Below, in pieces: positions 1 to 64,000 of a stretch of 64,000 nucleotides of DNA. Every line of letters starts with the position of its first letter. Positions within the stretch are counted from its first letter, which is position 1. The notes under the pieces are model-generated. The model was given only the letters and a program-made list of their open reading frames with translations. It was not told the origin of the DNA and ran no database searches. The stretch is from contig JAFLDS010000003.1 of assembly GCA_017302295.1 (NCBI GenBank), positions 62,001 through 126,000 of the forward strand, read 5' to 3'. The position numbers and the translations under genes are program-made. Source of the stretch: Thauera sp. GTDB lineage: Bacteria; Pseudomonadota; Gammaproteobacteria; Burkholderiales; Rhodocyclaceae.

Positions 1-1171
1 CGTCCTCGCGCGCCTCACGGCCAATCGCCTTCTCACGCTCGCGCACGGTGTAGAGCATGCCGCTGGCGGTGACGACGCCCATGCTGCCGGCCATCTCGAG
101 GAAGGGCAGCGCCGACAGGTCGATCGGTTCGACGTGGTGGCCCAGGCCGGCACACAGCGTAGCGGCCTTGTTGGATGCCTCCAGGCATTCCGGATGCACG
201 CCGGCGCCGAACAGGTTGCTCTGGAACAAACCGATCTTCAGCCCGCGCGGCGGTTTTTTGAGCGCCGCGAGCAGATCGAAGGTGGGCGGCAGGGTGCGCG
301 AGCCCGCCTCTGCGCCCTGGCTGAGCTGCATCAGCAACGCGGTGTCACGCACGCTGCGGCTGATCACGTTATGCACCGACAGACCGAGCCAGCCTTCCAG
401 CGCCTTCGGCCCCGACGGAATCAGCCCGCGGCTGGGCTTGAGGCCGAACAGGCCACAGTGCGAGGCGGGGATGCGGATCGAACCCCCGCCGTCGCTGGCG
501 TGCGCCGCTGGCAGCACACCCGCGGCCACCGCCGCCGAGGCGCCGCCTGACGAGCCGCCCGAGCTGCGTTCCAGAGCCCAGGGGTTGCGCGTGGCGCCGA
601 ACAGGCGCGACTCGGTCGTCGCGGTCTGACCGAACTCGGGCGCGGCGAGCTTGGCGAAAATGTTGAGACCCGCCGCCTGGTAACGCTGCACCAGGGTGGA
701 ATCGTGGTCGGCGACTGCATCCTTGAAGAAGGCGCAGCCGTTGGTGGTGACAGTGCCCTTGAGCGCGATGCTCAGGTCTTTCAATGCGAAGGGCACGCCG
801 GACAATGCGGGGCGCTTCGCGCGCTCGGCCTGGCCGGCAGCGTCCAGCGCGCGCGCGGCCTCGCGTGCGAGATCGAAGTGCGGCACGCTGACCGCATTGA
901 TCGCCGCATAGGCCTCGGCGCGAGCGATCGCCGCCTCGAGCACCTCGCTCGGCTTGACGTCGCCGCGGCGGATGCGCAGGGCGATTTCGGTTGCGTCCCA
1001 GCGCTCGTAATCGGGCAGCGGCAGGGTGGCGGGCATGGCTGCCGCAGCCGCAGCCGCAGCCGCAGCATTAGCCGCTTTGGCCCCGCCCAAGCCCACGGCA
1101 GCAGCGCCGCCGAGCGCTGCCCCCGTCCTCAGGAAATCACGACGCCCCTGCTCCACCGCCTGTTCGCTCAT
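1..1171 (-). CDS. Amidase-signature hydrolase with Tat signal (3' end outside window)
   Basis: About 390 codons are present; the frame stays open to base 1, so the C-terminus is missing (family usually 450-520 residues). The N-terminus carries a twin-arginine motif (RRDFL near residue 10) followed by an Ala-rich hydrophobic stretch, suggesting folded export to the periplasm. Amidase-signature features are visible: the FALKDL lysine and a Gly/Ser-rich SSGGSSGGASAAVA block with the catalytic serines, followed by DGGGSIRIPAS. It would hydrolyse an amide, perhaps a conjugated bile acid or another amide; the substrate is not shown. It is the last visible gene of the ipd operon, one base after the SDR stop. 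The start ATG at 1171 is chosen because the Tat motif follows directly. Confidence 0.85.
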   Translation of the reverse strand, partial: MSEQAVEQGRRDFLRTGAALGGAAAVGLGGAKAANAAAAAAAAAAMPATLPLPDYERWDATEIALRIRRGDVKPSEVLEAAIARAEAYAAINAVSVPHFDLAREAARALDAAGQAERAKRPALSGVPFALKDLSIALKGTVTTNGCAFFKDAVADHDSTLVQRYQAAGLNIFAKLAAPEFGQTATTESRLFGATRNPWALERSSGGSSGGASAAVAAGVLPAAHASDGGGSIRIPASHCGLFGLKPSRGLIPSGPKALEGWLGLSVHNVISRSVRDTALLMQLSQGAEAGSRTLPPTFDLLAALKKPPRGLKIGLFQSNLFGAGVHPECLEASNKAATLCAGLGHHVEPIDLSALPFLEMAGSMGVVTASGMLYTVREREKAIGREARED

Positions 1172-1172
1172 A

Positions 1173-2048
1173 TCAGGTTCCCCACACCTTCTGCGCAGGC
1201 ACCGCCTGCTTCATGAGTTCGTCGACCGTTGTGCCCGCTTCGAGCGGCGTCAGGCGCGCGCCCTTGTCCTTCTGCGGGCCGGTACGCCAGCCGTCGCACA
1301 CCGAGATGCGCCCGCCCTGGCTCTCGAAAACCTGGCCGGTGACGTGCGAGGACAGCTCGCTGCCCAGCCACACCACCAGCGGCGCGACGTTCTCGGCCGC
1401 CCAGGCGTCGAAGCCGGTTTCGGGCGCCTTCACCACGTCGGGCATCGCGCTCTCGGTCATCGAGGTGCGCGCGGCCGGCGCCAGCGCATTGGCGGTCACG
1501 CCGTAGCGCGCCAGCTCGGAAGCCTGCACCAGCGTCAGCGCGGCAATACCGCCCTTGGCCGCGGAGTAGTTCGACTGCCCGACCGAGCCCTGCAGACCGG
1601 CGCCCGAGCTGGTGTTGATGATGCGCGCGGCGATCTTGTTGCCGGCCTTGGCCTGGTCGCGCCAGCGCTTGCCGAGGATGTTGGCGAGGCAGAAGTGGCC
1701 ATTCAGGTGCACGCGCATGACTTGGTCCCAGTCGTCTTCGGACAGGCTGATGAACATGCGGTCGCGCAGGATGCCGGCGTTGTTGACCACCACGTGCACC
1801 TCGCCGAAGGCCGCCACGGCGGCATCGACGATCCGCTGCGCCGTCTCGATGCGGGTGATGTCGTCGGCGTTGGCGATCGCCTTGCCGCCCGCCGCGGTGA
1901 TCTCTGCCACGACGGCGTCAGCCGCTTCCTTGCGGATGTCGTTGACCACCACGTTCGCGCCCTCGGCGGCGAAGGCCAGCGCATAGGCGCGACCCAAGCC
2001 ACCGCCGGCACCGGTGATGATGACGGTACGTCCTTCACAAATACCCAT
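1173..2048 (-). CDS. Short-chain dehydrogenase (hydroxyacyl-CoA/hydroxysteroid type)
   Basis: A 291-residue SDR. It has the Rossmann motif GAGGGLGRAYA near residue 14, NNAG near residue 90 and a YSAAK catalytic pair, with Ser in NTSSGAG upstream. It is about 40 residues longer than a classical SDR, with a C-terminal extension rich in charged residues. That length resembles the Hsd4A/MFE-type (3R)-hydroxyacyl-CoA dehydrogenases. Lying between the thiolase and the amidase of the ipd operon, it probably oxidises a hydroxyacyl-CoA in CD-ring breakdown (an IpdF-like role is possible). Family assignment is firm; the precise step is inference. Confidence 0.85.
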   Translation of the reverse strand: MGICEGRTVIITGAGGGLGRAYALAFAAEGANVVVNDIRKEAADAVVAEITAAGGKAIANADDITRIETAQRIVDAAVAAFGEVHVVVNNAGILRDRMFISLSEDDWDQVMRVHLNGHFCLANILGKRWRDQAKAGNKIAARIINTSSGAGLQGSVGQSNYSAAKGGIAALTLVQASELARYGVTANALAPAARTSMTESAMPDVVKAPETGFDAWAAENVAPLVVWLGSELSSHVTGQVFESQGGRISVCDGWRTGPQKDKGARLTPLEAGTTVDELMKQAVPAQKVWGT

Positions 2049-2062
2049 GTCGATCTCTTCCC

Positions 2063-3226
2063 TTACAGCCTTTCAATAATCGTCACGTTGGCCTGACCAC
2101 CGCCTTCGCACATCGTCTGCAGCCCATAGCGGCCGCCGCTGCGCTCCAGCTCGTGCAGCAACGTCGTCATCAGACGTGCGCCGGTGGCGCCGAGCGGATG
2201 ACCGAGCGCGATGGCGCCGCCGTTGGGGTTCATGCGCGCGAGGTCGTAGTCCATCTCCTTCTGCCAGGCCATGACCACCGAGGCGAAGGCCTCGTTGATT
2301 TCGACCGCGTCGATGTCGCTCATGCGCATGCCGGCCTTCTTCAGCGCGGCGCGAGTGGCGGGAATCGGCGCGGTGAGGTGCCAGATCGGGTCGTCGCCCA
2401 GCACCGACAGGTGGTGGATGCGGGCGCGCGGGGTCAGGTTGTAGCGCTTGAGCGCGGCTTCCGACACGACCAGCAACGCTGCGGAGGCGTCGCAGGTCTG
2501 GCTCGACACCGCGGCGGTGATCGACGGGTACTCGGGGCCGACCGGCTCCAGCTCGGCCATCTTCTCCAGCGTGGAAACGCGCGGCGTCTCGTCCTTGCTC
2601 ACACCCTCGAGACCGACGATCTCGCGTTCGAAGCGGCCTTCGGCAATGGCGGCCAGCGCGCGGCGGTGGCTCTCGAGCGCATAGACCTCCATGTCGCGGC
2701 GGCTGCACTGCCAGTGGTCGGCGATGCGCTGGGCGGAGTAGAACTGGTTCACCGGCTGGTCGCCGAAGCGCGCCTTCCAGCCCTTGCTGCCCGAGAACGG
2801 ATCGGGGAAGCCGAGCGGCTGGCCGGCGAGCATGGCGGACGAGATCGGGATCTGCGTCATGGTCTGCACGCCGCCGACCGCGACCACGTCCTGCGTGCCG
2901 CTCATCACCGCCTGGGCGGCGAAGTGCACCGCCTGCTGCGAGGAGCCGCACTGGCGATCCACCGTGGTGCCGGGCACGTTCAGCGGCAGGCCGGCGGCCA
3001 GCCACGCGGTGCGCGCGATGTCGCCCGCCTGCGAGCCGATGGTGTCGACGCAGCCGAAGATCACGTCGTCGTACTCGTCGGCGGGAATGGCGTTGCGCTC
3101 GACCAGCGCCTTGAGGACATGCGCACCGAGGTCGATCGCATGCACGTGGGACAGACCGCCCTTGCGCCTGCCGGTGGGGCTGCGCAGGGCATCGACAATG
3201 TAGGCTTGATTGGAGGCTTGCGCCAT
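2063..3226 (-). CDS. fadA6: Thiolase, FadA6-like acetyl-CoA acyltransferase
   Basis: A 387-residue type II thiolase with the nucleophilic cysteine in TVDRQCGSS (C93), NEAFA, GHPLGATGAR and the second cysteine in the C-terminal CEGGGQAN motif, so both catalytic cysteines are present. It would cleave a beta-ketoacyl-CoA from the C/D rings with CoA. The start at 3226 is favoured because GAGGA lies about 6 nt upstream; an in-frame ATG at 3232 overlaps the preceding stop as ATGA and is the alternative. It is coupled to the acyl-CoA dehydrogenase gene just upstream. The fadA6 name rests on the ipd context and is less certain than the family. Confidence 0.88.
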   Translation of the reverse strand: MAQASNQAYIVDALRSPTGRRKGGLSHVHAIDLGAHVLKALVERNAIPADEYDDVIFGCVDTIGSQAGDIARTAWLAAGLPLNVPGTTVDRQCGSSQQAVHFAAQAVMSGTQDVVAVGGVQTMTQIPISSAMLAGQPLGFPDPFSGSKGWKARFGDQPVNQFYSAQRIADHWQCSRRDMEVYALESHRRALAAIAEGRFEREIVGLEGVSKDETPRVSTLEKMAELEPVGPEYPSITAAVSSQTCDASAALLVVSEAALKRYNLTPRARIHHLSVLGDDPIWHLTAPIPATRAALKKAGMRMSDIDAVEINEAFASVVMAWQKEMDYDLARMNPNGGAIALGHPLGATGARLMTTLLHELERSGGRYGLQTMCEGGGQANVTIIERL

Positions 3227-3228
3227 CT

Positions 3229-4287
3229 TCATTCCTCGAAAGTGTGGCCGGGGCCGAGGGCCGCGCCCTCGACCAGGATGGCGTCGGCGATGCGCGCCTT
3301 GTGGAAACCGCGGTCGCCCCAGGCAGCATCCAGCGCCCAGGCTCGCTTCATGAACATCTGCAGATCGACTTCCCAGGTGTAGCCCATCGCGCCATGCACC
3401 TGGATGCCGTGGCGCGCGGCCAGCGAGGCGGCTTCGCCGCAGGCGAGCTTGGCGTGCGAGACGCGCGCATCGGCACCGGCCTCGCCGTGGGCGAGCGCGT
3501 AGGCAGCGCGGTACAGCGCCGGCTTGGCGAATTCGATCTTCGTCGCGACATCGGCCAGGTGGTGCTTGACCGCCTGGAAGCTGCCGATCGGCTTGCCGAA
3601 CTGTTTGCGCTGGGCGACGTAGTCCACCGACAGGTCGAGCATGCGCTGCGCCAGGCCGAGCAACTGGCCGGCGGCGGACAGTGCGCCGCGGTTCAGGGTC
3701 TGCGCCCACAGCGCGCGGCCGGCCGCGCCGTCGGCGACCAGGGTGGCGGTAGCGGGCGTCCAGCGCACGCGCGCTAGGCGGCGCGAGAGGTCGATGCTGG
3801 GATTGGGCTCGATCTCGACCTGGTCGCGCGGCACGGCGTGCACTTCGTCGCCATGGGCGAGCAGCAGCAGGTCGGCCGGGTTGGCATCAGCCACCAGCGG
3901 ATTGACCGGATGGCCGACCGCGATGCGGATGCTGCCGTCGGCGATGCGGCCCAGCCATTCCTCGCGCGACGCGGTGCCGGCAGGCAGCCCGGTGATCAGG
4001 CCGGCGGCAACGTAGGCGACGTCGCCGAGCGAATCGGGCAGCGCGTAGTAGCCCAGCTCCTGCGTCATCAGCGCCCAGGCAACGTCGTCCATGCCCAGGC
4101 CGCCGCAGTCCTCGGGCACCGACAGCGCGGTCAGGCCCTGCTCGGCGATGTTCTTGCGCAGCTCGGGCGAGCGGCCAATATCAGTATTCCAGATTTCGCG
4201 CAGCGTCTCGGGTGCGGCTTCGGTCATCAGAAAGCGGCTCACCGCCTCGCGGAAGGTGAGCTGGTCGTCGGTGAAGGTGAAGTCCAT
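3229..4287 (-). CDS. Acyl-CoA dehydrogenase, smaller subunit type
   Basis: A 352-residue flavoprotein of the acyl-CoA dehydrogenase family, shorter than the usual 380-400. Recognisable parts are the N-terminal helix (MDFTFTDDQ), the RKQFGKPIGSFQAVKH helix and the QVHGAMGYTWEVDL region near the active site. Steroid acyl-CoA dehydrogenases of actinobacteria act as heterotetramers of two different subunits, and the neighbouring 389-residue gene is the likely partner. Expected substrate is a CD-ring acyl-CoA (FadE31/32/33-like); the exact one cannot be read from the sequence. Its stop overlaps the alternative thiolase start. Confidence 0.88.
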   Translation of the reverse strand: MDFTFTDDQLTFREAVSRFLMTEAAPETLREIWNTDIGRSPELRKNIAEQGLTALSVPEDCGGLGMDDVAWALMTQELGYYALPDSLGDVAYVAAGLITGLPAGTASREEWLGRIADGSIRIAVGHPVNPLVADANPADLLLLAHGDEVHAVPRDQVEIEPNPSIDLSRRLARVRWTPATATLVADGAAGRALWAQTLNRGALSAAGQLLGLAQRMLDLSVDYVAQRKQFGKPIGSFQAVKHHLADVATKIEFAKPALYRAAYALAHGEAGADARVSHAKLACGEAASLAARHGIQVHGAMGYTWEVDLQMFMKRAWALDAAWGDRGFHKARIADAILVEGAALGPGHTFEE

Positions 4288-4300
4288 GGCGGCCCCTTCC

Positions 4301-5470
4301 TTATTTCGGCAGGCCGAGCATGCGCTCGGCGATGATGTTGCGCTGGATCTCGTTGGTGCCGGCGTAGATCGGCCCGGCCTGCGCGAACAGGAAGCCGTCC
4401 AGCCAGCGCGCGGCCTCGACCGCCTCCGGTGCGTCGCCGGTGAGCTCGGCGAAGGGACCGAGAATGCGCATCGCGGTCTCGTGCATCTTCAGGTCGAGTT
4501 CGGACCAGAAGATCTTGTTGGTGCTGGCCTCGGCGCCGATGCGGGCGCCCTTCGCCAGGCGGCCGACGGTGTGGTAGGCCGACAGGGCGTAGGCTTCGGT
4601 GCCCGTCCAGGCCTCGATGACCGCATCGCGGATGCTCGGGTCGCGATCCGCGACCGTGCGGTGGGCCTTGTAGAGCTCGACCAGCTTGCGCGCGGTGTAT
4701 TGGAAGCGCGCCGGCGAGCGCAGCAGCAGGCCGCGCTCGAAGCCGGCGGTGGCCATTGCCACATGCCAGCCCTGTCCTTCGTCACCAATGCGGTTTTCCA
4801 CCGGCACCTTGACGTCGTCGAAGAAGATCTCGGCGAAGGCCTGCTTGCCGTTGAGCGCCTGGATCGGGCGGATGGTCACGCCCGGCGCGTCCAGCGGCAC
4901 CGCCAGATAGGACAGGCCGTGATGGCGGCTCGAGCCCGGGTCGCTGCGGAACAGGCCGAACAGCCAGTCGGCAAAGCTCGCCCGCGTCGACCAGGTCTTC
5001 TGGCCATTGACGACGTAATGCGTGCCGTCGGCGGACAGGATGGCCTTGCTGGTGATCGCCGCCATGTCGGAACCGGCATTGGGCTCGGACCAGCCCTGCG
5101 CCCACATGTCCTCGCTCGAGGCCATGCGCGGCAGGAAGCGGGCCTTCTGTTCCTCGGTGCCGAACTCGATCAGGGTGGGGCCGAGCAGCAGCTGACCGTT
5201 CTGGTTCACCCGCATCGGGGCCCCGGCGCCGTAATACTCTTCTTCGAAAATCAGCCATTCGATGAGGTCGCAGCCGCGACCGCCGAGCGCCTCGGGCCAG
5301 ATGACCATCGACAGGCGTGCGTCGAACAGCTTGCGCTCCCACGCGCGGTGTTGCTCGAAGCCCTCGCGGGTGTCGTAGCTGGCCAGCGGCTCGCGCGGCA
5401 GGTTGGCCGCGAGCCAGGCGCGCACTTCCTCGCGAAAGGCTTTCTGCCGGGGGGTGTAGGCAAGATCCAT
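4301..5470 (-). CDS. Acyl-CoA dehydrogenase, larger subunit type
   Basis: A 389-residue acyl-CoA dehydrogenase with the FAD/substrate segment WSEPNAGSDMAAI, the NGQKTWSTRAS strand and the C-terminal AGPIYAGTNEIQRNIIAERML motif. The ATG at 5470 is chosen because it begins the canonical N-terminal helix; the frame runs further upstream without family similarity. It lies 13 bp before the smaller acyl-CoA dehydrogenase gene and probably forms a heteromer with it. The role is inferred to be dehydrogenation of a CD-ring propionyl-CoA side chain or a later ring-opened CoA ester. Confidence 0.88.
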   Translation of the reverse strand: MDLAYTPRQKAFREEVRAWLAANLPREPLASYDTREGFEQHRAWERKLFDARLSMVIWPEALGGRGCDLIEWLIFEEEYYGAGAPMRVNQNGQLLLGPTLIEFGTEEQKARFLPRMASSEDMWAQGWSEPNAGSDMAAITSKAILSADGTHYVVNGQKTWSTRASFADWLFGLFRSDPGSSRHHGLSYLAVPLDAPGVTIRPIQALNGKQAFAEIFFDDVKVPVENRIGDEGQGWHVAMATAGFERGLLLRSPARFQYTARKLVELYKAHRTVADRDPSIRDAVIEAWTGTEAYALSAYHTVGRLAKGARIGAEASTNKIFWSELDLKMHETAMRILGPFAELTGDAPEAVEAARWLDGFLFAQAGPIYAGTNEIQRNIIAERMLGLPK

Positions 5471-5477
5471 GGTGTCC

Positions 5478-6230
5478 TCAGAACTTGGCTTCGCGTTTCT
5501 CGACAAAGGCGCGGCGGGTTTCCGCCGAGTCGGGGCTGGTGTAGGCCTGCAGCGTGAAGCCCTGCTCCCAGCGGTACTTGTCTTCCAGGTTGCCGTCCTC
5601 GATGCCGTTCAAAGCCTCCTTGGCGATGCGGATCATGGACGGGCTCTTGGCGGCGATCTTGCGCGCGATCTCGAGCGCGGCCTCGCGCAGCTCGGCCTTG
5701 GGCACGACGCGCTCGATGAAACCGTAGCGTTCGGCTTCCTTCGCGCCGATCTTCTCGCCGGTGAAGAACAGGTAGCGCACCTTCTGCACCGGGAACAGGC
5801 GCTGAAGGTGGGCACCGCCGCCCATCGCGCCACGGTCGACCTCGGGCAGCGCGAAGGTTGCGCAGTCGGAGGCGACCACGATGTCGGCCGCGCCGGTGAT
5901 GCCGATGCCGCCGCCGAGCACGAAACCGTGCACCGCGACGATGACCGGCACCGGGTTGCGGTGCACCGCCTTGAACGTGGCGTAGTTGCCACCATTGACG
6001 GCGACGATGCGCTCGGGGTGGGCGTCGAGCTCCTTGATGTCCACGCCGGCGCAGAAGCCACGGCCTTCGGCGCGGATCACGATGACGCGCACCTCGGGGT
6101 CGTGGCCGAGCTCGTCGATGCGGTGCGCCAGCGCGAACCATTCGCTGCTGTCGAGCGCATTGACCGGGGGCTTGTTGATGACCAATTCGGCGATGCCGTT
6201 GTCGATCGTTGTCTGGAATGCCTGGCTCAC
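5478..6230 (-). CDS. Enoyl-CoA hydratase/isomerase family protein
   Basis: A 250-residue crotonase-fold protein. The oxyanion-hole segments are AGVDIKEL and VLGGGIG. The first canonical catalytic Glu is replaced by Gly (GGGIGITGA), while a Glu is kept in LPEVDRG, a pattern seen in isomerases and hydrolases as well as hydratases. The start is a GTG at 6230, preceded by GGAG about 9 nt upstream; no suitable ATG lies near the family N-terminus. It sits between ipdC and the acyl-CoA dehydrogenase pair and probably handles an unsaturated CD-ring CoA ester. Confidence 0.85.
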   Translation of the reverse strand: MSQAFQTTIDNGIAELVINKPPVNALDSSEWFALAHRIDELGHDPEVRVIVIRAEGRGFCAGVDIKELDAHPERIVAVNGGNYATFKAVHRNPVPVIVAVHGFVLGGGIGITGAADIVVASDCATFALPEVDRGAMGGGAHLQRLFPVQKVRYLFFTGEKIGAKEAERYGFIERVVPKAELREAALEIARKIAAKSPSMIRIAKEALNGIEDGNLEDKYRWEQGFTLQAYTSPDSAETRRAFVEKREAKF

Positions 6231-6280
6231 GTTATCGGGCTCCGTGGGGTCTTGTCGTTTGTGGGGTTCAGACGGCGCGC

Positions 6281-7423
6281 TCAAACGGCGGCCGTGGTCT
6301 CGTTGCGGGCTTCGCAGCTCGCGGTCTCGGCAAGGCGGGCATACAGCGCGGCGAGACAGGCCTCGGCTTCGGCTGCAATGCCGTGGATGACGTCCTCGCA
6401 GCTCTCGAGCTTGCCGATCGCCGCCGCCACCTGGCCGCTGGGCAGGATGCCCTCGTCGGGGAAGCCATCGACCATCGAACGCTGCAGCAGCACCGGCTGG
6501 TTGGCAGACATCACCGTCTGCGATACCGCACCCGGGTCTTCCTTCAGCGCCTGGCGGAACACGCCGAGCATGTGGCCGAAGCTCATGCCAGTCTGCTGCT
6601 TCCAGTGCCAGGCGCTCTTCAGCGCGATCAGCAGCCGGCCCATCGGGCTCGCGGACTCGAGCTTGTTGATGAAGGGGTTCTCGATCATGCGGTGGCGCAT
6701 GCCATCGACCGCCAGCGTCACCCGCACCTTCTGCGGATCGTCGACCTTGACGTAGCGCTCGAGCGTGGGCGGCGGCGTGGGCGAATCGGTCGTCATCAGG
6801 AAGCGCGTGCCCATGGCGATGCCGGCCGCGCCTGCGGCCAGCGCAGCCGCCAGGCCGCGCCCGGTGGAATAACCGCCCGCGGCGATCACCGGCACCTTCA
6901 CCGCCGCCAGCACCTGCGGCAGCAGGATGGTGGTGGGCACGCCGCCGGTGTGGCCGCCGCCCTCGCCGCCCTGGATCGTGATCATGTCGGCGCCGAGTTC
7001 GACCGCCTTCACCGCGTGCTTGAGCGCGCCCACGGTGGGGATGCACAACACGCCGGCTTCCTTGAAGCGGGCGATGGTCTTCTTGTCCGGGCCGCGGCCG
7101 TAGCTCACCGCGCGCAGCTTGTACTGGATGGCCAGGTCGACGCACTGCGCGGCGTTCTCCTGGAACATGTGGAAGTTGAGACCGAAGTTGCTGCCGCCGG
7201 TGGCGGCAATGACCTTCTGGATCTCGCCTTCGACCTTGTCAGCGTCGATGGTGGCGCCGGCCAGGAAGCCGAAGCCGCCAGCCTTCGTGGTGGCGATCAC
7301 CAGGTTGGCGTCCGCCACCCAGCCCATCGCGGTCTGGATGACGGGGTAGCGGCAACCGAGGCGCTCGGTGAGCGGGGTGCGAAGCAGCGCGGAGAAATCG
7401 GGATTCATGGCGGAGTGACTCAT
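6281..7423 (-). CDS. ipdC: IpdC-like flavin-dependent reductase/oxidoreductase (nitronate monooxygenase family)
   Basis: A 380-residue TIM-barrel FMN protein of the nitronate monooxygenase family. Seen are PVIQTAMGWVA at the N-terminus, the FMN-phosphate region GGEGGGHTGG, and IAAGGYSTGRGLAAALAAGAAGIAMGTRF. In Mycobacterium and Rhodococcus, IpdC acts with IpdF on the hydroxylated indanone-CoA before the last rings are hydrolysed. Here it lies directly beside ipdA/ipdB and a crotonase, as expected. Its start overlaps the upstream crotonase stop (ATGA), so translation is probably coupled. Confidence 0.88.
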   Translation of the reverse strand: MSHSAMNPDFSALLRTPLTERLGCRYPVIQTAMGWVADANLVIATTKAGGFGFLAGATIDADKVEGEIQKVIAATGGSNFGLNFHMFQENAAQCVDLAIQYKLRAVSYGRGPDKKTIARFKEAGVLCIPTVGALKHAVKAVELGADMITIQGGEGGGHTGGVPTTILLPQVLAAVKVPVIAAGGYSTGRGLAAALAAGAAGIAMGTRFLMTTDSPTPPPTLERYVKVDDPQKVRVTLAVDGMRHRMIENPFINKLESASPMGRLLIALKSAWHWKQQTGMSFGHMLGVFRQALKEDPGAVSQTVMSANQPVLLQRSMVDGFPDEGILPSGQVAAAIGKLESCEDVIHGIAAEAEACLAALYARLAETASCEARNETTAAV

Positions 7424-8331
7424 GCCTTGTGCTCGCCGGCGGCCTGCTTGTTGGCGCTGGCCATGGCTTTCGCGTCGTAGCCGCCGAGCTTGTCGCCCGA
7501 CAGCAGTTCATTGTGGGTATGGGCGAAGTGGTGCCAGGCGAACACCGCATCCATCGCCGTGCGCTTGCCCTGCAGATCCTCGACGTGATTGATCGCCTGC
7601 TTGGTCAGCGTCAGGCCCATGCGCGGCTGCTTGGCAACGCGGCCAGCCAGCGCGTAGGTTTCGGCCTCGAGCTGCGCGCGCGGAACGACGCGATTGACCA
7701 TGCCCATCTGGTAAGCGCGCTCGGCACCCATGCGGTCCCCGGTCATGAGGAATTCCTTGGCGATGCGCGGGTTGAGCTCGTAAGGGTGGGCGAAGTACTC
7801 CACACCGGGGATGCCCATGCGCACCACCGGATCCTGGAAGAACGCGTCGTCGCTGGCGACGATCAGGTCGCACACCCAGGCCAGCATCAGCCCGCCGGCC
7901 ACGCAGGCGCCCTGCACCATCGCGATGGTCGGCTTGGGCAACTCGCGCCAGCGCCGGCACATGTTGAGATACACCTCCTGCTCGCGCACGTAGAGGTACT
8001 CGCCGCCAGGCTTATTGGTGTGGTCCCACCACAGGTTCACACGGTCGAAGGGCTTGTTGATGTCGCGCCCCGGCGTGCCGATGTCGTGGCCCGCGGAAAA
8101 ATGCTTGCCGTCACCGCGCAGCACGATGACCTTGACCGCGTCGTCATCCACCGCGCGGCGGAAAGCGGCGTCCAGCGCATAGGTCATCTGCGAGTTCTGC
8201 GCGTTGTTGAACTCGGTACGGCTCATCGTCACCGTGGCGATGCCGTCGGCCACGGCGTAGTGGACCGGGCTGTCGGTCTCGTAAACCGCGTTGTCGGGGC
8301 GGGCGACGAAGTTCTGGTCGGGGGCGCTCAT
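7420..8331 (-). CDS. Crotonase-family protein, possible EchA20-like ring hydrolase
   Basis: A 303-residue crotonase, longer than the usual 250-270. It keeps the oxyanion-hole segment FSAGHDIG, but both canonical catalytic Glu positions are changed (AGGLMLAWVCD and QDPVVRMGIPGVEY). Loss of the hydratase pair suggests a different reaction such as C-C hydrolysis; EchA20 of actinobacterial steroid degraders opens a ring at this point of the pathway. Placement between ipdB and ipdC supports that role, but similarity to EchA20 itself has not been tested here. Confidence 0.82.
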   Translation of the reverse strand: MSAPDQNFVARPDNAVYETDSPVHYAVADGIATVTMSRTEFNNAQNSQMTYALDAAFRRAVDDDAVKVIVLRGDGKHFSAGHDIGTPGRDINKPFDRVNLWWDHTNKPGGEYLYVREQEVYLNMCRRWRELPKPTIAMVQGACVAGGLMLAWVCDLIVASDDAFFQDPVVRMGIPGVEYFAHPYELNPRIAKEFLMTGDRMGAERAYQMGMVNRVVPRAQLEAETYALAGRVAKQPRMGLTLTKQAINHVEDLQGKRTAMDAVFAWHHFAHTHNELLSGDKLGGYDAKAMASANKQAAGEHKA

Positions 8332-8353
8332 CTCTGCTTCCTCCTTTGCGGCC

Positions 8354-9154
8354 TTAGGCGGCAGTGCGGATGCCCGGCGGGTTGCCCTTGATCTGCGCGC
8401 CGCGCAGGTCGTGGGGATCGAGGCGGCGGATAATCTCGAGCTGCTCGGCGGTAGGATGCGGCGTTTCGCCCATCTCCGGCGCCTTCAGCAGCGGGAAACC
8501 GGTCTTCTCCTGCACCTCATCGAAGGACACGCCCGGGTGCAGCGAGCGCACGCGGACGGCATGGTCCGGGCCTTCGAAGTCCAGCACGCAGAGGTCGGTG
8601 ACGATGCGGCGGATGTCCATGAAGTCCTGCTTCATGCCGGGCGCCCAGCGCGCCGGGTTGAAGCCGACGCCCGACACCATGTCCACCTCGCCCGCGACGA
8701 ACACGCGCGTGTTGTGGTTGGGCACGAAGAAGGAGTTGATGTGGTTGATGCTGTTGCCCGGCAGGCCGCGCACGCCGAGGATCGCCGCCTTGGGCTTGCG
8801 GTAGTCGCCCACCACCGACAGGTTGGTCTGGCCGAAGCGATCGATCTGGGTCGGGCCGATCATGGCGTGGCGGCGACCGCCCCACACGCACTCGAACACG
8901 CGCTCGAAGGACATGTAGCCGGAATACTTCGGCACATAGTCGCCGCGCGGACCGAGCGGAATCGGCTCCTCGACGAGGAAACACTCGCTGTCGGTCATCA
9001 GCAGTTCGGGCGCGTAGGTCAGCTTGGCCAGACTCGCGCCCAGGCGCGGGATCACGCCGATGCCCGAGGCCAGCACTTCGCCGTCGCAGCGCCAGGCCTC
9101 GGAGGCCGCGACGATCATCAGCTCGGCGAGAGTGAATTCAGTGTTGTTGCTCAT
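8354..9154 (-). CDS. ipdB: IpdB-like CoA-transferase family subunit B (ring-opening hydrolase)
   Basis: A 266-residue family I CoA-transferase beta subunit. With IpdA it is expected to form the IpdAB complex, which in steroid degraders hydrolyses the last carbocyclic ring of COCHEA-CoA rather than transferring CoA. Supporting segments are IGVIPRLGASLAKLTYAPELL, GPTQIDRFGQTNLSVVG and the LHPGVSFDEVQEKTGF C-terminus. The ATG at 9154 is used; extension to 9172 would require a TTG. It starts 14 bp after the ipdA stop. Confidence 0.9.
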   Translation of the reverse strand: MSNNTEFTLAELMIVAASEAWRCDGEVLASGIGVIPRLGASLAKLTYAPELLMTDSECFLVEEPIPLGPRGDYVPKYSGYMSFERVFECVWGGRRHAMIGPTQIDRFGQTNLSVVGDYRKPKAAILGVRGLPGNSINHINSFFVPNHNTRVFVAGEVDMVSGVGFNPARWAPGMKQDFMDIRRIVTDLCVLDFEGPDHAVRVRSLHPGVSFDEVQEKTGFPLLKAPEMGETPHPTAEQLEIIRRLDPHDLRGAQIKGNPPGIRTAA

Positions 9155-9168
9155 GCCGCTCACGCTCC

Positions 9169-10044
9169 TCAAAACACCGGCAGGGGCAGCTTGCCCATGC
9201 GCTCGATACCGCCGTTCTTGTCCTGGTAGGCCGCCTCACCCGGGGTGACGAATTCGTCCATGTAGGCCTGCCAGCCGCCGTCGTCTGCCGCACTGGCGAC
9301 GTAGCGCTTGAAGTGGCTCATGTCCCAGCCGTATTCCGGCGCGCAGGTGGTGGGGTGCGCACCGCAGGGCGCATGCACCACGCCCTTCACCAGGTAACGC
9401 TCAAAGGTGTTGAAGCGGGCGCGCTCGGGGGTGAGCACCAGGCGCTCCTCGACGCGCTCGGCCGACACGAAGCAGGCGTCCGCGGCGCGCGCCACGAGGT
9501 GGTCGAAGTACGGGTCGCTACCCTCGATCAGGGTGTTGCCGAGCTGGTCGGCCACATTCACATGCAGCAGCGCCACGTCGAGCTTGAGCGCCGGCATCGC
9601 CAGCAGCACCTCGCCGTCGTCGTAGGGCGACTGGATGGTCTTCAGTTCGGGATTCAGTTTGGTGATGTCGGTGGCCAGACCGCAACGCGTGGGCAGGAAG
9701 GGCAGCCGCATGCCGGCGGCGCGCAGACCCCATTGCCACATGCCTTCGTCCAGTTCCATCAGCTCGAGTCCGCCGGCCTCGCGCACCTTGCGGTACCAGG
9801 GTTCGAGCGGGATGGCGTCGAGCGTGGCGAAGCCGAAGATCAACTTCTTCACCTTGCCGGCTGCGCACAGCATGCCCACGTCGGGGCCGCCATACGACAC
9901 CACGGTGAGGTCCTTGACGTCCGAGCGCAGGATCTCGCGCACGATCGCCATCGGCTTGCGCCGCGGACCCCAGCCACCGAAACCGATGGTCATGCCATCG
10001 CGCAATTGGGCGACGACATCGGCCGTCGTCATCAGCTTGTTCAT
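9169..10044 (-). CDS. ipdA: IpdA-like CoA-transferase family subunit A (ring-opening hydrolase)
   Basis: A 291-residue alpha subunit. The N-terminal DGMTIGFGGWGPRRKPMAIVREI and the LLHVNVADQLGNTLIEGSDPYFD segment are typical of family I CoA-transferase alpha chains. The pair ipdA-ipdB next to ipdC and crotonases is diagnostic for CD-ring degradation. The ATG at 10044 has AGGAAG a few bases upstream. It lies 26 bp after tesB in the same operon. Confidence 0.9.
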   Translation of the reverse strand: MNKLMTTADVVAQLRDGMTIGFGGWGPRRKPMAIVREILRSDVKDLTVVSYGGPDVGMLCAAGKVKKLIFGFATLDAIPLEPWYRKVREAGGLELMELDEGMWQWGLRAAGMRLPFLPTRCGLATDITKLNPELKTIQSPYDDGEVLLAMPALKLDVALLHVNVADQLGNTLIEGSDPYFDHLVARAADACFVSAERVEERLVLTPERARFNTFERYLVKGVVHAPCGAHPTTCAPEYGWDMSHFKRYVASAADDGGWQAYMDEFVTPGEAAYQDKNGGIERMGKLPLPVF

Positions 10045-10070
10045 GGATAGCTTCCTGTTGCCGGCCGCGC

Positions 10071-10973
10071 TCAGGCGGCCTGTTCCTGTTGGCCCGCGCC
10101 GAAGTCGTGGCCCCAGATGCTGACGCGGGTGAATTCGAAGGCGCTGTGGCGCTCCCAGTCGCACTGCAGGCCGCCGTAGCCGTATTCGAGGTCGAAGCCG
10201 GACGGCGTCTTCATGTAGAAGGAGATCATCCGGTCGTTGAGGTGCTGGCCCAGGGTGGCCGACAACGGCGCCTTGTGGGCGATGCGGCGGTCATGGGCGC
10301 GACCGACCTCGGTCATCGAATCGACCTCCACCATCACATGCACGCAGCCACTCGGCACCGGGTATTCGGCGATCGCCAGGCTGTGGTGGCGCGCGTTGTT
10401 GCAGTGCAGGAAGTGGATGCGAACCGGCGGCGCAGCGGGGTCGGGACGGAAGTTGAAGATGTCCGACAGTCCGAAACCGAGCACGTCGCGGAAGAAGGCC
10501 GCGGTGGCGTCGAAGTTGGGCGCCGGCATCACCGTGTGGCCCAGGCCCATGTCGCCGGTGAGGAAGCGCGGCACACCCTGCGGCGACACGAAGGGCTGGC
10601 AGTCCGACAGGTGGCCCCAGCACAGCTCGTGGCGGTTGCCGGAGGGATCGGTCAGCACCGCAACGGCTTGCATGCCGCGCTGGGCGACGGTGGCGGCATC
10701 GGCCAGCTCATAGCCCACGCCCTTGGCGTCGAGTTCGGCGAGCGCGGACTTGAAGGCGCCCTCACCCGGCAGCTCCCAGCCCGAAGCCACATAACGACGC
10801 TCGGTGCCCTTCACCACCAGGATGCGGAAGGGGCGCTCGTCCATCTTGATGTAGAGACCGCCGCCAGGCGCAGCCGCGGTCATCATGCCGAGCACGTTTT
10901 CAGCGTAATGCTTCCATTCGGCGAGGTCGTCGATCTGGGCGACGAAGTAAGCCAAACCGCGGATGTCGATCAT
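10071..10973 (-). CDS. tesB: Extradiol ring-cleavage dioxygenase, TesB/HsaC-like
   Basis: A 300-residue two-domain type I extradiol dioxygenase (BphC family size). Predicted Fe(II) ligands are H146 (GHTVMP), H212 (GCVHVMVEV) and E263 (GFDLEYG); H196/H197 in ARHHSLA corresponds to the active-site histidine. In steroid pathways this enzyme meta-cleaves the catechol formed from ring A of the 9,10-seco-steroid. It is the first gene of the operon, about 60 bp after a copy of the shared operator. The TesD-like hydrolase for its product lies at 34856-35686, and no ring-A hydroxylase was seen in the window. Confidence 0.92.
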   Translation of the reverse strand: MIDIRGLAYFVAQIDDLAEWKHYAENVLGMMTAAAPGGGLYIKMDERPFRILVVKGTERRYVASGWELPGEGAFKSALAELDAKGVGYELADAATVAQRGMQAVAVLTDPSGNRHELCWGHLSDCQPFVSPQGVPRFLTGDMGLGHTVMPAPNFDATAAFFRDVLGFGLSDIFNFRPDPAAPPVRIHFLHCNNARHHSLAIAEYPVPSGCVHVMVEVDSMTEVGRAHDRRIAHKAPLSATLGQHLNDRMISFYMKTPSGFDLEYGYGGLQCDWERHSAFEFTRVSIWGHDFGAGQQEQAA

Positions 10974-11034
10974 TGCTGCCCCCAAAGATTGGTCGGATAC
11001 GTGGGAGCATTGTGCGAAGAGGCGGCCGCGCCAT

Positions 11035-11052
11035 CATCGTCCGTTGAGACTA
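11035..11052 (-). promoter_or_regulatory. Shared operator-like element upstream of tesB
   Basis: On the minus strand it reads TAGTC-TCAAC-GGACGATG, a perfect match to the recurring T(A/C)GTC-N5-GGACGATG element, 61 bp before the tesB start. The core TMGTC...GACGA is a near inverted repeat, as expected for a dimeric regulator. Confidence 0.65.
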
Positions 11053-11090
11053 CGCACCCACGCCGCAGCAGGGCGCCTGCCAAGGCGCAG

Positions 11091-11121
11091 AAAAAAGCCG
11101 CCAACCCTCGCGGGTGGCGGC
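11091..11121 (-). terminator. Intrinsic terminator after the LuxE-like gene
   Basis: A GC-rich hairpin (GCCGCCaaCCC / GGGtGGCGGC) is followed on the minus strand by six T residues. It lies about 50 bp after the end of the 11170-18966 gene group and separates it from the tesB operon. Confidence 0.8.
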
Positions 11122-11169
11122 CATACGAAGCAGAGAACGAAACTGCGGCGCTGGGGATGCGCCGCGCGG

Positions 11170-12591
11170 CTAGCCCTGGGTCTGCTGCAACAGGTAATCG
11201 ATCGCCTTGTCGTGCGCCTCGGGGGCGCCCGCGCAGTTGATCTTGTCGTCGCCGCCCTGCTTCTCGCTGAAGCGGCCGATCGTCGAATGCAGGTAGGGGC
11301 CGTGGCGACCACAGGCACAAGGCTCGTCCCACCCGGACAGGGTGACCTCGTCGCCGGTGATCAGGCCGCCCCAGTAGCTGTCGGGCAGCAGATCCATCAG
11401 GCCGAAGCGTCCGGTGTGCCTGCCGCTGCGCGGCATGGGCGCGCCCGTATCGGGATCGAGCACGTAAGGCACCATCGTCGGCGGAATGTGGAAGTTGCCT
11501 TCGTCGCATCGCGGACAGCCGGCCATGATCTCGCTCATGCTGTAGTACTCGTAGTAGCGCGAGAAGCCGATGAAATCGAAGATCTGCTGCCGGTAGTTGT
11601 CCGGCAGCACCCGCCCCTTGCTGCCGCCGCCGGTGATCAGCACGCTGTTGGGGCCGAAGACCTTGCTCAGGCCGCGCGCGAGACCGGCCTCGGCCCATTC
11701 GAACAGGATCGGCCACACCGCGAAGAGGATCACGTCCTTGCCCGCGTAGCGTTCCACCGCGGCCTCGAAGAAGCGCCGCATCTGCTCGGGGCGGTCGCCC
11801 TCGCGCACCGCGAACTCCTCGCGGCGCGCCAGCAGCGCGGGCGAAAGCTGCAGCTTGCCCTGCTCGCCGCGCGACTCGGCCGCCTTCAGGCGCCCGGCGA
11901 GCGAGGCGACGTCGGCGCTGTAATAGGCGCCCGGGTAAAGAAAGAGCGCGTTGTCGTCGCCGCCCGCGTACATCCGCACCATGCGATCGACACCGCGGTG
12001 GGACGAACTCGCACCGTAGCGGTACGCCGGGATGACGAGCGGCATGTGATCCTTGAGCACGTCGGGCCCCGCGCCGGCACCATGCCAGTCGCGCAGGCTG
12101 TTCGCGGTGATGCGCACCGTGTCGTCCCACTGGCGGCGGGTACGCGGGATGAAGGACAGCTTGCCCGTAGTGCCCGAGGTATGCAGCAACTGGATCTCGG
12201 TGGTCTTCTCGATCAACGCGATCCAGTCGTCGATGGTGTGCACGTCGCTCGCATCGACACCGGACAGATCGGTGGTGGTCATGCCTGCCAGCCAGTGCGT
12301 GAGCCGGTCGAAACGGCTGCGCTCGAGCAGCGACAAGGGGTAGGACTTGTAGACCGTATGCGGAAACAGCAAGGGAACCGCATCGTCGACGTGGTTGATG
12401 TGCTCGATGCCCTGCTCCTTCGCCAGCGCATCGAGCACGGCAAGCCGCGGCCGCAGCTCGTTGAAGCGCTTTTGCAGGCCATGCAGGTGGATCTCGTCGA
12501 GCTCTTCGCGGCTGAGATTGAAGGCCTCGTCGTAGCGGGCCTCGACGAAGCTGGTGGGGTCGGCGCGCAGTTGCGCGGACAGTGAGGTCAT
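11170..12591 (-). CDS. LuxE-like acyl-protein synthetase (ANL superfamily)
   Basis: A 473-residue protein of the LuxE acyl-protein synthetase family, related to phenylacetate-CoA ligases. Seen are the ATP-binding LLHTSGTTGKLSFIPRT segment, GGGSKGR, EYYSMSEI and the adenylate-site TGDEVTLSGW; four C-terminal cysteines in CPRC and CACG may bind metal. In bioluminescence LuxE activates a fatty acid as acyl-AMP and passes it to LuxC for reduction. Here it follows a LuxC homologue with no luciferase. Start 12591 has GGAG 6 nt upstream; an ATG at 12597 is the alternative. It may activate a steroid carboxylate for reduction, which is inference. Confidence 0.78.
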   Translation of the reverse strand: MTSLSAQLRADPTSFVEARYDEAFNLSREELDEIHLHGLQKRFNELRPRLAVLDALAKEQGIEHINHVDDAVPLLFPHTVYKSYPLSLLERSRFDRLTHWLAGMTTTDLSGVDASDVHTIDDWIALIEKTTEIQLLHTSGTTGKLSFIPRTRRQWDDTVRITANSLRDWHGAGAGPDVLKDHMPLVIPAYRYGASSSHRGVDRMVRMYAGGDDNALFLYPGAYYSADVASLAGRLKAAESRGEQGKLQLSPALLARREEFAVREGDRPEQMRRFFEAAVERYAGKDVILFAVWPILFEWAEAGLARGLSKVFGPNSVLITGGGSKGRVLPDNYRQQIFDFIGFSRYYEYYSMSEIMAGCPRCDEGNFHIPPTMVPYVLDPDTGAPMPRSGRHTGRFGLMDLLPDSYWGGLITGDEVTLSGWDEPCACGRHGPYLHSTIGRFSEKQGGDDKINCAGAPEAHDKAIDYLLQQTQG

Positions 12592-12634
12592 GTTCATCTC
12601 CGGTGTTTCAGGGGTGTGGATGTCGCCTGGCGCT

Positions 12635-14125
12635 TCAGGCGGCGACCGCGGTAGCGTCAGATGCGAGCGCCAGGCCTTCGAGCAATTCGGCGCAGGCCGA
12701 TTCGTCGACGATCCACTTGCACATGCGGCGCACGGGCTCGATGCCGTCCTGCGGCGCGGCGGTGGCAAACAGGGTGGCGGCGCCGCCCAGCGAGACGAGA
12801 CGCTGCGCGCCCTGATAGGCCAGGCGATCGCGCAGGCGGTCCTTCAGCGACTCGGGAAAGAGACCGATGGTCTGGGTGTAGGAATTGACCGACAGCACGG
12901 CCTCGTCGAGCGCATCGATCGGCACGAGGTTGCAGACGCGCCCGGAGAGGAGGCGCGAGAAGTCGACCGGCGCATCGCTCTGCGAGACGATCACCGCGCC
13001 TTCGTTGTTGCGGCCGCCGAACATCTTGTATTCGTCGCCTGCAAAGCGCAGGCCGTCGAGCTCGGCCTTCAGCTCGGGATCGAAGGCCTTGTGCGGGGTG
13101 CTCAGGTGCGACGGCAGCTCCTGCAGCGCCTCGAAGGTGAGCTTGCCGAGCTTGTTGAGTCTTTCCAGCCCCTTCGCGTCGGTACCGGAAACCACATACA
13201 CGACGCGCGCGCACACGCAGCCTTCCTGGTTCATCGCACCGACGTCGAGCGCAAGGCGGCGGGCAACGTGGCGCAGCGTCGCCTCATCGGCGAACGCGTC
13301 GCTGTCGATGATGGTGGCGCTGTGCTTGGGGTCCAGGGTGATGAGGTCGATGCCGGGCTGGAGGTAGCGGGTGATGTGGCTGATGCTCGCGAAGCCGCCC
13401 CAGGCAATGATTTTTTCGATGCGCTTGGGGTGGTAGAGGATCTCCTCGACATTGGTGTCGCCGCCCTTCCAGTAGGCCACCGACAGGTGACGCGTCAGCG
13501 GATGGTCGGGCGCCATCTCGATCATCGTGCGCGCCATCGCGGCGGCGGTCAGCGGATCGTTGGAGGGCGTCTTGATGATCGCGTCGGAACGGGTAATGGC
13601 ATTGCGCAACACGGTCTGCGCCGCCACGCCGGGCGAGTTGCCGGCGATGACGTGCACCGCCCGCGCACCGAAAGCGCGCACCTTGACCGTGAGCGCCGGA
13701 TTGACCCTGGAGACCTGCGGCACCCAGCCCTCGAGGTAGTCGAGGCCGATGAAGTTCTCGGCCGACTCTCTGGCCACGTCAGCCCGGAAGAAGTGCGGGA
13801 TGTTCTCGTAGTGATTGCGCAGGATGCTGTCCGACAGCCCGGAGGTCAGACGCGACAGCTCGTAGGCTTCCTGCATGTGCGGGTTGGTGGCGAGGTTCAA
13901 GCGCTCGCTCAGGCGCCCGAGATACTCGGCGATATCGTCGAAGCTCAGCGAATACAGATCGGCCATCCGCGAAGGACGGTCGAGTGCCAACTGTTCGAGG
14001 TGCTTGCCCACATCGGGGGATGTGAACACGGCGCCGCCGCGACGCCCGCCAAACTCAACCGCTCCCTCATCGATCACCTCGCCGCGGATGATCAGCGGAA
14101 CACGCCAGATCTTTTTCATGCTCAT
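12635..14125 (-). CDS. LuxC-like acyl-CoA/acyl-protein reductase
   Basis: A 496-residue member of the LuxC acyl-CoA reductase family (aldehyde-dehydrogenase fold). Visible are the nucleotide-binding region around VIAGNSPGVAAQTVLRNAI, IIKTPSNDPLTAAAMA, the proposed acylated cysteine in MNQEGCVCARVVYV, and a KMFGGRNNEGAV segment. The family reduces acyl-CoA or acyl-LuxE to an aldehyde with NADPH. Forty-odd bases separate it from the LuxE homologue, so the two probably work as one acid-reductase. The substrate is unknown; a steroid side-chain acid is a reasonable guess from context. GAGGAG precedes the ATG at 14125. Confidence 0.82.
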   Translation of the reverse strand: MSMKKIWRVPLIIRGEVIDEGAVEFGGRRGGAVFTSPDVGKHLEQLALDRPSRMADLYSLSFDDIAEYLGRLSERLNLATNPHMQEAYELSRLTSGLSDSILRNHYENIPHFFRADVARESAENFIGLDYLEGWVPQVSRVNPALTVKVRAFGARAVHVIAGNSPGVAAQTVLRNAITRSDAIIKTPSNDPLTAAAMARTMIEMAPDHPLTRHLSVAYWKGGDTNVEEILYHPKRIEKIIAWGGFASISHITRYLQPGIDLITLDPKHSATIIDSDAFADEATLRHVARRLALDVGAMNQEGCVCARVVYVVSGTDAKGLERLNKLGKLTFEALQELPSHLSTPHKAFDPELKAELDGLRFAGDEYKMFGGRNNEGAVIVSQSDAPVDFSRLLSGRVCNLVPIDALDEAVLSVNSYTQTIGLFPESLKDRLRDRLAYQGAQRLVSLGGAATLFATAAPQDGIEPVRRMCKWIVDESACAELLEGLALASDATAVAA

Positions 14126-14315
14126 CGACTCCTCTGCCCTGTTGTGCGATCCGCCAAGGCCCCAAGCCGAATGCGAACCGGTTCATCGAGCCGCGACCCG
14201 TTAGGGTCTCGGCGTTGCAGGGTCGATTAGAGGCCAGCGTGCGGATGCTTTCATCACGCAGTTGCACTAAGCAGGGAGAATGAGAGAAGGGGATCGCCGC
14301 AGGGGTGGAGGAGAC

Positions 14316-15014
14316 TCAGCAGCGCCCCGACACGACGAGATGCGTGCCATGAATGTCACGCGCGGCGTCGGAGAGCAGAAACGCCAGGGTGCCCGCGAGG
14401 CTCTCACGGGAAACCCAGCGCGACGGGTCTGCATCCGGCATCGCTTGCCTGTTGGCAGGCGTGTCGATGATGCTGGGCGCCACACTGTTGACCCGAATAC
14501 CTTGCTCCCGGACCTCAGCCGAGAGCGATTCGACCAGCCGCTGCAGCGCGCTCTTGGCGGCACAATAGGCCGCCATGTGCGCCTCTCCCCGGGCGGCGGC
14601 ACGCGCGCTCACCGCAACAATCGCCCCGCCGCGCTCCCGCATGTGCGGCACCACCGCACGGCTCAGCGCGATGAACGACCACGCGTTGAGCGTCATCATG
14701 GCGTCCCAGGTCGCGCGCGAGAGCTCGCTGACCGCCTCACCCATGGTGAAGCCACCCGCCAGGTGAAGCACCCCATCGATCGCCCCACAGTGCATCACCG
14801 CCCGATCCACGAGCTGGCGCATCTCCACCTCGTCGCTCACATCGCCCTCGAGCATCAGATGGCGAGCGTCACCCACAAGCTCGGGGAATGCAGCCGCAGG
14901 CGACAGACGGTCCACAAGGATCAGGCGCGCATCGAGCGCATTCAGTTTCAGCACCACCTCTCGTCCGAGTGCCCCGGCGGCACCCGTGACGATGATGGTC
15001 TTTCCATCGAGCAT
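14316..15014 (-). CDS. Short-chain dehydrogenase
   Basis: A 232-residue SDR with GAAGALGREV, LHLAGG in place of the usual NNAG, Ser in VAVSARAAA and a YCAAK catalytic pair. Function within the LuxC/LuxE/COQ4-like group is unknown; it could act on the aldehyde/alcohol or a ring hydroxyl. About 190 bp without a gene separate it from the LuxC-like gene, so a separate transcript is possible, though I saw no terminator there. Confidence 0.82.
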   Translation of the reverse strand: MLDGKTIIVTGAAGALGREVVLKLNALDARLILVDRLSPAAAFPELVGDARHLMLEGDVSDEVEMRQLVDRAVMHCGAIDGVLHLAGGFTMGEAVSELSRATWDAMMTLNAWSFIALSRAVVPHMRERGGAIVAVSARAAARGEAHMAAYCAAKSALQRLVESLSAEVREQGIRVNSVAPSIIDTPANRQAMPDADPSRWVSRESLAGTLAFLLSDAARDIHGTHLVVSGRC

Positions 15015-15075
15015 TTCGTTTTCCTCATTTCAGGCGCAGGCAGACCGCCGAGGGCTCAGACAATCCGCCGATGGC

Positions 15076-15402
15076 TCAGGCAGACCGCGCGTAAAGCTGA
15101 TCGAGCTGACGCGCGCAGTTGAAATCGCGCTGCGACAGACCATTGCAGTCGTGGGTCGAGTACTCGACCCGGCAGCGGCCGTAGCTCACCAAGAGATCGG
15201 GATGGTGGTCTTCGGCATGCGCCACCCAGGCCACCGCATTGACGAAGGCCATCGTGCGATCGTAGTTGGCGAACGCGAACTCACGAATCAGGCGGTCACC
15301 CTCGCGGCGCCACGCGGGAACGCTCGCGAGTTCCCGCCCGATCTCGTCCTCGGTCAGTGCGACCACCGGCATCGCCGGGGCCGAACCGGTTTCCGAATTC
15401 AT
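15076..15402 (-). CDS. Pterin-4a-carbinolamine dehydratase-like protein (PCD/DCoH)
   Basis: A 108-residue protein with the PCD signature EDHHPDLLVSYGRCRVEYSTHD, carrying the His-His-Pro active-site motif and the later His/Asp. PCD normally recycles tetrahydrobiopterin for aromatic amino-acid hydroxylases. None is present here, so either it serves another pterin-like or unrelated dehydration or the fold has been recruited. GAGGAG lies about 9 nt before the ATG. It is tightly placed between the COQ4-like gene and an SDR. Confidence 0.85.
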   Translation of the reverse strand: MNSETGSAPAMPVVALTEDEIGRELASVPAWRREGDRLIREFAFANYDRTMAFVNAVAWVAHAEDHHPDLLVSYGRCRVEYSTHDCNGLSQRDFNCARQLDQLYARSA

Positions 15403-15446
15403 CTTCAGATACTCCTCAAGCTGTCTACGGGCATTTTCCAGCGCAA

Positions 15447-16271
15447 TCAGACCTGCTCCAGATAGATGGCCGTCTCCGCCGAGGTGTCGACGAAACGGGC
15501 ATCACGGATCCCCAGTCGTTCGCGCGCGGCGTCCAGCGGCAGATGCAGCGCGTCCTCGCACTTGAGCATGAAGATCGGCTCAGACGCACGCCCCACCGCG
15601 ATGCCCCGCTCCATCGCGTCGACAATGGCGGGCCAGGTCTGCGGGTAGTGCAGCATGCCGCGCGACATGATGCGCATCGCGCCGAGGATGTTGAAAACGG
15701 ACAGCTCGCCGGCCAGCTCGGGCGACAGGTACTTGAAGACGTTGACCAGGCGCGCGTAGTACGGCACCAGCTCGCCAATGAAATCGAGCCCGCCCCCGGT
15801 CAGGATGTGCTCGAAATCATGGGTTTGCCCGTTGCGCATCATGTAATAGTCGAGATGGCTTTTGGGCGGCTCGGGCAGCGGCGGCATGATCTCGATGCTG
15901 TAGCCCTTCTCGATCACTTCTCGATGGAAGGTCCCACCGAGCGTATCGGGCGCACAGGCTTGCACATCCTTCACGCTCAGCGATGACATGAAGCGTTCGG
16001 ACAGCCAGGCGTCGAGCTGCGGGTTGCGCTGCCGCTCCTGCTCGAACAGCGCATCGACGTGGTCACGGTCCTGGATCTCTTTCATGATCAGGTGCAGCTC
16101 GTAGGTGTCCGCAGTCGGCGGACGGTCGTGACCGCTGCGCCTGAGCATGTTGGTGGCGACCCAGTCGCGCAGCTTCGGGTTGTTGAGATACTTCGACGAG
16201 CTGACCAGCACGCTGCTGTCGGTGGTGACGTGGCGCAGGCCACGCATGAGGTAAGGCAGGGCGTCATCCAT
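15447..16271 (-). CDS. COQ4-family protein
   Basis: A 274-residue COQ4-like protein. The family's metal motif HDxxH-x11-E is intact in HDFEHILTGGGLDFIGE. COQ4 acts in ubiquinone biosynthesis, where it has been linked to C1 oxidative decarboxylation/hydroxylation of the ring. Here it sits in a catabolic operon rather than with ubi genes, which suggests a paralogue acting on another hydrophobic ring compound. The ATG at 16271 is used; GAGGAG lies about 10 nt upstream. The specific reaction is unknown. Confidence 0.82.
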   Translation of the reverse strand: MDDALPYLMRGLRHVTTDSSVLVSSSKYLNNPKLRDWVATNMLRRSGHDRPPTADTYELHLIMKEIQDRDHVDALFEQERQRNPQLDAWLSERFMSSLSVKDVQACAPDTLGGTFHREVIEKGYSIEIMPPLPEPPKSHLDYYMMRNGQTHDFEHILTGGGLDFIGELVPYYARLVNVFKYLSPELAGELSVFNILGAMRIMSRGMLHYPQTWPAIVDAMERGIAVGRASEPIFMLKCEDALHLPLDAARERLGIRDARFVDTSAETAIYLEQV

Positions 16272-16312
16272 GATTTGTTCGCTCCTCAAGAAGGACAATC
16301 AGCAGTGGGCTT

Positions 16313-18160
16313 TCAAAGCGCACCGGCGTAAGGTTCGGCGCGTTCGAAATCGAGCAGGCTGGGGGAGACGCGCTGCGCGAGCGTCGCGGGAATGCGTACC
16401 GGGAAGCACAGCAGCTGCTGCGCCTTGCCCTTGGCAACCGCGTCCAGGCGCGGCGAGCAGGTGATTCCACCCCCGAGTGCGTTGTGAATGACGAAGTTGA
16501 CCGCATCGAGCCCCGGCAGCAGGAAGCGCTCGACACGCTGGGCCTCGAGGTCATCGAACTCGTGTGCGAACCAGGCGGCCACGGCCTCGGGTGTCAATGC
16601 CGACAGGATGTAGGGCAGGAAATCGGGGTGACGAGCGATGACCCCGACGTTGAACAGGTTGCCCTTGTCGCCACTGCGTGCCCAAGCCAAGCCGATCAGC
16701 GGAACTTCGACCGCGCCGTCGCCCGCGTCCAGCGCCTCGATGCTCTGCGGACGGCGGATGTGCGCCTTGTCGAAGCCCCCATCGGTCGCGACCGCAGGAA
16801 TGCGCGAGACCCCGTTCACGGTGACCACCGGCGTGAGCTCGCGCTTGTCGATCAGGAACGAGAACAGGGCCTGCAGTGGCGTGACGACCATGCCGACATT
16901 GATCGATGTGCCGGGCGACATCGACACGATGCCGGAATACTGCTCGCGCATGAACATGTCGCAGGCCCGCTTGTCCTCGTGCTCGAGCACGATGCGGCAC
17001 AGCACCTCGCGGGTGTTCCGGTTGCGCGCACGCGCGCCCTGAGTGCATTCGGTCCCGAGCATCTCGGCATGGGTGCGCGACCAATCCTGCATGCCCTGTT
17101 CGCGCAGCATGCGCCCGGTCCGCTCGATGAGTGCAGCCGCCTGGCGCTCGCCCTTGGCCGCGGCCTCGAGGCCGGTAATGGGCTGGACGACGGCAACCCG
17201 CCAACCCTTGCGGAAGATGGTGCACACCTTGTAGGTCGAGGTCCGCGGCAGCCCGCGTGCGCCACTCACGCGCACACGGTCCGGCCCGACCTCCTCCAGC
17301 TGCACGCCGCTGAAGTCGCAGGTCACATCGGGCACGAAATAGCACTGCGGGTCGCTCGTCTCATACACGAGCTGCTCGGCCACGGTGCCGCGCGACACGA
17401 GGCCGCCGGTGCCCTCGGGTTTGGTCACGACGAAGCTGCCGTCGGCCGAACACTCGGCGATCGGATAACCGATGTCCGCCCAGCCGGGCACGCTGCGCCA
17501 GTCGGTGAAGGTGCCGCCGGTGACCTGGGCGCCGCATTCGAGCAGATGCCCTGCCAGCGTACCGGCCGCCAGCACGTCATAGTCCTCGGGGCGCCAGCCG
17601 AACTCGTGGATCAGTGGCCCCAGGGTCAGCGCGCTGTCGACCACCCGTCCGGTGATGACGACATCCGCGCCCGCAGCAAGTGCGTTGGCAATCGGAAAGG
17701 CACCCAGATAGGCGTTCATGCTGTCGATCGGCGCGTCCGGCAAGGTCGCGCCGGTAAACATGTCCTGCACCCCGGCCGCCCGAAATGCATCGACGCGCGG
17801 CATCAGATCGTCGCCATCCACCACGGCAATGCTCAGGCGCACCCCCTGCTGAGCGGCCACCTCACGCAAGGCCGCCGCACACCCGCGCGGATTGACGCCA
17901 CCGGCGTTGACCACCAGCTTCACGCCCTGGCGCGCGATCTCCTGCAGGTGGGGCGCGATGTGCACCGGGATGAAGTCCGGCGCGAACCCGGCCCTCGCCT
18001 GCGCGCTGGCGAACATCGCCAGCAGGCCCATCGAGCCCTCGGCCAGGTAATCGCCCACGAGATAATCGAGCTGCCCGTGTTCGAGCAGTTGCGGCACCGC
18101 GAGCGCGCTGTCCGACAGCGCCGCCGAGGCGCTGCCGATGCGCACGACCCGTTTTGACAT
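16313..18160 (-). CDS. AtuA-like acyclic terpene utilisation family protein (DUF1446)
   Basis: A 615-residue member of the AtuA/DUF1446 family. The N-terminal domain has RIGSASAALSDS, VVNAGGVNPRGCAAALREVA and GADVVITGRVVDSALTLGPL. A C-terminal region beginning at VPLIGLAWARSGDKGNLFNVGVIAR matches the smaller domain that often follows it. AtuA is required for citronellol/geraniol degradation in Pseudomonas but its reaction is undefined. Here it likely acts on an isoprenoid-like or steroid CoA ester. GAGGA precedes the ATG at 18160. Confidence 0.85.
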   Translation of the reverse strand: MSKRVVRIGSASAALSDSALAVPQLLEHGQLDYLVGDYLAEGSMGLLAMFASAQARAGFAPDFIPVHIAPHLQEIARQGVKLVVNAGGVNPRGCAAALREVAAQQGVRLSIAVVDGDDLMPRVDAFRAAGVQDMFTGATLPDAPIDSMNAYLGAFPIANALAAGADVVITGRVVDSALTLGPLIHEFGWRPEDYDVLAAGTLAGHLLECGAQVTGGTFTDWRSVPGWADIGYPIAECSADGSFVVTKPEGTGGLVSRGTVAEQLVYETSDPQCYFVPDVTCDFSGVQLEEVGPDRVRVSGARGLPRTSTYKVCTIFRKGWRVAVVQPITGLEAAAKGERQAAALIERTGRMLREQGMQDWSRTHAEMLGTECTQGARARNRNTREVLCRIVLEHEDKRACDMFMREQYSGIVSMSPGTSINVGMVVTPLQALFSFLIDKRELTPVVTVNGVSRIPAVATDGGFDKAHIRRPQSIEALDAGDGAVEVPLIGLAWARSGDKGNLFNVGVIARHPDFLPYILSALTPEAVAAWFAHEFDDLEAQRVERFLLPGLDAVNFVIHNALGGGITCSPRLDAVAKGKAQQLLCFPVRIPATLAQRVSPSLLDFERAEPYAGAL

Positions 18161-18216
18161 GTATTTATCCTCGTCTTGTTGCGCGTGGCGAGCACCCCAC
18201 CACGCCAGCCTGAAGC

Positions 18217-18966
18217 TCAGTTCAGCGCGTTGAAGCCCGCCGTCATGCCGCCATCGATGACGAACTCGGAGCCGGTGGTGTAGGAAGCCTCGTCCGAGGC
18301 GAGGAAGGCGACCAGTCGGGCCACCTCCTCGACCTGGCCGACGCGCGGGATCGGCAGGGCCTTGTGCGCATTGTTCAGGTCGCTGTCGGGGGTGCGCACC
18401 ATCGGGGTATCGATGCCACCGGGATGGACGGAGTTCACCCGGATGTTGTAGCGGCCGAACTCCAGCGCCGCGCACTTGGTCATGCCACGCACCGCGAACT
18501 TGGTGGCGGTGTAGGCACTGGAGCCGCCGATGCCCATCAGGCCGGCAACGGACGAGGTGTTCACGATCGCTCCGCCGCCTGCTGCCTTCAGCGCCGGCAA
18601 CACGGCCTTCATGCCCAGCCAGCAGCCGAGCTGATTGACCTGGATGACGCTCATGTAATCTTCGGCGCTCATGTCCTCGATGCGGCTCCAGCGCAGGATG
18701 CCGGCGTTGTTCACCAGGACGTCCAGCCGCCCGAAGCGGGCCACCGCTGCGCTGACGGCCGCTGCCCACTGGTCGGCCTGAGAAACGTCGAGGTGCAGGT
18801 ACAGGGCGTTCGGCCCCAGCTCGTCCGCGAGCTTCTGGCCCTGCTCGTCGAGGACGTCGGCGATGACGACCTTCGCCCCTTCAGCGACGAACAGTCGCGC
18901 CTCGGCCTCGCCCTGGCCGCGAGCGGCGCCGGTCACGAAAACAACCTTGCCTGCAAAACGTTGCAT
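18217..18966 (-). CDS. Short-chain dehydrogenase, 3alpha/20beta-hydroxysteroid dehydrogenase-like
   Basis: A 249-residue classical SDR. Motifs: GAARGQGEAEARLF, NNAGI, SSVAGLMG and YTATK, then NSVHPGGIDTPM, the last typical of 3alpha/20beta-hydroxysteroid dehydrogenases and their relatives. It is the promoter-proximal gene of the 11170-18966 group, 105 bp from the LuxR-type regulator gene end on the same strand. A steroid hydroxyl substrate is likely, with position unknown. Confidence 0.85.
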   Translation of the reverse strand: MQRFAGKVVFVTGAARGQGEAEARLFVAEGAKVVIADVLDEQGQKLADELGPNALYLHLDVSQADQWAAAVSAAVARFGRLDVLVNNAGILRWSRIEDMSAEDYMSVIQVNQLGCWLGMKAVLPALKAAGGGAIVNTSSVAGLMGIGGSSAYTATKFAVRGMTKCAALEFGRYNIRVNSVHPGGIDTPMVRTPDSDLNNAHKALPIPRVGQVEEVARLVAFLASDEASYTTGSEFVIDGGMTAGFNALN

Positions 18967-19071
18967 GTTTGAATCCTCCTTGTTGTGGTAAGCGCGATGC
19001 GCAATCGAACCGATGCCGCCCGACGACGGATCGGCATCGGAAAAGACTTGAAGCCGGGTGCTGCGGGGGGC

Positions 19072-20277
19072 TCAGACCAGCGGCGCGACGCCGCTCAGCA
19101 GCACGCGCAGCAGCTCGGTCTGGCGTGTCACGCCCGTCTTGGCAAAAATGGCGCGGATCTGGCAGCGGGCAGTGTTTCGGCTGACGTTGAGGCGCTGGGC
19201 AGCCTCGTCCACCGTGCACCCTTCCATCAGATGCAAGGCCAGATTGGCCTCGGCAGGCGTCAGCCCGTAAAGGCGCTTGAGCTGCTCGTTCGAGGCCACG
19301 ACGCGCGCCTCGGGGTCGCGAATGATGACGAGGGCGGCAGGTCGCGAGGATGGCTCGGACCATTCGGTCGGGGGCGCAGCGCGCACCGCCACGCCCAGGC
19401 TCGGTCGCCCGGATGACCGGCTCACCGACATCCCGGCCACCACGCCCGGCCTGACCTTTCCACCGGGCGACACCACCTGCTCGATGAGCCTGCGCAACTC
19501 GTGGTTCTCGCCCGGGTAGGCGGCCGACAGACCACCATTGACGATCGACAGGCCATCGCGCTGCGCGAGAAGCTCGCTCGCAGCAGCATTCGTCTTGAGG
19601 ATGCGCCCATCCCTGTCGAGGAACACCGCGCCCACCGACAGCCGATCGAGCATGCCCGCGTAGAAGAAGCGCTCGACCTCGGCAATGTCGAAGCTCGCGC
19701 GCAGCTGCACCGCCGTCGCCAGGTGCGGCAGCAGGAGGTTGCAGATCGCACGCTCGCGCGCACCGAAACGCTCGCTGCCGTGCGGTCGCGAAACGCGCAG
19801 ACGGCAAGCGGGCTCCGCCCCCATGCCGATGTCGGCTGCCATGTGATAGCGGACGTCGAGCGGCGCGTGAAACTCCCGGTAGTAGGAACCCGCCAGCCAT
19901 TCATCGTCATCGACGAGGTCTTCCAGCGTGACCATGCGATTGCGCGGCAGGTTGACGAAGGGGTCGATCGCGCTCCAGTCGGTGTAGAAGCTGGCAGCCA
20001 GTGTCGGCTGGGCCTTCCCTGAAAACACTACCTGCAGCGGCTGGTCCGCCTGCGGGGCGCGCAGAATCAGGGTGACGTAGTTGGCGCCCAGCACCTCGCG
20101 CAGACGGTCGAGCAGGCGCGTCCACGGCACCGTCTCCTGGGTGCCGGAATACACCATGCCGACCAGAGAATCGAACGCCACAAAGCCGAGTTCGGAAAGC
20201 TCGAAGAGCTGGAGCCTGTCCGTTACCTCAGCCGCGATCGGAGGCATCCGCATCGACGAGATGGCCGCTGAGTTCAT
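19072..20277 (-). CDS. LuxR-family transcriptional regulator (TeiR-like)
   Basis: A 401-residue regulator with a long N-terminal sensory region and a C-terminal LuxR helix-turn-helix (LTPAEANLALHLMEGCTVDEAAQRLNVSRNTARCQIRAIF) at about residues 330-385. Size and layout resemble TeiR, the LuxR-type activator of testosterone genes in Comamonas; identity was not measured. It is the only regulator among the catabolic blocks and is divergent from the esterase/BVMO operon. GGAGAG lies before the ATG at 20277. A degenerate copy of the shared element lies upstream, suggesting autoregulation. Confidence 0.85.
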   Translation of the reverse strand: MNSAAISSMRMPPIAAEVTDRLQLFELSELGFVAFDSLVGMVYSGTQETVPWTRLLDRLREVLGANYVTLILRAPQADQPLQVVFSGKAQPTLAASFYTDWSAIDPFVNLPRNRMVTLEDLVDDDEWLAGSYYREFHAPLDVRYHMAADIGMGAEPACRLRVSRPHGSERFGARERAICNLLLPHLATAVQLRASFDIAEVERFFYAGMLDRLSVGAVFLDRDGRILKTNAAASELLAQRDGLSIVNGGLSAAYPGENHELRRLIEQVVSPGGKVRPGVVAGMSVSRSSGRPSLGVAVRAAPPTEWSEPSSRPAALVIIRDPEARVVASNEQLKRLYGLTPAEANLALHLMEGCTVDEAAQRLNVSRNTARCQIRAIFAKTGVTRQTELLRVLLSGVAPLV

Positions 20278-20388
20278 TCGAATCTCTCCCTGTTCATCGC
20301 TCCTCCAGTCGGACGCCATCGTGTGGCCCCACGCACGCCAAGCGACACGGCGGGACAGATGAAAGGTGACACGGCGCCCCCTGCGGTT

Positions 20389-20406
20389 CATCACCAGTTT
20401 GGACTA
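20389..20406 (-). promoter_or_regulatory. Degenerate shared element upstream of the LuxR-type gene
   Basis: On the minus strand it reads TAGTC-CAAAC-TGGTGATG: the first half is perfect and the second half differs at three positions. It lies about 110 bp before the regulator start. Confidence 0.4.
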
Positions 20407-20451
20407 GTGCTCAGGACGATCCCGGATCCCTGAGCGCAAACAAGGCTCCTT

Positions 20452-20469
20452 TAACCAGTTTGCACGATG
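20452..20469 (+). promoter_or_regulatory. Degenerate shared element upstream of the esterase/BVMO operon
   Basis: The plus strand reads TAACC-AGTTT-GCACGATG, 93 bp before the esterase start. Seven of eight bases of the second half and three of five of the first match. A further GGACGATC half-site lies at 20414-20421. Confidence 0.4.
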
Positions 20470-20562
20470 CCCCCGCCTGCGGGCCGCGAATAATGGATGA
20501 GAAGAAGCCCGGGCAGGAATGCGCCCCCTTCCCACCATCCTCGCGACCACCAAGGAGCTCAC

Positions 20563-21492
20563 GTGCGTCTCAATCCACAGGCCCAAGCCATCGCCGACCA
20601 GCTGGCGCAGATGCCAAGCCCGGACTTTTCCACGCTGAGCGTGGCCGAATACCGCACAATGATTGCAGCCTTCCCCATCGCGCCGCCCGGCGACGACGGC
20701 TTGGCGTCGATTCTCGACGACACGCTGCCTGGGCCCGCTGGCCCGCTGCCGGTTCGCCTGTTTCGCCCCGTCGGCGCCGGCCCGCTCCCGCTCACCGTGT
20801 TCTTCCACGGCGGCGGCTTCGTGAGCTGCGGCATCGACACCCATGCCAACGTCTGCAGCCGCCTGGCGGCGATGTCCGGCTCGATGGTAGTGTCGGTCGA
20901 CTACCGCCTCGCACCCGAACACCGTTTCCCCGCCGCGGTCGATGACGCCATCGCTGCAGTGCGGTCGCTGCACGCGCGCGCTGCGGCGCTCGGCGCCAAC
21001 CCCGCCCAGATCGCCGTGGCGGGCGACAGTGCGGGCGGCACGCTCGCCGCCGTGGTCGCACATGCGCTGCGGGACGACCCCATCGCCATCCGTCATCAGC
21101 TGCTGCTGTACCCCGTTACCGACGCCGCCTGTGATTCGGCCTCGCAACGGGCGCTCGCAGACGCGCCGGTGCTGACCCGCGCCATGATGCAGTGGTTCTG
21201 GCGCAACTACCTGCCCGACGCGCAAGCCGGGCTCGACCCGCGCGCCTCGCCGCTACGCCAGACCGATCTCGACCGCGTCGCCCCTGCCACCGTGATCACC
21301 GCAGGCGCCGACCCCTTGCGCGACGAGGGCGAAGCCTACGCACGCGCCCTGATCGAAGCTGGCGTCTGTGTCACCCAGCAGCGCTGGAACGGTCATTTCC
21401 ACGGCTTCGCGAGCCTGCTCGGCACGCTCGACGCCGCTGCCGAGGCGCTCGCATTCGGCGCGCTTCAGTTGCGCCACGCATTCGACAACTGA
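20563..21492 (+). CDS. HSL/GDXG-family alpha/beta-hydrolase (esterase)
   Basis: A 309-residue hormone-sensitive-lipase-type esterase. It has the oxyanion-hole motif HGGGF, the nucleophile motif GDSAGG, a late Asp in GADPLRDEG and His in HFHGF. The GTG at 20563 is preferred because AAGGAG lies 5 nt upstream; an ATG at 20497 has no such site. It lies 44 bp before a Baeyer-Villiger monooxygenase, so it probably hydrolyses the ester or lactone that enzyme makes. Confidence 0.9.
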   Translation: MRLNPQAQAIADQLAQMPSPDFSTLSVAEYRTMIAAFPIAPPGDDGLASILDDTLPGPAGPLPVRLFRPVGAGPLPLTVFFHGGGFVSCGIDTHANVCSRLAAMSGSMVVSVDYRLAPEHRFPAAVDDAIAAVRSLHARAAALGANPAQIAVAGDSAGGTLAAVVAHALRDDPIAIRHQLLLYPVTDAACDSASQRALADAPVLTRAMMQWFWRNYLPDAQAGLDPRASPLRQTDLDRVAPATVITAGADPLRDEGEAYARALIEAGVCVTQQRWNGHFHGFASLLGTLDAAAEALAFGALQLRHAFDN

Positions 21493-21536
21493 TCCCACAA
21501 GCAAAACATCATCCACACCTGGAGACTCCACTCGCC

Positions 21537-23012
21537 ATGAATACCGCAACCACCTCACCCAAGTCCCTGCGCATCGCCGTCATCGGCGCCGGAATGGCAG
21601 GCATCCTGGCCGCCACCCGTCTGCTCGAGGCGGGCAAGCACGAGTTCGTCGTCTACGAGAAGGCCGACCGCGTCGGCGGCACCTGGCGCGAAAACACCTA
21701 CCCCGGCCTGACCTGCGACGTACCCGCCCACGCCTACACCTACTCCTTCGCCCCCAACCCCGAATGGAGCAGCTACCTGTCTCCGGGCGCAGAGATCCAG
21801 CGCTATTTCGAATCGGTGGCCGATAAGTACGCGCTCGACAAGTTCATGAAGTTCGGCCAGGAAGTGACGCGCTGCGAATGGAAGGACGGCCGCTGGGAAC
21901 TCGAGACGGCAAAAGGCTTGAAGGACACCGCCGATGTCGTGATCGCGGCGACGGGTGTGCTGCATCACCCCAGCACGCCCGACATCCCCGGCCTCGACAC
22001 TTTTGCCGGCTCGTACTTTCACTCGGCCCAGTGGGACCACTCAGTTGAGCTGGACGGCAAACGTGTCGGCATCATCGGCAGCGGGTCGACCGGCGTGCAG
22101 ATCGTTTCGGCGCTCGCCGGGCGCGCGAGCAAAGTCATCCACATCCAGCGCACGCCGCAGTGGATCATGCCGACGCCCAACGATCCCTACACCGAAGAAC
22201 AGAAGGCGGCATTCCGGGCGAATCCGGCCCTGATCGACGATATCCGCTACAGCGAGGCTTACACGTCGGCGGTGCGTCGCTTCACCGAGGCGATCGTCGA
22301 CCCGGACTCCCCCGAAATGCGGCAGATCGAGGAGATCGTGCTGAAAAACCTCGAAGACAGCGTCAAGGACCCGGTGCTGCGCGAGAAGCTGCGGCCCAAC
22401 TACCGCGCTGCCTGCAAGCGCCTGATCTACTCGTCCGACTATTACGAGAAGCTGCAACGGCCCGATGTCGAGGTCGCGATCGGTGCGATCAAGCAGATCG
22501 AGCCGAAGGGGGTGCGCATGGCCGACGGTTCCCTGCAGGAGGTCGACGTGCTGGTGCTCGCCACCGGCTTCCATGCCGACCGCTTCGTCCGACCGATGCG
22601 CCTGATCGGCCGCGATGGCGCGGACATCGACGCCCAATGGAGCCCGAGTCCGTCGGCTTACCTCGGCATCACCGTACCTGGTTTCCCGAACTTCTTCATG
22701 ATCAACGGCCCCACGGGTCCGGTAGGCAACTTCTCCCTCATCGACATCGCAGAACGTCAGTGGGGTTACATCGAGCATCTGCTGGCCGCACTCGAATCCG
22801 GCGAGGCACGCACGGTCGAGCTGAAAGACGACACCCTACGCGCCTATGACGAGCGCCGCGTCGCCGCCGCCCGCAAGACGATCTTCGGCTCGGGCTGCAA
22901 TAGCTGGTACCTCGACGCCACTGGCGTGCCGGCAAGCTGGCCGTGGAGTTACGACGCCTTCGCCGAGCAGACCGCCAAGCCCCGCGCCGAGGACTACGTC
23001 TGCGCCGCCTGA
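21537..23012 (+). CDS. Type I Baeyer-Villiger (flavin) monooxygenase
   Basis: A 491-residue FAD/NADPH enzyme. It has the N-terminal GAGMAG dinucleotide motif near residue 17, GGTW, the BVMO fingerprint FAGSYFHSAQWDHS (FxGxxxHxxxW) and a second Rossmann motif GSGSTGVQI. It inserts oxygen next to a ketone, giving an ester or lactone. A C20-ketone or C17-ketone steroid is the natural guess given the neighbours, and the preceding esterase would release the product. The ATG at 21537 has GGAG about 12 nt upstream. Confidence 0.92.
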   Translation: MNTATTSPKSLRIAVIGAGMAGILAATRLLEAGKHEFVVYEKADRVGGTWRENTYPGLTCDVPAHAYTYSFAPNPEWSSYLSPGAEIQRYFESVADKYALDKFMKFGQEVTRCEWKDGRWELETAKGLKDTADVVIAATGVLHHPSTPDIPGLDTFAGSYFHSAQWDHSVELDGKRVGIIGSGSTGVQIVSALAGRASKVIHIQRTPQWIMPTPNDPYTEEQKAAFRANPALIDDIRYSEAYTSAVRRFTEAIVDPDSPEMRQIEEIVLKNLEDSVKDPVLREKLRPNYRAACKRLIYSSDYYEKLQRPDVEVAIGAIKQIEPKGVRMADGSLQEVDVLVLATGFHADRFVRPMRLIGRDGADIDAQWSPSPSAYLGITVPGFPNFFMINGPTGPVGNFSLIDIAERQWGYIEHLLAALESGEARTVELKDDTLRAYDERRVAAARKTIFGSGCNSWYLDATGVPASWPWSYDAFAEQTAKPRAEDYVCAA

Positions 23013-23142
23013 CGCCCTGACCGGCGACACATCCGCGGGGACAGCCAGCCGGCTGTCCCCGCGACGCCGTGCACGTCCAGACACTCACCGACCCTAGTCC
23101 GCCCCTAGTCCGCCTGGGACTCATCACCTACGGAGCATCCTC

Positions 23143-24711
23143 ATGACGCCACGCAAGGCTTGGGCGATTTACATCGCACTCCTGTTCGGCACCTTCGTCA
23201 CCATCGAAGCTTCGGCCTTCCAGATTCCGGCGCTTCCAAGCGTGACCCGCCATTTCGGCATCCCGGTGAGCCTCTCGTCGCTGATGCTGATGCTCTACTT
23301 CGTGGCGGTAGCGGTGTTCGCCCCGATCATGGGGCGGGTGGGCGATGTCTACGGTCGCAAGCGCATCCTGCTGTTCGGCCTGGTCGTATTCGCGATGTCG
23401 GAGTTTGGCGCGGCGCTCGCACCGAACTTCCTGGTTTTCCTTGTCGCCCGATTCCTGCAAGGCTTTGCCGTAGCGTGCATCCTGCCCACCGTCTTCGTCT
23501 ATGCCACGCAACTGTTCAGCGACAAGCAGCGCGGACTGGCGCTAGGCATCCTCGGCTTCACGATGACGCTGGGCGGTGCGACCGGCGGCGCACTCGGCGG
23601 ACTCCTCATCGACCGCTTTGGCTGGGAGAGCATTTACTGGATCAGCGGGGCGCTCGCGCTCGGCGGCCTGCTTCCCGTATACCTGATCGTCCCCGAGATC
23701 CGCAGCGAAAGAATCAGCGCAGCCTTCGACTACAAGGGCGCAGTGCTGTTGTTGATCACCTTTGCCTCCTTGCTTTCGCTGCCCACCTGGGCCAGCAATA
23801 TCGGCACCCATTCACCCCTCTTCTGGGCGATTCTGGTCTGCGGCCTGAGCACGCTCGTCGTGTTGATCCAACACAGCCGGCGCACGGCTGCCCCGGTGCT
23901 CGACACGAAAATCCTCTCCACCAAGGCCTTCTCCCTGCCGCTGGCCATTTTCTGGCTGCATGTCCTGTTCACCAGCAGCGTGCTTTACGCGCTCGCCTTC
24001 TTCATGAACAACCGTCCGGGCGGCAACGCGTCGCAGTTCGGACTGATGACGCTCTTCATGTTCGGCAGCGCGATGCTGAGCTCCCCCATCGCCGGGCGCC
24101 TGTGCGACCGATTCGATGCCCGACGGGTGTCGCTTTTCGCCCTGATCGGTACCCTCGGCGGCTCGCTTCTGTTTCTCACGATCCGAATCGATTCGTCACT
24201 GCCACATATCGCCGCCATCTGCAGCCTGCTCGGGATCATGCTGGGCGCGAACACCCCGGCCTCGATGAAAATGGCCTTCGGAGCCGTTCCGCAGGAGCGG
24301 ATCGGCGTCGGCACCGGCATGTTCAGCATGTTCCGTGACATGGCCAGCCCAACGGGCTCGTCGCTGGCCCTGGCGGTCTTCGGCACCGCACTGGCAGACA
24401 AGGCCAGCAGTGCGCTGACACGACTCGTCGAAGGGCACGCGCTCGACGCAGACACCATGAGCGCTCTGGTGCGCGCAGCGACAAACCGCGGCGCACTGCC
24501 CGAGGCGCTCGCCACTCAGCTGCAATCCGCCGGCATCACGGCATCGGAGCTCATCAAAGCCGCCTCCGCAGAAGCCTTGCAGGGCGCACTGACGCAGGTG
24601 GGCTACCTCATCTGCGTACCCATCCTGATCGCCATTGTCCTCGCCACGCAATTGGCGCGGACGGCCAGGCAAGAACCCGCAGCGAAGTCTCTCCGCGCGC
24701 AAGCCCGATGA
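23143..24711 (+). CDS. MFS transporter, DHA2-like 14-helix type
   Basis: A 522-residue membrane protein with many hydrophobic helices. Motif A is GRVGDVYGRKRILL after the second helix and motif C-like is GFTMTLGGATGGALGGL. It is closely similar along its length to the protein at 53160-54740, sharing for example the stretch IPALPSVTRHFG with small changes. It follows the BVMO in the same direction and is likely to move a steroid or intermediate across the inner membrane; direction is not shown. Confidence 0.9.
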   Translation: MTPRKAWAIYIALLFGTFVTIEASAFQIPALPSVTRHFGIPVSLSSLMLMLYFVAVAVFAPIMGRVGDVYGRKRILLFGLVVFAMSEFGAALAPNFLVFLVARFLQGFAVACILPTVFVYATQLFSDKQRGLALGILGFTMTLGGATGGALGGLLIDRFGWESIYWISGALALGGLLPVYLIVPEIRSERISAAFDYKGAVLLLITFASLLSLPTWASNIGTHSPLFWAILVCGLSTLVVLIQHSRRTAAPVLDTKILSTKAFSLPLAIFWLHVLFTSSVLYALAFFMNNRPGGNASQFGLMTLFMFGSAMLSSPIAGRLCDRFDARRVSLFALIGTLGGSLLFLTIRIDSSLPHIAAICSLLGIMLGANTPASMKMAFGAVPQERIGVGTGMFSMFRDMASPTGSSLALAVFGTALADKASSALTRLVEGHALDADTMSALVRAATNRGALPEALATQLQSAGITASELIKAASAEALQGALTQVGYLICVPILIAIVLATQLARTARQEPAAKSLRAQAR

Positions 24712-24761
24712 AATACGAATGACCGTGTGCCTTCATCGACCGGGGGCTCAGGTGCGAAACG

Positions 24762-24796
24762 GGTGAAGACGCTTTTCCTGCGTCTTCACCTTTTTT
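24762..24796 (+). terminator. Intrinsic terminator of the esterase-BVMO-MFS operon
   Basis: Perfect 11-bp stem GGTGAAGACGC / GCGTCTTCACC with a 7-nt loop, followed by TTTTTT, 50 bp after the MFS stop. Confidence 0.9.
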
Positions 24797-24802
24797 CTTT
24801 CC

Positions 24803-24835
24803 AAAAAAATGCCGCCAACCCTTTCGGGAGGCGGC
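24803..24835 (-). terminator. Intrinsic terminator of the DUF35-MaoC/aldolase operon
   Basis: Hairpin GCCGCC...GGCGGC with an inner CCC/GGG, followed on the minus strand by seven T residues. It is back to back with the plus-strand terminator. It has the same stem family as the terminator at 11091. Confidence 0.8.
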
Positions 24836-24927
24836 CAGAAGAGAGGAGGAAACCATGCTACGAGACAACAACTACGGGCACTGCAAACTACAAAGCTGAA
24901 AACACTTCCGGCGTGGAAGCCGAATGA

Positions 24928-25881
24928 TCACATGTACAAGATCACCAGGTCGTTGATGACCGAAGGCCGCTCGCTGCCGACGACGTGAGTGACGATCTCC
25001 ATCGTCAGCTGCATGCCCTTGGGCAGTTTTTCGACCGACTTCACCCGCGAGTGCGCATGGATGCGCGAGCCTGCCGGCACCGGCGCCGGGAAGCGCAGGC
25101 GGTCGGAGCCGTAATTGACCATGTTGGTGAAGCCGACGACCTCGAAGTCGAGCGGGATGCGCAGGCGCGACTGCAGCACCTGCACCAGCGCGCCATGGGC
25201 GATGGTGCCGCCGAAGGGGCTTTGCTTGCGCGCGCGCTCGGGATCGGTGTGGATCCAGTAGTCGTCGCCCGACAGCTTGGCGAATTCGTCGATCAACGCC
25301 TGATCGACCACGATCTGGTTGCTCCAGGGCGAGAAGGTGTCGCTCACCAGCGCCTTCATTGCCGCCTCGTCGTCGCAGCGCACCTGGCGCTTCGCCGCCG
25401 CCGGTTCTGCTTCGGCTTCGGCCGCCGCGGCGAGCGCGGCCGGCGTGCTGTCGATGCGCGACGGAAAATCCTTGTCCGCGGCGGTGAAGCGCAGCAGGGC
25501 CGTACCGTCGGACTTCACCGTGTCGAACACCGGCTTCACCCGCATGCCGACCTTGACCTCGCCCTCATCCAGGCCGATCAGGGTGGTGTTGATGCGCACG
25601 CCTTCGTCGAGCTCGACCACCGCCATCTTCTGCGGCATCTCGTCGGCAAAATCGGGCAGCGTCGGGATGCGGGTCAGCGTGTATGTATAAAGCGTGCCGG
25701 TGCCCTTGACCTCTTTCCACTCCAGGTCCTGCGACCAGCACTTGTCGCAGTGCCGGCGCGGAAAGAAGATCCAGTGGCCGCAGGACTTGCACTGCGGAAT
25801 CGTGAGCCGGCCTGCCTTGAGGCCGTTCCAGAACGGGGCCGAGATCTCGGTGGCCGTCGGCAGCGGTTTGTTGGTCGACAT
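24928..25881 (-). CDS. DUF35 (zinc ribbon/OB) - MaoC hydratase fusion
   Basis: A 317-residue two-domain protein. Residues about 15-145 are a DUF35 unit with zinc cysteines C31, C34, C45 and C48 and an OB-fold. Residues about 170-317 are a MaoC hot-dog domain with an apparently intact hydratase motif (LSGDDYWIHTD, then IAHGALVQ). ChsH2 proteins have the opposite order, MaoC then DUF35, as in the gene at 51866-52843. DUF35 of ChsH2 docks the Ltp2 aldolase, and an Ltp2-like gene lies 5 bp upstream here. Expected role: hydrate a steroid enoyl-CoA and channel it to that aldolase. Confidence 0.88.
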   Translation of the reverse strand: MSTNKPLPTATEISAPFWNGLKAGRLTIPQCKSCGHWIFFPRRHCDKCWSQDLEWKEVKGTGTLYTYTLTRIPTLPDFADEMPQKMAVVELDEGVRINTTLIGLDEGEVKVGMRVKPVFDTVKSDGTALLRFTAADKDFPSRIDSTPAALAAAAEAEAEPAAAKRQVRCDDEAAMKALVSDTFSPWSNQIVVDQALIDEFAKLSGDDYWIHTDPERARKQSPFGGTIAHGALVQVLQSRLRIPLDFEVVGFTNMVNYGSDRLRFPAPVPAGSRIHAHSRVKSVEKLPKGMQLTMEIVTHVVGSERPSVINDLVILYM

Positions 25882-25886
25882 GCTCG

Positions 25887-27098
25887 TTATGCTCCCTGGA
25901 GAATCAGTGCGCCCTGCTCGCTCATCACGCCACCCGTGCCCGAGACGAACACGGTGTCGCAGCGCTTGAGCTGGCGCTCGCCGGCACGGCCGGAGATCTG
26001 GTGGAAGGCCTCGATGACCTGCGACATGCCGCCGGCGGTGCCGCTCTGGCCGAAGCTGAGCTGCCCGCCATGGGTGTTCATCGGGAAGTTGCCCTTGTAG
26101 GTCAGGTCGTGCTCGCGCACCCAGCGCATGCCCTCGCCCTTCGGCGCAAACCCGGCGTCCTCCAGCGTGAGCAGCACGGTGATGGTGTAGCAGTCGTAGA
26201 GCTGCGCGGCGTGGATGTCGCTGCGCTTGATGCCCGCCATCGCGAAGGCGCGCTCGGACGCGGGGCCGATCGGGGTGTCGGTCATCTCGGTCGCGTAGGT
26301 CGGCGACTTGAAGGACAGGTGCTCGCCGAAGCCGGTGATGCAGGCACCGCGGTTCTTCGCCCGCGCTGCCACTTCCTTCGAGGCGACGATCACGGCGGCG
26401 CCGCCGGCGACCGGCATCACGATCTCGAGCACACGCAGCGGCTCGGCAACCATCTTGCTGGCCAGCACGTCCTCGATGGAGAGCGGTTTGCCAAAGAAGC
26501 TGGCGTCCGGATTGGCGAGCGCATTGGTGCGCTGGTCGACAGCGATCTTGGCCATCGCCACCGGGTCGTAGCCGTACTTGGCCGCGTAGCGCTGGGCGAT
26601 CATCGCGTAGCCGGTGTTCTGGCCCATGTGACCGTAGGGCAGGTCGAACTCGGCCTCGGGGGCGCCGAAGGCGGTGCTGTGACCGCCGAAGCGCATCGCG
26701 CGGGCCATCCAGCTCGGATCCTCATCGGGGCCGAAGGGCGCCATGCGCGCAGGAATCACGCACAGGACGGCCTGGCACAGCCCCATCTCGACCGCCATCG
26801 CGGCGCGCCAGACCGCGGCCACCGACGAACAGCCACCGAGATCGACGACCTCTGCAAAATTGAGCGACAGACCGAGGTATTCGGCCGCCATCGCCGGCAC
26901 GAAGACCTGCGCCTCGTGGAACTGCGGCCCGTGGATCACCAAGCCATCGATGTCCGAGGCCTTCAGCCCGGCATCGGCCAGGGCCAGCCCGGCCAGGTCA
27001 GCCACCTGCTCCAGATGGAACATCCGCGGCGCAGTGGCGTACTTCTCCGGCCTGTACTGCGCCGCACCGACGATTGCTGCGTTTCCTTTGAGACCCAT
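25887..27098 (-). CDS. Ltp2/SCP-x-like thiolase-fold aldolase
   Basis: A 403-residue thiolase-fold protein of the lipid-transfer type. It lacks the normal thiolase cysteine context: the position reads DLGGCSSVAAVWRAA, so a Cys is present but the surrounding motif differs. It has YDCYTITVLLTLE and the C-terminal NTHGGQLSFGQSG. Ltp2-type enzymes perform retro-aldol cleavage of the steroid side chain, releasing propionyl- or acetyl-CoA and a 17-ketosteroid. Pairing with a DUF35 protein supports this. Its paralogue at 49133-50311 is clearly diverged. Confidence 0.85.
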   Translation of the reverse strand: MGLKGNAAIVGAAQYRPEKYATAPRMFHLEQVADLAGLALADAGLKASDIDGLVIHGPQFHEAQVFVPAMAAEYLGLSLNFAEVVDLGGCSSVAAVWRAAMAVEMGLCQAVLCVIPARMAPFGPDEDPSWMARAMRFGGHSTAFGAPEAEFDLPYGHMGQNTGYAMIAQRYAAKYGYDPVAMAKIAVDQRTNALANPDASFFGKPLSIEDVLASKMVAEPLRVLEIVMPVAGGAAVIVASKEVAARAKNRGACITGFGEHLSFKSPTYATEMTDTPIGPASERAFAMAGIKRSDIHAAQLYDCYTITVLLTLEDAGFAPKGEGMRWVREHDLTYKGNFPMNTHGGQLSFGQSGTAGGMSQVIEAFHQISGRAGERQLKRCDTVFVSGTGGVMSEQGALILQGA

Positions 27099-27173
27099 GC
27101 TCCCTTACCTCGCTGATGCGGGCCCTGCCCGCCCTGTAGTGGGTACAAAGATGCCACAGGCCGCACGGCCGAC

Positions 27174-27191
27174 AATCGTTCAAATCGACTA
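27174..27191 (-). promoter_or_regulatory. Degenerate shared element upstream of the aldolase operon
   Basis: The minus strand reads TAGTC-GATTT-GAACGATT (two mismatches in the second half), 75 bp before the aldolase start. Confidence 0.5.
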
Positions 27192-27207
27192 GGCGGAGCG
27201 GAGGACA

Positions 27208-27225
27208 CCATCCGGACGGACGATT
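27208..27225 (+). promoter_or_regulatory. Degenerate shared element upstream of the PQQ dehydrogenase
   Basis: The plus strand reads CCATC-CGGAC-GGACGATT, 75 bp before the PQQ dehydrogenase start and a mirror image in position to the element at 27174. Confidence 0.45.
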
Positions 27226-27300
27226 CGGCCCGCACCCAGTCGTCCGATGATCCGCGGGTCATCCCCACCACGTGGGCCGTCGCGCCCGAAGGAGTCCGAT

Positions 27301-29397
27301 ATGCGTCACCTCCAGCCAAGAACGATGGTCATCGCGCTCGTGGCGGCGGGCACCCTCGCCGCCCAGGCGGTGCCGATCGCCGCTGCACCAAGCGCGCCAT
27401 CCGCGGCCGCTGCCAGCGAATGGCCGCGGCACGGCCTCGACGCCGCGGAAACCCGCTTCAGCCCCTTGTCGGCGATCGACACCGGCAACGTCACGCGCCT
27501 CGGCCTGGCCTGGCATTTCCGCTTCGACCGGCCACGCGGCGTCGAAGCCACGCCGATCATGGTGGACGGCACGCTTTACGTCACCGGGCCGTGGGGCGTG
27601 GTGTACGCATTGGATGCGCGCAATGGCCAGCTCAAATGGCAGCACGACCCTCAGGTACCGGCGGGCAAGGGCATCCATGCGTGCTGTGACGTCGTGAATC
27701 GCGGCGTGGCGGTCGAGGACGGGCGGGTGTTCGTGGCCACCATCGATGGTCGTCTGCAGGCGCTGGACGCGCGCGACGGCCGCCTGCTGTGGTCGAACCG
27801 GACCTTCGACATCGCTGCGCCCTACACGATCACCGGGGCGCCGCGTGTGGCCCGCGGCCTGGTGGTGATCGGCAACAGCGGCGCCGAATATGGCGTGCGT
27901 GGCTTCGTCTCGGCCTACGACGCGCAGACCGGCGAACTGCGCTGGCGCTTCTACACCGTGCCGGGCAACCCCGCCGACGGCCCCGATGGCGCCGTCTCAG
28001 ATCGCCCGCTGGAGACGCTCGCGCGTCCAACCTGGACGGGCGAATGGTGGCGCCATGGCGGTGGCGGCACGGTCTGGGATTCAATGGTCTGGGACCCCGA
28101 GCTCGACCTGCTCTACCTCGGCGTCGGCAACGGCGCCCCGCACGACCGCGACCTGCGCAGCCCGGGCGGCGGCGACAACCTCTTCCTGTCGTCGATCCTT
28201 GCGGTACGCCGCGCCACCGGCGAATACGTGTGGCACTACCAGACCACGCCGGGCGACAGCTGGGACTACACCGCCACCCAGCACATGATCCTGGCTGACC
28301 TTGAGCTGCAGGGGCGGACCCGCAAGGTGCTGATGCAGGCCCCCAAGAACGGCTTCTTCTATGTGCTCGACCGCGCCACCGGCGAACTGCTCTCCGCCGA
28401 CAAGTACGTGACGGTGAACTGGGCGAGCCATGTCGACCCTGTAAACGGCCGTCCGGTCGAAACCGAGGGCGCGCGCTATCCCGCGGGTCAGCCATTCCTG
28501 ATCCAACCCTCGCAGCTCGGCGGCCACAACTGGCAGCCGATGGCCTGGAGCCCGGCCACCGGCCTGGTCTACATCCCGGCGCAGGAGAACACCGGCTTCA
28601 TGATGAAGGAGCCGGCGTTCCGCCACGAGCCCGACCGCTGGAACCTCGGCGTGCTCACGCCACCGATGCCGCCCGATCCTGCCGTAGTCAAGCAGGCCAG
28701 GAGCGCGATGCGCGGCCATCTGCTGGCCTGGGATCCGGTTCGCCGCACTGCTGCGTGGCGCACGCCGCACGCCGGCTCGTGGAACGGTGGCGTGCTCGCG
28801 ACCGGCGGCGGTCTGGTGTTCCAGGGAATCGGCGGCGAGGGCCTGGCCGCATTCGATGCCCGCGACGGCCGCCGCCTGTGGCAGTCGGACACCTGGCTCG
28901 ACATCCTCGGCGGCCCGATCAGCTACACGCTCGACGGCGAGCAGTACATCGCAGCCGCCGCTGGCTTCGGCAGCTCGATGCACCTGACCTCGAGCGCCCT
29001 GCTGCCGCGCATCGGCGCCCCGGTGCCGGGCGGGCTGTTCGTGTGGAAGCTGGACGGCAAGGCCGCGATGCCGACACCGACGCAGCGGCCCAGCGTGGCG
29101 CCACCGCCGGCCACCGGCTCGGAGGCCGAGCTTGCGCATGGCGCCGTGCGTTACGCGCGCTACTGCATGCAGTGCCATGGCGCGGGAGCCGTGGCTGGCG
29201 GCGGCATGCCCGACCTGCGGCAATCACCCTATCTGAAAGACGCCGCGCTCTTCCGCCGCCCGCTCCTCGAAGGCGTGCTCGCGAAGCGCGGCATGCCCGA
29301 TTTCGCCGACACCCTGACGGTGGCGGACGCCGATGCGATCCGTCACTACATCATCGGCATGGCGCACACCTTCGCCCAGCTGCCCGCAAAGGAGTGA
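27301..29397 (+). CDS. PQQ-dependent quinohemoprotein alcohol dehydrogenase
   Basis: A 698-residue periplasmic enzyme. Residues 1-30 form a signal peptide. The eight-bladed PQQ propeller follows, with the vicinal disulfide pair in HACCDVV, several W-docking repeats (for example TGELRWRFYTVPG) and a GGHNWQPMAW segment. A C-terminal cytochrome c domain has YCMQCH and a Met ligand probably in RGMPDF. It oxidises an alcohol and passes electrons to heme c. A steroid side-chain alcohol is a plausible substrate given the divergent aldolase operon, but this is inference. The ATG at 27301 begins the signal peptide, with GGAG 10 nt upstream. Confidence 0.92.
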   Translation: MRHLQPRTMVIALVAAGTLAAQAVPIAAAPSAPSAAAASEWPRHGLDAAETRFSPLSAIDTGNVTRLGLAWHFRFDRPRGVEATPIMVDGTLYVTGPWGVVYALDARNGQLKWQHDPQVPAGKGIHACCDVVNRGVAVEDGRVFVATIDGRLQALDARDGRLLWSNRTFDIAAPYTITGAPRVARGLVVIGNSGAEYGVRGFVSAYDAQTGELRWRFYTVPGNPADGPDGAVSDRPLETLARPTWTGEWWRHGGGGTVWDSMVWDPELDLLYLGVGNGAPHDRDLRSPGGGDNLFLSSILAVRRATGEYVWHYQTTPGDSWDYTATQHMILADLELQGRTRKVLMQAPKNGFFYVLDRATGELLSADKYVTVNWASHVDPVNGRPVETEGARYPAGQPFLIQPSQLGGHNWQPMAWSPATGLVYIPAQENTGFMMKEPAFRHEPDRWNLGVLTPPMPPDPAVVKQARSAMRGHLLAWDPVRRTAAWRTPHAGSWNGGVLATGGGLVFQGIGGEGLAAFDARDGRRLWQSDTWLDILGGPISYTLDGEQYIAAAAGFGSSMHLTSSALLPRIGAPVPGGLFVWKLDGKAAMPTPTQRPSVAPPPATGSEAELAHGAVRYARYCMQCHGAGAVAGGGMPDLRQSPYLKDAALFRRPLLEGVLAKRGMPDFADTLTVADADAIRHYIIGMAHTFAQLPAKE

Positions 29398-29408
29398 ACG
29401 CCTGAATA

Positions 29409-29451
29409 CGACTTGGCCCCGCCTTCGAAGCTCGAAGGCGGGGCCAAGTCG
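29409..29451. repeat. Perfect 20-bp inverted repeat with 3-nt loop
   Basis: Arms at 29409-29428 and 29432-29451 pair fully around AGC. It lies 12 bp after the PQQ dehydrogenase stop and 59 bp after the small minus-strand ORF. It lacks a T-tract on either side, so it could be a bidirectional terminator, an mRNA-stabilising hairpin or a protein-binding palindrome. Confidence 0.75.
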
Positions 29452-29509
29452 TCTGATGCGGCGACTGCGCGTCCGCCGAGTGGCCGCTGAGCCGCAGGAG
29501 GCGAATCGC

Positions 29510-29713
29510 TCAGTTCATCGCCAGCATCGCAAAGAAGCGTCCGGTCGAAGCGTTGGTGGTGGAATTCATGTTGTGACACTGGATCTCGCCCGCGCCGCAG
29601 GCCGGAGCCTGCACCAGGGAATCGAGCACGCGGGAATGGCCGTGATCGAGGATGACTGCAAACGCTGCAAGCCATCCAAACACGCACCCGCACAGCAAGG
29701 CCTTGGTAAGCAT
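29510..29713 (-). CDS. Small secreted or membrane-anchored protein, function unknown
   Basis: A 67-residue ORF. The N-terminus looks like a signal peptide or single membrane helix (about residues 4-22). The rest is polar with two cysteines in ACGAGEIQCHN and a final hydrophobic turn. I do not recognise the family. In favour of reality: GGGGGAGAAG lies 4-8 nt before the ATG, a perfect copy of the shared operator lies 144 bp upstream, and a terminator ends the previous gene in between. It could be a small redox or periplasmic partner of the PQQ dehydrogenase encoded opposite. Confidence 0.5.
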   Translation of the reverse strand: MLTKALLCGCVFGWLAAFAVILDHGHSRVLDSLVQAPACGAGEIQCHNMNSTTNASTGRFFAMLAMN

Positions 29714-29856
29714 GTACTTCTCCCCCGCAATTCACAGTCTGGCGTGCGCCCTGCACGCTGCCTGCAGGAACAAGGCACGACGCCGCTTCACTGCGACTGC
29801 CGCCCGAGTGTCTCCTCCTGCACGCTGCGCAGATTGCCGAAGGCGGGCAAGCACGA

Positions 29857-29874
29857 CATCGTCCAAATGGACTA
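29857..29874 (-). promoter_or_regulatory. Shared operator-like element upstream of the small ORF
   Basis: The minus strand reads TAGTC-CATTT-GGACGATG, a perfect match. It lies between the ligase terminator and the small ORF, so it can only serve the small ORF or a transcript towards the right. Confidence 0.6.
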
Positions 29875-29877
29875 AGT

Positions 29878-29905
29878 CCAAAAGAAAGGCGCCCCGGAGG
29901 GCGCC
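29878..29905 (-). terminator. Intrinsic terminator of the acyl-CoA ligase operon
   Basis: Seven-bp stem GGCGCCC/GGGCGCC with loop CGGA, followed on the minus strand by a T-rich run (TTTCTTTTGG), 24 bp after the ligase stop. Confidence 0.75.
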
Positions 29906-29928
29906 GATCGATCAGCTCAAGCAATGTG

Positions 29929-31776
29929 TCAGGCGAAGGGCGGCAGCCCCGCACGCTCGAGCGCCGCTGCCGAGAACGGCACGTAGGTGGCACCCGCCTC
30001 GTCGCGCACATACAGCGGGTCGTCGAAGGCCTTGTCGTCGTAGCCCTGCCGCTGCAGATCGACCTTGCGCAGCTTGAAGGTCGTGGTGAGGTCGGCCGCG
30101 CTCGAGACGCGAACGAACCGCGGCGCGGCGTAGCGCGGCAGGCGGGCCTCGGTCAGCGCGTACAAGGCCTTTGGATCGAAGGAATGGCCGGGTTGCATCA
30201 CGATCGCCGCCATGCCTGCACGGCCCTCGTGGCCAGGCACCTGCACGCCGTAGATGTTGATCAGCTCCAAGCCCGGATAGTCGGCGAGCGCGTCGGCCAC
30301 TTCCGCCGTAGACACGTTCTCGCTCTTCCAGCGGAAGGTGTCGCCGATGCGGTCGACAAAGTAGAAATAACCGTTCTCGTCGTAGCGCAGCAGGTCGCCC
30401 GAGCTCCAGAACGCATCGCCGTCGGTGAAGACGTTGCGCAGGATTTTCTTTTCGGTGGCTTCTTCCGACGTGTAGCCCTCGAAGCGCCCGCCGCCGATCT
30501 CAGGATGGTTGACGATGTAGCCGATGCCCTCACCCACCTCGCCCGGCTTGCACAGGATGTAGTGGCCGTTTTCGTCGCGCGGATGCGACTCGGTCTCGAC
30601 GTCGTAGCGCACCAGGCGGAAGTTCGTCTTGTTCCAGTCCGGCACGCGCCCGCAGGAACCCACATAGTTGTCGACGTTGATGATTGCGGTGTTGGCCTCG
30701 GTTGACCCCCAGCCCTCGAACACCTGGATGGGACCGAAGCGCTCGAGCCAGCGCGCCCAGCTTTCCGCGGTGAGCCCGGCGCCCAGCATGCAGCGCAGGC
30801 TGTGCTTGCGGTCGTCCGCATGCTGCGGCGCGTTGAGCAGATAGCGGCAGATCTCGCCGATGTACTGGAAGATGGTGATGCCGTTATTGCGCACGTCGGT
30901 CCAGAACTCGCGCGTGCTGAACTTGCGCCGCACCACGATGCTGCTGCCCGCCTTCAGCGCGGTGGAGGTCACCGAGGTCGCCGCCGCGCCGTGGTACAGC
31001 GGCAGGCAGCAGTAGAAGACATCCTCTGGCGTCGCCCCCAGCGTCACCTCCATCACGTCGCCGGACGACATCCAGCGCATGTGGCTGTAGCGTGCCGCCT
31101 TGGGCAGACCGGTCGTGCCCGAAGTGAAGATGAGCAGCATCGTCTCTTCGGCGCGCAGCGCAGCCCGGCCCTCACGCGGGAACGGCGCGCGCGAGGCCTC
31201 GCCGACCTCGGCGGTGATGTCCGCGCTCGCCATGGCCCGATGCTCCATGCGGGCCGGCTTTTCGGCATCGGCCACGAGGTACAGCGGCTGCGCCGCACGA
31301 TCGGGCGTGAGCGCGAAGTGTTCGATGCATTCCTCGCCGACGACCACCGCGCGGGCATCGGTGGTTTCCAGTGCATGAGCGAGCGGACGTCCGCTGACCT
31401 GGGTATTGATCACCGCGACCACCGCACCGAGCTTGACCAGACCGAACCAGTAGAAGAAAAACTCCGGCCGGTTCTCCATCGCCAGGGCGCAGACGTCGCC
31501 ACAGCGCAGCCCCCTGGCGTGCAGGGCGTGAGCGACCTGGTTGGCGCGCGCATCGACCTCGGCGTAGGTGTAATGCCGTCCGCCGTAGACCAGGAAGCGG
31601 CGCTCGCCGAAGCGCGCGGCCTGCTCCTCGAGACGATCGGCCACGGTGTAGTGGTCGGCCGGCTTGATGAGGCCCGCGGCGCGCGAGCGCGCATCGAGCT
31701 TGGCCTGGGTTTCTTCGCGCGGGACCACCTTGCTGCGGGCCGCGGGCGGATTCAGAACGACGGAAGAATCGGACAT
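29929..31776 (-). CDS. FATP/very-long-chain-type acyl-CoA synthetase
   Basis: A 615-residue ANL-superfamily ligase. It has the P-loop LLIFTSGTTGLPKAA, FEGWGSTEANTA, GDLLRYDENGYFYFVDRIGDTFRWKSENVS and the C-terminal catalytic-lysine region TFKLRKVDL. This subclass activates bulky or very-long-chain acids including bile acids. In this setting it probably forms the CoA ester of the C17 side-chain carboxylate, feeding the acyl-CoA dehydrogenase/ChsH/Ltp2 route. It is the third gene of the operon starting at 33212. Confidence 0.9.
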   Translation of the reverse strand: MSDSSVVLNPPAARSKVVPREETQAKLDARSRAAGLIKPADHYTVADRLEEQAARFGERRFLVYGGRHYTYAEVDARANQVAHALHARGLRCGDVCALAMENRPEFFFYWFGLVKLGAVVAVINTQVSGRPLAHALETTDARAVVVGEECIEHFALTPDRAAQPLYLVADAEKPARMEHRAMASADITAEVGEASRAPFPREGRAALRAEETMLLIFTSGTTGLPKAARYSHMRWMSSGDVMEVTLGATPEDVFYCCLPLYHGAAATSVTSTALKAGSSIVVRRKFSTREFWTDVRNNGITIFQYIGEICRYLLNAPQHADDRKHSLRCMLGAGLTAESWARWLERFGPIQVFEGWGSTEANTAIINVDNYVGSCGRVPDWNKTNFRLVRYDVETESHPRDENGHYILCKPGEVGEGIGYIVNHPEIGGGRFEGYTSEEATEKKILRNVFTDGDAFWSSGDLLRYDENGYFYFVDRIGDTFRWKSENVSTAEVADALADYPGLELINIYGVQVPGHEGRAGMAAIVMQPGHSFDPKALYALTEARLPRYAAPRFVRVSSAADLTTTFKLRKVDLQRQGYDDKAFDDPLYVRDEAGATYVPFSAAALERAGLPPFA

Positions 31777-31824
31777 GCGCCCTTCTCCATGATGTATTCG
31801 AGCGTTGCTGTTCGAGCGCGCGCC

Positions 31825-32466
31825 TCAGCGCACGCGGATTCGGGGGTCGGCGGCGCCACGCCGCAACGTGGCGAGGAAGCAGTCGAGCGCGGCAGGTTCG
31901 GCCACTTGCGGGAGCTGGTCCTTGGCCGGACGCTCGGCCCAGAACGCGCGCCACGACGGAAACAGGTCGTGGAAGCTACCCTCATAGGGCTCGCGCCCCG
32001 GCCAGCGCATCTTGCGGTCGCCGATGGGCGGCTTGTTGAGGTCGGTCGCGTACCAGTAGCACGGCAGGCGGCGGCGGAAATACCACTGCCCGTCTATTCT
32101 TTCGTAATCGTCCCAATACAACATCTGCATGATGACCCATTCCGGGCCGGTCTCATGCTCGTTCTTGGAATACACCACGCCCACCGCATGGTCTGGGTCG
32201 GTGAACTCGATGATGTGCTGGCCGACGTGATGGGATGTGCCCGAGAACTGGTTGCGCAGCGTGTCGTCCACCCAGGCCTTGAGGTGGGCGCGGCCCACCT
32301 TCTCGCGGCCGACGCGGATGTCGGGCGCGAACAGGTTCACGTGGGCGTCCAGGTCGCGCATATCGAGCGACAGCGAATACTTGGCAACCAACTGGCGGAT
32401 GGCATCGGTCGACTCGAGTCGATCGATGCGCGCCAGCAGCTTGGCCGGAATGGTGGCAGTGCTCAT
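31825..32466 (-). CDS. SnoaL/NTF2-like protein
   Basis: A 213-residue protein with an NTF2-like alpha+beta fold in its first 150 residues (ATDAIRQ-type helix, FAPDIRVGREKVGRAHLKAW, then HHVGQHIIEF). A long C-terminal tail ends in RGAADPRIRVR. Such folds include ketosteroid isomerases and small dehydratases. No catalytic residues can be assigned with confidence. The ATG at 32466 begins the family domain; the longer reading frame is SDR antisense or out-of-frame sequence. Confidence 0.78.
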   Translation of the reverse strand: MSTATIPAKLLARIDRLESTDAIRQLVAKYSLSLDMRDLDAHVNLFAPDIRVGREKVGRAHLKAWVDDTLRNQFSGTSHHVGQHIIEFTDPDHAVGVVYSKNEHETGPEWVIMQMLYWDDYERIDGQWYFRRRLPCYWYATDLNKPPIGDRKMRWPGREPYEGSFHDLFPSWRAFWAERPAKDQLPQVAEPAALDCFLATLRRGAADPRIRVR

Positions 32467-32477
32467 GGCGGCGCTGC

Positions 32478-33212
32478 TCAAATGAAGGCCATGCCGCCGT
32501 TGACGGCGATGTTCTGACCTGTGATGAAACTGGCGTCGTCGCTGGCAAGGAAGGCGGCGACACGGGCGATCTCCTCGGGCTCGCACATGCGGCCGAGCGG
32601 GATCGCCTTGATCATCGATTGCATCCACTCGTCCGGGATGCCTGCCATCATCGGCGTGTTGGTCGGCCCGGGCACGATGGTGTTGACGCGAATGCCGCTG
32701 GCGGCCAGCTCGCGCGCGATGCTGCGCGTCAGGCCCATGACACCCGCCTTGGAGGCACAGTAGTGGCTGGGGCCCTCGCCCGACATCGCAGCGGTGCTCG
32801 AGACGTTGATGATCGCGCCCTTGGCGCCGCACTGCTGCATCAGGCGCGCACCTTCACGGCAGCACAGGAAACTCCCGGTGAGGTTCACACCGATCACGCG
32901 CAGCCAGTTGTCGTCGGGCGTATCGAGGAAGGCATCGACCGAACCGATGCCAGCGCTATTGACCACCACATCAAGGCGACCGAAGCGCTCGGCGACGGCG
33001 GCGAAGGCGGCCGTCACCGAGGCCGGATCGGCGACGTTGCAGGCGAGCGCGAAGCCGTTCGCACCGAACTCGGCCACTGCTGCGCCGGCCGCATCGGCGT
33101 TTATATCCGCCGCAACCACCTTCGCGCCGCTCGCGCCGAAGTGCTGCACGATCGCACGGCCCATGCCCTGGCCGGCACCGGTCACGAAAACCACCTTGCC
33201 CGCAAAACCCAT
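32478..33212 (-). CDS. Short-chain dehydrogenase
   Basis: A 244-residue classical SDR: GAGQGMGRAIVQ, VNSAGI, NVSSTAAM and YCASK, then VNTIVPGPTNTPMM. GGAGG lies 6 nt before the ATG at 33212. It is the first gene of the operon with the NTF2-like protein and the acyl-CoA ligase and has a perfect shared operator 95 bp upstream. It likely oxidises a steroid or hydroxyacyl-CoA hydroxyl; the substrate is unknown. Confidence 0.88.
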   Translation of the reverse strand: MGFAGKVVFVTGAGQGMGRAIVQHFGASGAKVVAADINADAAGAAVAEFGANGFALACNVADPASVTAAFAAVAERFGRLDVVVNSAGIGSVDAFLDTPDDNWLRVIGVNLTGSFLCCREGARLMQQCGAKGAIINVSSTAAMSGEGPSHYCASKAGVMGLTRSIARELAASGIRVNTIVPGPTNTPMMAGIPDEWMQSMIKAIPLGRMCEPEEIARVAAFLASDDASFITGQNIAVNGGMAFI

Positions 33213-33306
33213 TTGTCGCCTCCTTGTGCTTGTCCGTCCGGGGATCACGTCCAATGCGGAAACCCGACGATGTGGGACGCAGTTTTGTCGGCTTGCGGCT
33301 GCACGA

Positions 33307-33324
33307 CATCGTCCACTAAGACTA
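33307..33324 (-). promoter_or_regulatory. Shared operator-like element upstream of the SDR-ligase operon
   Basis: The minus strand reads TAGTC-TTAGT-GGACGATG (perfect match), 94 bp before the SDR start. Confidence 0.65.
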
Positions 33325-33365
33325 CTGAGCCAAGCCCCGGACCAGGGCAGCAGCCGAGCACATCG

Positions 33366-33383
33366 TCGTCTGAACGGACGATG
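33366..33383 (+). promoter_or_regulatory. Shared operator-like element upstream of the MFS-TesD operon
   Basis: The plus strand reads TCGTC-TGAAC-GGACGATG (perfect match), 88 bp before the MFS start. Two elements face away from each other in this divergent promoter region. An extra GGACGATA half-site lies at 33402-33409. Confidence 0.65.
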
Positions 33384-33471
33384 ACTCGCAGCGCGCACGA
33401 CCGGACGATACCCACCACTCGCAGGCGGATCGTTCCGCCTCCATTCCGGACCCCAGTTCAGGAGGCAGGTC

Positions 33472-34818
33472 GTGAACGCAAGCCAAGGCATCCAGAGACG
33501 CGTCACAGGGCATACGCACTACGCGTTGCTGATGCTGGCAACCATCTACGTGTTCAATTACATCGATCGCCTGCTCATTTCGATCCTGATCGAGCCGATC
33601 AAGCTCGAGTTCGGTGTGTCGGACACGCAGATCGGCCTGCTGTCGGGGGTCGCTTTCGCGATCTTCTACACGGTGTTCGGACTCCCCTTCGGCCGCCTCG
33701 CCGACCGCATCGGTCGCAAGCCGGTGATTGCGCTGGCCTGCATCGCCTGGAGCGGCATGACCATGCTGTGCGGGGTGGCGACGAGCTTCGCGATGCTCCT
33801 GCTGTTCCGCATCGGCGTCGCCGTGGGCGAGGCCGGCGGCACGGCACCGTCGGTGGCGATGGTGTCCGACCTTTATCCGGCCGAGCAGCGCTCACGTGCG
33901 CTGTCGGTGTTTCTGATGGGCCCCAGCCTGGGCGCGGTGCTCGGCCTGGGCCTCGGTGGCTGGATCGCACAGACGTACGGCTGGCGCACCGCCTTCATCG
34001 TCATCGGCGCCCCGGGTTTGCTGCTCGGCATGCTTCTGTGGCTGACCGTGCGCAGCCCGGCCCCCACCGCCCTTGCCTCCGCTACGCCGGCAAGCGGCGC
34101 CGCGAAGGAAGACTGGCGCAGCACCCTGGGCCAACTCTTCGCCACGCCGGCCTTCCTGCTGATCGTGCTCGCAGGCACCCTGGCCGCAGTCATGGGCTAT
34201 GCGATCGGCACCTGGAATCCCAGCTTCCTGATCCGCTCCCACGGCACCAGCATGCAACAGGCCGGTCTGCTGGTGGGCTTGGGCGGCGGCATCAGCGCGA
34301 CCATCGGGACCCTGCTGTGCGGCAGCATCACCGATCGCCTGGTCGCGCGCGACCCGGGCTGGCAGCTGGGTGTTCCCTTCATTGCCTGCCTGCTCAGCGT
34401 TCCGCTCGGGCTGGCTTTCTATCTGTGGCCCGCCGGCACGGCCTTCCACCTCGGCGCAATGCCGATTCCCGAGGCTTACCTGTTCTACCTCGCGTTCAGC
34501 TTCACCGCCACATGGTGGTCGGTCCCCTGCTTCGGCGCCATCAGCCACCTCTTTCCCGCCAACCGACTGGCCCAGGCCTCCGCCATCTTCGTGATGGGGA
34601 TGACGCTGTTCGGCGTCGGCCTCGGCCCGCTCATCGTCGGCAGCCTCAGCGACTTCTTTTCCCCCAGCATCGGCAAGGAAGCCTTGCGCTATGCGCTGGC
34701 CAGCACGGTCGTGCTCTACGCGCTGACCGCGTTGTGCCTGCTGGCTGCGATTCCCGCCTACCGCCGCAAGCTGGGCCGGACAGCCGCGCCGAACGCCGCT
34801 GCAGCCGTCCGCACCTGA
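33472..34818 (+). CDS. MFS transporter, 12-helix type
   Basis: A 448-residue transporter. The first helix holds NYIDRLLISI; motif A is FGRLADRIGRKPVIA and the fourth helix has GEAGGTAPSVAMVSDLYP. This is the spinster-like/aromatic-acid-type MFS layout, usually importers of organic acids. It starts with GTG at 33472, with GGAGG 6 nt upstream, and is followed by the TesD-like hydrolase, so a steroid or seco-acid is the likely cargo. Confidence 0.9.
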   Translation: MNASQGIQRRVTGHTHYALLMLATIYVFNYIDRLLISILIEPIKLEFGVSDTQIGLLSGVAFAIFYTVFGLPFGRLADRIGRKPVIALACIAWSGMTMLCGVATSFAMLLLFRIGVAVGEAGGTAPSVAMVSDLYPAEQRSRALSVFLMGPSLGAVLGLGLGGWIAQTYGWRTAFIVIGAPGLLLGMLLWLTVRSPAPTALASATPASGAAKEDWRSTLGQLFATPAFLLIVLAGTLAAVMGYAIGTWNPSFLIRSHGTSMQQAGLLVGLGGGISATIGTLLCGSITDRLVARDPGWQLGVPFIACLLSVPLGLAFYLWPAGTAFHLGAMPIPEAYLFYLAFSFTATWWSVPCFGAISHLFPANRLAQASAIFVMGMTLFGVGLGPLIVGSLSDFFSPSIGKEALRYALASTVVLYALTALCLLAAIPAYRRKLGRTAAPNAAAAVRT

Positions 34819-34855
34819 ACACGAAACGAACGACGACCTATCAGGAGACGACCCG

Positions 34856-35686
34856 ATGACTTCACCCGACCTCCCCATTCCCCTCGGCCAGTTCGCCGAT
34901 GTCGACACCGGCCTGCGCCTGCACTATCTCGACGTCGGCCAGGGGCCGGTCGTCGTCTGGCTGCATGGCAGCGGCCCGGGCGCCAGCGGCTACAGCAACT
35001 TCAAGGGCAACTACCCGGCCTTCGCGGAAGCCGGCTTCCGCAACATCGTGCTCGACCTGCCCGGTTTCGGCCGCTCCGACAAACCGGCCGACGCGCATTA
35101 CAACCTGGATTTCTTCGTCTCCAACCTGAACGCCTTCCTGCGGAAGATCGGCGTGGCCAGGTGCACGTTGCTCGGCAACTCGCTCGGCGGCGCGATCGCC
35201 CTGGGGCAAGCGCTGGCTCATCCCGAAACGGTGGAACGGCTGATCCTGATGGCGCCGGGCGGCGTCGAGGAGCGCGAGACCTACTTCAAGATGGAAGGCA
35301 TCCTGCGCATGGTCGAAACCTTCGCCAAGGGCCCGATGGGTCCGGCCGAAATGCGCCACGTGATGAGCCTGCAGGTGTTCGACCCCTCGCTGCTCGACGA
35401 CAGCATCATCAACGAGCGCGCCGCCATCGCGCCGCTGCAGCCGGCCAACCTGTTCTCGACCATGTTGGTGCCGAACATGACGGCGCGTCTGCACGAAATC
35501 CGCGTGCCGATCTTCGGTTTCTGGGGCACCAACGACAAGTTCAACCCGCACGCCGGCGCCCTGAAGCTGATCGAGAATGCGCCCAACGCGCGCATGATCC
35601 TGCTCAACCAGTGCGGCCACTGGGTGCAGGTGGAGCACCGCGAGCTCTTCAACCGTAGCTGCATCGATTTCCTGACCAAGGGGTAA
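34856..35686 (+). CDS. tesD: Meta-cleavage product hydrolase, TesD/HsaD-like
   Basis: A 276-residue alpha/beta-hydrolase of the C-C bond hydrolase family. It has HGSGPGASG near residue 38 (oxyanion hole), nucleophile S109 in GNSLGG, D227 in FWGTNDKF and H255 in QCGHW, the complete triad. It would split the TesB ring-A meta-cleavage product into a 2-hydroxyhexadienoate and the CD-ring propionate. It is in a different operon from tesB but under the same putative operator. It lies 37 bp after the MFS gene. Confidence 0.9.
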   Translation: MTSPDLPIPLGQFADVDTGLRLHYLDVGQGPVVVWLHGSGPGASGYSNFKGNYPAFAEAGFRNIVLDLPGFGRSDKPADAHYNLDFFVSNLNAFLRKIGVARCTLLGNSLGGAIALGQALAHPETVERLILMAPGGVEERETYFKMEGILRMVETFAKGPMGPAEMRHVMSLQVFDPSLLDDSIINERAAIAPLQPANLFSTMLVPNMTARLHEIRVPIFGFWGTNDKFNPHAGALKLIENAPNARMILLNQCGHWVQVEHRELFNRSCIDFLTKG

Positions 35687-35694
35687 CACAGACC

Positions 35695-37827
35695 ATGGGA
35701 GCTTTCGACAACCTGCTGCAACCCGGCCGGATCGGCACCATGGAGGTGCGCAACCGCATCGTGATGGCACCGATGGGGTCGAACTTCGCCGAATCCGACG
35801 GCACCTGCGGCGAGCGCATCCAGGCCTACTACGAGGCACGCGCCGCGGGCGGTGCCGGGCTGCTGACCATGGGCGTGGCCGCAATCGCCTATCCTCACGG
35901 CACCGCCGAGCCCTACCAGGTGGGCATCTCTGACGACAAGTTCATTCCTGGACTCAAGGGCATCGTCGACCGTGTGCACAAGCACGGCGCAAAGATCGCC
36001 ATCCAGCTCCAGCACGCCGGCAAGACCTCCGTGCGCGACCTCGTCGAGGGCCGCGAGCTGTGGGTGCCGTCGATGCCGCCGGCAGTGAAGACCGACATGT
36101 TCGCCGCGCTGACGCAGGAAGAACTCGGCGCCTTCATCAGCTCGTCCAAGGGCCGCGAGAAGGCGGGCGTGAAGATCCGCGTCATGGACAAGGCCGACAT
36201 CGCGCAGATGATCGAGTGGTTCGCCGCCGCGGCCGACCGCGCAAAACGCGCCGGCTTCGACGGCGTGGAGCTCCACGCTGCGCACACCTATATCATCGCC
36301 GGCTTCCTGTCGGGCTACTTCAACAAGCGCGATGACGAATACGGCGGCTCGATCGAGAACCGCGGCCGCTTCCTGCGCGAAGTGATCGCCGCGGTGCGCC
36401 AGCGCGTCGGCGCCGAATACCCGGTGTGGTTGCGCTTGGACGCCTACGAGCTGCGCATGGACGGCGGCATTACGCTGGAAGAGGCCAAGGTCTTCGCGCG
36501 CATGGCCGAAGCCGCCGGCTGCGACGCGGTCAGCGTGTCGGCCTACGCCAACACCAGCACCGGCGTCGCCTTCACCGAAGCGCCGCTGGTGCAGCAGAAG
36601 GCCGGCTTCCTACTGTGGGCCGCCGAGATCAAGGAAGCGGTGAAGATCCCCGTGATCGCCGTCGGCCGCCTCGAACCGGAAGTCGCGGACAACGCGATCG
36701 CCGCCGGCCAGTGCGACTTCGTCGCCATGGCGCGCAAGATGCTCGCCGACCCCGAGCTGCCCAACAAGCTCATCGAGAACCGCCCCGAAGACATCCGGCC
36801 CTGCATCTACTGCTACGCCTGTGTCAGCCAGATCTTCATCAACCAGCGCGTCAAGTGCGCGGTCAATCCGATGACCGGCCACGAGGCCGAGATCCGCCTG
36901 GTGCCGGCCGAGAAGCCGGGCCATGTGCTGGTCGTCGGCGGCGGCCCCGCCGGCATGGAGGCAGCGCGCGCCGCTGCCCTGCGCGGCCACAAGGTCACCC
37001 TGGTCGAGCGCGGCAGCCGGCTGGGTGGCACGCTGTTCTTCGCCGCGCTGGCCTATGCCGAGAATGGTGGCCTGCTCGACTACCTGACAACGCAGATGAA
37101 GAAGCTGCACGTCGATGTGCGCCTGCACACCGTCGCCACGCCCGAACTCATTCGCCAGCTCGGAGCCACCGCGGTCATCGTCGCCACCGGCGCCGAGCGC
37201 AACGCACCGCCGATCCCTGGCGCCGAGCTCGACCACGTGTGGTCGGGCGACGAGCTGCGCCGCCTCATGACGGACGACCGTGCCGACGAGATCGCCAAGC
37301 GCAAGCTGTCCTTCACCCAGCGTACGCTGATGAAGGCCGGCAGCCTGGTCGGCGTCACTGACAGCGCCGACGCCATCCAGAACCTGTCGCGCGTGTGGAT
37401 GCCGCTGGGCAAGAAGGTTGCCGTCATCGGCGGTGGCCTGGTCGGCATCGAGCTCGCCGAGTTCCTGGTCGACCGCGGCCGCGAGGTCGTGGTGCTGGAA
37501 GAAGGCCCCAGCCTGGGACGCGAACTTTCCATCGTGCGCCGCTGGCGCGTGCTCGACACGCTGCGCGAGCACGGGGTGGCGCTGCACACCAAGGTGAAGA
37601 TCGACGCGATCGACAAGAAGGCGGTGCGTTACACCGACGCCGAAGGCCAGGCCCACACGCTGGCAGCCGACTCGGTGGTGCTCGCCGTCGGCGCACGGCC
37701 CGACGACAGCCTGGCGCGCTCGCTGGAAGCGGCCGGCGTGCCGGTCACCTCGGTGGGCGACGGCGCGCAGATCGGCTACATCGAGGGCGCCGTCAAGTCA
37801 GGCATGCTCGCCGGCCTGTCGGCCTGA
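35695..37827 (+). CDS. NADH:flavin oxidoreductase / 2,4-dienoyl-CoA reductase-like (FMN, 4Fe-4S, FAD)
   Basis: A 710-residue multi-domain enzyme. Residues 1-360 are an Old Yellow Enzyme TIM barrel. A C-x2-C-x2-C-x11-C cluster motif lies at C370, C373, C376 and C388. An FAD/NAD(P)H module follows, with VVGGGPAGMEAA near residue 410 and VIGGGLVGIELAEFL near 570. Members reduce enones or dienoyl-CoAs, and BaiCD/BaiH act on bile acids. Here it may reduce a ring double bond. It starts 8 bp after tesD, so it is in the same operon, which ends at a terminator. Confidence 0.9.
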   Translation: MGAFDNLLQPGRIGTMEVRNRIVMAPMGSNFAESDGTCGERIQAYYEARAAGGAGLLTMGVAAIAYPHGTAEPYQVGISDDKFIPGLKGIVDRVHKHGAKIAIQLQHAGKTSVRDLVEGRELWVPSMPPAVKTDMFAALTQEELGAFISSSKGREKAGVKIRVMDKADIAQMIEWFAAAADRAKRAGFDGVELHAAHTYIIAGFLSGYFNKRDDEYGGSIENRGRFLREVIAAVRQRVGAEYPVWLRLDAYELRMDGGITLEEAKVFARMAEAAGCDAVSVSAYANTSTGVAFTEAPLVQQKAGFLLWAAEIKEAVKIPVIAVGRLEPEVADNAIAAGQCDFVAMARKMLADPELPNKLIENRPEDIRPCIYCYACVSQIFINQRVKCAVNPMTGHEAEIRLVPAEKPGHVLVVGGGPAGMEAARAAALRGHKVTLVERGSRLGGTLFFAALAYAENGGLLDYLTTQMKKLHVDVRLHTVATPELIRQLGATAVIVATGAERNAPPIPGAELDHVWSGDELRRLMTDDRADEIAKRKLSFTQRTLMKAGSLVGVTDSADAIQNLSRVWMPLGKKVAVIGGGLVGIELAEFLVDRGREVVVLEEGPSLGRELSIVRRWRVLDTLREHGVALHTKVKIDAIDKKAVRYTDAEGQAHTLAADSVVLAVGARPDDSLARSLEAAGVPVTSVGDGAQIGYIEGAVKSGMLAGLSA

Positions 37828-37850
37828 CCGGTCGTTCGCTTCGTTCCAGG

Positions 37851-37889
37851 GCCGGATGTGCGGTGCAAGAACCGCCATCCGGCTCTTTT
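37851..37889 (+). terminator. Intrinsic terminator after the MFS-TesD-reductase operon
   Basis: Stem GCCGGATG-t-GCGGT / ACCGC-CATCCGGC with a 6-nt loop, followed by TCTTTT, 23 bp after the reductase stop. Confidence 0.85.
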
Positions 37890-37937
37890 CATTCCCGCCC
37901 GCCGCACCCGGCGAGCGGCACACCCATGGAGCGCACG

Positions 37938-38393
37938 ATGAGCACCTCCGCCACCGAGATCTGCAACCTCCTCTACCGCTACGCCGAGGCCATCGACGAA
38001 GGCCGCCTCGAAGACGCCGCCGCCCTCTTCCGCCATGCCCACATCGAAACCGGCGCCGCCGGCCCGCTCGACGCCGACGGACTGCTCGCCCTGTGGCGCC
38101 GCATCCTCATCATCCACCCCTGCGGCACGCCCCGCACCCGCCACCTCGTCACCAACCCCATCCTCGACATCGACGAAACCGCCGGCACTGCAAAAGTCAG
38201 CTCGTGTTTCACCGTGCTGCAATCCGCCGCCGACTTCCCGCTGCAGATCATCGCCAGCGGCCGCTACCACGACCGCTTCGCGCGCATCGACGGCCAATGG
38301 TGCTTCGTGGAACGCGACTACCGTCAGCTCGACTTCACCGGCGACCTCAGCCGCCACCTGCGCGTCCCCGTCAAGCTGCCGCAGCACGCCTGA
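37938..38393 (+). CDS. SnoaL/NTF2-like protein
   Basis: A 151-residue protein with the NTF2-like pattern: helix EICNLLYRYAEAIDEGRLEDAAALF, then a strand-rich half ending SGRYHDRFARIDGQWCFVERDY. Related folds include ketosteroid isomerases and polyketide cyclases; a catalytic role is not evident. The ATG at 37938 is chosen because GGAG lies 6 nt upstream; an ATG at 37926 is the alternative. It stands after a terminator, so it may have its own promoter. Confidence 0.8.
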   Translation: MSTSATEICNLLYRYAEAIDEGRLEDAAALFRHAHIETGAAGPLDADGLLALWRRILIIHPCGTPRTRHLVTNPILDIDETAGTAKVSSCFTVLQSAADFPLQIIASGRYHDRFARIDGQWCFVERDYRQLDFTGDLSRHLRVPVKLPQHA

Positions 38394-38456
38394 GCGCGCC
38401 GCCCGCCGAAGTCTTCAAATAGACTGTCGGCCCCGACGACACTGCCGCGGCAACCG

Positions 38457-38768
38457 ATGAAAATCGACCAACTCCCGAACGGCGCCCGCTTCCAATGGAA
38501 GGGCCGCAACTACACCAAGGTCGGCCCCATGACCGCCGCTGCCGAATCCGGCGGCGTGGACTTCATCCCCAAGCACGCCACCCTGCAGCCCATTCCCGGA
38601 GAAGCCCCACCGGCCGCGCCGGCGGAAGACACCGCCCCGCCACTCAACGCAGCCAAGGTCAGGACGGCCTTCGAGGCCTATCACCGCACCGCGCTCCGCC
38701 TCGCGGACGACGCCGGGCGGCTGACGCTGGAGAGCGCGCGGGTGCGGTTCTTATCGGAGATCGGGTAG
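38457..38768 (+). CDS. Conserved-looking hypothetical protein
   Basis: A 103-residue protein I do not recognise. The N-terminal half (KIDQLPNGARFQWKGRNYTKVGPM) looks like a small beta domain. A Pro/Ala-rich linker follows, then a helix (VRTAFEAYHRTALRLADDAGRL). The composition is normal for the genome and the reading frame is convincing, but no function can be given. It is the last gene before the ABC-3C island. Confidence 0.6.
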   Translation: MKIDQLPNGARFQWKGRNYTKVGPMTAAAESGGVDFIPKHATLQPIPGEAPPAAPAEDTAPPLNAAKVRTAFEAYHRTALRLADDAGRLTLESARVRFLSEIG

Positions 38769-39063
38769 CGGTGGGTTGTCGGCCGGAGCGGACGGTGGAG
38801 CTGCAGTTCATGAACGACTGCTGTGCAGCGTTTGCCGTCCTTTGGTTGCCATGTCCGTACTCACGCTAGCGGCTGCGTAACGGTCAGCCGCTCGGAAGAG
38901 CTTGTGGTCCGCGAGTGGCCGGTGCGGAGAGTGCAGCAATCATTCACGACGCTCAGGTTAGCGCAACGGATCAAGCCTTCAGATGTCCACCCACGGTTAC
39001 GAAGGCCAGTCAGCTTGTCTGGCGAAAACACCTGTTCGTCTGAGCATTGAGGGCGTCGAAGTG
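38769..39063. other. Gene-poor left flank of the ABC-3C island
   Basis: About 295 bp with no convincing gene, repeat or attachment site. Short frames on both strands have no family features. It may hold remnants left when the island entered. Confidence 0.5.
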
Positions 39064-41040
39064 CTACTCGGGCCAGCTCGGCCAGTCCTGCGGCACTAGC
39101 GCGGGCGGGTTCATCCAAGGGTCCTCAACCAGTGCGTCCTGGAACCAGTCATCAGCGAAGTTCGCGTGCTCGGTGACGATGAGCTGGAAGCCGGGGACGA
39201 GCACCCTGGTGTAGTTCAAAAGCGTCTCGAACAGCTTCTTGGCGGCCTCCAGGTCAGCGTCCACGCGCCTGACCTGCTCTGAATCCCCCGCCACTGATTC
39301 GTAGATAGCCTGCGAGGGGAAATACACCTGCGTCGGCTGGTCCAGCATCAGGAAGCGAGGAATGGGGATGTGGTTTTCCGAAGCGTAGTGGTGGAGGGCC
39401 AGCAAAGCGGAGATGTGATACGCCAACCAATTTGCGCCACCACCCGTGCGAAACATTGGCACTGGGTTTCCAGGTCGTTGCACCACAACGGTCAGGTTAC
39501 GCATGTCCAGCCGGAACGGAAACTCCGAGAAGAAGGCCTTGAACTCCTTTACCAGCATGGTCATCGTACTGGAGATGTGCGTGATGACCGATTCCATGCG
39601 CGCGTCCGCATCGTCGTCGGCGCCTGCCCTCTGGCTGAGCTGATCCAGCTTCGCCTGTAGTCGGTCGACCTTGAGCTTCAAGGCACTGATGGTGTTGCTC
39701 GGGTTCAAGCTTTCCAGGTAGAAGCTGACGCGACCTTGGACCTTCAGCGCCAACGCATTGGCATCTTCCTGGGCGGAGGCCTTCTCCTCTGCGCGCACCG
39801 CAGCATTGATGTCGATTTCGACCTCGCGGATGGCCTCCTTCAGTTGGCTTGCCCGGTCGGTGAGAGCGGCCAAGTGCCCATCCAGACGGGGGCGCGCGCC
39901 ACCGACATACTGGAGCTCGCTGTCTAGGTTTGAGAGCTCAGCCAGAAGCGATTGGGCGATGCCATCCATGCGCGCGTCTGCTTCTTTGAGGAAGGGCCAC
40001 TGCCAAGTTCCATTGGATGCCTGCGGGAGCGCATTGATGGACTCCAGCCGGGAGCGTTGCTCCTGCGCTTCGATTTGGAAGTCCGAGGCGCCTTTGACGT
40101 ACCTCTGCGCGGATGTGATCTGGTCCAGAACCCGACGATGCTCGGTCCTAAGATACGAGCGTCGCGCAAGGAGCTTGGCCATGTCGCTCTCCGCTAGAAG
40201 CGGTACCTGTCCGGGCCGCCAAGTGAGGACTTCCCGGAGGGACGCGACCAAGTCTTTCTCTGTGCCATCCGTGCTCAGCGCGACGCTGTTCGGGGCGTTG
40301 CTGAACGGGATGCCAACTGTCTTCGCCTCGGCCAGCAGGCCCAGCCCGCGCGTATCCAACGCGTCTTCGGTTTCCTGCGCCAACTTCAGTTCCTTCTGCG
40401 CAATCTTCAGCTCTCGCTGCGTTGCGCGTCTGCTCGCCTCGGTCTCCATGTCGCCGACGTTGGATACGCCGAAGAGGACAGCGAATGTGTCACGGATGGT
40501 CTGGGGCAGGTGCTCCTCCGCCTGCCGATAGAACAGCAGCTCCTTGCTGGCCACCAGGCCTTGCTTTTGGAACAGGTAGAACGCCGTGTGCTTGACGCTG
40601 ACCGAGTAGCCGGTCCGGCTGCTTCGCTCAGGGACAGGCGTCTTTGTTTCGGGAATTCCTAGCAGGGAGGAAAGGACTTCGTGGACGAGTTCGTCGCCCC
40701 CATTGTGCTTCAGTACTCCGACGTCAGGCGTGCGAATTTGCCTCCCGCGCAGGACCATCGCAAGCGAGCACTGGACCTGCCCGGGCTTTGGGTTGGGCTT
40801 TGCGACGAATACCTGCTCGTTTGGGAACTGGAAGGTGACCGCGAACCAGGACACCTTCTCGCGGATGAAGCCCTCCGCAATCTTGCACACGTCCTCGCCC
40901 ATGCAGTACTCAACAATGTCCGAGAGCGAGGATTTACCCGTCGAAGCTAGGCCGGTAATGATGTTGAGCCCATCGGGATTCAAGGGGAGGTCGCGCCTAC
41001 GGCCGTCGTGGCTGTAGATGTGAATCGAAGCAATCTTCAT
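39064..41040 (-). CDS. ABC-3C system ATPase (DUF3732-type, SMC/Rad50-like)
   Basis: A 658-residue ATPase. Walker A is GLASTGKSS (residues 30-38). A long middle section rich in Glu/Arg/Leu heptads looks coiled-coil, and the C-terminus has the DUF3732 signature FLMLDQPTQVYFPS, which holds the Walker B acidic residue. Such ATPases form the third part of ABC three-component conflict systems and are thought to sense invading DNA or replication stress and license the effector. The ATG at 41040 overlaps the upstream stop by 4 nt (ATGA). Hand-counted GC in 39541-39600 is about 52%, against about 72% in 45541-45600. Confidence 0.85.
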   Translation of the reverse strand: MKIASIHIYSHDGRRRDLPLNPDGLNIITGLASTGKSSLSDIVEYCMGEDVCKIAEGFIREKVSWFAVTFQFPNEQVFVAKPNPKPGQVQCSLAMVLRGRQIRTPDVGVLKHNGGDELVHEVLSSLLGIPETKTPVPERSSRTGYSVSVKHTAFYLFQKQGLVASKELLFYRQAEEHLPQTIRDTFAVLFGVSNVGDMETEASRRATQRELKIAQKELKLAQETEDALDTRGLGLLAEAKTVGIPFSNAPNSVALSTDGTEKDLVASLREVLTWRPGQVPLLAESDMAKLLARRSYLRTEHRRVLDQITSAQRYVKGASDFQIEAQEQRSRLESINALPQASNGTWQWPFLKEADARMDGIAQSLLAELSNLDSELQYVGGARPRLDGHLAALTDRASQLKEAIREVEIDINAAVRAEEKASAQEDANALALKVQGRVSFYLESLNPSNTISALKLKVDRLQAKLDQLSQRAGADDDADARMESVITHISSTMTMLVKEFKAFFSEFPFRLDMRNLTVVVQRPGNPVPMFRTGGGANWLAYHISALLALHHYASENHIPIPRFLMLDQPTQVYFPSQAIYESVAGDSEQVRRVDADLEAAKKLFETLLNYTRVLVPGFQLIVTEHANFADDWFQDALVEDPWMNPPALVPQDWPSWPE

Positions 41041-41525
41041 GGTCGAATGGACAGGCTCGTGTAGATCGTCACGCGGTCGTTGATTTGGGCGAAATGACGG
41101 CCGAGGACGGCTGCTGCGGCGCGGCACCTCTCTGCGTCATCGGTATTCAACGGCTGGGGTGACACGCGTCTGGGGACGAGGCTGATGCCTCCGTCGTCGA
41201 AGACCTTGATGCAGTCCTTGCTGGCCAACAGCGCAAAGGCCTCCGTGGCGTACTGGACGAGCGCCCGCGCTCGCTCAGCGAAGTGAACCAGCAGGTCTGG
41301 GCGCAGCGCGAACACCCGCAGAACGGACAACCGCTTGTTCTCCAAAAGCTCATTGCGCGATGCCTGGTGCAGGCACATCGGCAGGACAAGCAGCGTCAAG
41401 GAGTAGGGCATTGGCTTCCCTGCGACGCGCTCGAACTCGCGAATGGCTGCGGCCAGCACCACAGCGCAGAACGCGGGATTGAAGAGGTTACGCTCTTCAA
41501 AGGGGCGAGATGACCAGTCCGTCAT
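41037..41525 (-). CDS. ABC-3C system middle component
   Basis: A 162-residue protein with ERNLFNPAFCAVVLAAAIREF near the N-terminus, the NPAF pattern typical of the small middle component of ABC-3C systems. A helical body follows with LLVLPMCLHQASRNEL. The middle component is thought to link the ATPase with the effector. It overlaps both neighbours by 4 nt, so the three proteins are probably made in fixed ratio. Confidence 0.78.
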   Translation of the reverse strand: MTDWSSRPFEERNLFNPAFCAVVLAAAIREFERVAGKPMPYSLTLLVLPMCLHQASRNELLENKRLSVLRVFALRPDLLVHFAERARALVQYATEAFALLASKDCIKVFDDGGISLVPRRVSPQPLNTDDAERCRAAAAVLGRHFAQINDRVTIYTSLSIRP

Positions 41526-42715
41526 GCCGGCACCTTGGATTTGGCTGTCATGAGGCGCTCAAGGAATTGCGGATGCCAGTGCACCCGCGGCGTCGGCTTC
41601 TCGTCAGCGAGGATGTGGAAGCTGCCGCGGCGGACGAAGTCCTCCGTGACGTCCTTGCGGATTTGCAGGCCCTTGGATTGGTTCTCGGCCCAGTCATAGA
41701 GCCTGCGACCCGCCGCCTGGATCTCGGCCTCGTTCTGTGGTGCGTTCACCATCGCCCAGCCCTTCGCGCGCTTCCATTCTTCGACCAGGCGCAGCTCGAA
41801 CTTCCTAATCTCGCCGCCGACCAGTGCGTTGACCCGTGTCCAGTGGGCACGCTGGGAGAACGCGCGGTAAAAGTCCAAGATGGCCATCTCAAGACTGTCG
41901 CTGGACATGCCAATCGCCCGCAACTGCTCGACGAACTGCCGGGTGTCCTTTACCGCGTCAATCTCCTCATCGGGATACGCGTCGTCGAAGGTGATGGGCA
42001 GGCGCTCGTCGTAGTACTCGCTGTTCACCTGAGCGAACTTCGCCCAGACCTCAGCGCCAGTGATGGGCTTGCGTTCACCCTGGATGAGCTCGATGGCCTC
42101 TCGGAGCCACCACCCTTCCATACGTTCGCGCACATCGACACGAAACTTCGTGGCCACCGACCTCAGAAGGGGGGCGAAGGCCTCGTCCAGCTCCTTGATT
42201 CTCAGCGAACTATCGGCAATCACGATGCGAGCCAGGAAGTCGTCCTGCTGGGTCTCATTCAGTGAACTGAACGTAGCTTCAATCTGCGCGCTCAGTGCGG
42301 CCTTCGAACCCTTGAGCTCGGCTACGAGCTGCTTGGCAAAGTCCGTTGGCTTGGCGCCAGCGCTGTCCAGAAAGTACTTGAGCAACGATTTCGGACCAAC
42401 GCGCGCCGTCGTCGCCATGCAGTACGAGTGGTCGCAAGCGAGATTGCCGTCCCGGATGTACCGGTCAAGCCAGATGCGGACTGATTTCCAGAAGTCCGTC
42501 GACAGAGTTCCGACGGTCTCGCCGACCTGCTTGTGCTTCAGAGAAATCAGCGTCTTCTTGCCGTCGATGTCGCGAAGCTCGACGTCATCGTCAGCTTCGA
42601 TGAGCAGTGCCTGGCTCTCGTCTTGTTTCATTAGATGCGCGAGCGCAAACCGAATCTGATAGACGTAGCCGAGCCCCTGCTCGCCAGCGGCGTATTTATC
42701 CGAGTGTGTTCCCAC
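41522..42715 (-). CDS. ABC-3C system effector with predicted nuclease-like N-terminus
   Basis: A 397-residue protein. The N-terminal 100 residues resemble Cap4/DUF4297-type PD-(D/E)XK nucleases: GLGYVYQIRFALAHLM helix, then E40, D43/D44, E46, and LISLKHK with K60. The usual Q/E before the catalytic Lys is Ser (S58-x-K60), so activity may be altered. The rest is helical, as in ABC-3C C-terminal domains that bind the middle component. The start is GTG at 42715 with GGAGG about 5 nt upstream. It is the first gene of the island and the likely toxic or DNA-cleaving part. Confidence 0.72.
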   Translation of the reverse strand: MGTHSDKYAAGEQGLGYVYQIRFALAHLMKQDESQALLIEADDDVELRDIDGKKTLISLKHKQVGETVGTLSTDFWKSVRIWLDRYIRDGNLACDHSYCMATTARVGPKSLLKYFLDSAGAKPTDFAKQLVAELKGSKAALSAQIEATFSSLNETQQDDFLARIVIADSSLRIKELDEAFAPLLRSVATKFRVDVRERMEGWWLREAIELIQGERKPITGAEVWAKFAQVNSEYYDERLPITFDDAYPDEEIDAVKDTRQFVEQLRAIGMSSDSLEMAILDFYRAFSQRAHWTRVNALVGGEIRKFELRLVEEWKRAKGWAMVNAPQNEAEIQAAGRRLYDWAENQSKGLQIRKDVTEDFVRRGSFHILADEKPTPRVHWHPQFLERLMTAKSKVPA

Positions 42716-43306
42716 ATGTCCTCCCTTGCTTGCCCGCGACCAATCACGGACACCTGACGCTCATGGCCCGGGTCTCCAGGTTCGTGCCGCGACAGGACTA
42801 ATAGCCATCGACACACGTATAACTTTGGACTTAAGCCGGCGATGACCGGCTGCGGTTCTGGCTAAAAGTGCGCCGACGCGATGCTCGCGTACAGACATTG
42901 AGCTTGTATCGTGCGTTGGTTTGGATGTCCAGGGAAAGTCTGCGCACCCATAGGTCATTCCGACTGGCGCGCGATGTGAGCGTTGGAGAGAACACGGGTG
43001 CATTTCGGACAAACCTAAACGTCACAAGCCAGTCGCTGCGCGCAGGAGTGTTCGTCCGTGGTGGCACGCTGCGTGAGCCACGGTCCAGCGACCTGTGCCT
43101 ATGGCAAAGCTATCGGTCCGGGCCACCGGCGGTCAATGACCGATGTTCATGCTCCTCGCCGATTAGGTCCGCAGTTCTGAATGACTCAGATCAGCCTTTA
43201 GCCGAAGTATTCGGTTACTGTCGTGACCGGCCGTTCCGGCCGGTTGTGGACGCTCGGCGCTCGAACAGGGGCGGCGGCATTCCCCCTACGAGAACGCCGT
43301 TTTGCC
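42716..43306. other. Gene-poor right flank of the ABC-3C island
   Basis: About 590 bp with no convincing gene. It should contain the island promoter just upstream of 42715. A 7-bp inverted repeat with a 5-nt loop lies at 43226-43244 without a T-tract. Frames across the region give low-complexity Arg/Ser-rich products and are not believed. Confidence 0.5.
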
Positions 43307-44722
43307 TCATCGCCCCGACTTCATCCGCAGCGCCGCCAGCAGCGCCAAGCCGAATATCAGCGCGAGCAGCACGAAGGCTTGCGAATAGGCCCAGTGGATT
43401 CCCGGCGGCTCGGCGCCGTGAACACCGATGCGCCATTCGACAAACACCGCGGCGATCGCCACGCCGAGCACGCCGCCGAACTGGCGGGTGTAGTTGCTGA
43501 CCATCGATGCCTGGCCGACCTGTTCCGGTAGCACGCCCCGCATGGCGGCGACGGTCAGCGCCGGAATGGTGAGACCCAGCCCGAGGCGGCCGAGCATGCT
43601 CGCCGCAACCACGGCGGTGTAGCTGATCGAGGGCCCGAGCAGCGCAAAGGGCAGGAAGGAAACTCCGAACACCGCCAGGCCCCAGATCATGACCGCCCGC
43701 GGCGAGTGACGGTCGGTGAGCCAGCCCGCCACCGGGATCGCCACCGCCAGCAGAAGTCCGCCGGGCAGCAGGGCGAGGCCAGCCAGCGCCGCGTCGTAGC
43801 CCAGCGCCTGCTGCAGGAACACCGGGATCAGGTAGGTGGAGGCATACAGGCCGCAGCCGTAGATCAGGCCCACCACCGCACCCATGCCAAAGCTGCGATC
43901 CGCGAACAGCTCAAGGGAGACGATGGGGGCTGCGGCGCGGCGCCCGTGGCGGATGAAGGCGACCACGCACAGGATCACCAGCACCAGCATTGCCAGGGTT
44001 CGCGGCGCGAGCAACCCGAACTGCCGCAGGCTGGTGATGAAATCGATCGCTGCCAGCGACGCCAGGCACAGGATGCCGACGCCGAGCCAGTCGAAGCGGG
44101 CGCGCGTGCTTTGCTCCGAGCGGGGTAGCAGATAGAGGCCGAACACGCCGGCAAGGAAGCAGAACGGCAGGCTCATCAGGAAGATGGACTGCCAGCCGAA
44201 ACGGTCGAGCAGCACGCCGGCCAGCGAGGGTGCCGCCGCGGGCGCCAGCACGATGCCGAAGCCGATCATGCCGTGCGCCCTGCCCTGGCTCGAAGCCGGA
44301 AAGTGCCGCATCACGACCATGATGGTCAGCGGCTGCAACAGGCCAGCGGCGATCCCCTGCAGCACGCGCATCGCCACCACGAAACCGAAATCCGTGCCAA
44401 GGGCGCCCGCCACGCTGGCCAGCGCGAGCATGAGATTGCCGCCGAGGAACAGGCGACGGAAGCCGACCCGCTCGATCAGCCACGGCGTGGGCAGCATGGC
44501 CAGCGTGAGCGCGGCCAGGAAGCCGGTGATCGCCCACTGCACCTGGTGCTGCCCGAGCCCGAAGTAGCTCCCGAGCGCGGGGACCGCGACGTTGAAGCTG
44601 GTGGTGGCGAACACCGAGGCGATGATGCCGGTGCCGACCACCGCCAGCGCAATCCACTTGTAGGACTCGCCGTAGCGGGCGAGAAGCGCATCGATGTCGG
44701 GTGCCGCCGGTAGCCAGCGCAT
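43307..44722 (-). CDS. MFS transporter, DHA2/EmrB-like
   Basis: A 471-residue membrane protein with about 14 hydrophobic segments, GFLAALTLAMLPTPWLIERVGFRRLF (motif A-like) and GIVLAPAAAPSLAGVLLDRFGW (motif C-like). The ATG at 44722 lies 7 bp after the SDR stop; an upstream start inside the SDR is possible but less likely. As the last gene of the side-chain operon it probably exports or imports a steroid intermediate. Confidence 0.88.
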   Translation of the reverse strand: MRWLPAAPDIDALLARYGESYKWIALAVVGTGIIASVFATTSFNVAVPALGSYFGLGQHQVQWAITGFLAALTLAMLPTPWLIERVGFRRLFLGGNLMLALASVAGALGTDFGFVVAMRVLQGIAAGLLQPLTIMVVMRHFPASSQGRAHGMIGFGIVLAPAAAPSLAGVLLDRFGWQSIFLMSLPFCFLAGVFGLYLLPRSEQSTRARFDWLGVGILCLASLAAIDFITSLRQFGLLAPRTLAMLVLVILCVVAFIRHGRRAAAPIVSLELFADRSFGMGAVVGLIYGCGLYASTYLIPVFLQQALGYDAALAGLALLPGGLLLAVAIPVAGWLTDRHSPRAVMIWGLAVFGVSFLPFALLGPSISYTAVVAASMLGRLGLGLTIPALTVAAMRGVLPEQVGQASMVSNYTRQFGGVLGVAIAAVFVEWRIGVHGAEPPGIHWAYSQAFVLLALIFGLALLAALRMKSGR

Positions 44723-44729
44723 CACGCGG

Positions 44730-45530
44730 TCAGCGCGCCGCTGGCTGCCACGACACACCGTTGATGTGCGAGCCGCCGTCGAGGAAGACGGTGTTGCCGG
44801 TCATGTAGCGGCCGGCATCGCTGCAGATGAAGGCGACGGCGGCGCCGATGTCCTGCTCGGGCTCGCCCATCCGGCCCATCGGGTTCTGCTTCAGCAACTG
44901 CGCCGCGTTCTCAGGCGACGCGGCGGCGAAACGCTCGTAGGCCGGGGTGCGCGCACCGGGGCAGATCGCATTGACGGTGATGCCGTGCGGTGCCCACTCG
45001 CGCGCGGCGCTGCGGGTGAGGCAGCGCAGCGCTTCCTTGCTGACGTTGTAGTCGGCGGTGTACAAGTGCGCGTTGACGCCATTGAGCGAGCACATGTTGA
45101 TGACGCGGCCCCAGCCCTGCACCTTCATGAGCGGAAAGGCGCGCTGCATGGCGGCCAGCGGGGCGTAGAAGCTGCCCTGCAGCGCGCGCGCGAAGTCGCC
45201 CGCCGCCTTGTGCTCGATGGGGCCGGGCATGTTGCCGAGGTAGGCGTTGTTGACCAGGATGTGGATGGCAGCGAAGCGCTCCGCGACCTCGTCGACCAAC
45301 GCCTCGACGCTCGCGCTGTCGGCGATGTCGCAACCGATCGCCAGCGCGTCATCGCCACGCGACAGCGCGATCGACACGGTTTCGGCCGCGGTGTCGGCAT
45401 TGATGTCCGACACGACGACCTTCGCGCCCTGCTCCGCCAGTTGCAGCGCGACCCCGCGGCCGATGCCCTGGCCCGCACCGGTGACGATGGCGACCTTGCC
45501 GGCGAGGAAACCGCGCTGCTTCGCGTCCAT
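44730..45530 (-). CDS. Short-chain dehydrogenase
   Basis: A 266-residue SDR with GAGQGIGRGVAL, NNAYLG (changed from NNAG), NMCSLNGV and YNVSK. It is placed 4 bp after an acyl-CoA dehydrogenase in the side-chain operon. It may oxidise the beta-hydroxyacyl-CoA or a ring hydroxyl; the substrate is not readable from the sequence. Confidence 0.86.
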   Translation of the reverse strand: MDAKQRGFLAGKVAIVTGAGQGIGRGVALQLAEQGAKVVVSDINADTAAETVSIALSRGDDALAIGCDIADSASVEALVDEVAERFAAIHILVNNAYLGNMPGPIEHKAAGDFARALQGSFYAPLAAMQRAFPLMKVQGWGRVINMCSLNGVNAHLYTADYNVSKEALRCLTRSAAREWAPHGITVNAICPGARTPAYERFAAASPENAAQLLKQNPMGRMGEPEQDIGAAVAFICSDAGRYMTGNTVFLDGGSHINGVSWQPAAR

Positions 45531-45534
45531 TGCT

Positions 45535-46701
45535 TCAGGCCTCCGCCGCCGTCACCTCGCCGTAGCGCTGGCAGTGGAAATCGCCATCGCCGAGGCTGGC
45601 CTGGGCGACGCGGATGCGCTTCAGGTACAAGCCGACATCGAGTTCGTCGGTGACGCCCATGCCGCCGTGCATCTGCACCGCCTCGCGGCTGATGCGGTGG
45701 GCGGCGTCGCCGGCCTTCCACTTGGCGAGGCTGGCCAGGCGCGCACGCCCCGCGGCGTCGAGCGCCGGGTCGTCCATCGCCGCCAGGCCGGCCATCACCG
45801 TGCTGCGCGCAAGCTCCAGGTGGGCGTAGCACCACGCCGCGCGGTGCTGCAGGGCCTGGAAGGAGCCGATCGGCACGTCGAACTGCACGCGCGTCTTCAG
45901 GTACTCGACGGTGGTGTCGAACAGGCTTTGCGTGGCACCCAGCATCTCCGCGGCGAGGCACACGCGGCCACGGTCGAGCGCAGCATCGAGCGCGGCGAAG
46001 CCCTCGCCTTCCGCCCCCAGCAGCGCCGCGACGCCGAGGCGCACGTCGTTGAGCACCAGCGTGGCGTGGTTGCGCGAATCCAGCGTCTTCATCGCCGACA
46101 CCTGCAGGCCCGGTGCATCGGCCGGGACGATGAACAGGCTGATGCCGCCCTTCTCGCCTGGCTTACCACCGGTGCGCGCGGCGACAATGAAGGCATCCGC
46201 CCCCACGCCGTCGGCGACGAAGGCCTTGGTGCCCTTGAGTACGTAATCGTCACCCGCGCGCTCAGCGCGCAGCGCGACGGCGGCCGGGTCGTGGCGCGGC
46301 GTTTCATCCACCGCGAGCGCGATGCGCTTGTCGCCGCCGATCAGCGCGGCCATCCATTCCGCCTGCTGCGCTTCGGAACCGGCCAGTTCGATCACCGATC
46401 CGGCCAGCACGATGCTCGACAGCAGCGGCGAGGCCGACAGGTTGCGGCCGATCTGCTCGAACACCGCCCCCAGGCCCTTGCAACCGAAAGCCAGGCCGCC
46501 GAGTTCCTCGGGGAAGGGAATGGCGCTCCAGCCCATGTCGACCATCTCGCGCCACAGCGCGGCGTCGAAGCCGTCGGCGGTGCCCCCTGACATACCCTCA
46601 TCGCGCAGCTTGCGCTGGGCGGCGACCGGGCTCTTCGCCATCAGGAACTCGGCGGCGGTGTCGGCCAGCAGTTGCTGCTCTTCGGAATAAACCAGACTCA
46701 T
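45535..46701 (-). CDS. Acyl-CoA dehydrogenase
   Basis: A 388-residue acyl-CoA dehydrogenase. It has RVQFDVPIGSFQALQHRAA and QMHGGMGVTDELDVGLYLKR at the active-site end. The mid-domain has diverged FAD contacts (VDETPRHDPAAV in place of TEPxxGSD), typical of the non-FAD-binding half of a heteromeric enzyme. It lies 13 bp after its likely partner gene at 46715-47929. Confidence 0.88.
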   Translation of the reverse strand: MSLVYSEEQQLLADTAAEFLMAKSPVAAQRKLRDEGMSGGTADGFDAALWREMVDMGWSAIPFPEELGGLAFGCKGLGAVFEQIGRNLSASPLLSSIVLAGSVIELAGSEAQQAEWMAALIGGDKRIALAVDETPRHDPAAVALRAERAGDDYVLKGTKAFVADGVGADAFIVAARTGGKPGEKGGISLFIVPADAPGLQVSAMKTLDSRNHATLVLNDVRLGVAALLGAEGEGFAALDAALDRGRVCLAAEMLGATQSLFDTTVEYLKTRVQFDVPIGSFQALQHRAAWCYAHLELARSTVMAGLAAMDDPALDAAGRARLASLAKWKAGDAAHRISREAVQMHGGMGVTDELDVGLYLKRIRVAQASLGDGDFHCQRYGEVTAAEA

Positions 46702-46714
46702 GACCTGCTACTCC

Positions 46715-47929
46715 TCACTTGCCCTGCTTGCCGGCGCCGCCCTCGGGCAGCTCCAGCACGCGCTTGGCGATCACGTTCAACTGCACCTCGGACGAGCCGC
46801 CGGCGATCGTCTGCGCGAAGCTGCCCAGCCAGGCCTTGGTCATCGCCAGTTCCTGCGCTTCGAAGGCCTCGCCTTCCCAGCCCAGCGCGCGGTGGCCGAG
46901 CACGTCGGCGAGCACTTCGAACTTGTCCTTCTCTTGCTCGGAGTGCACCAGCTTCATGATCGACATCAGGCCGGACACGTTCTTGCGCGCGCGCGCTTCC
47001 TCGCCCATGCGCTGGGCGGTGAGGCTGTAGGCCATCTCGTCCATCGCCATCGCGTAGGCGCGCTGGCGCAGCGCGATGTCGGCCGGCGAGGACACATCCT
47101 GCGCCGGCAGGTACTTGCCGGCGATCGACAGCAGGTCGAAGTGCGTCGGCAGGGCGAACTCGCCGAACTTGGACATCGCGCGGCGTTCGTGCTGCAGCAG
47201 CGCCTTGGCCAGCGTCCAGCCGCCGTTGAGCGGGCCGATCAACTGGCCCTTGGGCACCTTCACGTTGTCGAAGAAGACCTGGCAGAACGACGACTTGCCG
47301 CTAATGAGGTCGATCGGTCGCGCCTCGATGCCGGGCGAGGCCATGTCGACCACCAGCAGGCTGATGCCCTGCTGCTTGGGCACGTCGGGGTTGGTGCGCA
47401 CCAACATGTACATCCAGTCCGACTTGTCGCCGTAGGACGTCCAGATCTTGGTGCCATTGACGACGAAGTGGTCGCCGGCATCCACCGCGCTGGTCTTCAG
47501 GCTGGCGAGGTCGGAGCCGGCGTTGGGCTCGGAGAAGCCCTGGCACCAGCGGATCTCGCCGCGCGCCATCGGCGGCAGCAGCTCGCGCTTCTGTTCCTCG
47601 GTGCCGAACTCGAGCACCACCGGGCCGAGCATCCAGATGCCGAGGTTGATCTGCGGCGGCCGGCAGCGCAGGCGGCGCATCTCGGCCTCCAGCACGGTGT
47701 TCTGCTCGGGTGTAAGCCCTCCGCCGCCGTACTCCGCAGGCCAGTCAGGGCAGAACCAGCCCTTGTCGCGCATGCGCTCGAACCACAGGCGCTGGTCCTC
47801 ATTCTTGAACTCGACCGTGCGGCCGCCCCACACCAGCTCGCCATCGGGCATCGCGGTGCGCATCGAGGGCGGGCAGTTGGCTTCGAGCCAGGCCCGGGTC
47901 TCACGGCGGAAATCTTCGAGGGTGCTCAT
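46715..47929 (-). CDS. Acyl-CoA dehydrogenase
   Basis: A 404-residue acyl-CoA dehydrogenase with the intact FAD segment GFSEPNAGSDLASL, NGTKIWTSYGDKSDW and a C-terminal IAGGSSEVQLNVIAKRVLELP. It is probably the FAD-binding partner of 45535-46701, making a second heteromeric dehydrogenase beside the ChsE-like pair. Confidence 0.88.
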   Translation of the reverse strand: MSTLEDFRRETRAWLEANCPPSMRTAMPDGELVWGGRTVEFKNEDQRLWFERMRDKGWFCPDWPAEYGGGGLTPEQNTVLEAEMRRLRCRPPQINLGIWMLGPVVLEFGTEEQKRELLPPMARGEIRWCQGFSEPNAGSDLASLKTSAVDAGDHFVVNGTKIWTSYGDKSDWMYMLVRTNPDVPKQQGISLLVVDMASPGIEARPIDLISGKSSFCQVFFDNVKVPKGQLIGPLNGGWTLAKALLQHERRAMSKFGEFALPTHFDLLSIAGKYLPAQDVSSPADIALRQRAYAMAMDEMAYSLTAQRMGEEARARKNVSGLMSIMKLVHSEQEKDKFEVLADVLGHRALGWEGEAFEAQELAMTKAWLGSFAQTIAGGSSEVQLNVIAKRVLELPEGGAGKQGK

Positions 47930-47948
47930 GTGTTATTCCTGTGCGGGT

Positions 47949-49115
47949 TCAGCGCGAACGCGGCATGCCGAGGCCGAACTGTGCCACCAGTTCGCGCTGG
48001 ATCTCGTTGGTGCCGCCGCCGAAGGTCAGCGTGACCGAGGCGCGCACCTCGTATTCCAGTTCGCCGAGCAGGGCCGCGGCGGCCGAGCCCTCGCGCACCA
48101 GGCCGCTGGCGCCGACGATCTCGGAGAGCTTGCGCAGGATATCGATCGCGGACTCCGAACCGTACACCTTGGTGGCCGAAGCCAGCGCCACGTCCATGTG
48201 GCCGCGCTCGAGGTCGGCAGCAATGCGAAAGTTGATCAGGCGCATGGCCTCGAGCTTGGCATAGCACTCGGCCAGCAGGCTGCGCACCCAGGCCGCATCG
48301 ACCGCGCGGCGGCCGTTCTCGTCCTTGGCCTTGGCCCACAGCAGCACGCGGCGGAACAGGGCGACGACCTTGTCCGACCATGAGCCCAGGCCCAGGCGCT
48401 CGTGATTGAGCTGGGCGGTAATCAGCTTCCAGCCACCGTTGAGCTCGCCGACCAGCATCTCCTTCGGCACCTTGACGTTGTCGTAGTAGGTGGCCGCGGT
48501 GGGGTTGCTGCAGGTAGGGATGACGGTGTGCGAGAAGCCTTCCACCTTGGTGTCCAGGATGAGGATGGACACGCCCTTGTGACGCGGCAGGTTGGGGTCG
48601 GTGCGCGCGGCCAGCCAGACGTAGTCGGCGGCCTCGGCGCCCGAGGTCCACAACTTGTTGCCGTTGACCACGAAATGGTCGCCGTCGAGCCGCGCGCTGG
48701 TCTTGAGCGTGGCGAGGTCGGAGCCGGCTTCCGGCTCGGAATAGCCGATGGCGAACATGATCTCGCCCGCGGCGATGCCGGGCAGGAACTTCTTCTTCTG
48801 CAGCTCGGTGCCCGCCTCCATCAGCGCCGGACCCACCGTGCTGATGGTGACGAAGGGCAGCGGCGCGCCAGCGATGTTGGCCTCTTCGAAGAAGATCAGC
48901 TGCTCGGTGGCGGCATAGCCCTGGCCGCCGTGCTCCTTGGGCCAGCCCACCGCCAGCCAGCCGTCCGCGCCCATCTTGCGGATGGTGTTGCGGTACAGGT
49001 CGCCGCCTTCCTTGCCGCGCAGCTCGCTGCGCAGCTCGGGGGTCATCAGGGTCTGGAAGTAGTCGCGCACCTTCAGGCGCAGCGCGTGTTGTTCCGGGGT
49101 CAGATCGACGAACAT
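47949..49115 (-). CDS. Acyl-CoA dehydrogenase, ChsE2/FadE29-like
   Basis: A 388-residue acyl-CoA dehydrogenase with GYSEPEAGSDLATL, NGNKLWTSGAEAADYVWLAAR and GGGTNEIQRELVAQFGLGMP. It lies 17 bp after the Ltp2 gene. In actinobacteria ChsE1-ChsE2 form an alpha2beta2 enzyme that desaturates the three-carbon side chain; this would be the FAD-binding half, with 50722-51855 as the other. Confidence 0.87.
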   Translation of the reverse strand: MFVDLTPEQHALRLKVRDYFQTLMTPELRSELRGKEGGDLYRNTIRKMGADGWLAVGWPKEHGGQGYAATEQLIFFEEANIAGAPLPFVTISTVGPALMEAGTELQKKKFLPGIAAGEIMFAIGYSEPEAGSDLATLKTSARLDGDHFVVNGNKLWTSGAEAADYVWLAARTDPNLPRHKGVSILILDTKVEGFSHTVIPTCSNPTAATYYDNVKVPKEMLVGELNGGWKLITAQLNHERLGLGSWSDKVVALFRRVLLWAKAKDENGRRAVDAAWVRSLLAECYAKLEAMRLINFRIAADLERGHMDVALASATKVYGSESAIDILRKLSEIVGASGLVREGSAAAALLGELEYEVRASVTLTFGGGTNEIQRELVAQFGLGMPRSR

Positions 49116-49132
49116 CGTCCGTTCTCCTTCGC

Positions 49133-50311
49133 TCAGGCGACGCCGAGAATGAGGCCGCTGGTGGGCACGCCGGTACCGGCGGTGACCAGCACGTTCTCGA
49201 CATCGGCTATCTGGTTGGCCGCGGTGCCGCGCACCTGGCGCACCGCTTCGGCGACGCCGTTCATGCCGTGGATGTAAGCCTCGCCAAGCTGGCCGCCATG
49301 GGTGTTGATCGGCAGCTTGCCGCCGCGGGCGTGCTCTCCGGCGCGGATGAAGTCCTTCGCCTCGCCACGCTTGCAGAAGCCGAATTCCTCGAGCTGCGGC
49401 AGCACGAAGGGGGTGAAGTGGTCGTAGATCACCGCGGTCTGGAATGCGTCGGGGCCGAGGCCGGACTGGGCGTAGAGCTCCTTCGCCACCACCCCCATCT
49501 CGGGCAGGCCGCTGATGTCGTCGCGGTAGAACGAGGTCATGCTCTGCTGGCCTTCGGCGATGCCTTGCGAGCCGGCCTTGATGATCACCGGCTTCTGCTT
49601 GAGGTCACGCGCGCGCTCGACCGAGGTGATGACCATGGCCACCGCGCCGTCGGATTCCTGGCAGCAGTCGAGCAGACGCAGCGGCTCGGCGATCCACTTC
49701 GAGGCCTGGTGCTCTTCGAGCGTGATCGGCTTGCCGTAGAAGAAGGCCGCCGGGTTGGTGGCGGCGAAGTCGCGCACCGCCACCGACACGCGGCCGAAGT
49801 CCTCGCTGGTGGCGCCATACTCGTGCATGTAACGCTGGGCGAACATGCCCACCCAGGCCGCCGGGGTGTGGAAGCCGTAGGGCATGTACCAGCCGTAGTT
49901 CACGTTCTCGAAGATCGGCGTGTCGCCGAAGCCGTAGGTGCCGGTGCCGAAGCGGTACCAGGAGCGCTCGTTCATGGCGCGGAACACCACCACGGTCTTC
50001 GCCACACCGGTGGCCACCGCCATCGCCGCATGAAGTAGCGGTGCGCACGCCCCGCCGCCGCCGTGCGGAATCTGCGAGAAGAATTTCACGTTCTTGCAGC
50101 CGAGCAGGCGGGCGATTTCGTATTCCGGCACCTTGTCCATGGTGTAGGACGAGAAGCCCTCTACCTCGGAGGGGTCGATGCCGGCGTCGGCCAGCGCGGC
50201 CAATGTGGCTTCCATCGCCAGGCGCAGCTCGGTGCGGCCGGAGTTCTTGGAGAATTCGGTCGCGCCCAGGCCAACGATGGCGGCGCGGCCGGAAAGGGAC
50301 ATATCCGTCAT
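49133..50311 (-). CDS. ltp2: Ltp2-like steroid side-chain aldolase
   Basis: A 392-residue thiolase-fold protein lacking the thiolase nucleophile context; the region reads PHGGGGACAPLLHAAMA. It has VIYDHFTPFVLPQLEEFGF and INTHGGQLGEAYIHGMNGV, where Ltp2 enzymes keep essential tyrosines. It is expected to perform retro-aldol cleavage of the 17-hydroxy-20-carboxyl-CoA side chain to propionyl-CoA and a 17-ketosteroid. The neighbouring ChsH1, ChsH2 and acyl-CoA dehydrogenases match the igr-type operon of actinobacteria. Confidence 0.88.
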   Translation of the reverse strand: MTDMSLSGRAAIVGLGATEFSKNSGRTELRLAMEATLAALADAGIDPSEVEGFSSYTMDKVPEYEIARLLGCKNVKFFSQIPHGGGGACAPLLHAAMAVATGVAKTVVVFRAMNERSWYRFGTGTYGFGDTPIFENVNYGWYMPYGFHTPAAWVGMFAQRYMHEYGATSEDFGRVSVAVRDFAATNPAAFFYGKPITLEEHQASKWIAEPLRLLDCCQESDGAVAMVITSVERARDLKQKPVIIKAGSQGIAEGQQSMTSFYRDDISGLPEMGVVAKELYAQSGLGPDAFQTAVIYDHFTPFVLPQLEEFGFCKRGEAKDFIRAGEHARGGKLPINTHGGQLGEAYIHGMNGVAEAVRQVRGTAANQIADVENVLVTAGTGVPTSGLILGVA

Positions 50312-50330
50312 GTGTTCGGTTCTCCGCAGG

Positions 50331-50750
50331 TCAGGGCAGCACCAGCGTGGCCGTTCCGGTCACGTGGCTGCCCATCGAGTTCTTGCCCTTGAGTGCGACG
50401 TCCACCTCGCGGCTGGCCGCGTCGGCGCGGACCACTTCGCCGCTGAAGGTCATCGTGTCGCCCGGGTAATTGGGCGCGCCGAGCTTGATCTTGAGATCCT
50501 TGAAGCGCGCCGCCGGACCGGCCCAGCCTTCGACGAAGCGCTGCGCCAGGCCGCTGGTGGTGAGGATGTTCATGAACACGTGCGGCGAGCCGAGCTGCTG
50601 CGCGGCCTCCATGTCGTGGTGGCCGGGGAAGTAGTCGCGGGTGGCGATCGCGGTGGACGCGATCAGCGTCGTGGTGATCGGGATCGCCAGCTCGGGCAGC
50701 GCCTCGCCGGGGCGCACGTCGTCAAAGCGCTTGCTGTTCTTCGAGGTCAT
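50331..50750 (-). CDS. chsH1: MaoC-like enoyl-CoA hydratase subunit, ChsH1-like
   Basis: A 139-residue single hot-dog domain. TRDYFPGHHDMEAA carries the Asp and His expected of the catalytic hydratase motif. ChsH1 pairs with the N-terminal MaoC domain of ChsH2 to hydrate the side-chain enoyl-CoA. It overlaps the upstream acyl-CoA dehydrogenase gene by 29 bp, suggesting coupled translation. Confidence 0.88.
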   Translation of the reverse strand: MTSKNSKRFDDVRPGEALPELAIPITTTLIASTAIATRDYFPGHHDMEAAQQLGSPHVFMNILTTSGLAQRFVEGWAGPAARFKDLKIKLGAPNYPGDTMTFSGEVVRADAASREVDVALKGKNSMGSHVTGTATLVLP

Positions 50751-51855
50751 ATTTCCATCCCAGCGTGTCGTTGTTGGCGAGCCAGTCGCCGAGTCGTTCG
50801 AGCGTGGCGGCGCTGCCGCCCAGGGTGATGCCGAGCGCGCGGCTCCAGTAAAGGTAGCGGTGGATCGGGTAGGTCAGATCGACGCCGATGCCGCCATGCA
50901 CGTGCTGCGCCTTGTGGCCGACGAGGTGACCGCATTCGTTGGCGAGGTACTTGACCGCCAGCGCCTCGGACGGCGACGGCAGGCCGGCGTCGAGCCGGTA
51001 CACCAGCTGCCACAGCGCCGAGCGCAGCGCCTCGATGGCGATGTGGGCGTCGGCCATGCTCATCTGCACCGCCTGGAAGGTGGCGATGGCGCGGTCGAAC
51101 TGGCGGCGGTCGTTGATGTAAGCGACCGTGCGACGCACCTGCTCGCTGCTCACGCCCAGCTGCAGCGCAGCCAGTGCGGCGATTGCGCGCTGCTCCAGCC
51201 AGGGCAGCGCAGCCTCGGGCAGCACCGCGTCCGCGGCCAGGCGGTGGGCGTTGAAGCTCAGGTCGGCGACCGCCTCGCAGTGGGTGAACACCCCGGCAAC
51301 CTTGTCGATGCCGGCTTCGCGCAGGTTCACCGACACCAGCCGGGGGCCGTCGTCGGTGTCGGCCAGCAGCAAGGCACGGCACACCTCGGCGCCCAGTGCC
51401 ACTGCGGCAACCTTGCCGTCCAGCACCCAGCCGTCACCCTCGCGGCGCGCCTTGAGCGCGACGCCGTGGGCACGCGCTGCCGCACCGAGCGACAGCGTGA
51501 TCATCAGTTTGCTTTCGGCGGCGTCGGCGGCGATCGCGGCACCGGTCCCACCACCGAAGCGCGCCAGCGTTGCAGCGCCAAGCTGGTGGCGCCACAACGG
51601 CACATTGCCGAGGCCGCGCCCCTGGGCTTCGAGCACCAGCATCAGCTCGGTCATGCCGAGGCCGCTACCGCCCGCTTCTTCGGGGATGGCCAGCGCATGC
51701 AGGCCGGTCTCGACGCACTGCTTCCACAGGTCGGCCATGAAGGGCTCGCCCGCGGTGTCGAAGGCGCGCAGGCGGTCGTCCGTGCACAAGTCGCCGAACA
51801 GGCTGCCCGCCATGTCGGCGATGGCGCGCTGATCGTCAGTCAGTTGGAAATCCAT
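50722..51855 (-). CDS. Acyl-CoA dehydrogenase, ChsE1/FadE28-like
   Basis: A 377-residue acyl-CoA dehydrogenase. The N-terminal helix is MDFQLTDDQRAIADMAG and the catalytic-end helix is HVHGGIGVDLTYPIHRYLYW. The FAD segment is degenerate (LSLGAAARAHGVALKAR), as in ChsE1-type subunits. The ATG at 51855 begins the helix; an upstream start at 51876 is less likely. It sits between chsH2 and chsH1. Confidence 0.87.
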   Translation of the reverse strand: MDFQLTDDQRAIADMAGSLFGDLCTDDRLRAFDTAGEPFMADLWKQCVETGLHALAIPEEAGGSGLGMTELMLVLEAQGRGLGNVPLWRHQLGAATLARFGGGTGAAIAADAAESKLMITLSLGAAARAHGVALKARREGDGWVLDGKVAAVALGAEVCRALLLADTDDGPRLVSVNLREAGIDKVAGVFTHCEAVADLSFNAHRLAADAVLPEAALPWLEQRAIAALAALQLGVSSEQVRRTVAYINDRRQFDRAIATFQAVQMSMADAHIAIEALRSALWQLVYRLDAGLPSPSEALAVKYLANECGHLVGHKAQHVHGGIGVDLTYPIHRYLYWSRALGITLGGSAATLERLGDWLANNDTLGWKYDLEEQQAL

Positions 51856-51865
51856 ACTCGTCTCC

Positions 51866-52843
51866 TCAGGCAGCAACCGGGCGGAACATCGGCAGGGTCA
51901 GTTCACCATCATCGAAGGACTGGAACTCGACCTGCACGCGCTGGCCGATCTCGATCTCATCGCGCTTCACGCCGACCAGGCCGGCAACCAGCCGAACGCC
52001 CTCGTCGAGTTCGATGAGGCCGATCGGATTCGGGTGTTCGAAGGGCGGCACCTCGGGGTAGTGCATCACCACGAACGAATAGATGCTGCCCTTGCCCGAC
52101 GCCTCGACCGAATCCCAGTCAAAGGAATGGCACTTGATGCAGACCGGCGCCGGCGGATGGCGCAGCGTGCTGCAGCAAGTGCAGCGCTGGATCAGCAGCT
52201 TGCCGGCCTCGACGCCTTCCCAGAAAAAGCGCGTGTCATCGCTGATGCCCGGCTTGGGACGCTTGAACTTGGGCACCGCCGGGGCCGCGCCCTTCTCGAC
52301 GGGCTTGGGCACGTTGGCGGGGCGGAACTTGAAGACGCGGAACAGCAGCTGGCCGACCCGCTCGTCGCCGCCGGCCTTCTGGGAGAGGAAGGTCATGATC
52401 AGCGTGACGAAGTAGCCGGTGCCGAGCCCGGTGGTCTTCTCTTCGCCCACCGCATCGAGCCGCGTCGTGTAGTAGAGCTTCTCGCCCAGCTTCACGTAGC
52501 GGTCGAAGTGCAGGTCGGAGTTCACCGCCACTACCGACGGGAAGCCGTGCGCCTCGAGGGTCTTCAGCACCTCGTAGGGGTTCTCATCCGTCGAACCCGG
52601 CGCGTAGTTGTTCATGTGCAGGCCTTCGAGGCACCAGGCCTGCAGCATCGCCGGCGGCGCTACGATGCCGCCGAATTCGGTGGTGGCGGCATAGGCCGCA
52701 TCAAGGTAGAGCGGGTTGTCCACGCCCATCACCTCGCACCACTGCCGGATCATCGGCGCGTTAACCTCGTCCCAGGCGTAGACGCGACCGTACTCGCGAC
52801 CCACCTTGGCACGCACTTCGGACATCCATTCCTGTTCAGCCAA
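51866..52843 (-). CDS. chsH2: MaoC-DUF35 fusion, ChsH2-like
   Basis: A 325-residue protein. Residues 1-170 are a MaoC-type hot-dog domain without the catalytic Asp/His (GVDNPLYLDAAYA). Residues about 205-325 are DUF35 with C-x2-C-x10-C-x2-C (CTCCSTLRHPPAPVCIKC) and an OB-fold. In the known system this subunit complements ChsH1 and docks Ltp2 through DUF35. It is the first gene of the nine-gene operon. Confidence 0.9.
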   Translation of the reverse strand: MAEQEWMSEVRAKVGREYGRVYAWDEVNAPMIRQWCEVMGVDNPLYLDAAYAATTEFGGIVAPPAMLQAWCLEGLHMNNYAPGSTDENPYEVLKTLEAHGFPSVVAVNSDLHFDRYVKLGEKLYYTTRLDAVGEEKTTGLGTGYFVTLIMTFLSQKAGGDERVGQLLFRVFKFRPANVPKPVEKGAAPAVPKFKRPKPGISDDTRFFWEGVEAGKLLIQRCTCCSTLRHPPAPVCIKCHSFDWDSVEASGKGSIYSFVVMHYPEVPPFEHPNPIGLIELDEGVRLVAGLVGVKRDEIEIGQRVQVEFQSFDDGELTLPMFRPVAA

Positions 52844-52992
52844 GTTCGTCTCCTGCGGTTGTGTGAGGCGCCGGGCCGTTGAACGGCCGCGCCTGCTGGA
52901 CCCTGCTGCGAGCGGGACCGCCCTCCCTTGGGGGGTGCATGTCCCTTCACAGCGCGTGGAGCGAGTCTAAGAGCAGGACCCCGCGCGGCACT

Positions 52993-53010
52993 TCGTCTGA
53001 ACGGACGATG
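52993..53010. promoter_or_regulatory. Shared operator-like element in the ChsH2/MFS intergenic region
   Basis: The plus strand reads TCGTC-TGAAC-GGACGATG (perfect match). The core TCGTC-N6-GACGA is a true inverted repeat, so orientation is ambiguous. It lies 149 bp from chsH2 and 149 bp from the MFS start. Confidence 0.65.
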
Positions 53011-53059
53011 GACAAGGCCAATGAAACTCGACAATCGGCACGGCGCTCCGGGCCGGCTT

Positions 53060-53077
53060 TAGTCCCATCGGACGATG
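53060..53077 (+). promoter_or_regulatory. Shared operator-like element upstream of the MFS gene
   Basis: TAGTC-CCATC-GGACGATG on the plus strand, perfect match, 82 bp before the MFS start. The gene-free stretch 52844-53159 holds this and the element at 52993 and nothing else that I recognise. Confidence 0.65.
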
Positions 53078-53159
53078 TGCCCCCACCCCCTGGCAACGAC
53101 CATCCGCCCGGCAGAAAGAGCCAGCGCGCACCCGCATGCGCTGCCCACGGAGACAGCCA

Positions 53160-54740
53160 ATGGATTCACCCACCAACACACGCTCAGCCTGGGCGGTGTA
53201 TGCCGCGCTGCTGTTCGGCACCTTCATCACCATCGAGGCCGCTGCCTTCCAGGCGCCGGCACTGCCCAGCGTGACGCGCCACTTCGGCATCCAGGTCAAC
53301 ATGTCGGCGCTGGTACTGATCCTGTATTCGCTGGCGCTGACCGTGTTCGCACCGATCATGGGCCGGCTGGGCGATCAACACGGACGCAAGCGGTTGATCA
53401 CGATCGGCATGATGGTGTTCGCGGTATCGGAGTTCGCCGCCGCCTGGGCGCCCAGCTTCGAGTTCTTCCTCGGCGCGCGCTTCGTGCAGGGCCTCGGCGC
53501 GGCCTGCATCCTGCCCGGCGTGTTCGCCTACGCCGCCCATCTGTTTCCGGAGAACAGGCGCGGCATGGCGCTGGGCATCCTCGCCTTCACGATGACCTTC
53601 GGCGCCGCCTCGGGCGGCCTGCTCGGCGGCCTGCTGATCGACCGCCTGGGCTGGCCCAGCGTGTACTGGATCAGCGGCGCCCTGACCCTGATCGGCCTGG
53701 TGTCGGTACGGCTGCTGGTGCCGGAGATCGCTCCGGCGAAGCAGCAGACCACCTTCGACTACACCGGCGCGATGCTGCTGTTCGTGGTGATCGCCGCCCT
53801 GCTCTCGCTACCCACCTGGGCATCCCAGTTCGGCAAGGAGTCGCCCATCACCTGGGCGATCGTGATCGTGGGCGTGGGCGCGCTGGTGGTGCTGTGGCGG
53901 CACAGCAAGCGCACGCCAAACCCGGTGATCGACCTTGGCATCCTCTCGCGTGGCGCCTTCGCCACGCCTTCGGCGATCTACTGGCTGCACATGATCTTCT
54001 CCAGCGGCATCGTCTATTCGCTGGCCTTCTTCATCAACAGCCGACCGGGCGGCTCGGCGGCGCAATTCGGCTTCGTCACCCTGTTCCTCTATGGCAGCGG
54101 CCTCGTCAGCTCGCCGATCGCCGGCAGGCTGGTCGACCGCATCGAACCGCGCGTGCTGGTCATCGTCGCCCTGCTCGCCAGCCTGGGCGGCACCCTGCTC
54201 TTCCTCAACATCGATGTCACCACGCCGCTGTGGATGGTGATCGCAGTGGGCTGCATCATGGGCCTCTCGATCGGCTGCAACACCCCGGCGATCATGAAGC
54301 TGGCGCTGGGCGCGGTGCCGGCCAGGAGCATGGGTGCCGGCAGCGGGCTGTTCAGCATGTTCCGCGACCTCGGCAATCCCACGGGTTCATCGCTGTCGCT
54401 GGCGGTGTTCGGCGCCAGCCTGGCCTACGCCACGCAGGCCGCAATCAACCGCCAGACCGCCGCGCTCGGCCTCGATGCGGCGAGCCTGGAGGCGCTGGCG
54501 CGCGCCGCCGGCAGCCGGGCGCGCGAAGTGCCGGCGGACGTCGCCGCGCGACTGGGGGAACATGGCTTGTCCGCCGATGCCGTGCTCACCGACGCAAACG
54601 TCGCCGGCCTGAACGCCGCCCTCACCAACGTGGGCTACATGCTGCTCGGCCTCATCGTGCTGGCACTCGTGCTGAGCCTGCGGCTCGCGCGCACGCGCGC
54701 TCACGCAGTGGCAGGAGAAGCGCGGGCACCTGCGGGCTGA
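53160..54740 (+). CDS. MFS transporter, DHA2-like 14-helix type
   Basis: A 526-residue transporter closely similar to that at 23143-24711 over its whole length: FGTFITIEAAAFQAPALPSV, motif A GRLGDQHGRKRLIT, and a shared MFRDLGNPTGSSLSLAVFG segment. The ATG at 53160 has GGAG 7 nt upstream. It is divergent from the side-chain operon and so probably serves a steroid substrate or intermediate. Confidence 0.9.
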   Translation: MDSPTNTRSAWAVYAALLFGTFITIEAAAFQAPALPSVTRHFGIQVNMSALVLILYSLALTVFAPIMGRLGDQHGRKRLITIGMMVFAVSEFAAAWAPSFEFFLGARFVQGLGAACILPGVFAYAAHLFPENRRGMALGILAFTMTFGAASGGLLGGLLIDRLGWPSVYWISGALTLIGLVSVRLLVPEIAPAKQQTTFDYTGAMLLFVVIAALLSLPTWASQFGKESPITWAIVIVGVGALVVLWRHSKRTPNPVIDLGILSRGAFATPSAIYWLHMIFSSGIVYSLAFFINSRPGGSAAQFGFVTLFLYGSGLVSSPIAGRLVDRIEPRVLVIVALLASLGGTLLFLNIDVTTPLWMVIAVGCIMGLSIGCNTPAIMKLALGAVPARSMGAGSGLFSMFRDLGNPTGSSLSLAVFGASLAYATQAAINRQTAALGLDAASLEALARAAGSRAREVPADVAARLGEHGLSADAVLTDANVAGLNAALTNVGYMLLGLIVLALVLSLRLARTRAHAVAGEARAPAG

Positions 54741-54752
54741 GCCGGTCGCCGA

Positions 54753-56243
54753 TCACTCGGCGCGCAGGGGCTCGGCGCGCCGAGTTCCGACGGTGGAGCG
54801 CACGGCAATCAGCAGCGCGGCTAGCACGAAGCCACCGGCGACGGCGAAGGCTGCCGCGAGGCCGGAGGTGGCCGCTTGCGGAGCGAGCGAAGTGAAGTCG
54901 GAGGCGCCCGCACCCAAGGAGAAGACCGCGCCCATGAAGGACGCGCCGGTGATCAGCCCGAGGTTGCGCGACAGGTTGAGCAGGCCGGAGACGAGTCCGC
55001 GCTGGTCGGCGCTGCTGCCGGTCATCACCGCGGTGTTGTTCGCCGCCTGGAACAGCGCATAGCCGGAGGTGATGACGGCCAGCGCACCGACATAACCCGG
55101 CAGCCCTACGCTAGCGGACAGCATGGGCAGCGCAAGCGCGCCCAGTGCCATCGCCCCCAGGCCGGCAATGGTCATCCGTTGTGCGCCCAAGCGATCCACC
55201 AGCCGCCCGGCGGGCATGCCCGAGAGCGCGGCCACCAGCGGCCCGATCGACATCACCAGACCGACCCGCGCCGCATCCAGGGCGAAGACACTGGCAAGGT
55301 AGAACGGGCCCACGACCAGCGTCGCCATGACCACGGCGGTGACCAGGGCGCTCATCGCGAACCCTGCGCCGAGCGCGCCCTGGCGGAACAGCTCCGGCCG
55401 CACGAGCGGCGCCTGCGCCCGCGCTTCGACCCTCAGGAACAGCGCGCCGCCGACGATGGCCGCGAGCAGCAGCGCGCCATTGACGACCCCGAAACGCCCC
55501 TTGCCGAGCGTCATTGCCAGCGCATAGGCCGCGAGCGTCATGGCCAGGACGACCACGCCAGCCTTGTCGAACGGCGGCCGCGCGGCCCCGGCCGAGCGCG
55601 CATCGGCCGGCAGGGCGCGCAGCGCCAGGACCAGCGTCGCCACGCCGAGCGGGAGCTTGATCAGGAAGATCGCCTGCCAGCCACCGACGGCGATGAGCAC
55701 GCCGCCCAGCGTCGGCCCCAGCGCCGTGCCCACCGCGGACATGGTACCCAGCAGGCCCATGGCGTGGCCGGTGCGCTCCTTGGGGATGGCCTCGCCCACC
55801 AGCGCCATGGTGAGCGCCATCATGATGGCCGCCCCCACGCCCTGGAGGGCGCGCGCCGCGATCAGCCACCCCAGGCCGGGTGCTGCGCTGCACAGCACGG
55901 AGGCCGCGGTGAACACGGCGATGCCGACGACCAGCAGTCGACGCCGGCCGATGACATCGCCCAGGCGCCCGACGCCAACGATCGTGCTGGTGATGGCGAG
56001 CAGGTAGGCCAGTACCACCCACTGCACCGCCTGGAAGGAGGCATCGAAGGACTGCGCCAGCGTCGGCAGCGCCACGTTGGCGATGCTGGTGCCCAGCGAA
56101 GACAACAACATGGACAGCGACAGGCTGGCCAGCGCCCAGCGCGCGGCGGCGTTACGCGCTGCGGTGTGCGCCTTGCGGACGGGCGCGACGCACCCGCCGA
56201 CATCCTCTCGATTTGCCCGACCGGGCACGCCTTTCCAATCCAT
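54753..56243 (-). CDS. MFS efflux transporter, DHA2/EmrB family
   Basis: A 496-residue protein with 14 predicted helices: MLLSSLGTSIANVALPTLAQSFDASFQAVQWVVLAYLL, motif A GRLGDVIGRRRLLV and motif C GTALGPTLGGVLIAVGGW. This is the drug:H+ antiporter type. GAGGAG precedes the ATG at 56243. It is divergent from a LysR regulator, the usual arrangement for an inducible efflux pump, and it lacks the shared steroid operator. Confidence 0.9.
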   Translation of the reverse strand: MDWKGVPGRANREDVGGCVAPVRKAHTAARNAAARWALASLSLSMLLSSLGTSIANVALPTLAQSFDASFQAVQWVVLAYLLAITSTIVGVGRLGDVIGRRRLLVVGIAVFTAASVLCSAAPGLGWLIAARALQGVGAAIMMALTMALVGEAIPKERTGHAMGLLGTMSAVGTALGPTLGGVLIAVGGWQAIFLIKLPLGVATLVLALRALPADARSAGAARPPFDKAGVVVLAMTLAAYALAMTLGKGRFGVVNGALLLAAIVGGALFLRVEARAQAPLVRPELFRQGALGAGFAMSALVTAVVMATLVVGPFYLASVFALDAARVGLVMSIGPLVAALSGMPAGRLVDRLGAQRMTIAGLGAMALGALALPMLSASVGLPGYVGALAVITSGYALFQAANNTAVMTGSSADQRGLVSGLLNLSRNLGLITGASFMGAVFSLGAGASDFTSLAPQAATSGLAAAFAVAGGFVLAALLIAVRSTVGTRRAEPLRAE

Positions 56244-56311
56244 TTTTCGGCTCCTCGAACACGATGTCTGGATGGTAGAAAGGCGGCCAGCGAGGCGGAA
56301 GACGCACGGTT

Positions 56312-56346
56312 TGCATTGAATCAGTGCATGCAACGCCATGTATGCA
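56312..56346. promoter_or_regulatory. Probable LysR operator
   Basis: TGCAT-N11-ATGCA at 56312-56332 is an inverted repeat of the T-N11-A type. An overlapping TGCAT and a further ATGCA at 56342-56346 add a second half-site pair. It lies between the divergent efflux and LysR genes, 23 bp before the LysR start. Confidence 0.6.
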
Positions 56347-56368
56347 GATGCCGTGCTATGGTGCGCGC

Positions 56369-57265
56369 ATGTCAAGGCCCGATTTCAACCTGCTCCTCAC
56401 GCTGGATGTGCTGCTGGCCGAAGGCAACGTGGCACGCGCGGCCGAGCGCCTGCGGCTCAGCCCCTCGGCCATGAGCCGCGCGCTGGCGCGCCTGCGCGAG
56501 ACGACCGGCGATCCACTGCTGGTCCGTGCGGGACGCGGGCTCGTGCCCACGCCGCGCGCGCTGGAACTGCGGGAGAAGGTGAGCGAGCTGGTGCAGGACG
56601 TGGAGGCCGCGCTGCGTCCGGCGGAGACCCCCGATCTGGCGACGCTCGAACGCAGCTTCACCCTGCGCACCGGGGAAGGCTTCGTCGAGAACTTCGGCCC
56701 GTCGCTGCTGGCCCGCGTGGCCGAGGCGGCGCCGGGCATCCGCCTCGGCTTCGTGCCCAAGCTCGACCGCGACAGCAGCGCGCTGCGCGACGGCACGGTC
56801 GATCTGGAAACCGGCGTCCTCGGCAGCGGCATGGGCCCCGAGATTCGTGTGCAGGCGCTGTTCCGCGACCGCTTCATCGGCGTGGTGCGCGCCGGACACC
56901 CGCTCTGCGGCGCGGAGATCACCCCTTCCTCATTCGCCGCGGGGCGGCATATCGGCCTGTCGCGGCGCGGCCTGCCGCACGGCCCGGTCGACGAGGCGCT
57001 GGCTCTCCTGGGTCTGCAGCGCAACGTCGTCACCACCGTCGGCGGCTTTTCGACTGCCGTGGCGTTGGCGCGGGCCTCGGACTTGATCGCCAGCGTACCC
57101 GAGCGCCATACCGGAAACCTGCGCAACGGCATGTACTCGTTTGTTCTGCCCTTTCCAGCTCCCGAGATCACCGTGTCGCTGTTCTGGCACCCGAGACTTC
57201 ACGGGGACCCGGTGCATCGCTGGCTTCGGGGGGTGATATTGGATGTCTGTGGCCCCCCTGAGTAA
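56369..57265 (+). CDS. LysR-family transcriptional regulator
   Basis: A 298-residue LysR regulator. The N-terminal winged helix-turn-helix is LTLDVLLAEGNVARAAERLRLSPSAMSRALARLRETTGDPLLVRAGRGLVPTPRA, followed by a periplasmic-binding-like effector domain. The ATG at 56369 is preferred over a GTG at 56324 because it begins the family domain. It most likely controls the divergent efflux gene. Confidence 0.92.
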   Translation: MSRPDFNLLLTLDVLLAEGNVARAAERLRLSPSAMSRALARLRETTGDPLLVRAGRGLVPTPRALELREKVSELVQDVEAALRPAETPDLATLERSFTLRTGEGFVENFGPSLLARVAEAAPGIRLGFVPKLDRDSSALRDGTVDLETGVLGSGMGPEIRVQALFRDRFIGVVRAGHPLCGAEITPSSFAAGRHIGLSRRGLPHGPVDEALALLGLQRNVVTTVGGFSTAVALARASDLIASVPERHTGNLRNGMYSFVLPFPAPEITVSLFWHPRLHGDPVHRWLRGVILDVCGPPE

Positions 57266-57292
57266 GTCCAGTTGATTGTGTGCGCCGCCCGG

Positions 57293-58096
57293 TCAGTGCT
57301 GATCGCCGGTATTTGCCGCGGCGAGGAAGGCCGGGCGTTCGCCGCCGCCATGCAGCAGCAGGTTGGTGCCGGCGAAGTAAGCCGCCATCGGCGAGCCGGC
57401 GTAGAGACAGGCGTTGGCAATGTCGTCCGGCGTGGCCATGCGGCCGGCCGGGATGGTGGCGCCGACGGCGGCGATGCCGGCTTCGTCGCCATAGTGCAGG
57501 TGGGACTGCTCGGTCTGCACCAGGCCCGGGCTGATCGTGAGCACGCGCACCTTGGGCGCCCACTCCACCGCGAGCGACGACGCCAGCGACAGCACACCGG
57601 CCTTGGCTGCGCCATAGGCGGCGGTGCCCGGCGAGGGGCGCGAGGCGGCGACGCTGCCGATGAAGATGATGACCCCGCCTTCGGCTTGCTGCTGCATCAG
57701 CGCGTTGGCCTGCTGGGCGACGTTGAGCGGTGCGATCAGGTTGAGGCGGATGATGCCCTCGTGAAAGCGCGGCGAGGCCGTGTCGGCAAGCGCGAAGGGC
57801 GCACCGCCGGCGTTGTTGACCAGCACGTCGAGGCGGCCGAAGCGCTCGCGGATGGCGGCGAACAGGGCCTGCAGCGACTCGATGTCGCGCACGTCGGCGG
57901 GAATGAAGTTGGCCGTGTTGCCGGCGGCCTCGGGCAGCGCCTCGGGTGCGTTGCGGCCGCACACGACCACCGTCGCGCCCGCAGCCAGGAAACTGCAGGC
58001 GATTCCGGCACCGATGCCCTTGGTGCCGCCGGTCACGAGCACAACCTTGCCGCGGTAGTCGAGCGCTGCGGCGCAAGTCATAGCCTGATTGTTCAT
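57293..58096 (-). CDS. Short-chain dehydrogenase
   Basis: A 267-residue SDR: GGTKGIGAGIACSF, NNAGGAPFA, FIGSVAASRPS, YGAAK and LTISPGLVQTEQ. The C-terminus ends in a short Ala-rich tail. It is divergent from an enoyl-CoA hydratase with one perfect shared operator between them. It may be a hydroxyacyl-CoA or hydroxysteroid dehydrogenase; an IpdF-like role cannot be excluded. Confidence 0.86.
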   Translation of the reverse strand: MNNQAMTCAAALDYRGKVVLVTGGTKGIGAGIACSFLAAGATVVVCGRNAPEALPEAAGNTANFIPADVRDIESLQALFAAIRERFGRLDVLVNNAGGAPFALADTASPRFHEGIIRLNLIAPLNVAQQANALMQQQAEGGVIIFIGSVAASRPSPGTAAYGAAKAGVLSLASSLAVEWAPKVRVLTISPGLVQTEQSHLHYGDEAGIAAVGATIPAGRMATPDDIANACLYAGSPMAAYFAGTNLLLHGGGERPAFLAAANTGDQH

Positions 58097-58153
58097 GCAT
58101 TTCTCCAAGATGGTCGATGCCTGCGAGTCTAGGTGCGCCTCCCGCCCCGTTCG

Positions 58154-58171
58154 TCGTCTGAATGGACGATG
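58154..58171. promoter_or_regulatory. Shared operator-like element between SDR and enoyl-CoA hydratase
   Basis: The plus strand reads TCGTC-TGAAT-GGACGATG, a perfect match with inverted-repeat core TCGTC-N6-GACGA. It is 57 bp from the SDR start and 97 bp from the hydratase start, so it may serve both. Confidence 0.65.
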
Positions 58172-58268
58172 AGCGGCTTGCGCGGAGGACGGAACATGCG
58201 TCCCATCCCCTAGGTCGGTTGCCGCGCCCGCACAGGCCGTCGCGCCCCGGGGTGCTCCTGGAGGCTTG

Positions 58269-59072
58269 ATGACCACAGACCCGACATCGCCGTCCCCAAC
58301 GGCTTCTCCCCTGCTGCTCGAACGCCTCGACGGCGGCGTCGCGCTGCTGCGCCTGAACCGGCCTCAGGCCACCAACGCCCTGTCGCTGGAACTGCAAGCC
58401 CTGCTGTCACAGCGCTTCACCGAGCTGGCGGCGGACGACACGGTGCGCTGCATCGTGCTCACCGGCGGCGACAAGGTGTTCGCGGCCGGCGGCGACATCA
58501 CCAGCATGGCCGGCGTCGGCCCGATCGAGATCACCCAGCGCCACACCGAGCGCGTGTGGGGCCCGATCCAGCACTGCCCCAAGCCGGTGATCGCCGCAGT
58601 GTGCGGCTACGCCTACGGCGGCGGCTGCGAGCTGGCGATGCTGGCCGACATCATCGTCGCCGGCGAAGGCGCACGCTTCTGCCAGCCCGAGATCCGCATC
58701 GGCATCATGCCCGGCATCGGCGGCACCCAGCGCCTGGTGCGCGCGGTGGGCAAGGCCAAGGCGATGCGCATGGCGCTCACTGGCAAGCCGATCACTGCAC
58801 ACGAGGCGTGGACGGCCGGCCTGGTGAGCGACCTTGTGCCCGACGACCAGGTGATCCCGACCGCGATCGAGCTGGCGCGTACGGTTGCCGCGATGCCGCC
58901 GCTCGCCGCCGAGCAGATCAAGGAATGCATCCTGCTGGGCATGGATGCCCCGCTCGAGACCGCGCTGGCGATGGAGCGTCGCGCCAACGCACTGCTGTTC
59001 GCCTCGCGCGACCAGAAGGAAGGCATGCAGGCCTTCATCGAAAAGCGCCCGCCGAGCTTCGAAGGCCGCTGA
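58269..59072 (+). CDS. Enoyl-CoA hydratase
   Basis: A 267-residue crotonase with both canonical catalytic glutamates (GGGCELAML and CQPEIRIGIMPGIGG) and the oxyanion segment AAGGDITSM, so it should be a genuine hydratase. The ATG at 58269 has GGAGG 4 nt upstream; TTG at 58266 is unlikely. It forms a two-gene operon with the following SDR, suggesting consecutive hydration and oxidation. Confidence 0.9.
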   Translation: MTTDPTSPSPTASPLLLERLDGGVALLRLNRPQATNALSLELQALLSQRFTELAADDTVRCIVLTGGDKVFAAGGDITSMAGVGPIEITQRHTERVWGPIQHCPKPVIAAVCGYAYGGGCELAMLADIIVAGEGARFCQPEIRIGIMPGIGGTQRLVRAVGKAKAMRMALTGKPITAHEAWTAGLVSDLVPDDQVIPTAIELARTVAAMPPLAAEQIKECILLGMDAPLETALAMERRANALLFASRDQKEGMQAFIEKRPPSFEGR

Positions 59073-59114
59073 AATCCTTTCACCACACACTTCACCCGAA
59101 CCAGAGGAAGCACG

Positions 59115-59885
59115 ATGTCCGATTCACCGATGGCCCAAGCCCTTTTCAGACTCGATGGCTGCGTCGCCATCGTCACCGGCGCCGGCCGCGGCATGGGCCG
59201 TGGCGTGGCCGAGACCCTTGCCCGCCAGGGTGCGACGGTTGCCATCAACGACTTCTTCCCCGAGCGCGCCGAAGCCGCTGCCGCCGAGCTGCGCGCCGCG
59301 GGGTTCAAGGCCCTGGCCGCACCCGCCGACGTCACCGACTACGATGCGGTGCAGAAGATGGTGGCCACCGTGCGCGAGCAGGCGGGCATCGTGGACGTTT
59401 ACGTCTCCAACGCCGGCGTGCCCACCACCGGCATGGGCTATGGCAAGTTTCTCGAATCGAAGCCTGAGGACTGGGAGCGCTTCGTCAAGCTCAACATGTA
59501 CGGGCTGATGAACGGCTGCCACGCCGTGCTGCCCGGCATGATCGAGAAGAAGTGGGGCCGCATCGTGGCGATCACCTCCGAGTCCTGGCGCGCCGCGGTG
59601 CCGATGGGCATCGCCGCCTACGCCGCCTCGAAGGCGGGCGTGGTCGGCTTCGTGCGCCAGCTCGCCGCCGAAGTCGGGCGCAAGGGCGTGAATGTGAACG
59701 CGCTGTCGCTGGGCACGATGAACAACTGGGAAGGCTCGGAGGAGCTCGCGCGCAAGAACTGCATCATCCCGCGCGCCGGCTCGCCTGCCGACGTCGGCGC
59801 CGGCGTGGCCTACCTCGCTTCACGTGAGGCCGAGTGGGTCACCGGCCAGATCGTGCCGCTGAATGGCGGCGGCATCACCGCCTGA
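59115..59885 (+). CDS. Short-chain dehydrogenase
   Basis: A 256-residue SDR: GAGRGMGRGVAETL, SNAGVPTTG, ITSESWRAA and YAASK. AGAGGA lies 7 nt before the ATG. It follows the enoyl-CoA hydratase by 42 bp and likely oxidises that enzyme's hydroxyacyl-CoA product. Confidence 0.87.
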   Translation: MSDSPMAQALFRLDGCVAIVTGAGRGMGRGVAETLARQGATVAINDFFPERAEAAAAELRAAGFKALAAPADVTDYDAVQKMVATVREQAGIVDVYVSNAGVPTTGMGYGKFLESKPEDWERFVKLNMYGLMNGCHAVLPGMIEKKWGRIVAITSESWRAAVPMGIAAYAASKAGVVGFVRQLAAEVGRKGVNVNALSLGTMNNWEGSEELARKNCIIPRAGSPADVGAGVAYLASREAEWVTGQIVPLNGGGITA

Positions 59886-59893
59886 CGTAAACG

Positions 59894-59944
59894 ACGACGC
59901 CCGCCAGCCCTTGCAGGCCGGCAGGCGTCGTTTTGGCAAAGCTG
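59894..59944 (+). terminator. Intrinsic terminator of the hydratase-SDR operon
   Basis: Stem built from ACGACGCCcGCC and GGCaGGCGTCGT around a GC-rich loop, followed by TTTT, just after the SDR stop. Confidence 0.75.
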
Positions 59945-59962
59945 CTTTGCCAAGGCCAGCGT

Positions 59963-61189
59963 TCAGCCCGCGGCGCGCACCCGGTTCAAGGCGACATCGT
60001 TGGGCGGGTTCATGACGCACATCGTTCCCGCCGGGTGATAGATGTAGGGAATGCAGCGGTTGCAGTTGATGCAACCCGAGGTCTTGACCTCGCCCCGCTG
60101 CAGTTTGTTGACGAACTGCGAGTCGTGGATCAGCGGCCGGGCCATGACCACCGCCTCGAAGCCTTCCGCCATCGCCTGCTCGGCGTTGGCGAGCGAACGC
60201 GCACCGCCGAGATAGGCCAGCGGGATGTCCACCGCCGCACGGATCTGTCGCGAGTACTCCAGGAAATACATCTCCCGGAATTGCACCTTGGGCGTGCCGA
60301 GCTGCGAGAGCTTCATCATCAGCCCGGTCAGCCAGCTGCCCTTGAGCACCTTCTTCATCTCGTCCATGTCGAAGTTGCTGCCGAACATGAACCAGCCCGA
60401 CTCCATGTTGCGCCCGCCCGACAGCACCAGCATGTCGGCGCCGGCCTGCTGCAGCAGGCGCGCAGTGACGATGGCGTCGTCGGCCGTCGCACCGCCGGGC
60501 ACGCCGTCGGCAACGTTGATCTTGGCCAGCACCGCCATCTGGTGGCCGACCTTCTCTTTGACCCGGCGCAGCACCTCGGCCGGGAAACGGGCGCGGTTTT
60601 CGGCGCTGCCGCCGTACTCGTCGGTGCGCTTGTTGGAGATGGGCGAGATGAACTGGTTGAGCAGGTAGCCGTGGCCCATGTGGATCTCGACCGCATCGAA
60701 GCCGGCCTGACGGCACAGTTCAGCCGCGTCGACAAACTGCTGCGCCACCATGTCCATGTCGGCGCGCGTCATGGCCCGTTTGCGCAAGTTGCCGCGCATG
60801 AACCCCGCCTTGTTGAAGCCGCCGGAGGCGCTCATCGTCGGCTCTTCCACCTTGACCGAGGTGACGAAGGAGCCACCATGCGTGATCTGGTAGGAGATGG
60901 CGCCGCCCTCGGCGTGCACGGCATCGGCCAGCGCCTTCAGGTCGGGCAGGATCTCGGGGCGCATCCAAACCTGGTTCGGCAAGGTACGACCGACCTTCGC
61001 CACCGCCCCGTAGGCCACCGTGGTGAGGCCGACGCCGCCCGCCGCCATGTCACGGTGATGCTTGACCAGCGCCTTGCTGGGGGCACCATCGACCACCATG
61101 CCCTCGTTGGCACCTGCGCGGATGAAACGGTTGCGCAAGGTGACTGGCCCCAACTTGAAGGGGGTGAACAGCGTGTTCTTCTCGTTCAT
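59963..61189 (-). CDS. Old Yellow Enzyme-type NADH:flavin oxidoreductase, short form
   Basis: A 408-residue protein starting LFTPFKLGPVTLRNRFIRAG, with the FMN barrel motifs (HMGHGYLLNQFISPISNKRTDEYGG) and a C-terminal C-x2-C-x2-C-x11-C set (CINCNRCIPYIYHPAGTMC) that should bind 4Fe-4S. It stops there, without the FAD/NAD(P)H module of its 710-residue relative at 35695-37827. It needs another electron donor or uses the cluster only structurally. The ATG at 61189 begins the family sequence; 61210 is the alternative. Confidence 0.87.
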   Translation of the reverse strand: MNEKNTLFTPFKLGPVTLRNRFIRAGANEGMVVDGAPSKALVKHHRDMAAGGVGLTTVAYGAVAKVGRTLPNQVWMRPEILPDLKALADAVHAEGGAISYQITHGGSFVTSVKVEEPTMSASGGFNKAGFMRGNLRKRAMTRADMDMVAQQFVDAAELCRQAGFDAVEIHMGHGYLLNQFISPISNKRTDEYGGSAENRARFPAEVLRRVKEKVGHQMAVLAKINVADGVPGGATADDAIVTARLLQQAGADMLVLSGGRNMESGWFMFGSNFDMDEMKKVLKGSWLTGLMMKLSQLGTPKVQFREMYFLEYSRQIRAAVDIPLAYLGGARSLANAEQAMAEGFEAVVMARPLIHDSQFVNKLQRGEVKTSGCINCNRCIPYIYHPAGTMCVMNPPNDVALNRVRAAG

Positions 61190-61236
61190 GAGTTGTCTCG
61201 TGAAGTTCATGGAGTGTCATGGATGGCGCGAGGCGC

Positions 61237-62826
61237 TCACGCCGGAACACGCACCATCGCCCGCAGCTCGTTCTTGACGACCTTGTTCGACGCATTGACC
61301 GGCAGCGACACGAAGAAGCGCACGAAGCGCGGCACCTTGTAGTTGGCCATGCGCTCGCGCGACCAGGCGATCAGCCCGGGCTCGTCCAGGGCATGCCCCG
61401 GGCGCAGCACCACGCAGGCGCAGCCGACTTCGCCCATGCGTTCGTCGGGCAAGCCGATCACCGCCACCTGGGCGATCGACGGGTGCGCGGTGAGCGCGGC
61501 CTCGATCTCGGCCGGGTAGCAGTTGAAGCCACCGACGATGAACATGTCCTTGAGGCGATCGGTGATGCGCAGGTAGCCACGCGCGTCCAGCGTGCCGACG
61601 TCTCCGGTGTGCAGCCATCCATCCGCATCGATCGTCTCGGCGGTGGCCTTGGCGTCCTCGAAGTAGCCTTGCATGACGTGGAAGCCGCGCAGGCAGATCT
61701 CGCCAGCCTCACCCACGCTCAGCGGTTTGTTGTCGCCGTCGACGATGCGGATCTCGGTGCCCGGGATGGCGTGGCCGCTGGTGAGCGCGACTGTCTCGGC
61801 ATCGTCGTCGGCGGCGCAGATGGTGGCCAGCCCACCGCACTCGGTGAGGCCATAGGCGGTGAGCACGACCTCGAAGCCCAGCTCGCGGCGCATGCGATCG
61901 ATCAGCACCGGCGGGATGGTCGAGGCGCCGGTGACCGCCACTCGCAGGGTGGAGAGGTCGGTCTCGGCAAGCTTCGGATGCGCGAGCATCGACAGGTAGA
62001 GCGTGGGCGGCCCGGGCAGGACGCTGATGCGGTCGGCCTCGATGCGGCGGAACACCGCCTCGGCGTCAAACACCGGGTGCGGCAGCACGGTAGCTCCGGC
62101 GATCAGGCAGGTGACCCAGCCGGCCTTGTAGCCGAAGGTGTGGAAGAAGGGATTGACGATCAGGTAGCGGTCGCCGGCGCGGATGCCAGCGATCTTCACG
62201 TACTCGATGAAGGCCTGGATGATCGGGCCGTGCGCGCTGATGACCCCCTTAGGACGGCCGGTGGTGCCGGAGGTGAACATCAGGTCGGACATGTCGCCGG
62301 CCTGCACCGCCTGCGCCGTGGCGCGCGCCCGTTCCTCGCTGACGCCCTCACCGCTGGCCAGGAAACGTACCCAGTCGGTGTCGGCATGCGCACCCGCTTC
62401 GCCGATCGCCACCACCTTCTCCAGCGTGGCGGGACGGCAGCCTGCAAGCATCGCCGGATAGTCGATATCGAGGAAACGGTCGACGACGAAGAGGATGCGG
62501 GCGTGGCTGCGCTCGATGATGTCGGCGGCCTCGACGCCCTTCATGCGGGTGTTGATCGGCACCATCGCTGCGCCGGCGCAATGGATGCCGAGCGCGGCGA
62601 GGATCCATTCGGCGCGATTGGGCGCCCAGATCGCAACGCGGTCGCCCGGTTCGATGCCGTGAGCGATCAGCGCGCGGGTGACGGCGAAAACGCGCGCCGG
62701 CAGATCTGCATAGGCGATGCGGGTGTCGCCGTCCTGGATGAAGACGCGCTCGCCATGGCGACTGGCGGCCTCGAGGACGAGGGCTGGCAGGGTGCGGGCA
62801 AGCGGCGGTACGAATTGTGCGGTCAT
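61237..62826 (-). CDS. fadD3: Acyl-CoA ligase, FadD3-like
   Basis: A 529-residue ANL ligase: [14 protein letters not shown]-loop, [42 protein letters not shown] and the catalytic-lysine tail [11 protein letters not shown]. FadD3 activates the CD-ring propionate (HIP) with CoA. Proximity to KstD and 3beta/17beta-HSD and presence of the ipd genes support this, but substrate preference is not visible from the sequence, so the symbol is tentative. Confidence 0.82.
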
Positions 62827-62852
62827 GATGATTCCGGTGGTGTCGCTGCGGC

Positions 62853-63614
62853 TCAGATGCTCATGACGAACTGGCCGCTGTCGACGCGCAGCTCGATGCC
62901 GTTGACTGCGCGCGCGCCATCCTCGGCAAGAAAGAGGACGGCAGCCGCGACGTCCTCGGGCTGGCAGGCACGGTTCATCGGATCGGCATCGATGGTGAAG
63001 CGCGCCGGGTCGATGCCCTTGGGGTACGAGCCCGCGGTCATCGGCGTCATGACGCCGTCGGGATGGATGGAGTTGCAGCGGATGCGGTACTTGGCCTTGC
63101 GGCAATGGGCGGCGACCGCGCGCGTGAGCCCGGAGATCGCGGCCTTGGAGGCGCCGTACGCGGCGTAGTCTTCCTTGGCGGCAATGCCGGCGATCGAGGA
63201 CATGTTGATGATCGATCCGCCTCCGCCCTCTTTCATCAGCGCCACGCCGGCCTTGCAGCCTAGGAAGACGCTGTCGGCATTGATGCGCATGAGGCGCTGC
63301 CAGTCTTCCAGCGAGGCGTCCTCGATCGAACCCTTGAGCAGGATGCCGGCGTTATTCACCAGGATGTCGAGCCGACCGAAGCGCTCGCGCACCGTCGCCA
63401 TCACCGCGTCCCAGTCGGCCACCGAGGCGGCGTCCTGGCGGATGAACGTCGCCTTGCCGCCCTGGCTGGCCGCCAGCGACTCGCCCGCCTCGACGTTCAG
63501 GTCAGTGAACACGACCTGCGCACCTTCCTTGACGAACAGCTCCACCGTCGCGCGACCGACGCCGCTCGCGCCCCCGGTGACCAGCGCCACCTTGCCTTCG
63601 ATTCGTCCTGCCAT
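62853..63614 (-). CDS. 3beta/17beta-hydroxysteroid dehydrogenase-like SDR
   Basis: A 253-residue SDR that reads very like the Comamonas 3beta/17beta-[52 protein letters not shown], and especially [13 protein letters not shown]. It would interconvert 3- and 17-hydroxyl/keto groups with NAD. It lies 24 bp after the kstD gene, and the next gene is fadD3-like. Confidence 0.88.
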
Positions 63615-63638
63615 GTTCTTCCGTCTCCTGTCTCGCGG

Positions 63639-64000
63639 TCAGGCGTTGGCCGCGATGTGATGTGCGGCGATGTAGCCGAAGGTCATCGCCGGTCCGATGG
63701 TTGCGCCGGCGCCCGGATAGGCGATGCCCATCACAGAGGCCGAGGTGTTGCCGATGGCGTAGAGACCCTCGATCGCCGAGCCGTCAGGCCGCAATACGCG
63801 CGCCTGGGCGTCGGTGAGCAGCCCACCCTTGGTGCCGATGTCGCCGGCATCCATGCGCATGGCGTAGAACGGCCCCTTCTGGACCGGCGCCAGGCAGGGG
63901 TTGGGCTTGACGTTGACATCGCCGTAGTAGCGGTCGAACACGCTGTCGCCGCGGCCGAAATCGGCATCCTTGCCAGTGCGCGCGTAGTCGTTCACCTTCG
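63639..64000 (-). CDS. kstD: 3-ketosteroid delta1-dehydrogenase, C-terminal part (5' end outside window)
   Basis: The final 120 residues or so are visible, and the frame is open to the edge. Segments [26 protein letters not shown] and [21 protein letters not shown] match the C-terminal FAD-binding and catalytic domains of KstD. The enzyme puts the C1-C2 double bond into ring A, a step needed for opening the B ring. Confidence 0.9.

Follow-up and report, generated by a model that had tools for sequence, protein, structure and literature searches.

A mirror-symmetric element upstream of steroid-degradation operons in Thauera, and LuxR-A as its candidate activator

Introduction

What regulator, if any, reads the short repeated element that stands before the steroid genes of this Thauera sp.? 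The stretch of DNA analysed, hereafter the window, is 64,000 nucleotides long and corresponds to positions 62,001-126,000 of its contig; coordinates refer to the window unless given as contig positions. A short mirror-symmetric element is located just upstream of most steroid-degradation operons, both here and in steroid-degrading relatives. We describe the distribution and promoter context of this element and weigh the proteins that could bind it.

Results

Distribution of the element

A sequence-only reading of this DNA had listed seven perfect copies of the pattern TMGTC-N5-GGACGATG, and all seven are exact at the positions reported (Table 1). Allowing up to two mismatches, the window contains 25 matches; 100 shuffles averaged 3.6 and gave at most 11. 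An exact search of the 4.11-Mb genome with the same pattern gave 12 matches, of which 11 fall on the contig that contains the window. A tightened form, TMGTCY-N4-RGACGATG, also has 12, every one on that contig (contig positions 31,364-130,732); they are confined to a single 100-kb region, the steroid island, with none elsewhere. At two mismatches the genome-wide scan gave 409 matches versus 256 for a backwards control, so loose matches alone say little and were not used as evidence. The copies had been described as intergenic, which holds for 12 of 12 exact copies, with no coding bases beneath them in our own gene call. When the 233-kb contig was scanned with a matrix trained partly on the scored sites, counting palindromes on both strands, the best 34 hits were all non-coding and the first coding hit ranked 35th. 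Frequent occurrence in unrelated DNA across the genome, named in advance as an argument against a steroid-specific element, was not found for exact copies.

The element had been said to mark nearly all steroid operons. Most do carry it, but some catabolic DNA is unmarked: the acyl-CoA-reductase/AtuA/SDR block (11170-18966) has no matrix hit scoring above 8 upstream. The four proposed degenerate copies fared unequally: 27174 is well conserved, 27208 and 20389 are weak, and 20452 is absent, giving no match even with three mismatches allowed. Site 27174 is retained in nine of ten orthologous promoters (own genome counted), as TAGTCGATTTGAACGATT/G in eight and TAGTCGATATGAACGATT in one, and is missing from the tenth.

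Table 1. Operator copies and associated features in the window.
Feature	Position	Strand	Remarks
Operator copy	11035..11052	-	Exact; 62 bp before extradiol dioxygenase gene (hsaC/tesB-like, 10071-10973)
-10-like hexamer CACAAT of the 11035 promoter	11009..11014	-	From orthologous promoter comparison
Weak degenerate copy	20389..20406	-	112 bp before LuxR-B; 3 mismatches; weakly kept in relatives
LuxR-B, LuxR-type regulator with PAS-like stretch	19072..20277	-	Paralog of LuxR-A
Degenerate operator copy	27174..27191	-	Before thiolase-like gene 25887-27098
Second, weaker degenerate copy	27206..27223		Listed at 27208 by the sequence-only reading; 2-3 mismatches; shares intergenic region with 27174
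Conserved 67-aa small protein gene	29510..29713	-	Downstream of site 29857; aligned in 9 genomes, open frame in 8
Conserved 60-nt hairpin-like leader	29763..29822	-	Starts about 35 nt after operator in 9/9 genomes
Operator copy	29857..29874	-	Exact; before the 67-aa gene; aligned in 9 genomes
Operator copy	33307..33324	-	Exact; for SDR gene 32478-33212
Operator copy	33366..33383	+	Exact; for MFS transporter 33472-34818 and following genes
Palindromic operator copy	52993..53010		Exact 18-mer on + strand; reverse 18-mer with 1 mismatch
Operator copy	53060..53077	+	Exact; for MFS transporter 53160-54740
Palindromic operator copy	58154..58171		Exact; fits both divergent genes, SDR 57293-58096 (-) and enoyl-CoA hydratase 58269-59072 (+)

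Promoter architecture

All 11 orthologous forward promoter groups have a -10-like hexamer roughly 22 nt away from the 16-bp palindrome, the best hexamer falling 18-21 nt past the 18-mer in each. On the reverse side it is found at 22-23 nt in four of eight groups, and the other four have no -10 at the expected distance. The forward spacing puts the predicted centre of the palindrome near -42.5, which would be the classical position for a LuxR-type class II activator; LuxR/GerE activators of this class have their lux box at -42.5. The conserved TG that extends the palindrome to an 18-mer is positioned where a -35 element would be.

Individual promoters follow the same plan. Site 11035 is retained in 10/10 orthologous promoters, with CACAAT 20 nt past the 18-mer in all ten. 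The dioxygenase gene behind it matches the HsaC/BphC family below curated cut-offs, and from gene order we infer an operon of 1173-10973. Twenty nucleotides is also the distance to AAAACT at site 33307 (7/10, with variants in three), to GACGAT at site 33366 (8/10), and to GACCAT (seven) or GAACAT (two) at site 53060 (9/9). Site 33307 probably serves 31825-32466 and the acyl-CoA ligase gene 29929-31776 as well. Some palindromic copies between divergent genes appear to fit promoters in both directions: at 58154, GAACAT lies forward at 20 nt in 8/10 promoters and TAGACT reverse at 22 nt in 10/10. Site 52993, with TTAGAC (seven) or TAGACT (three) at 22 nt on its reverse side in 10 genomes, most plausibly serves the reverse-strand operon 43307-52825.

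Compared across orthologues, 79 gene starts form two classes; in 24 of them the best score averages 12.5 or more. One of these, g73 (23143-24711), probably owes its high scores in relatives to its paralog g97, and leaving g73 out reduces the high class to 23 of 79.

Site 29857 was considered as an orphan or as preceding an RNA gene, and both were rejected, since the alignment places the small protein gene behind the leader. The 67-aa protein has no Pfam match. Covariation in the leader was no better than in shuffles (95.2% of cells paired, one pair changed on both sides), and an Rfam search of the stretch around the site returned sub-threshold microRNA matches only, away from the leader.

LuxR-A and the other regulators of the island

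The gene for LuxR-A (contig 32394-33533) is outside the window, 28 kb before its start, among steroid genes. Its product has a C-terminal LuxR (GerE) helix-turn-helix scoring above the curated cut-off (E 1.5e-6). Beyond this domain Pfam gave no hit at E values up to 1, and therefore no acyl-homoserine-lactone domain was found. Among 25 genomes of the same genus, 11 carry 4-15 motif copies and the other 14 carry 0-3, while the backwards-motif control gave zero throughout the genus. LuxR-A is present at 84% identity or more in exactly the 11 motif-rich genomes, and of five regulators encoded in the island it alone occurs in the retrieved stretches of all 11. No site lies upstream of its own gene (mean score 1.4); in 3/3 genomes its LuxR-A2 paralogs have one, 104-126 bp upstream of their own start.

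The island also contains a TetR-family gene (contig 27119-27727), and TetR dimers suit short palindromes, so the sites might be operators of such a repressor, comparable to KstR and released by a steroid metabolite. We judge this very improbable. Close orthologs of the TetR protein (66-81%) were found in only three of the ten remaining motif-rich genomes, whereas 27 of 29 genus members have 53-61% relatives regardless of the motif. Its gene is in the retrieved stretches of 4 of the 11 motif-rich genomes and is thus not the conserved TetR gene that characterises KstR/KstR2. A site centred at about -42.5, on the upstream side of the -10, fits an activator better than a blocking repressor, and the KstR2 motif AnCAAGnnCTTGnT, as given in excerpts of PMC3068626, is a different sequence. 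The sequence-only reading had called the element distinct from KstR and KstR2 operators, and for the published KstR2 motif this is borne out: the window has one exact match, at 29694 inside the frame of the 67-aa protein, and two more at one mismatch. The KstR operator form used for comparison gave no matches. A query of the genome contigs with the TetR protein returned distant relatives only and was set aside.

The element in other lineages

Only three of 399 genomes in the order have six or more matches (G000, G121 and G273), and all three hold LuxR-A or a 48-50% homolog; in a class-wide protein search of 369 genomes a LuxR-A match at E ≤ 1e-50 was found only in G000 and G121. A Vibrio alfacsensis plasmid encodes a 56% homolog and has exact 16-mers at five places, against 0.13 expected. 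The same 28 residues make up the DNA-binding segment in 11/11 LuxR-A proteins and in the Vibrio, G121a and G273 homologs, which in their N-terminal parts share only 40-50% with LuxR-A. These homologs come from two other families and the Vibrio plasmid, where the same sites precede homologs of the same genes. Of the strand-sites from seven lineages beyond the genus, 29 of 33 (29 places) are followed within 350 bp by a homolog of a C23 gene (background 0/13), and 16 of 33 show the -10 spacing (background 2/13). G313 has only three copies, below G083 and G283 (five each), both of which lack a LuxR-A match.

Sphingobium has an intergenic exact site at only one of three loci; exact sites in TomTYG65 and TomTYG72 fall within annotated genes and were left out of the supporting evidence. 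A kshA promoter in Sphingobium carries a site, and another locus of that genus has TAGTCC-N4-GGACTA variants.

It is hardly credible that the motif spread by duplication as a promoter-like or repeat element with no dedicated regulator. The copies are very similar to each other and include the -35 position, as such an element would, but they hold the same positions before orthologous genes in several families and on a Vibrio plasmid of 41-47% G+C. Moreover, their flanks appear dissimilar among promoters (by inspection, with no formal test), and the 14 motif-poor genomes belong to the same genus.

The sequence-only reading took the palindrome as a steroid-specific operator of a dimeric regulator and favoured the LuxR-type protein LuxR-B. 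The family is most likely right; the particular protein, patchy among relatives, is probably wrong. Near orthologs of LuxR-B (68-73%) occur in only three other genomes and 55-56% relatives in five, one genome having both. It belongs to LuxR-A's larger clade, with 19 of 28 residues identical (68%) in the DNA-binding segment, and a weak motif copy precedes its gene. Similarly divergent regulators adjoin the same sites in Cupriavidus, Caballeronia and Burkholderia. The regulators of these three and of G313, all of which carry sites, are only 71-75% identical to LuxR-A in the binding segment, so full identity is not required and LuxR-B could also bind. However, G006, G016 and G021 have no LuxR-B ortholog and yet carry 13, 4 and 12 copies, and the copy upstream of LuxR-B is not conserved. 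It is therefore unlikely that LuxR-B is the main binder or that LuxR-A and its paralogs bind the sites jointly, though LuxR-B and LuxR-A2 may share or modulate LuxR-A sites.

Discussion

We consider it probable (about 0.8), from comparison of sequences, that the element is the operator of LuxR-A, a LuxR-type (GerE) activator that would control the steroid-degradation operons. As a dimer, LuxR-A would recognise the palindrome TCGTCY-N4-RGACGA (or TAGTC...), 16 bp long and with its centre near -42.5, where the protein would adjoin RNA polymerase. Its N-terminal region would sense a steroid or steroid metabolite, upon which LuxR-A would activate the operons. We read LuxR-A as a TesR/TeiR-like LuxR activator and the steroid regulon as apparently mobile by horizontal transfer in proteobacteria. 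We lean towards the broader proposal that in beta- and gamma-proteobacteria, possibly also alpha-proteobacteria, aerobic steroid degradation is controlled by a single horizontally mobile module, made up of one LuxR-family regulator and its 16-bp operator; regulator, sites and -10 spacing would then have moved together with the catabolic genes.

An operator paired with a candidate regulator makes the control of steroid genes directly testable, and steroid regulons become readable from sequence in many genomes. The motif also helps to place genes such as that of the 67-aa protein in the pathway, and site-bearing promoters could be used for steroid biosensors.

Like LuxR/GerE class II activators, the present system combines a C-terminal GerE domain with a dyad-symmetric site near -42.5 that overlaps the -35 region; unlike them, LuxR-A has no acyl-homoserine-lactone domain that we could find. 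KstR and KstR2 of actinobacteria resemble it in that one regulator serves several steroid operons through palindromic operators, including at divergent promoters, but they are TetR-type repressors with 14-bp operators. EdcR of Caenibius tardaugens, an oestrogen repressor, likewise has a palindrome, TnnCnnTACnAnTnGTAnnGnnA, in two promoters of a steroid cluster, although this is a repressor site that overlaps the -10 box (PMC8700777, excerpts).

A close parallel in type and place is TeiR/TesR of Comamonas testosteroni, a LuxR-type positive regulator in a steroid megacluster that is needed to induce most identified steroid genes. The excerpts of PMC6678751, PMC8700777 and PMC13101464 attribute kinase activity to TeiR, which they call a polar membrane protein, and give no operator for it; the titles, abstract openings and excerpts searched, with few subscription papers among them, report neither an operator for this family nor this sequence. 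LuxR-A, likened here to TeiR as described rather than by alignment, is likewise LuxR-type and encoded within a steroid megacluster.

The element is a probable steroid-specific operator

The TMGTC-type palindrome before the steroid genes is real and specific to steroid genes; it has the geometry of an activator site and is probably an operator. The window holds 25 matches with at most two mismatches, against 3.6 expected, and the seven exact copies claimed by the sequence-only reading all lay where it had placed them (7/7). Of its four degenerate copies, those at 27174 (well conserved) and 27206/27208 (a weaker companion) stood, that at 20389 was weak, and 20452 had no match at three mismatches. 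Genome-wide (4.11 Mb in 53 contigs), its pattern is matched exactly 12 times, 11 of them on C23, the contig whose positions 62001-126000 form the window. Tightened by a symmetric Y/R restriction beside the spacer, the pattern became TMGTCYNNNNRGACGATG, with 12 exact matches in the genome, 12/12 on C23 (31364-130732); with two mismatches there were 409 genome matches, against 256 for the motif run backwards.

Exact copies numbered 4-15 in 11 and 0-3 in 14 of 25 same-genus genomes (own included), and the backwards control gave 0 matches in 41/41 genomes searched. Island stretches were fetched for the 10 other motif-rich genomes (six in part only); together with C23 they account for 134 of the 11 genomes' 138 exact copies. 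Relatives' frames were called as homologs of C23 genes, genes absent from C23 being left uncalled; by this measure, one of the 134 copies overlaps a frame, through a 28% cross-match, and 117 have a C23-homolog start on at least one side. The remaining 17 comprise nine before a small protein, seven before a gene outside the C23 calls and one (G008:C1:2274792) without an assigned gene. We also scored upstream regions with an operator matrix (mean best score) for the 79 C23 genes that have orthologs in four genomes or more: 24 reached 12.5-30.0, three lay between (7.0-10.7) and the others formed a low group, these being counts of gene starts, not sites, because divergent genes have sites in common. 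LuxR-A and LuxR-B, the two LuxR-type regulator genes, scored 1.4 and 3.9.

Operator sites and associated features. Gene numbers are from our gene call of C23, and operon extents are judged by the order of the genes; exact copies are on the fitting strand, and "weaker" denotes a 1-mismatch or weaker conserved copy.
Feature	Position	Gene behind it, or description
Exact copy		g23, SDR
Exact copy		g30, SDR
Exact copy		g32, acyl-CoA-dehydrogenase-like
Exact copy		g36/g35, DUF1329 then DUF1302
Exact copy		g62, HsaC/TesB-like dioxygenase
Exact copies		g79/g80, divergent SDR/MFS pair
Exact copies		g96 operon and g97 MFS
Exact copy		g100/g101, divergent SDR/enoyl-CoA hydratase pair
Exact copy		g109, flavin reductase
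Exact copy	window 29857	67-aa small protein
Weaker copy		g106/g107 pair (g107, FAD-binding protein); identical in every letter in 10/10
Weaker copy		g38/g39 pair
Weaker copy		g46
Weaker copy		g75/g76
Weaker copy		g22, in 7/11 genomes
Small protein	window 29510-29874 (-)	hydrophobic, downstream of operator
KstR2-motif match	window 29694-29707	exact, within small protein frame
Island break	window 39064-42631	low-scoring, foreign-looking genes; no exact operator copies
LuxR-A2	G003:C3:153371-154495
LuxR-A2	G017:C1:1836069-1837181
LuxR-A2	G012:C70:194780-195901
TomTYG65 palindromes	L225: 25311, 27662, 27707	intergenic; TAGTCC-N4-GGACTA and a close variant

An operator copy, TCGTCCRATCGGACGATG, lies before a gene without a counterpart in the C23 call in the islands of G003, G005, G006, G008, G013, G017 and G018 (for example, G005:C1:2279231), so the regulon has members absent from our genome or uncalled there.

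Promoter geometry

A -10 matrix with E. coli values was scored at every distance from 0 to 59 nt from the 18-mer. The best -10-like hexamer lay 18-21 nt past the 18-mer in 11/11 forward promoter groups, with a mean score of 1.5 at 20 nt and at most -2.5 at all other distances. On the reverse side the peak fell at 22-23 nt in four of eight groups, namely g24 (TAAAAT/TACAAT), g96, g96_far (weakly) and g100 (TAGACT in 10/10); g33, g79, g80 and g108 showed no peak there. Measured from the 16-bp palindrome, the distance is about 22 nt on both sides. If the hexamer occupies -12 to -7, the palindrome covers -50 to -35 around a centre at -42.5, with the 18-mer's TG at -34/-33. Such a placement is typical of LuxR-type class II activators and unusual for a repressor.

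The small protein, aligned in nine genomes, had no Pfam match. Its conserved, hairpin-like 5' leader of 60 nt (TGCAGGAGGAGACA...TTCCTGC) had no Rfam match; the hairpin begins about 35 nt past the 18-mer in 9/9 genomes, in line with a predicted transcript start near there. The published KstR2 motif (AnCAAGnnCTTGnT) has one exact match in the window, inside this frame and probably there by chance; at up to one mismatch there were three window matches against 0.68 expected, and 2 of 100 shuffles reached three.

LuxR-A is most likely the regulator

Two LuxR-type, two LysR-type and one TetR-type regulator were recognised in the C23 island region, g13 by its N-terminal sequence only. The operator's regulator is most likely LuxR-A (379 aa). 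The sequence-only reading had preferred LuxR-B, which, like the TetR, is patchily distributed among genus genomes, whereas the genomes with LuxR-A at 84% or more are exactly the 11 motif-rich ones; the other 18 of the 29 genus genomes searched (four of the 29 being outside the motif-count set) had matches of at most 30% over its length, HTH-only matches or none. In the 11 fetched stretches, LuxR-A was present in 11, TetR g20 in four, and LuxR-B in four at 68% or more and three at 55-57%, the rest being 40% cross-matches to LuxR-A; LysR g99 (four close, one at 30%) and LysR g13 (one) were counted within these stretches only.

In the tree, LuxR-A groups with LuxR-A2, Vibrio, G121 and G273 (support 99/98), and LuxR-B and its sister set group with Burkholderia/Cupriavidus/Caballeronia proteins (97/96). 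The LuxR of G313, a member of the same order, and the Burkholderia arboris protein are near neighbours there (branches 0.057 each), so the window probably comes from Burkholderiales in the broad sense. The DNA-binding segment (28 residues, 339-366) is identical across the 11 LuxR-A, Vibrio, G121a and G273 proteins. Identities out of 28 were 26-27 for LuxR-A2, 25 for G121b, 22 for Sphingobium TomTYG64, 20-21 for the Burkholderia/Cupriavidus/Caballeronia/G313 set and 19 for LuxR-B. LuxR-A2 is a second LuxR-A-like paralog (58-60% to LuxR-A); an operator copy lying 104-126 bp upstream of its start suggests that it may be autoregulated.

The operator outside the genus

In a search of 399 genomes from the order, G121, G273, G313 and our own genome had LuxR-A homologs of at least 45%. 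At least one exact motif copy is present in 155 of the 399 (background), and six or more only in our genome (12), G121 (9) and G273 (6 strand matches at 5 places). Three copies occur in G313, and 5 in each of two genomes that lack a LuxR-A match. Across its 174 kb, the Vibrio alfacsensis plasmid NZ_CP140104 (LuxR-A 56%) has five places with an exact 16-mer, where 0.13 strand matches would be expected; they precede homologs of g36, g77, g100/g101, g27 and g62. Exact sites also lie on named plasmids of Caballeronia (SBC2, four places within 41 kb), Cupriavidus (two) and Burkholderia arboris (one). The loci on these three sets of plasmids were picked around the regulator and so favour the cluster; the search covered the whole genomes of G121, G273 and G313 and the whole Vibrio plasmid. 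In the seven lineages taken together, 29 of 33 strand-sites (29 places) are followed within 350 bp by a C23-gene homolog, against 0/13 background sites drawn from fetched loci, and the dioxygenase g62 promoter carries a site in 6/7.

The Vibrio plasmid (NZ_CP140104.1; L216, L221-L224) combines a large steroid-degradation-like gene set, the homologous regulator and the same sites, and the steroid set adjoins an XrtA/PEP-CTERM exopolysaccharide region. Evidence from Sphingobium is thin: in TomTYG64 one site precedes a 3-ketosteroid-9-alpha-monooxygenase (kshA-like) gene by 57 bp, in TomTYG65 there are three intergenic palindromes with one mismatch, and the exact sites of TomTYG65 and TomTYG72 are inside genes. 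The TomTYG65 palindromes may represent the operator in an alpha-proteobacterial form.

Comparison with known systems

The KstR2 motif, as published in passages of PMC3068626, is unlike the operator here, a difference that the sequence-only reading had anticipated. TesR/TeiR of Comamonas is a known LuxR-type positive regulator, and TesR/TeiR or LuxR genes are named in such clusters in passages of PMC6678751, PMC8700777, PMC12239570, PMC13101464 and PMC10637631, which give no operator for TesR/TeiR. According to passages of PMC8399759, Pseudomonas stutzeri Chol1 has two TeiR-like genes, deletion of one delays cholate degradation (cited there as unpublished), and mechanisms are largely unknown. 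A single LuxR-type activator in charge of a steroid regulon is of a known kind; within the literature searched, what appears to be new is the operator, how widely it occurs and its proposed horizontal spread.
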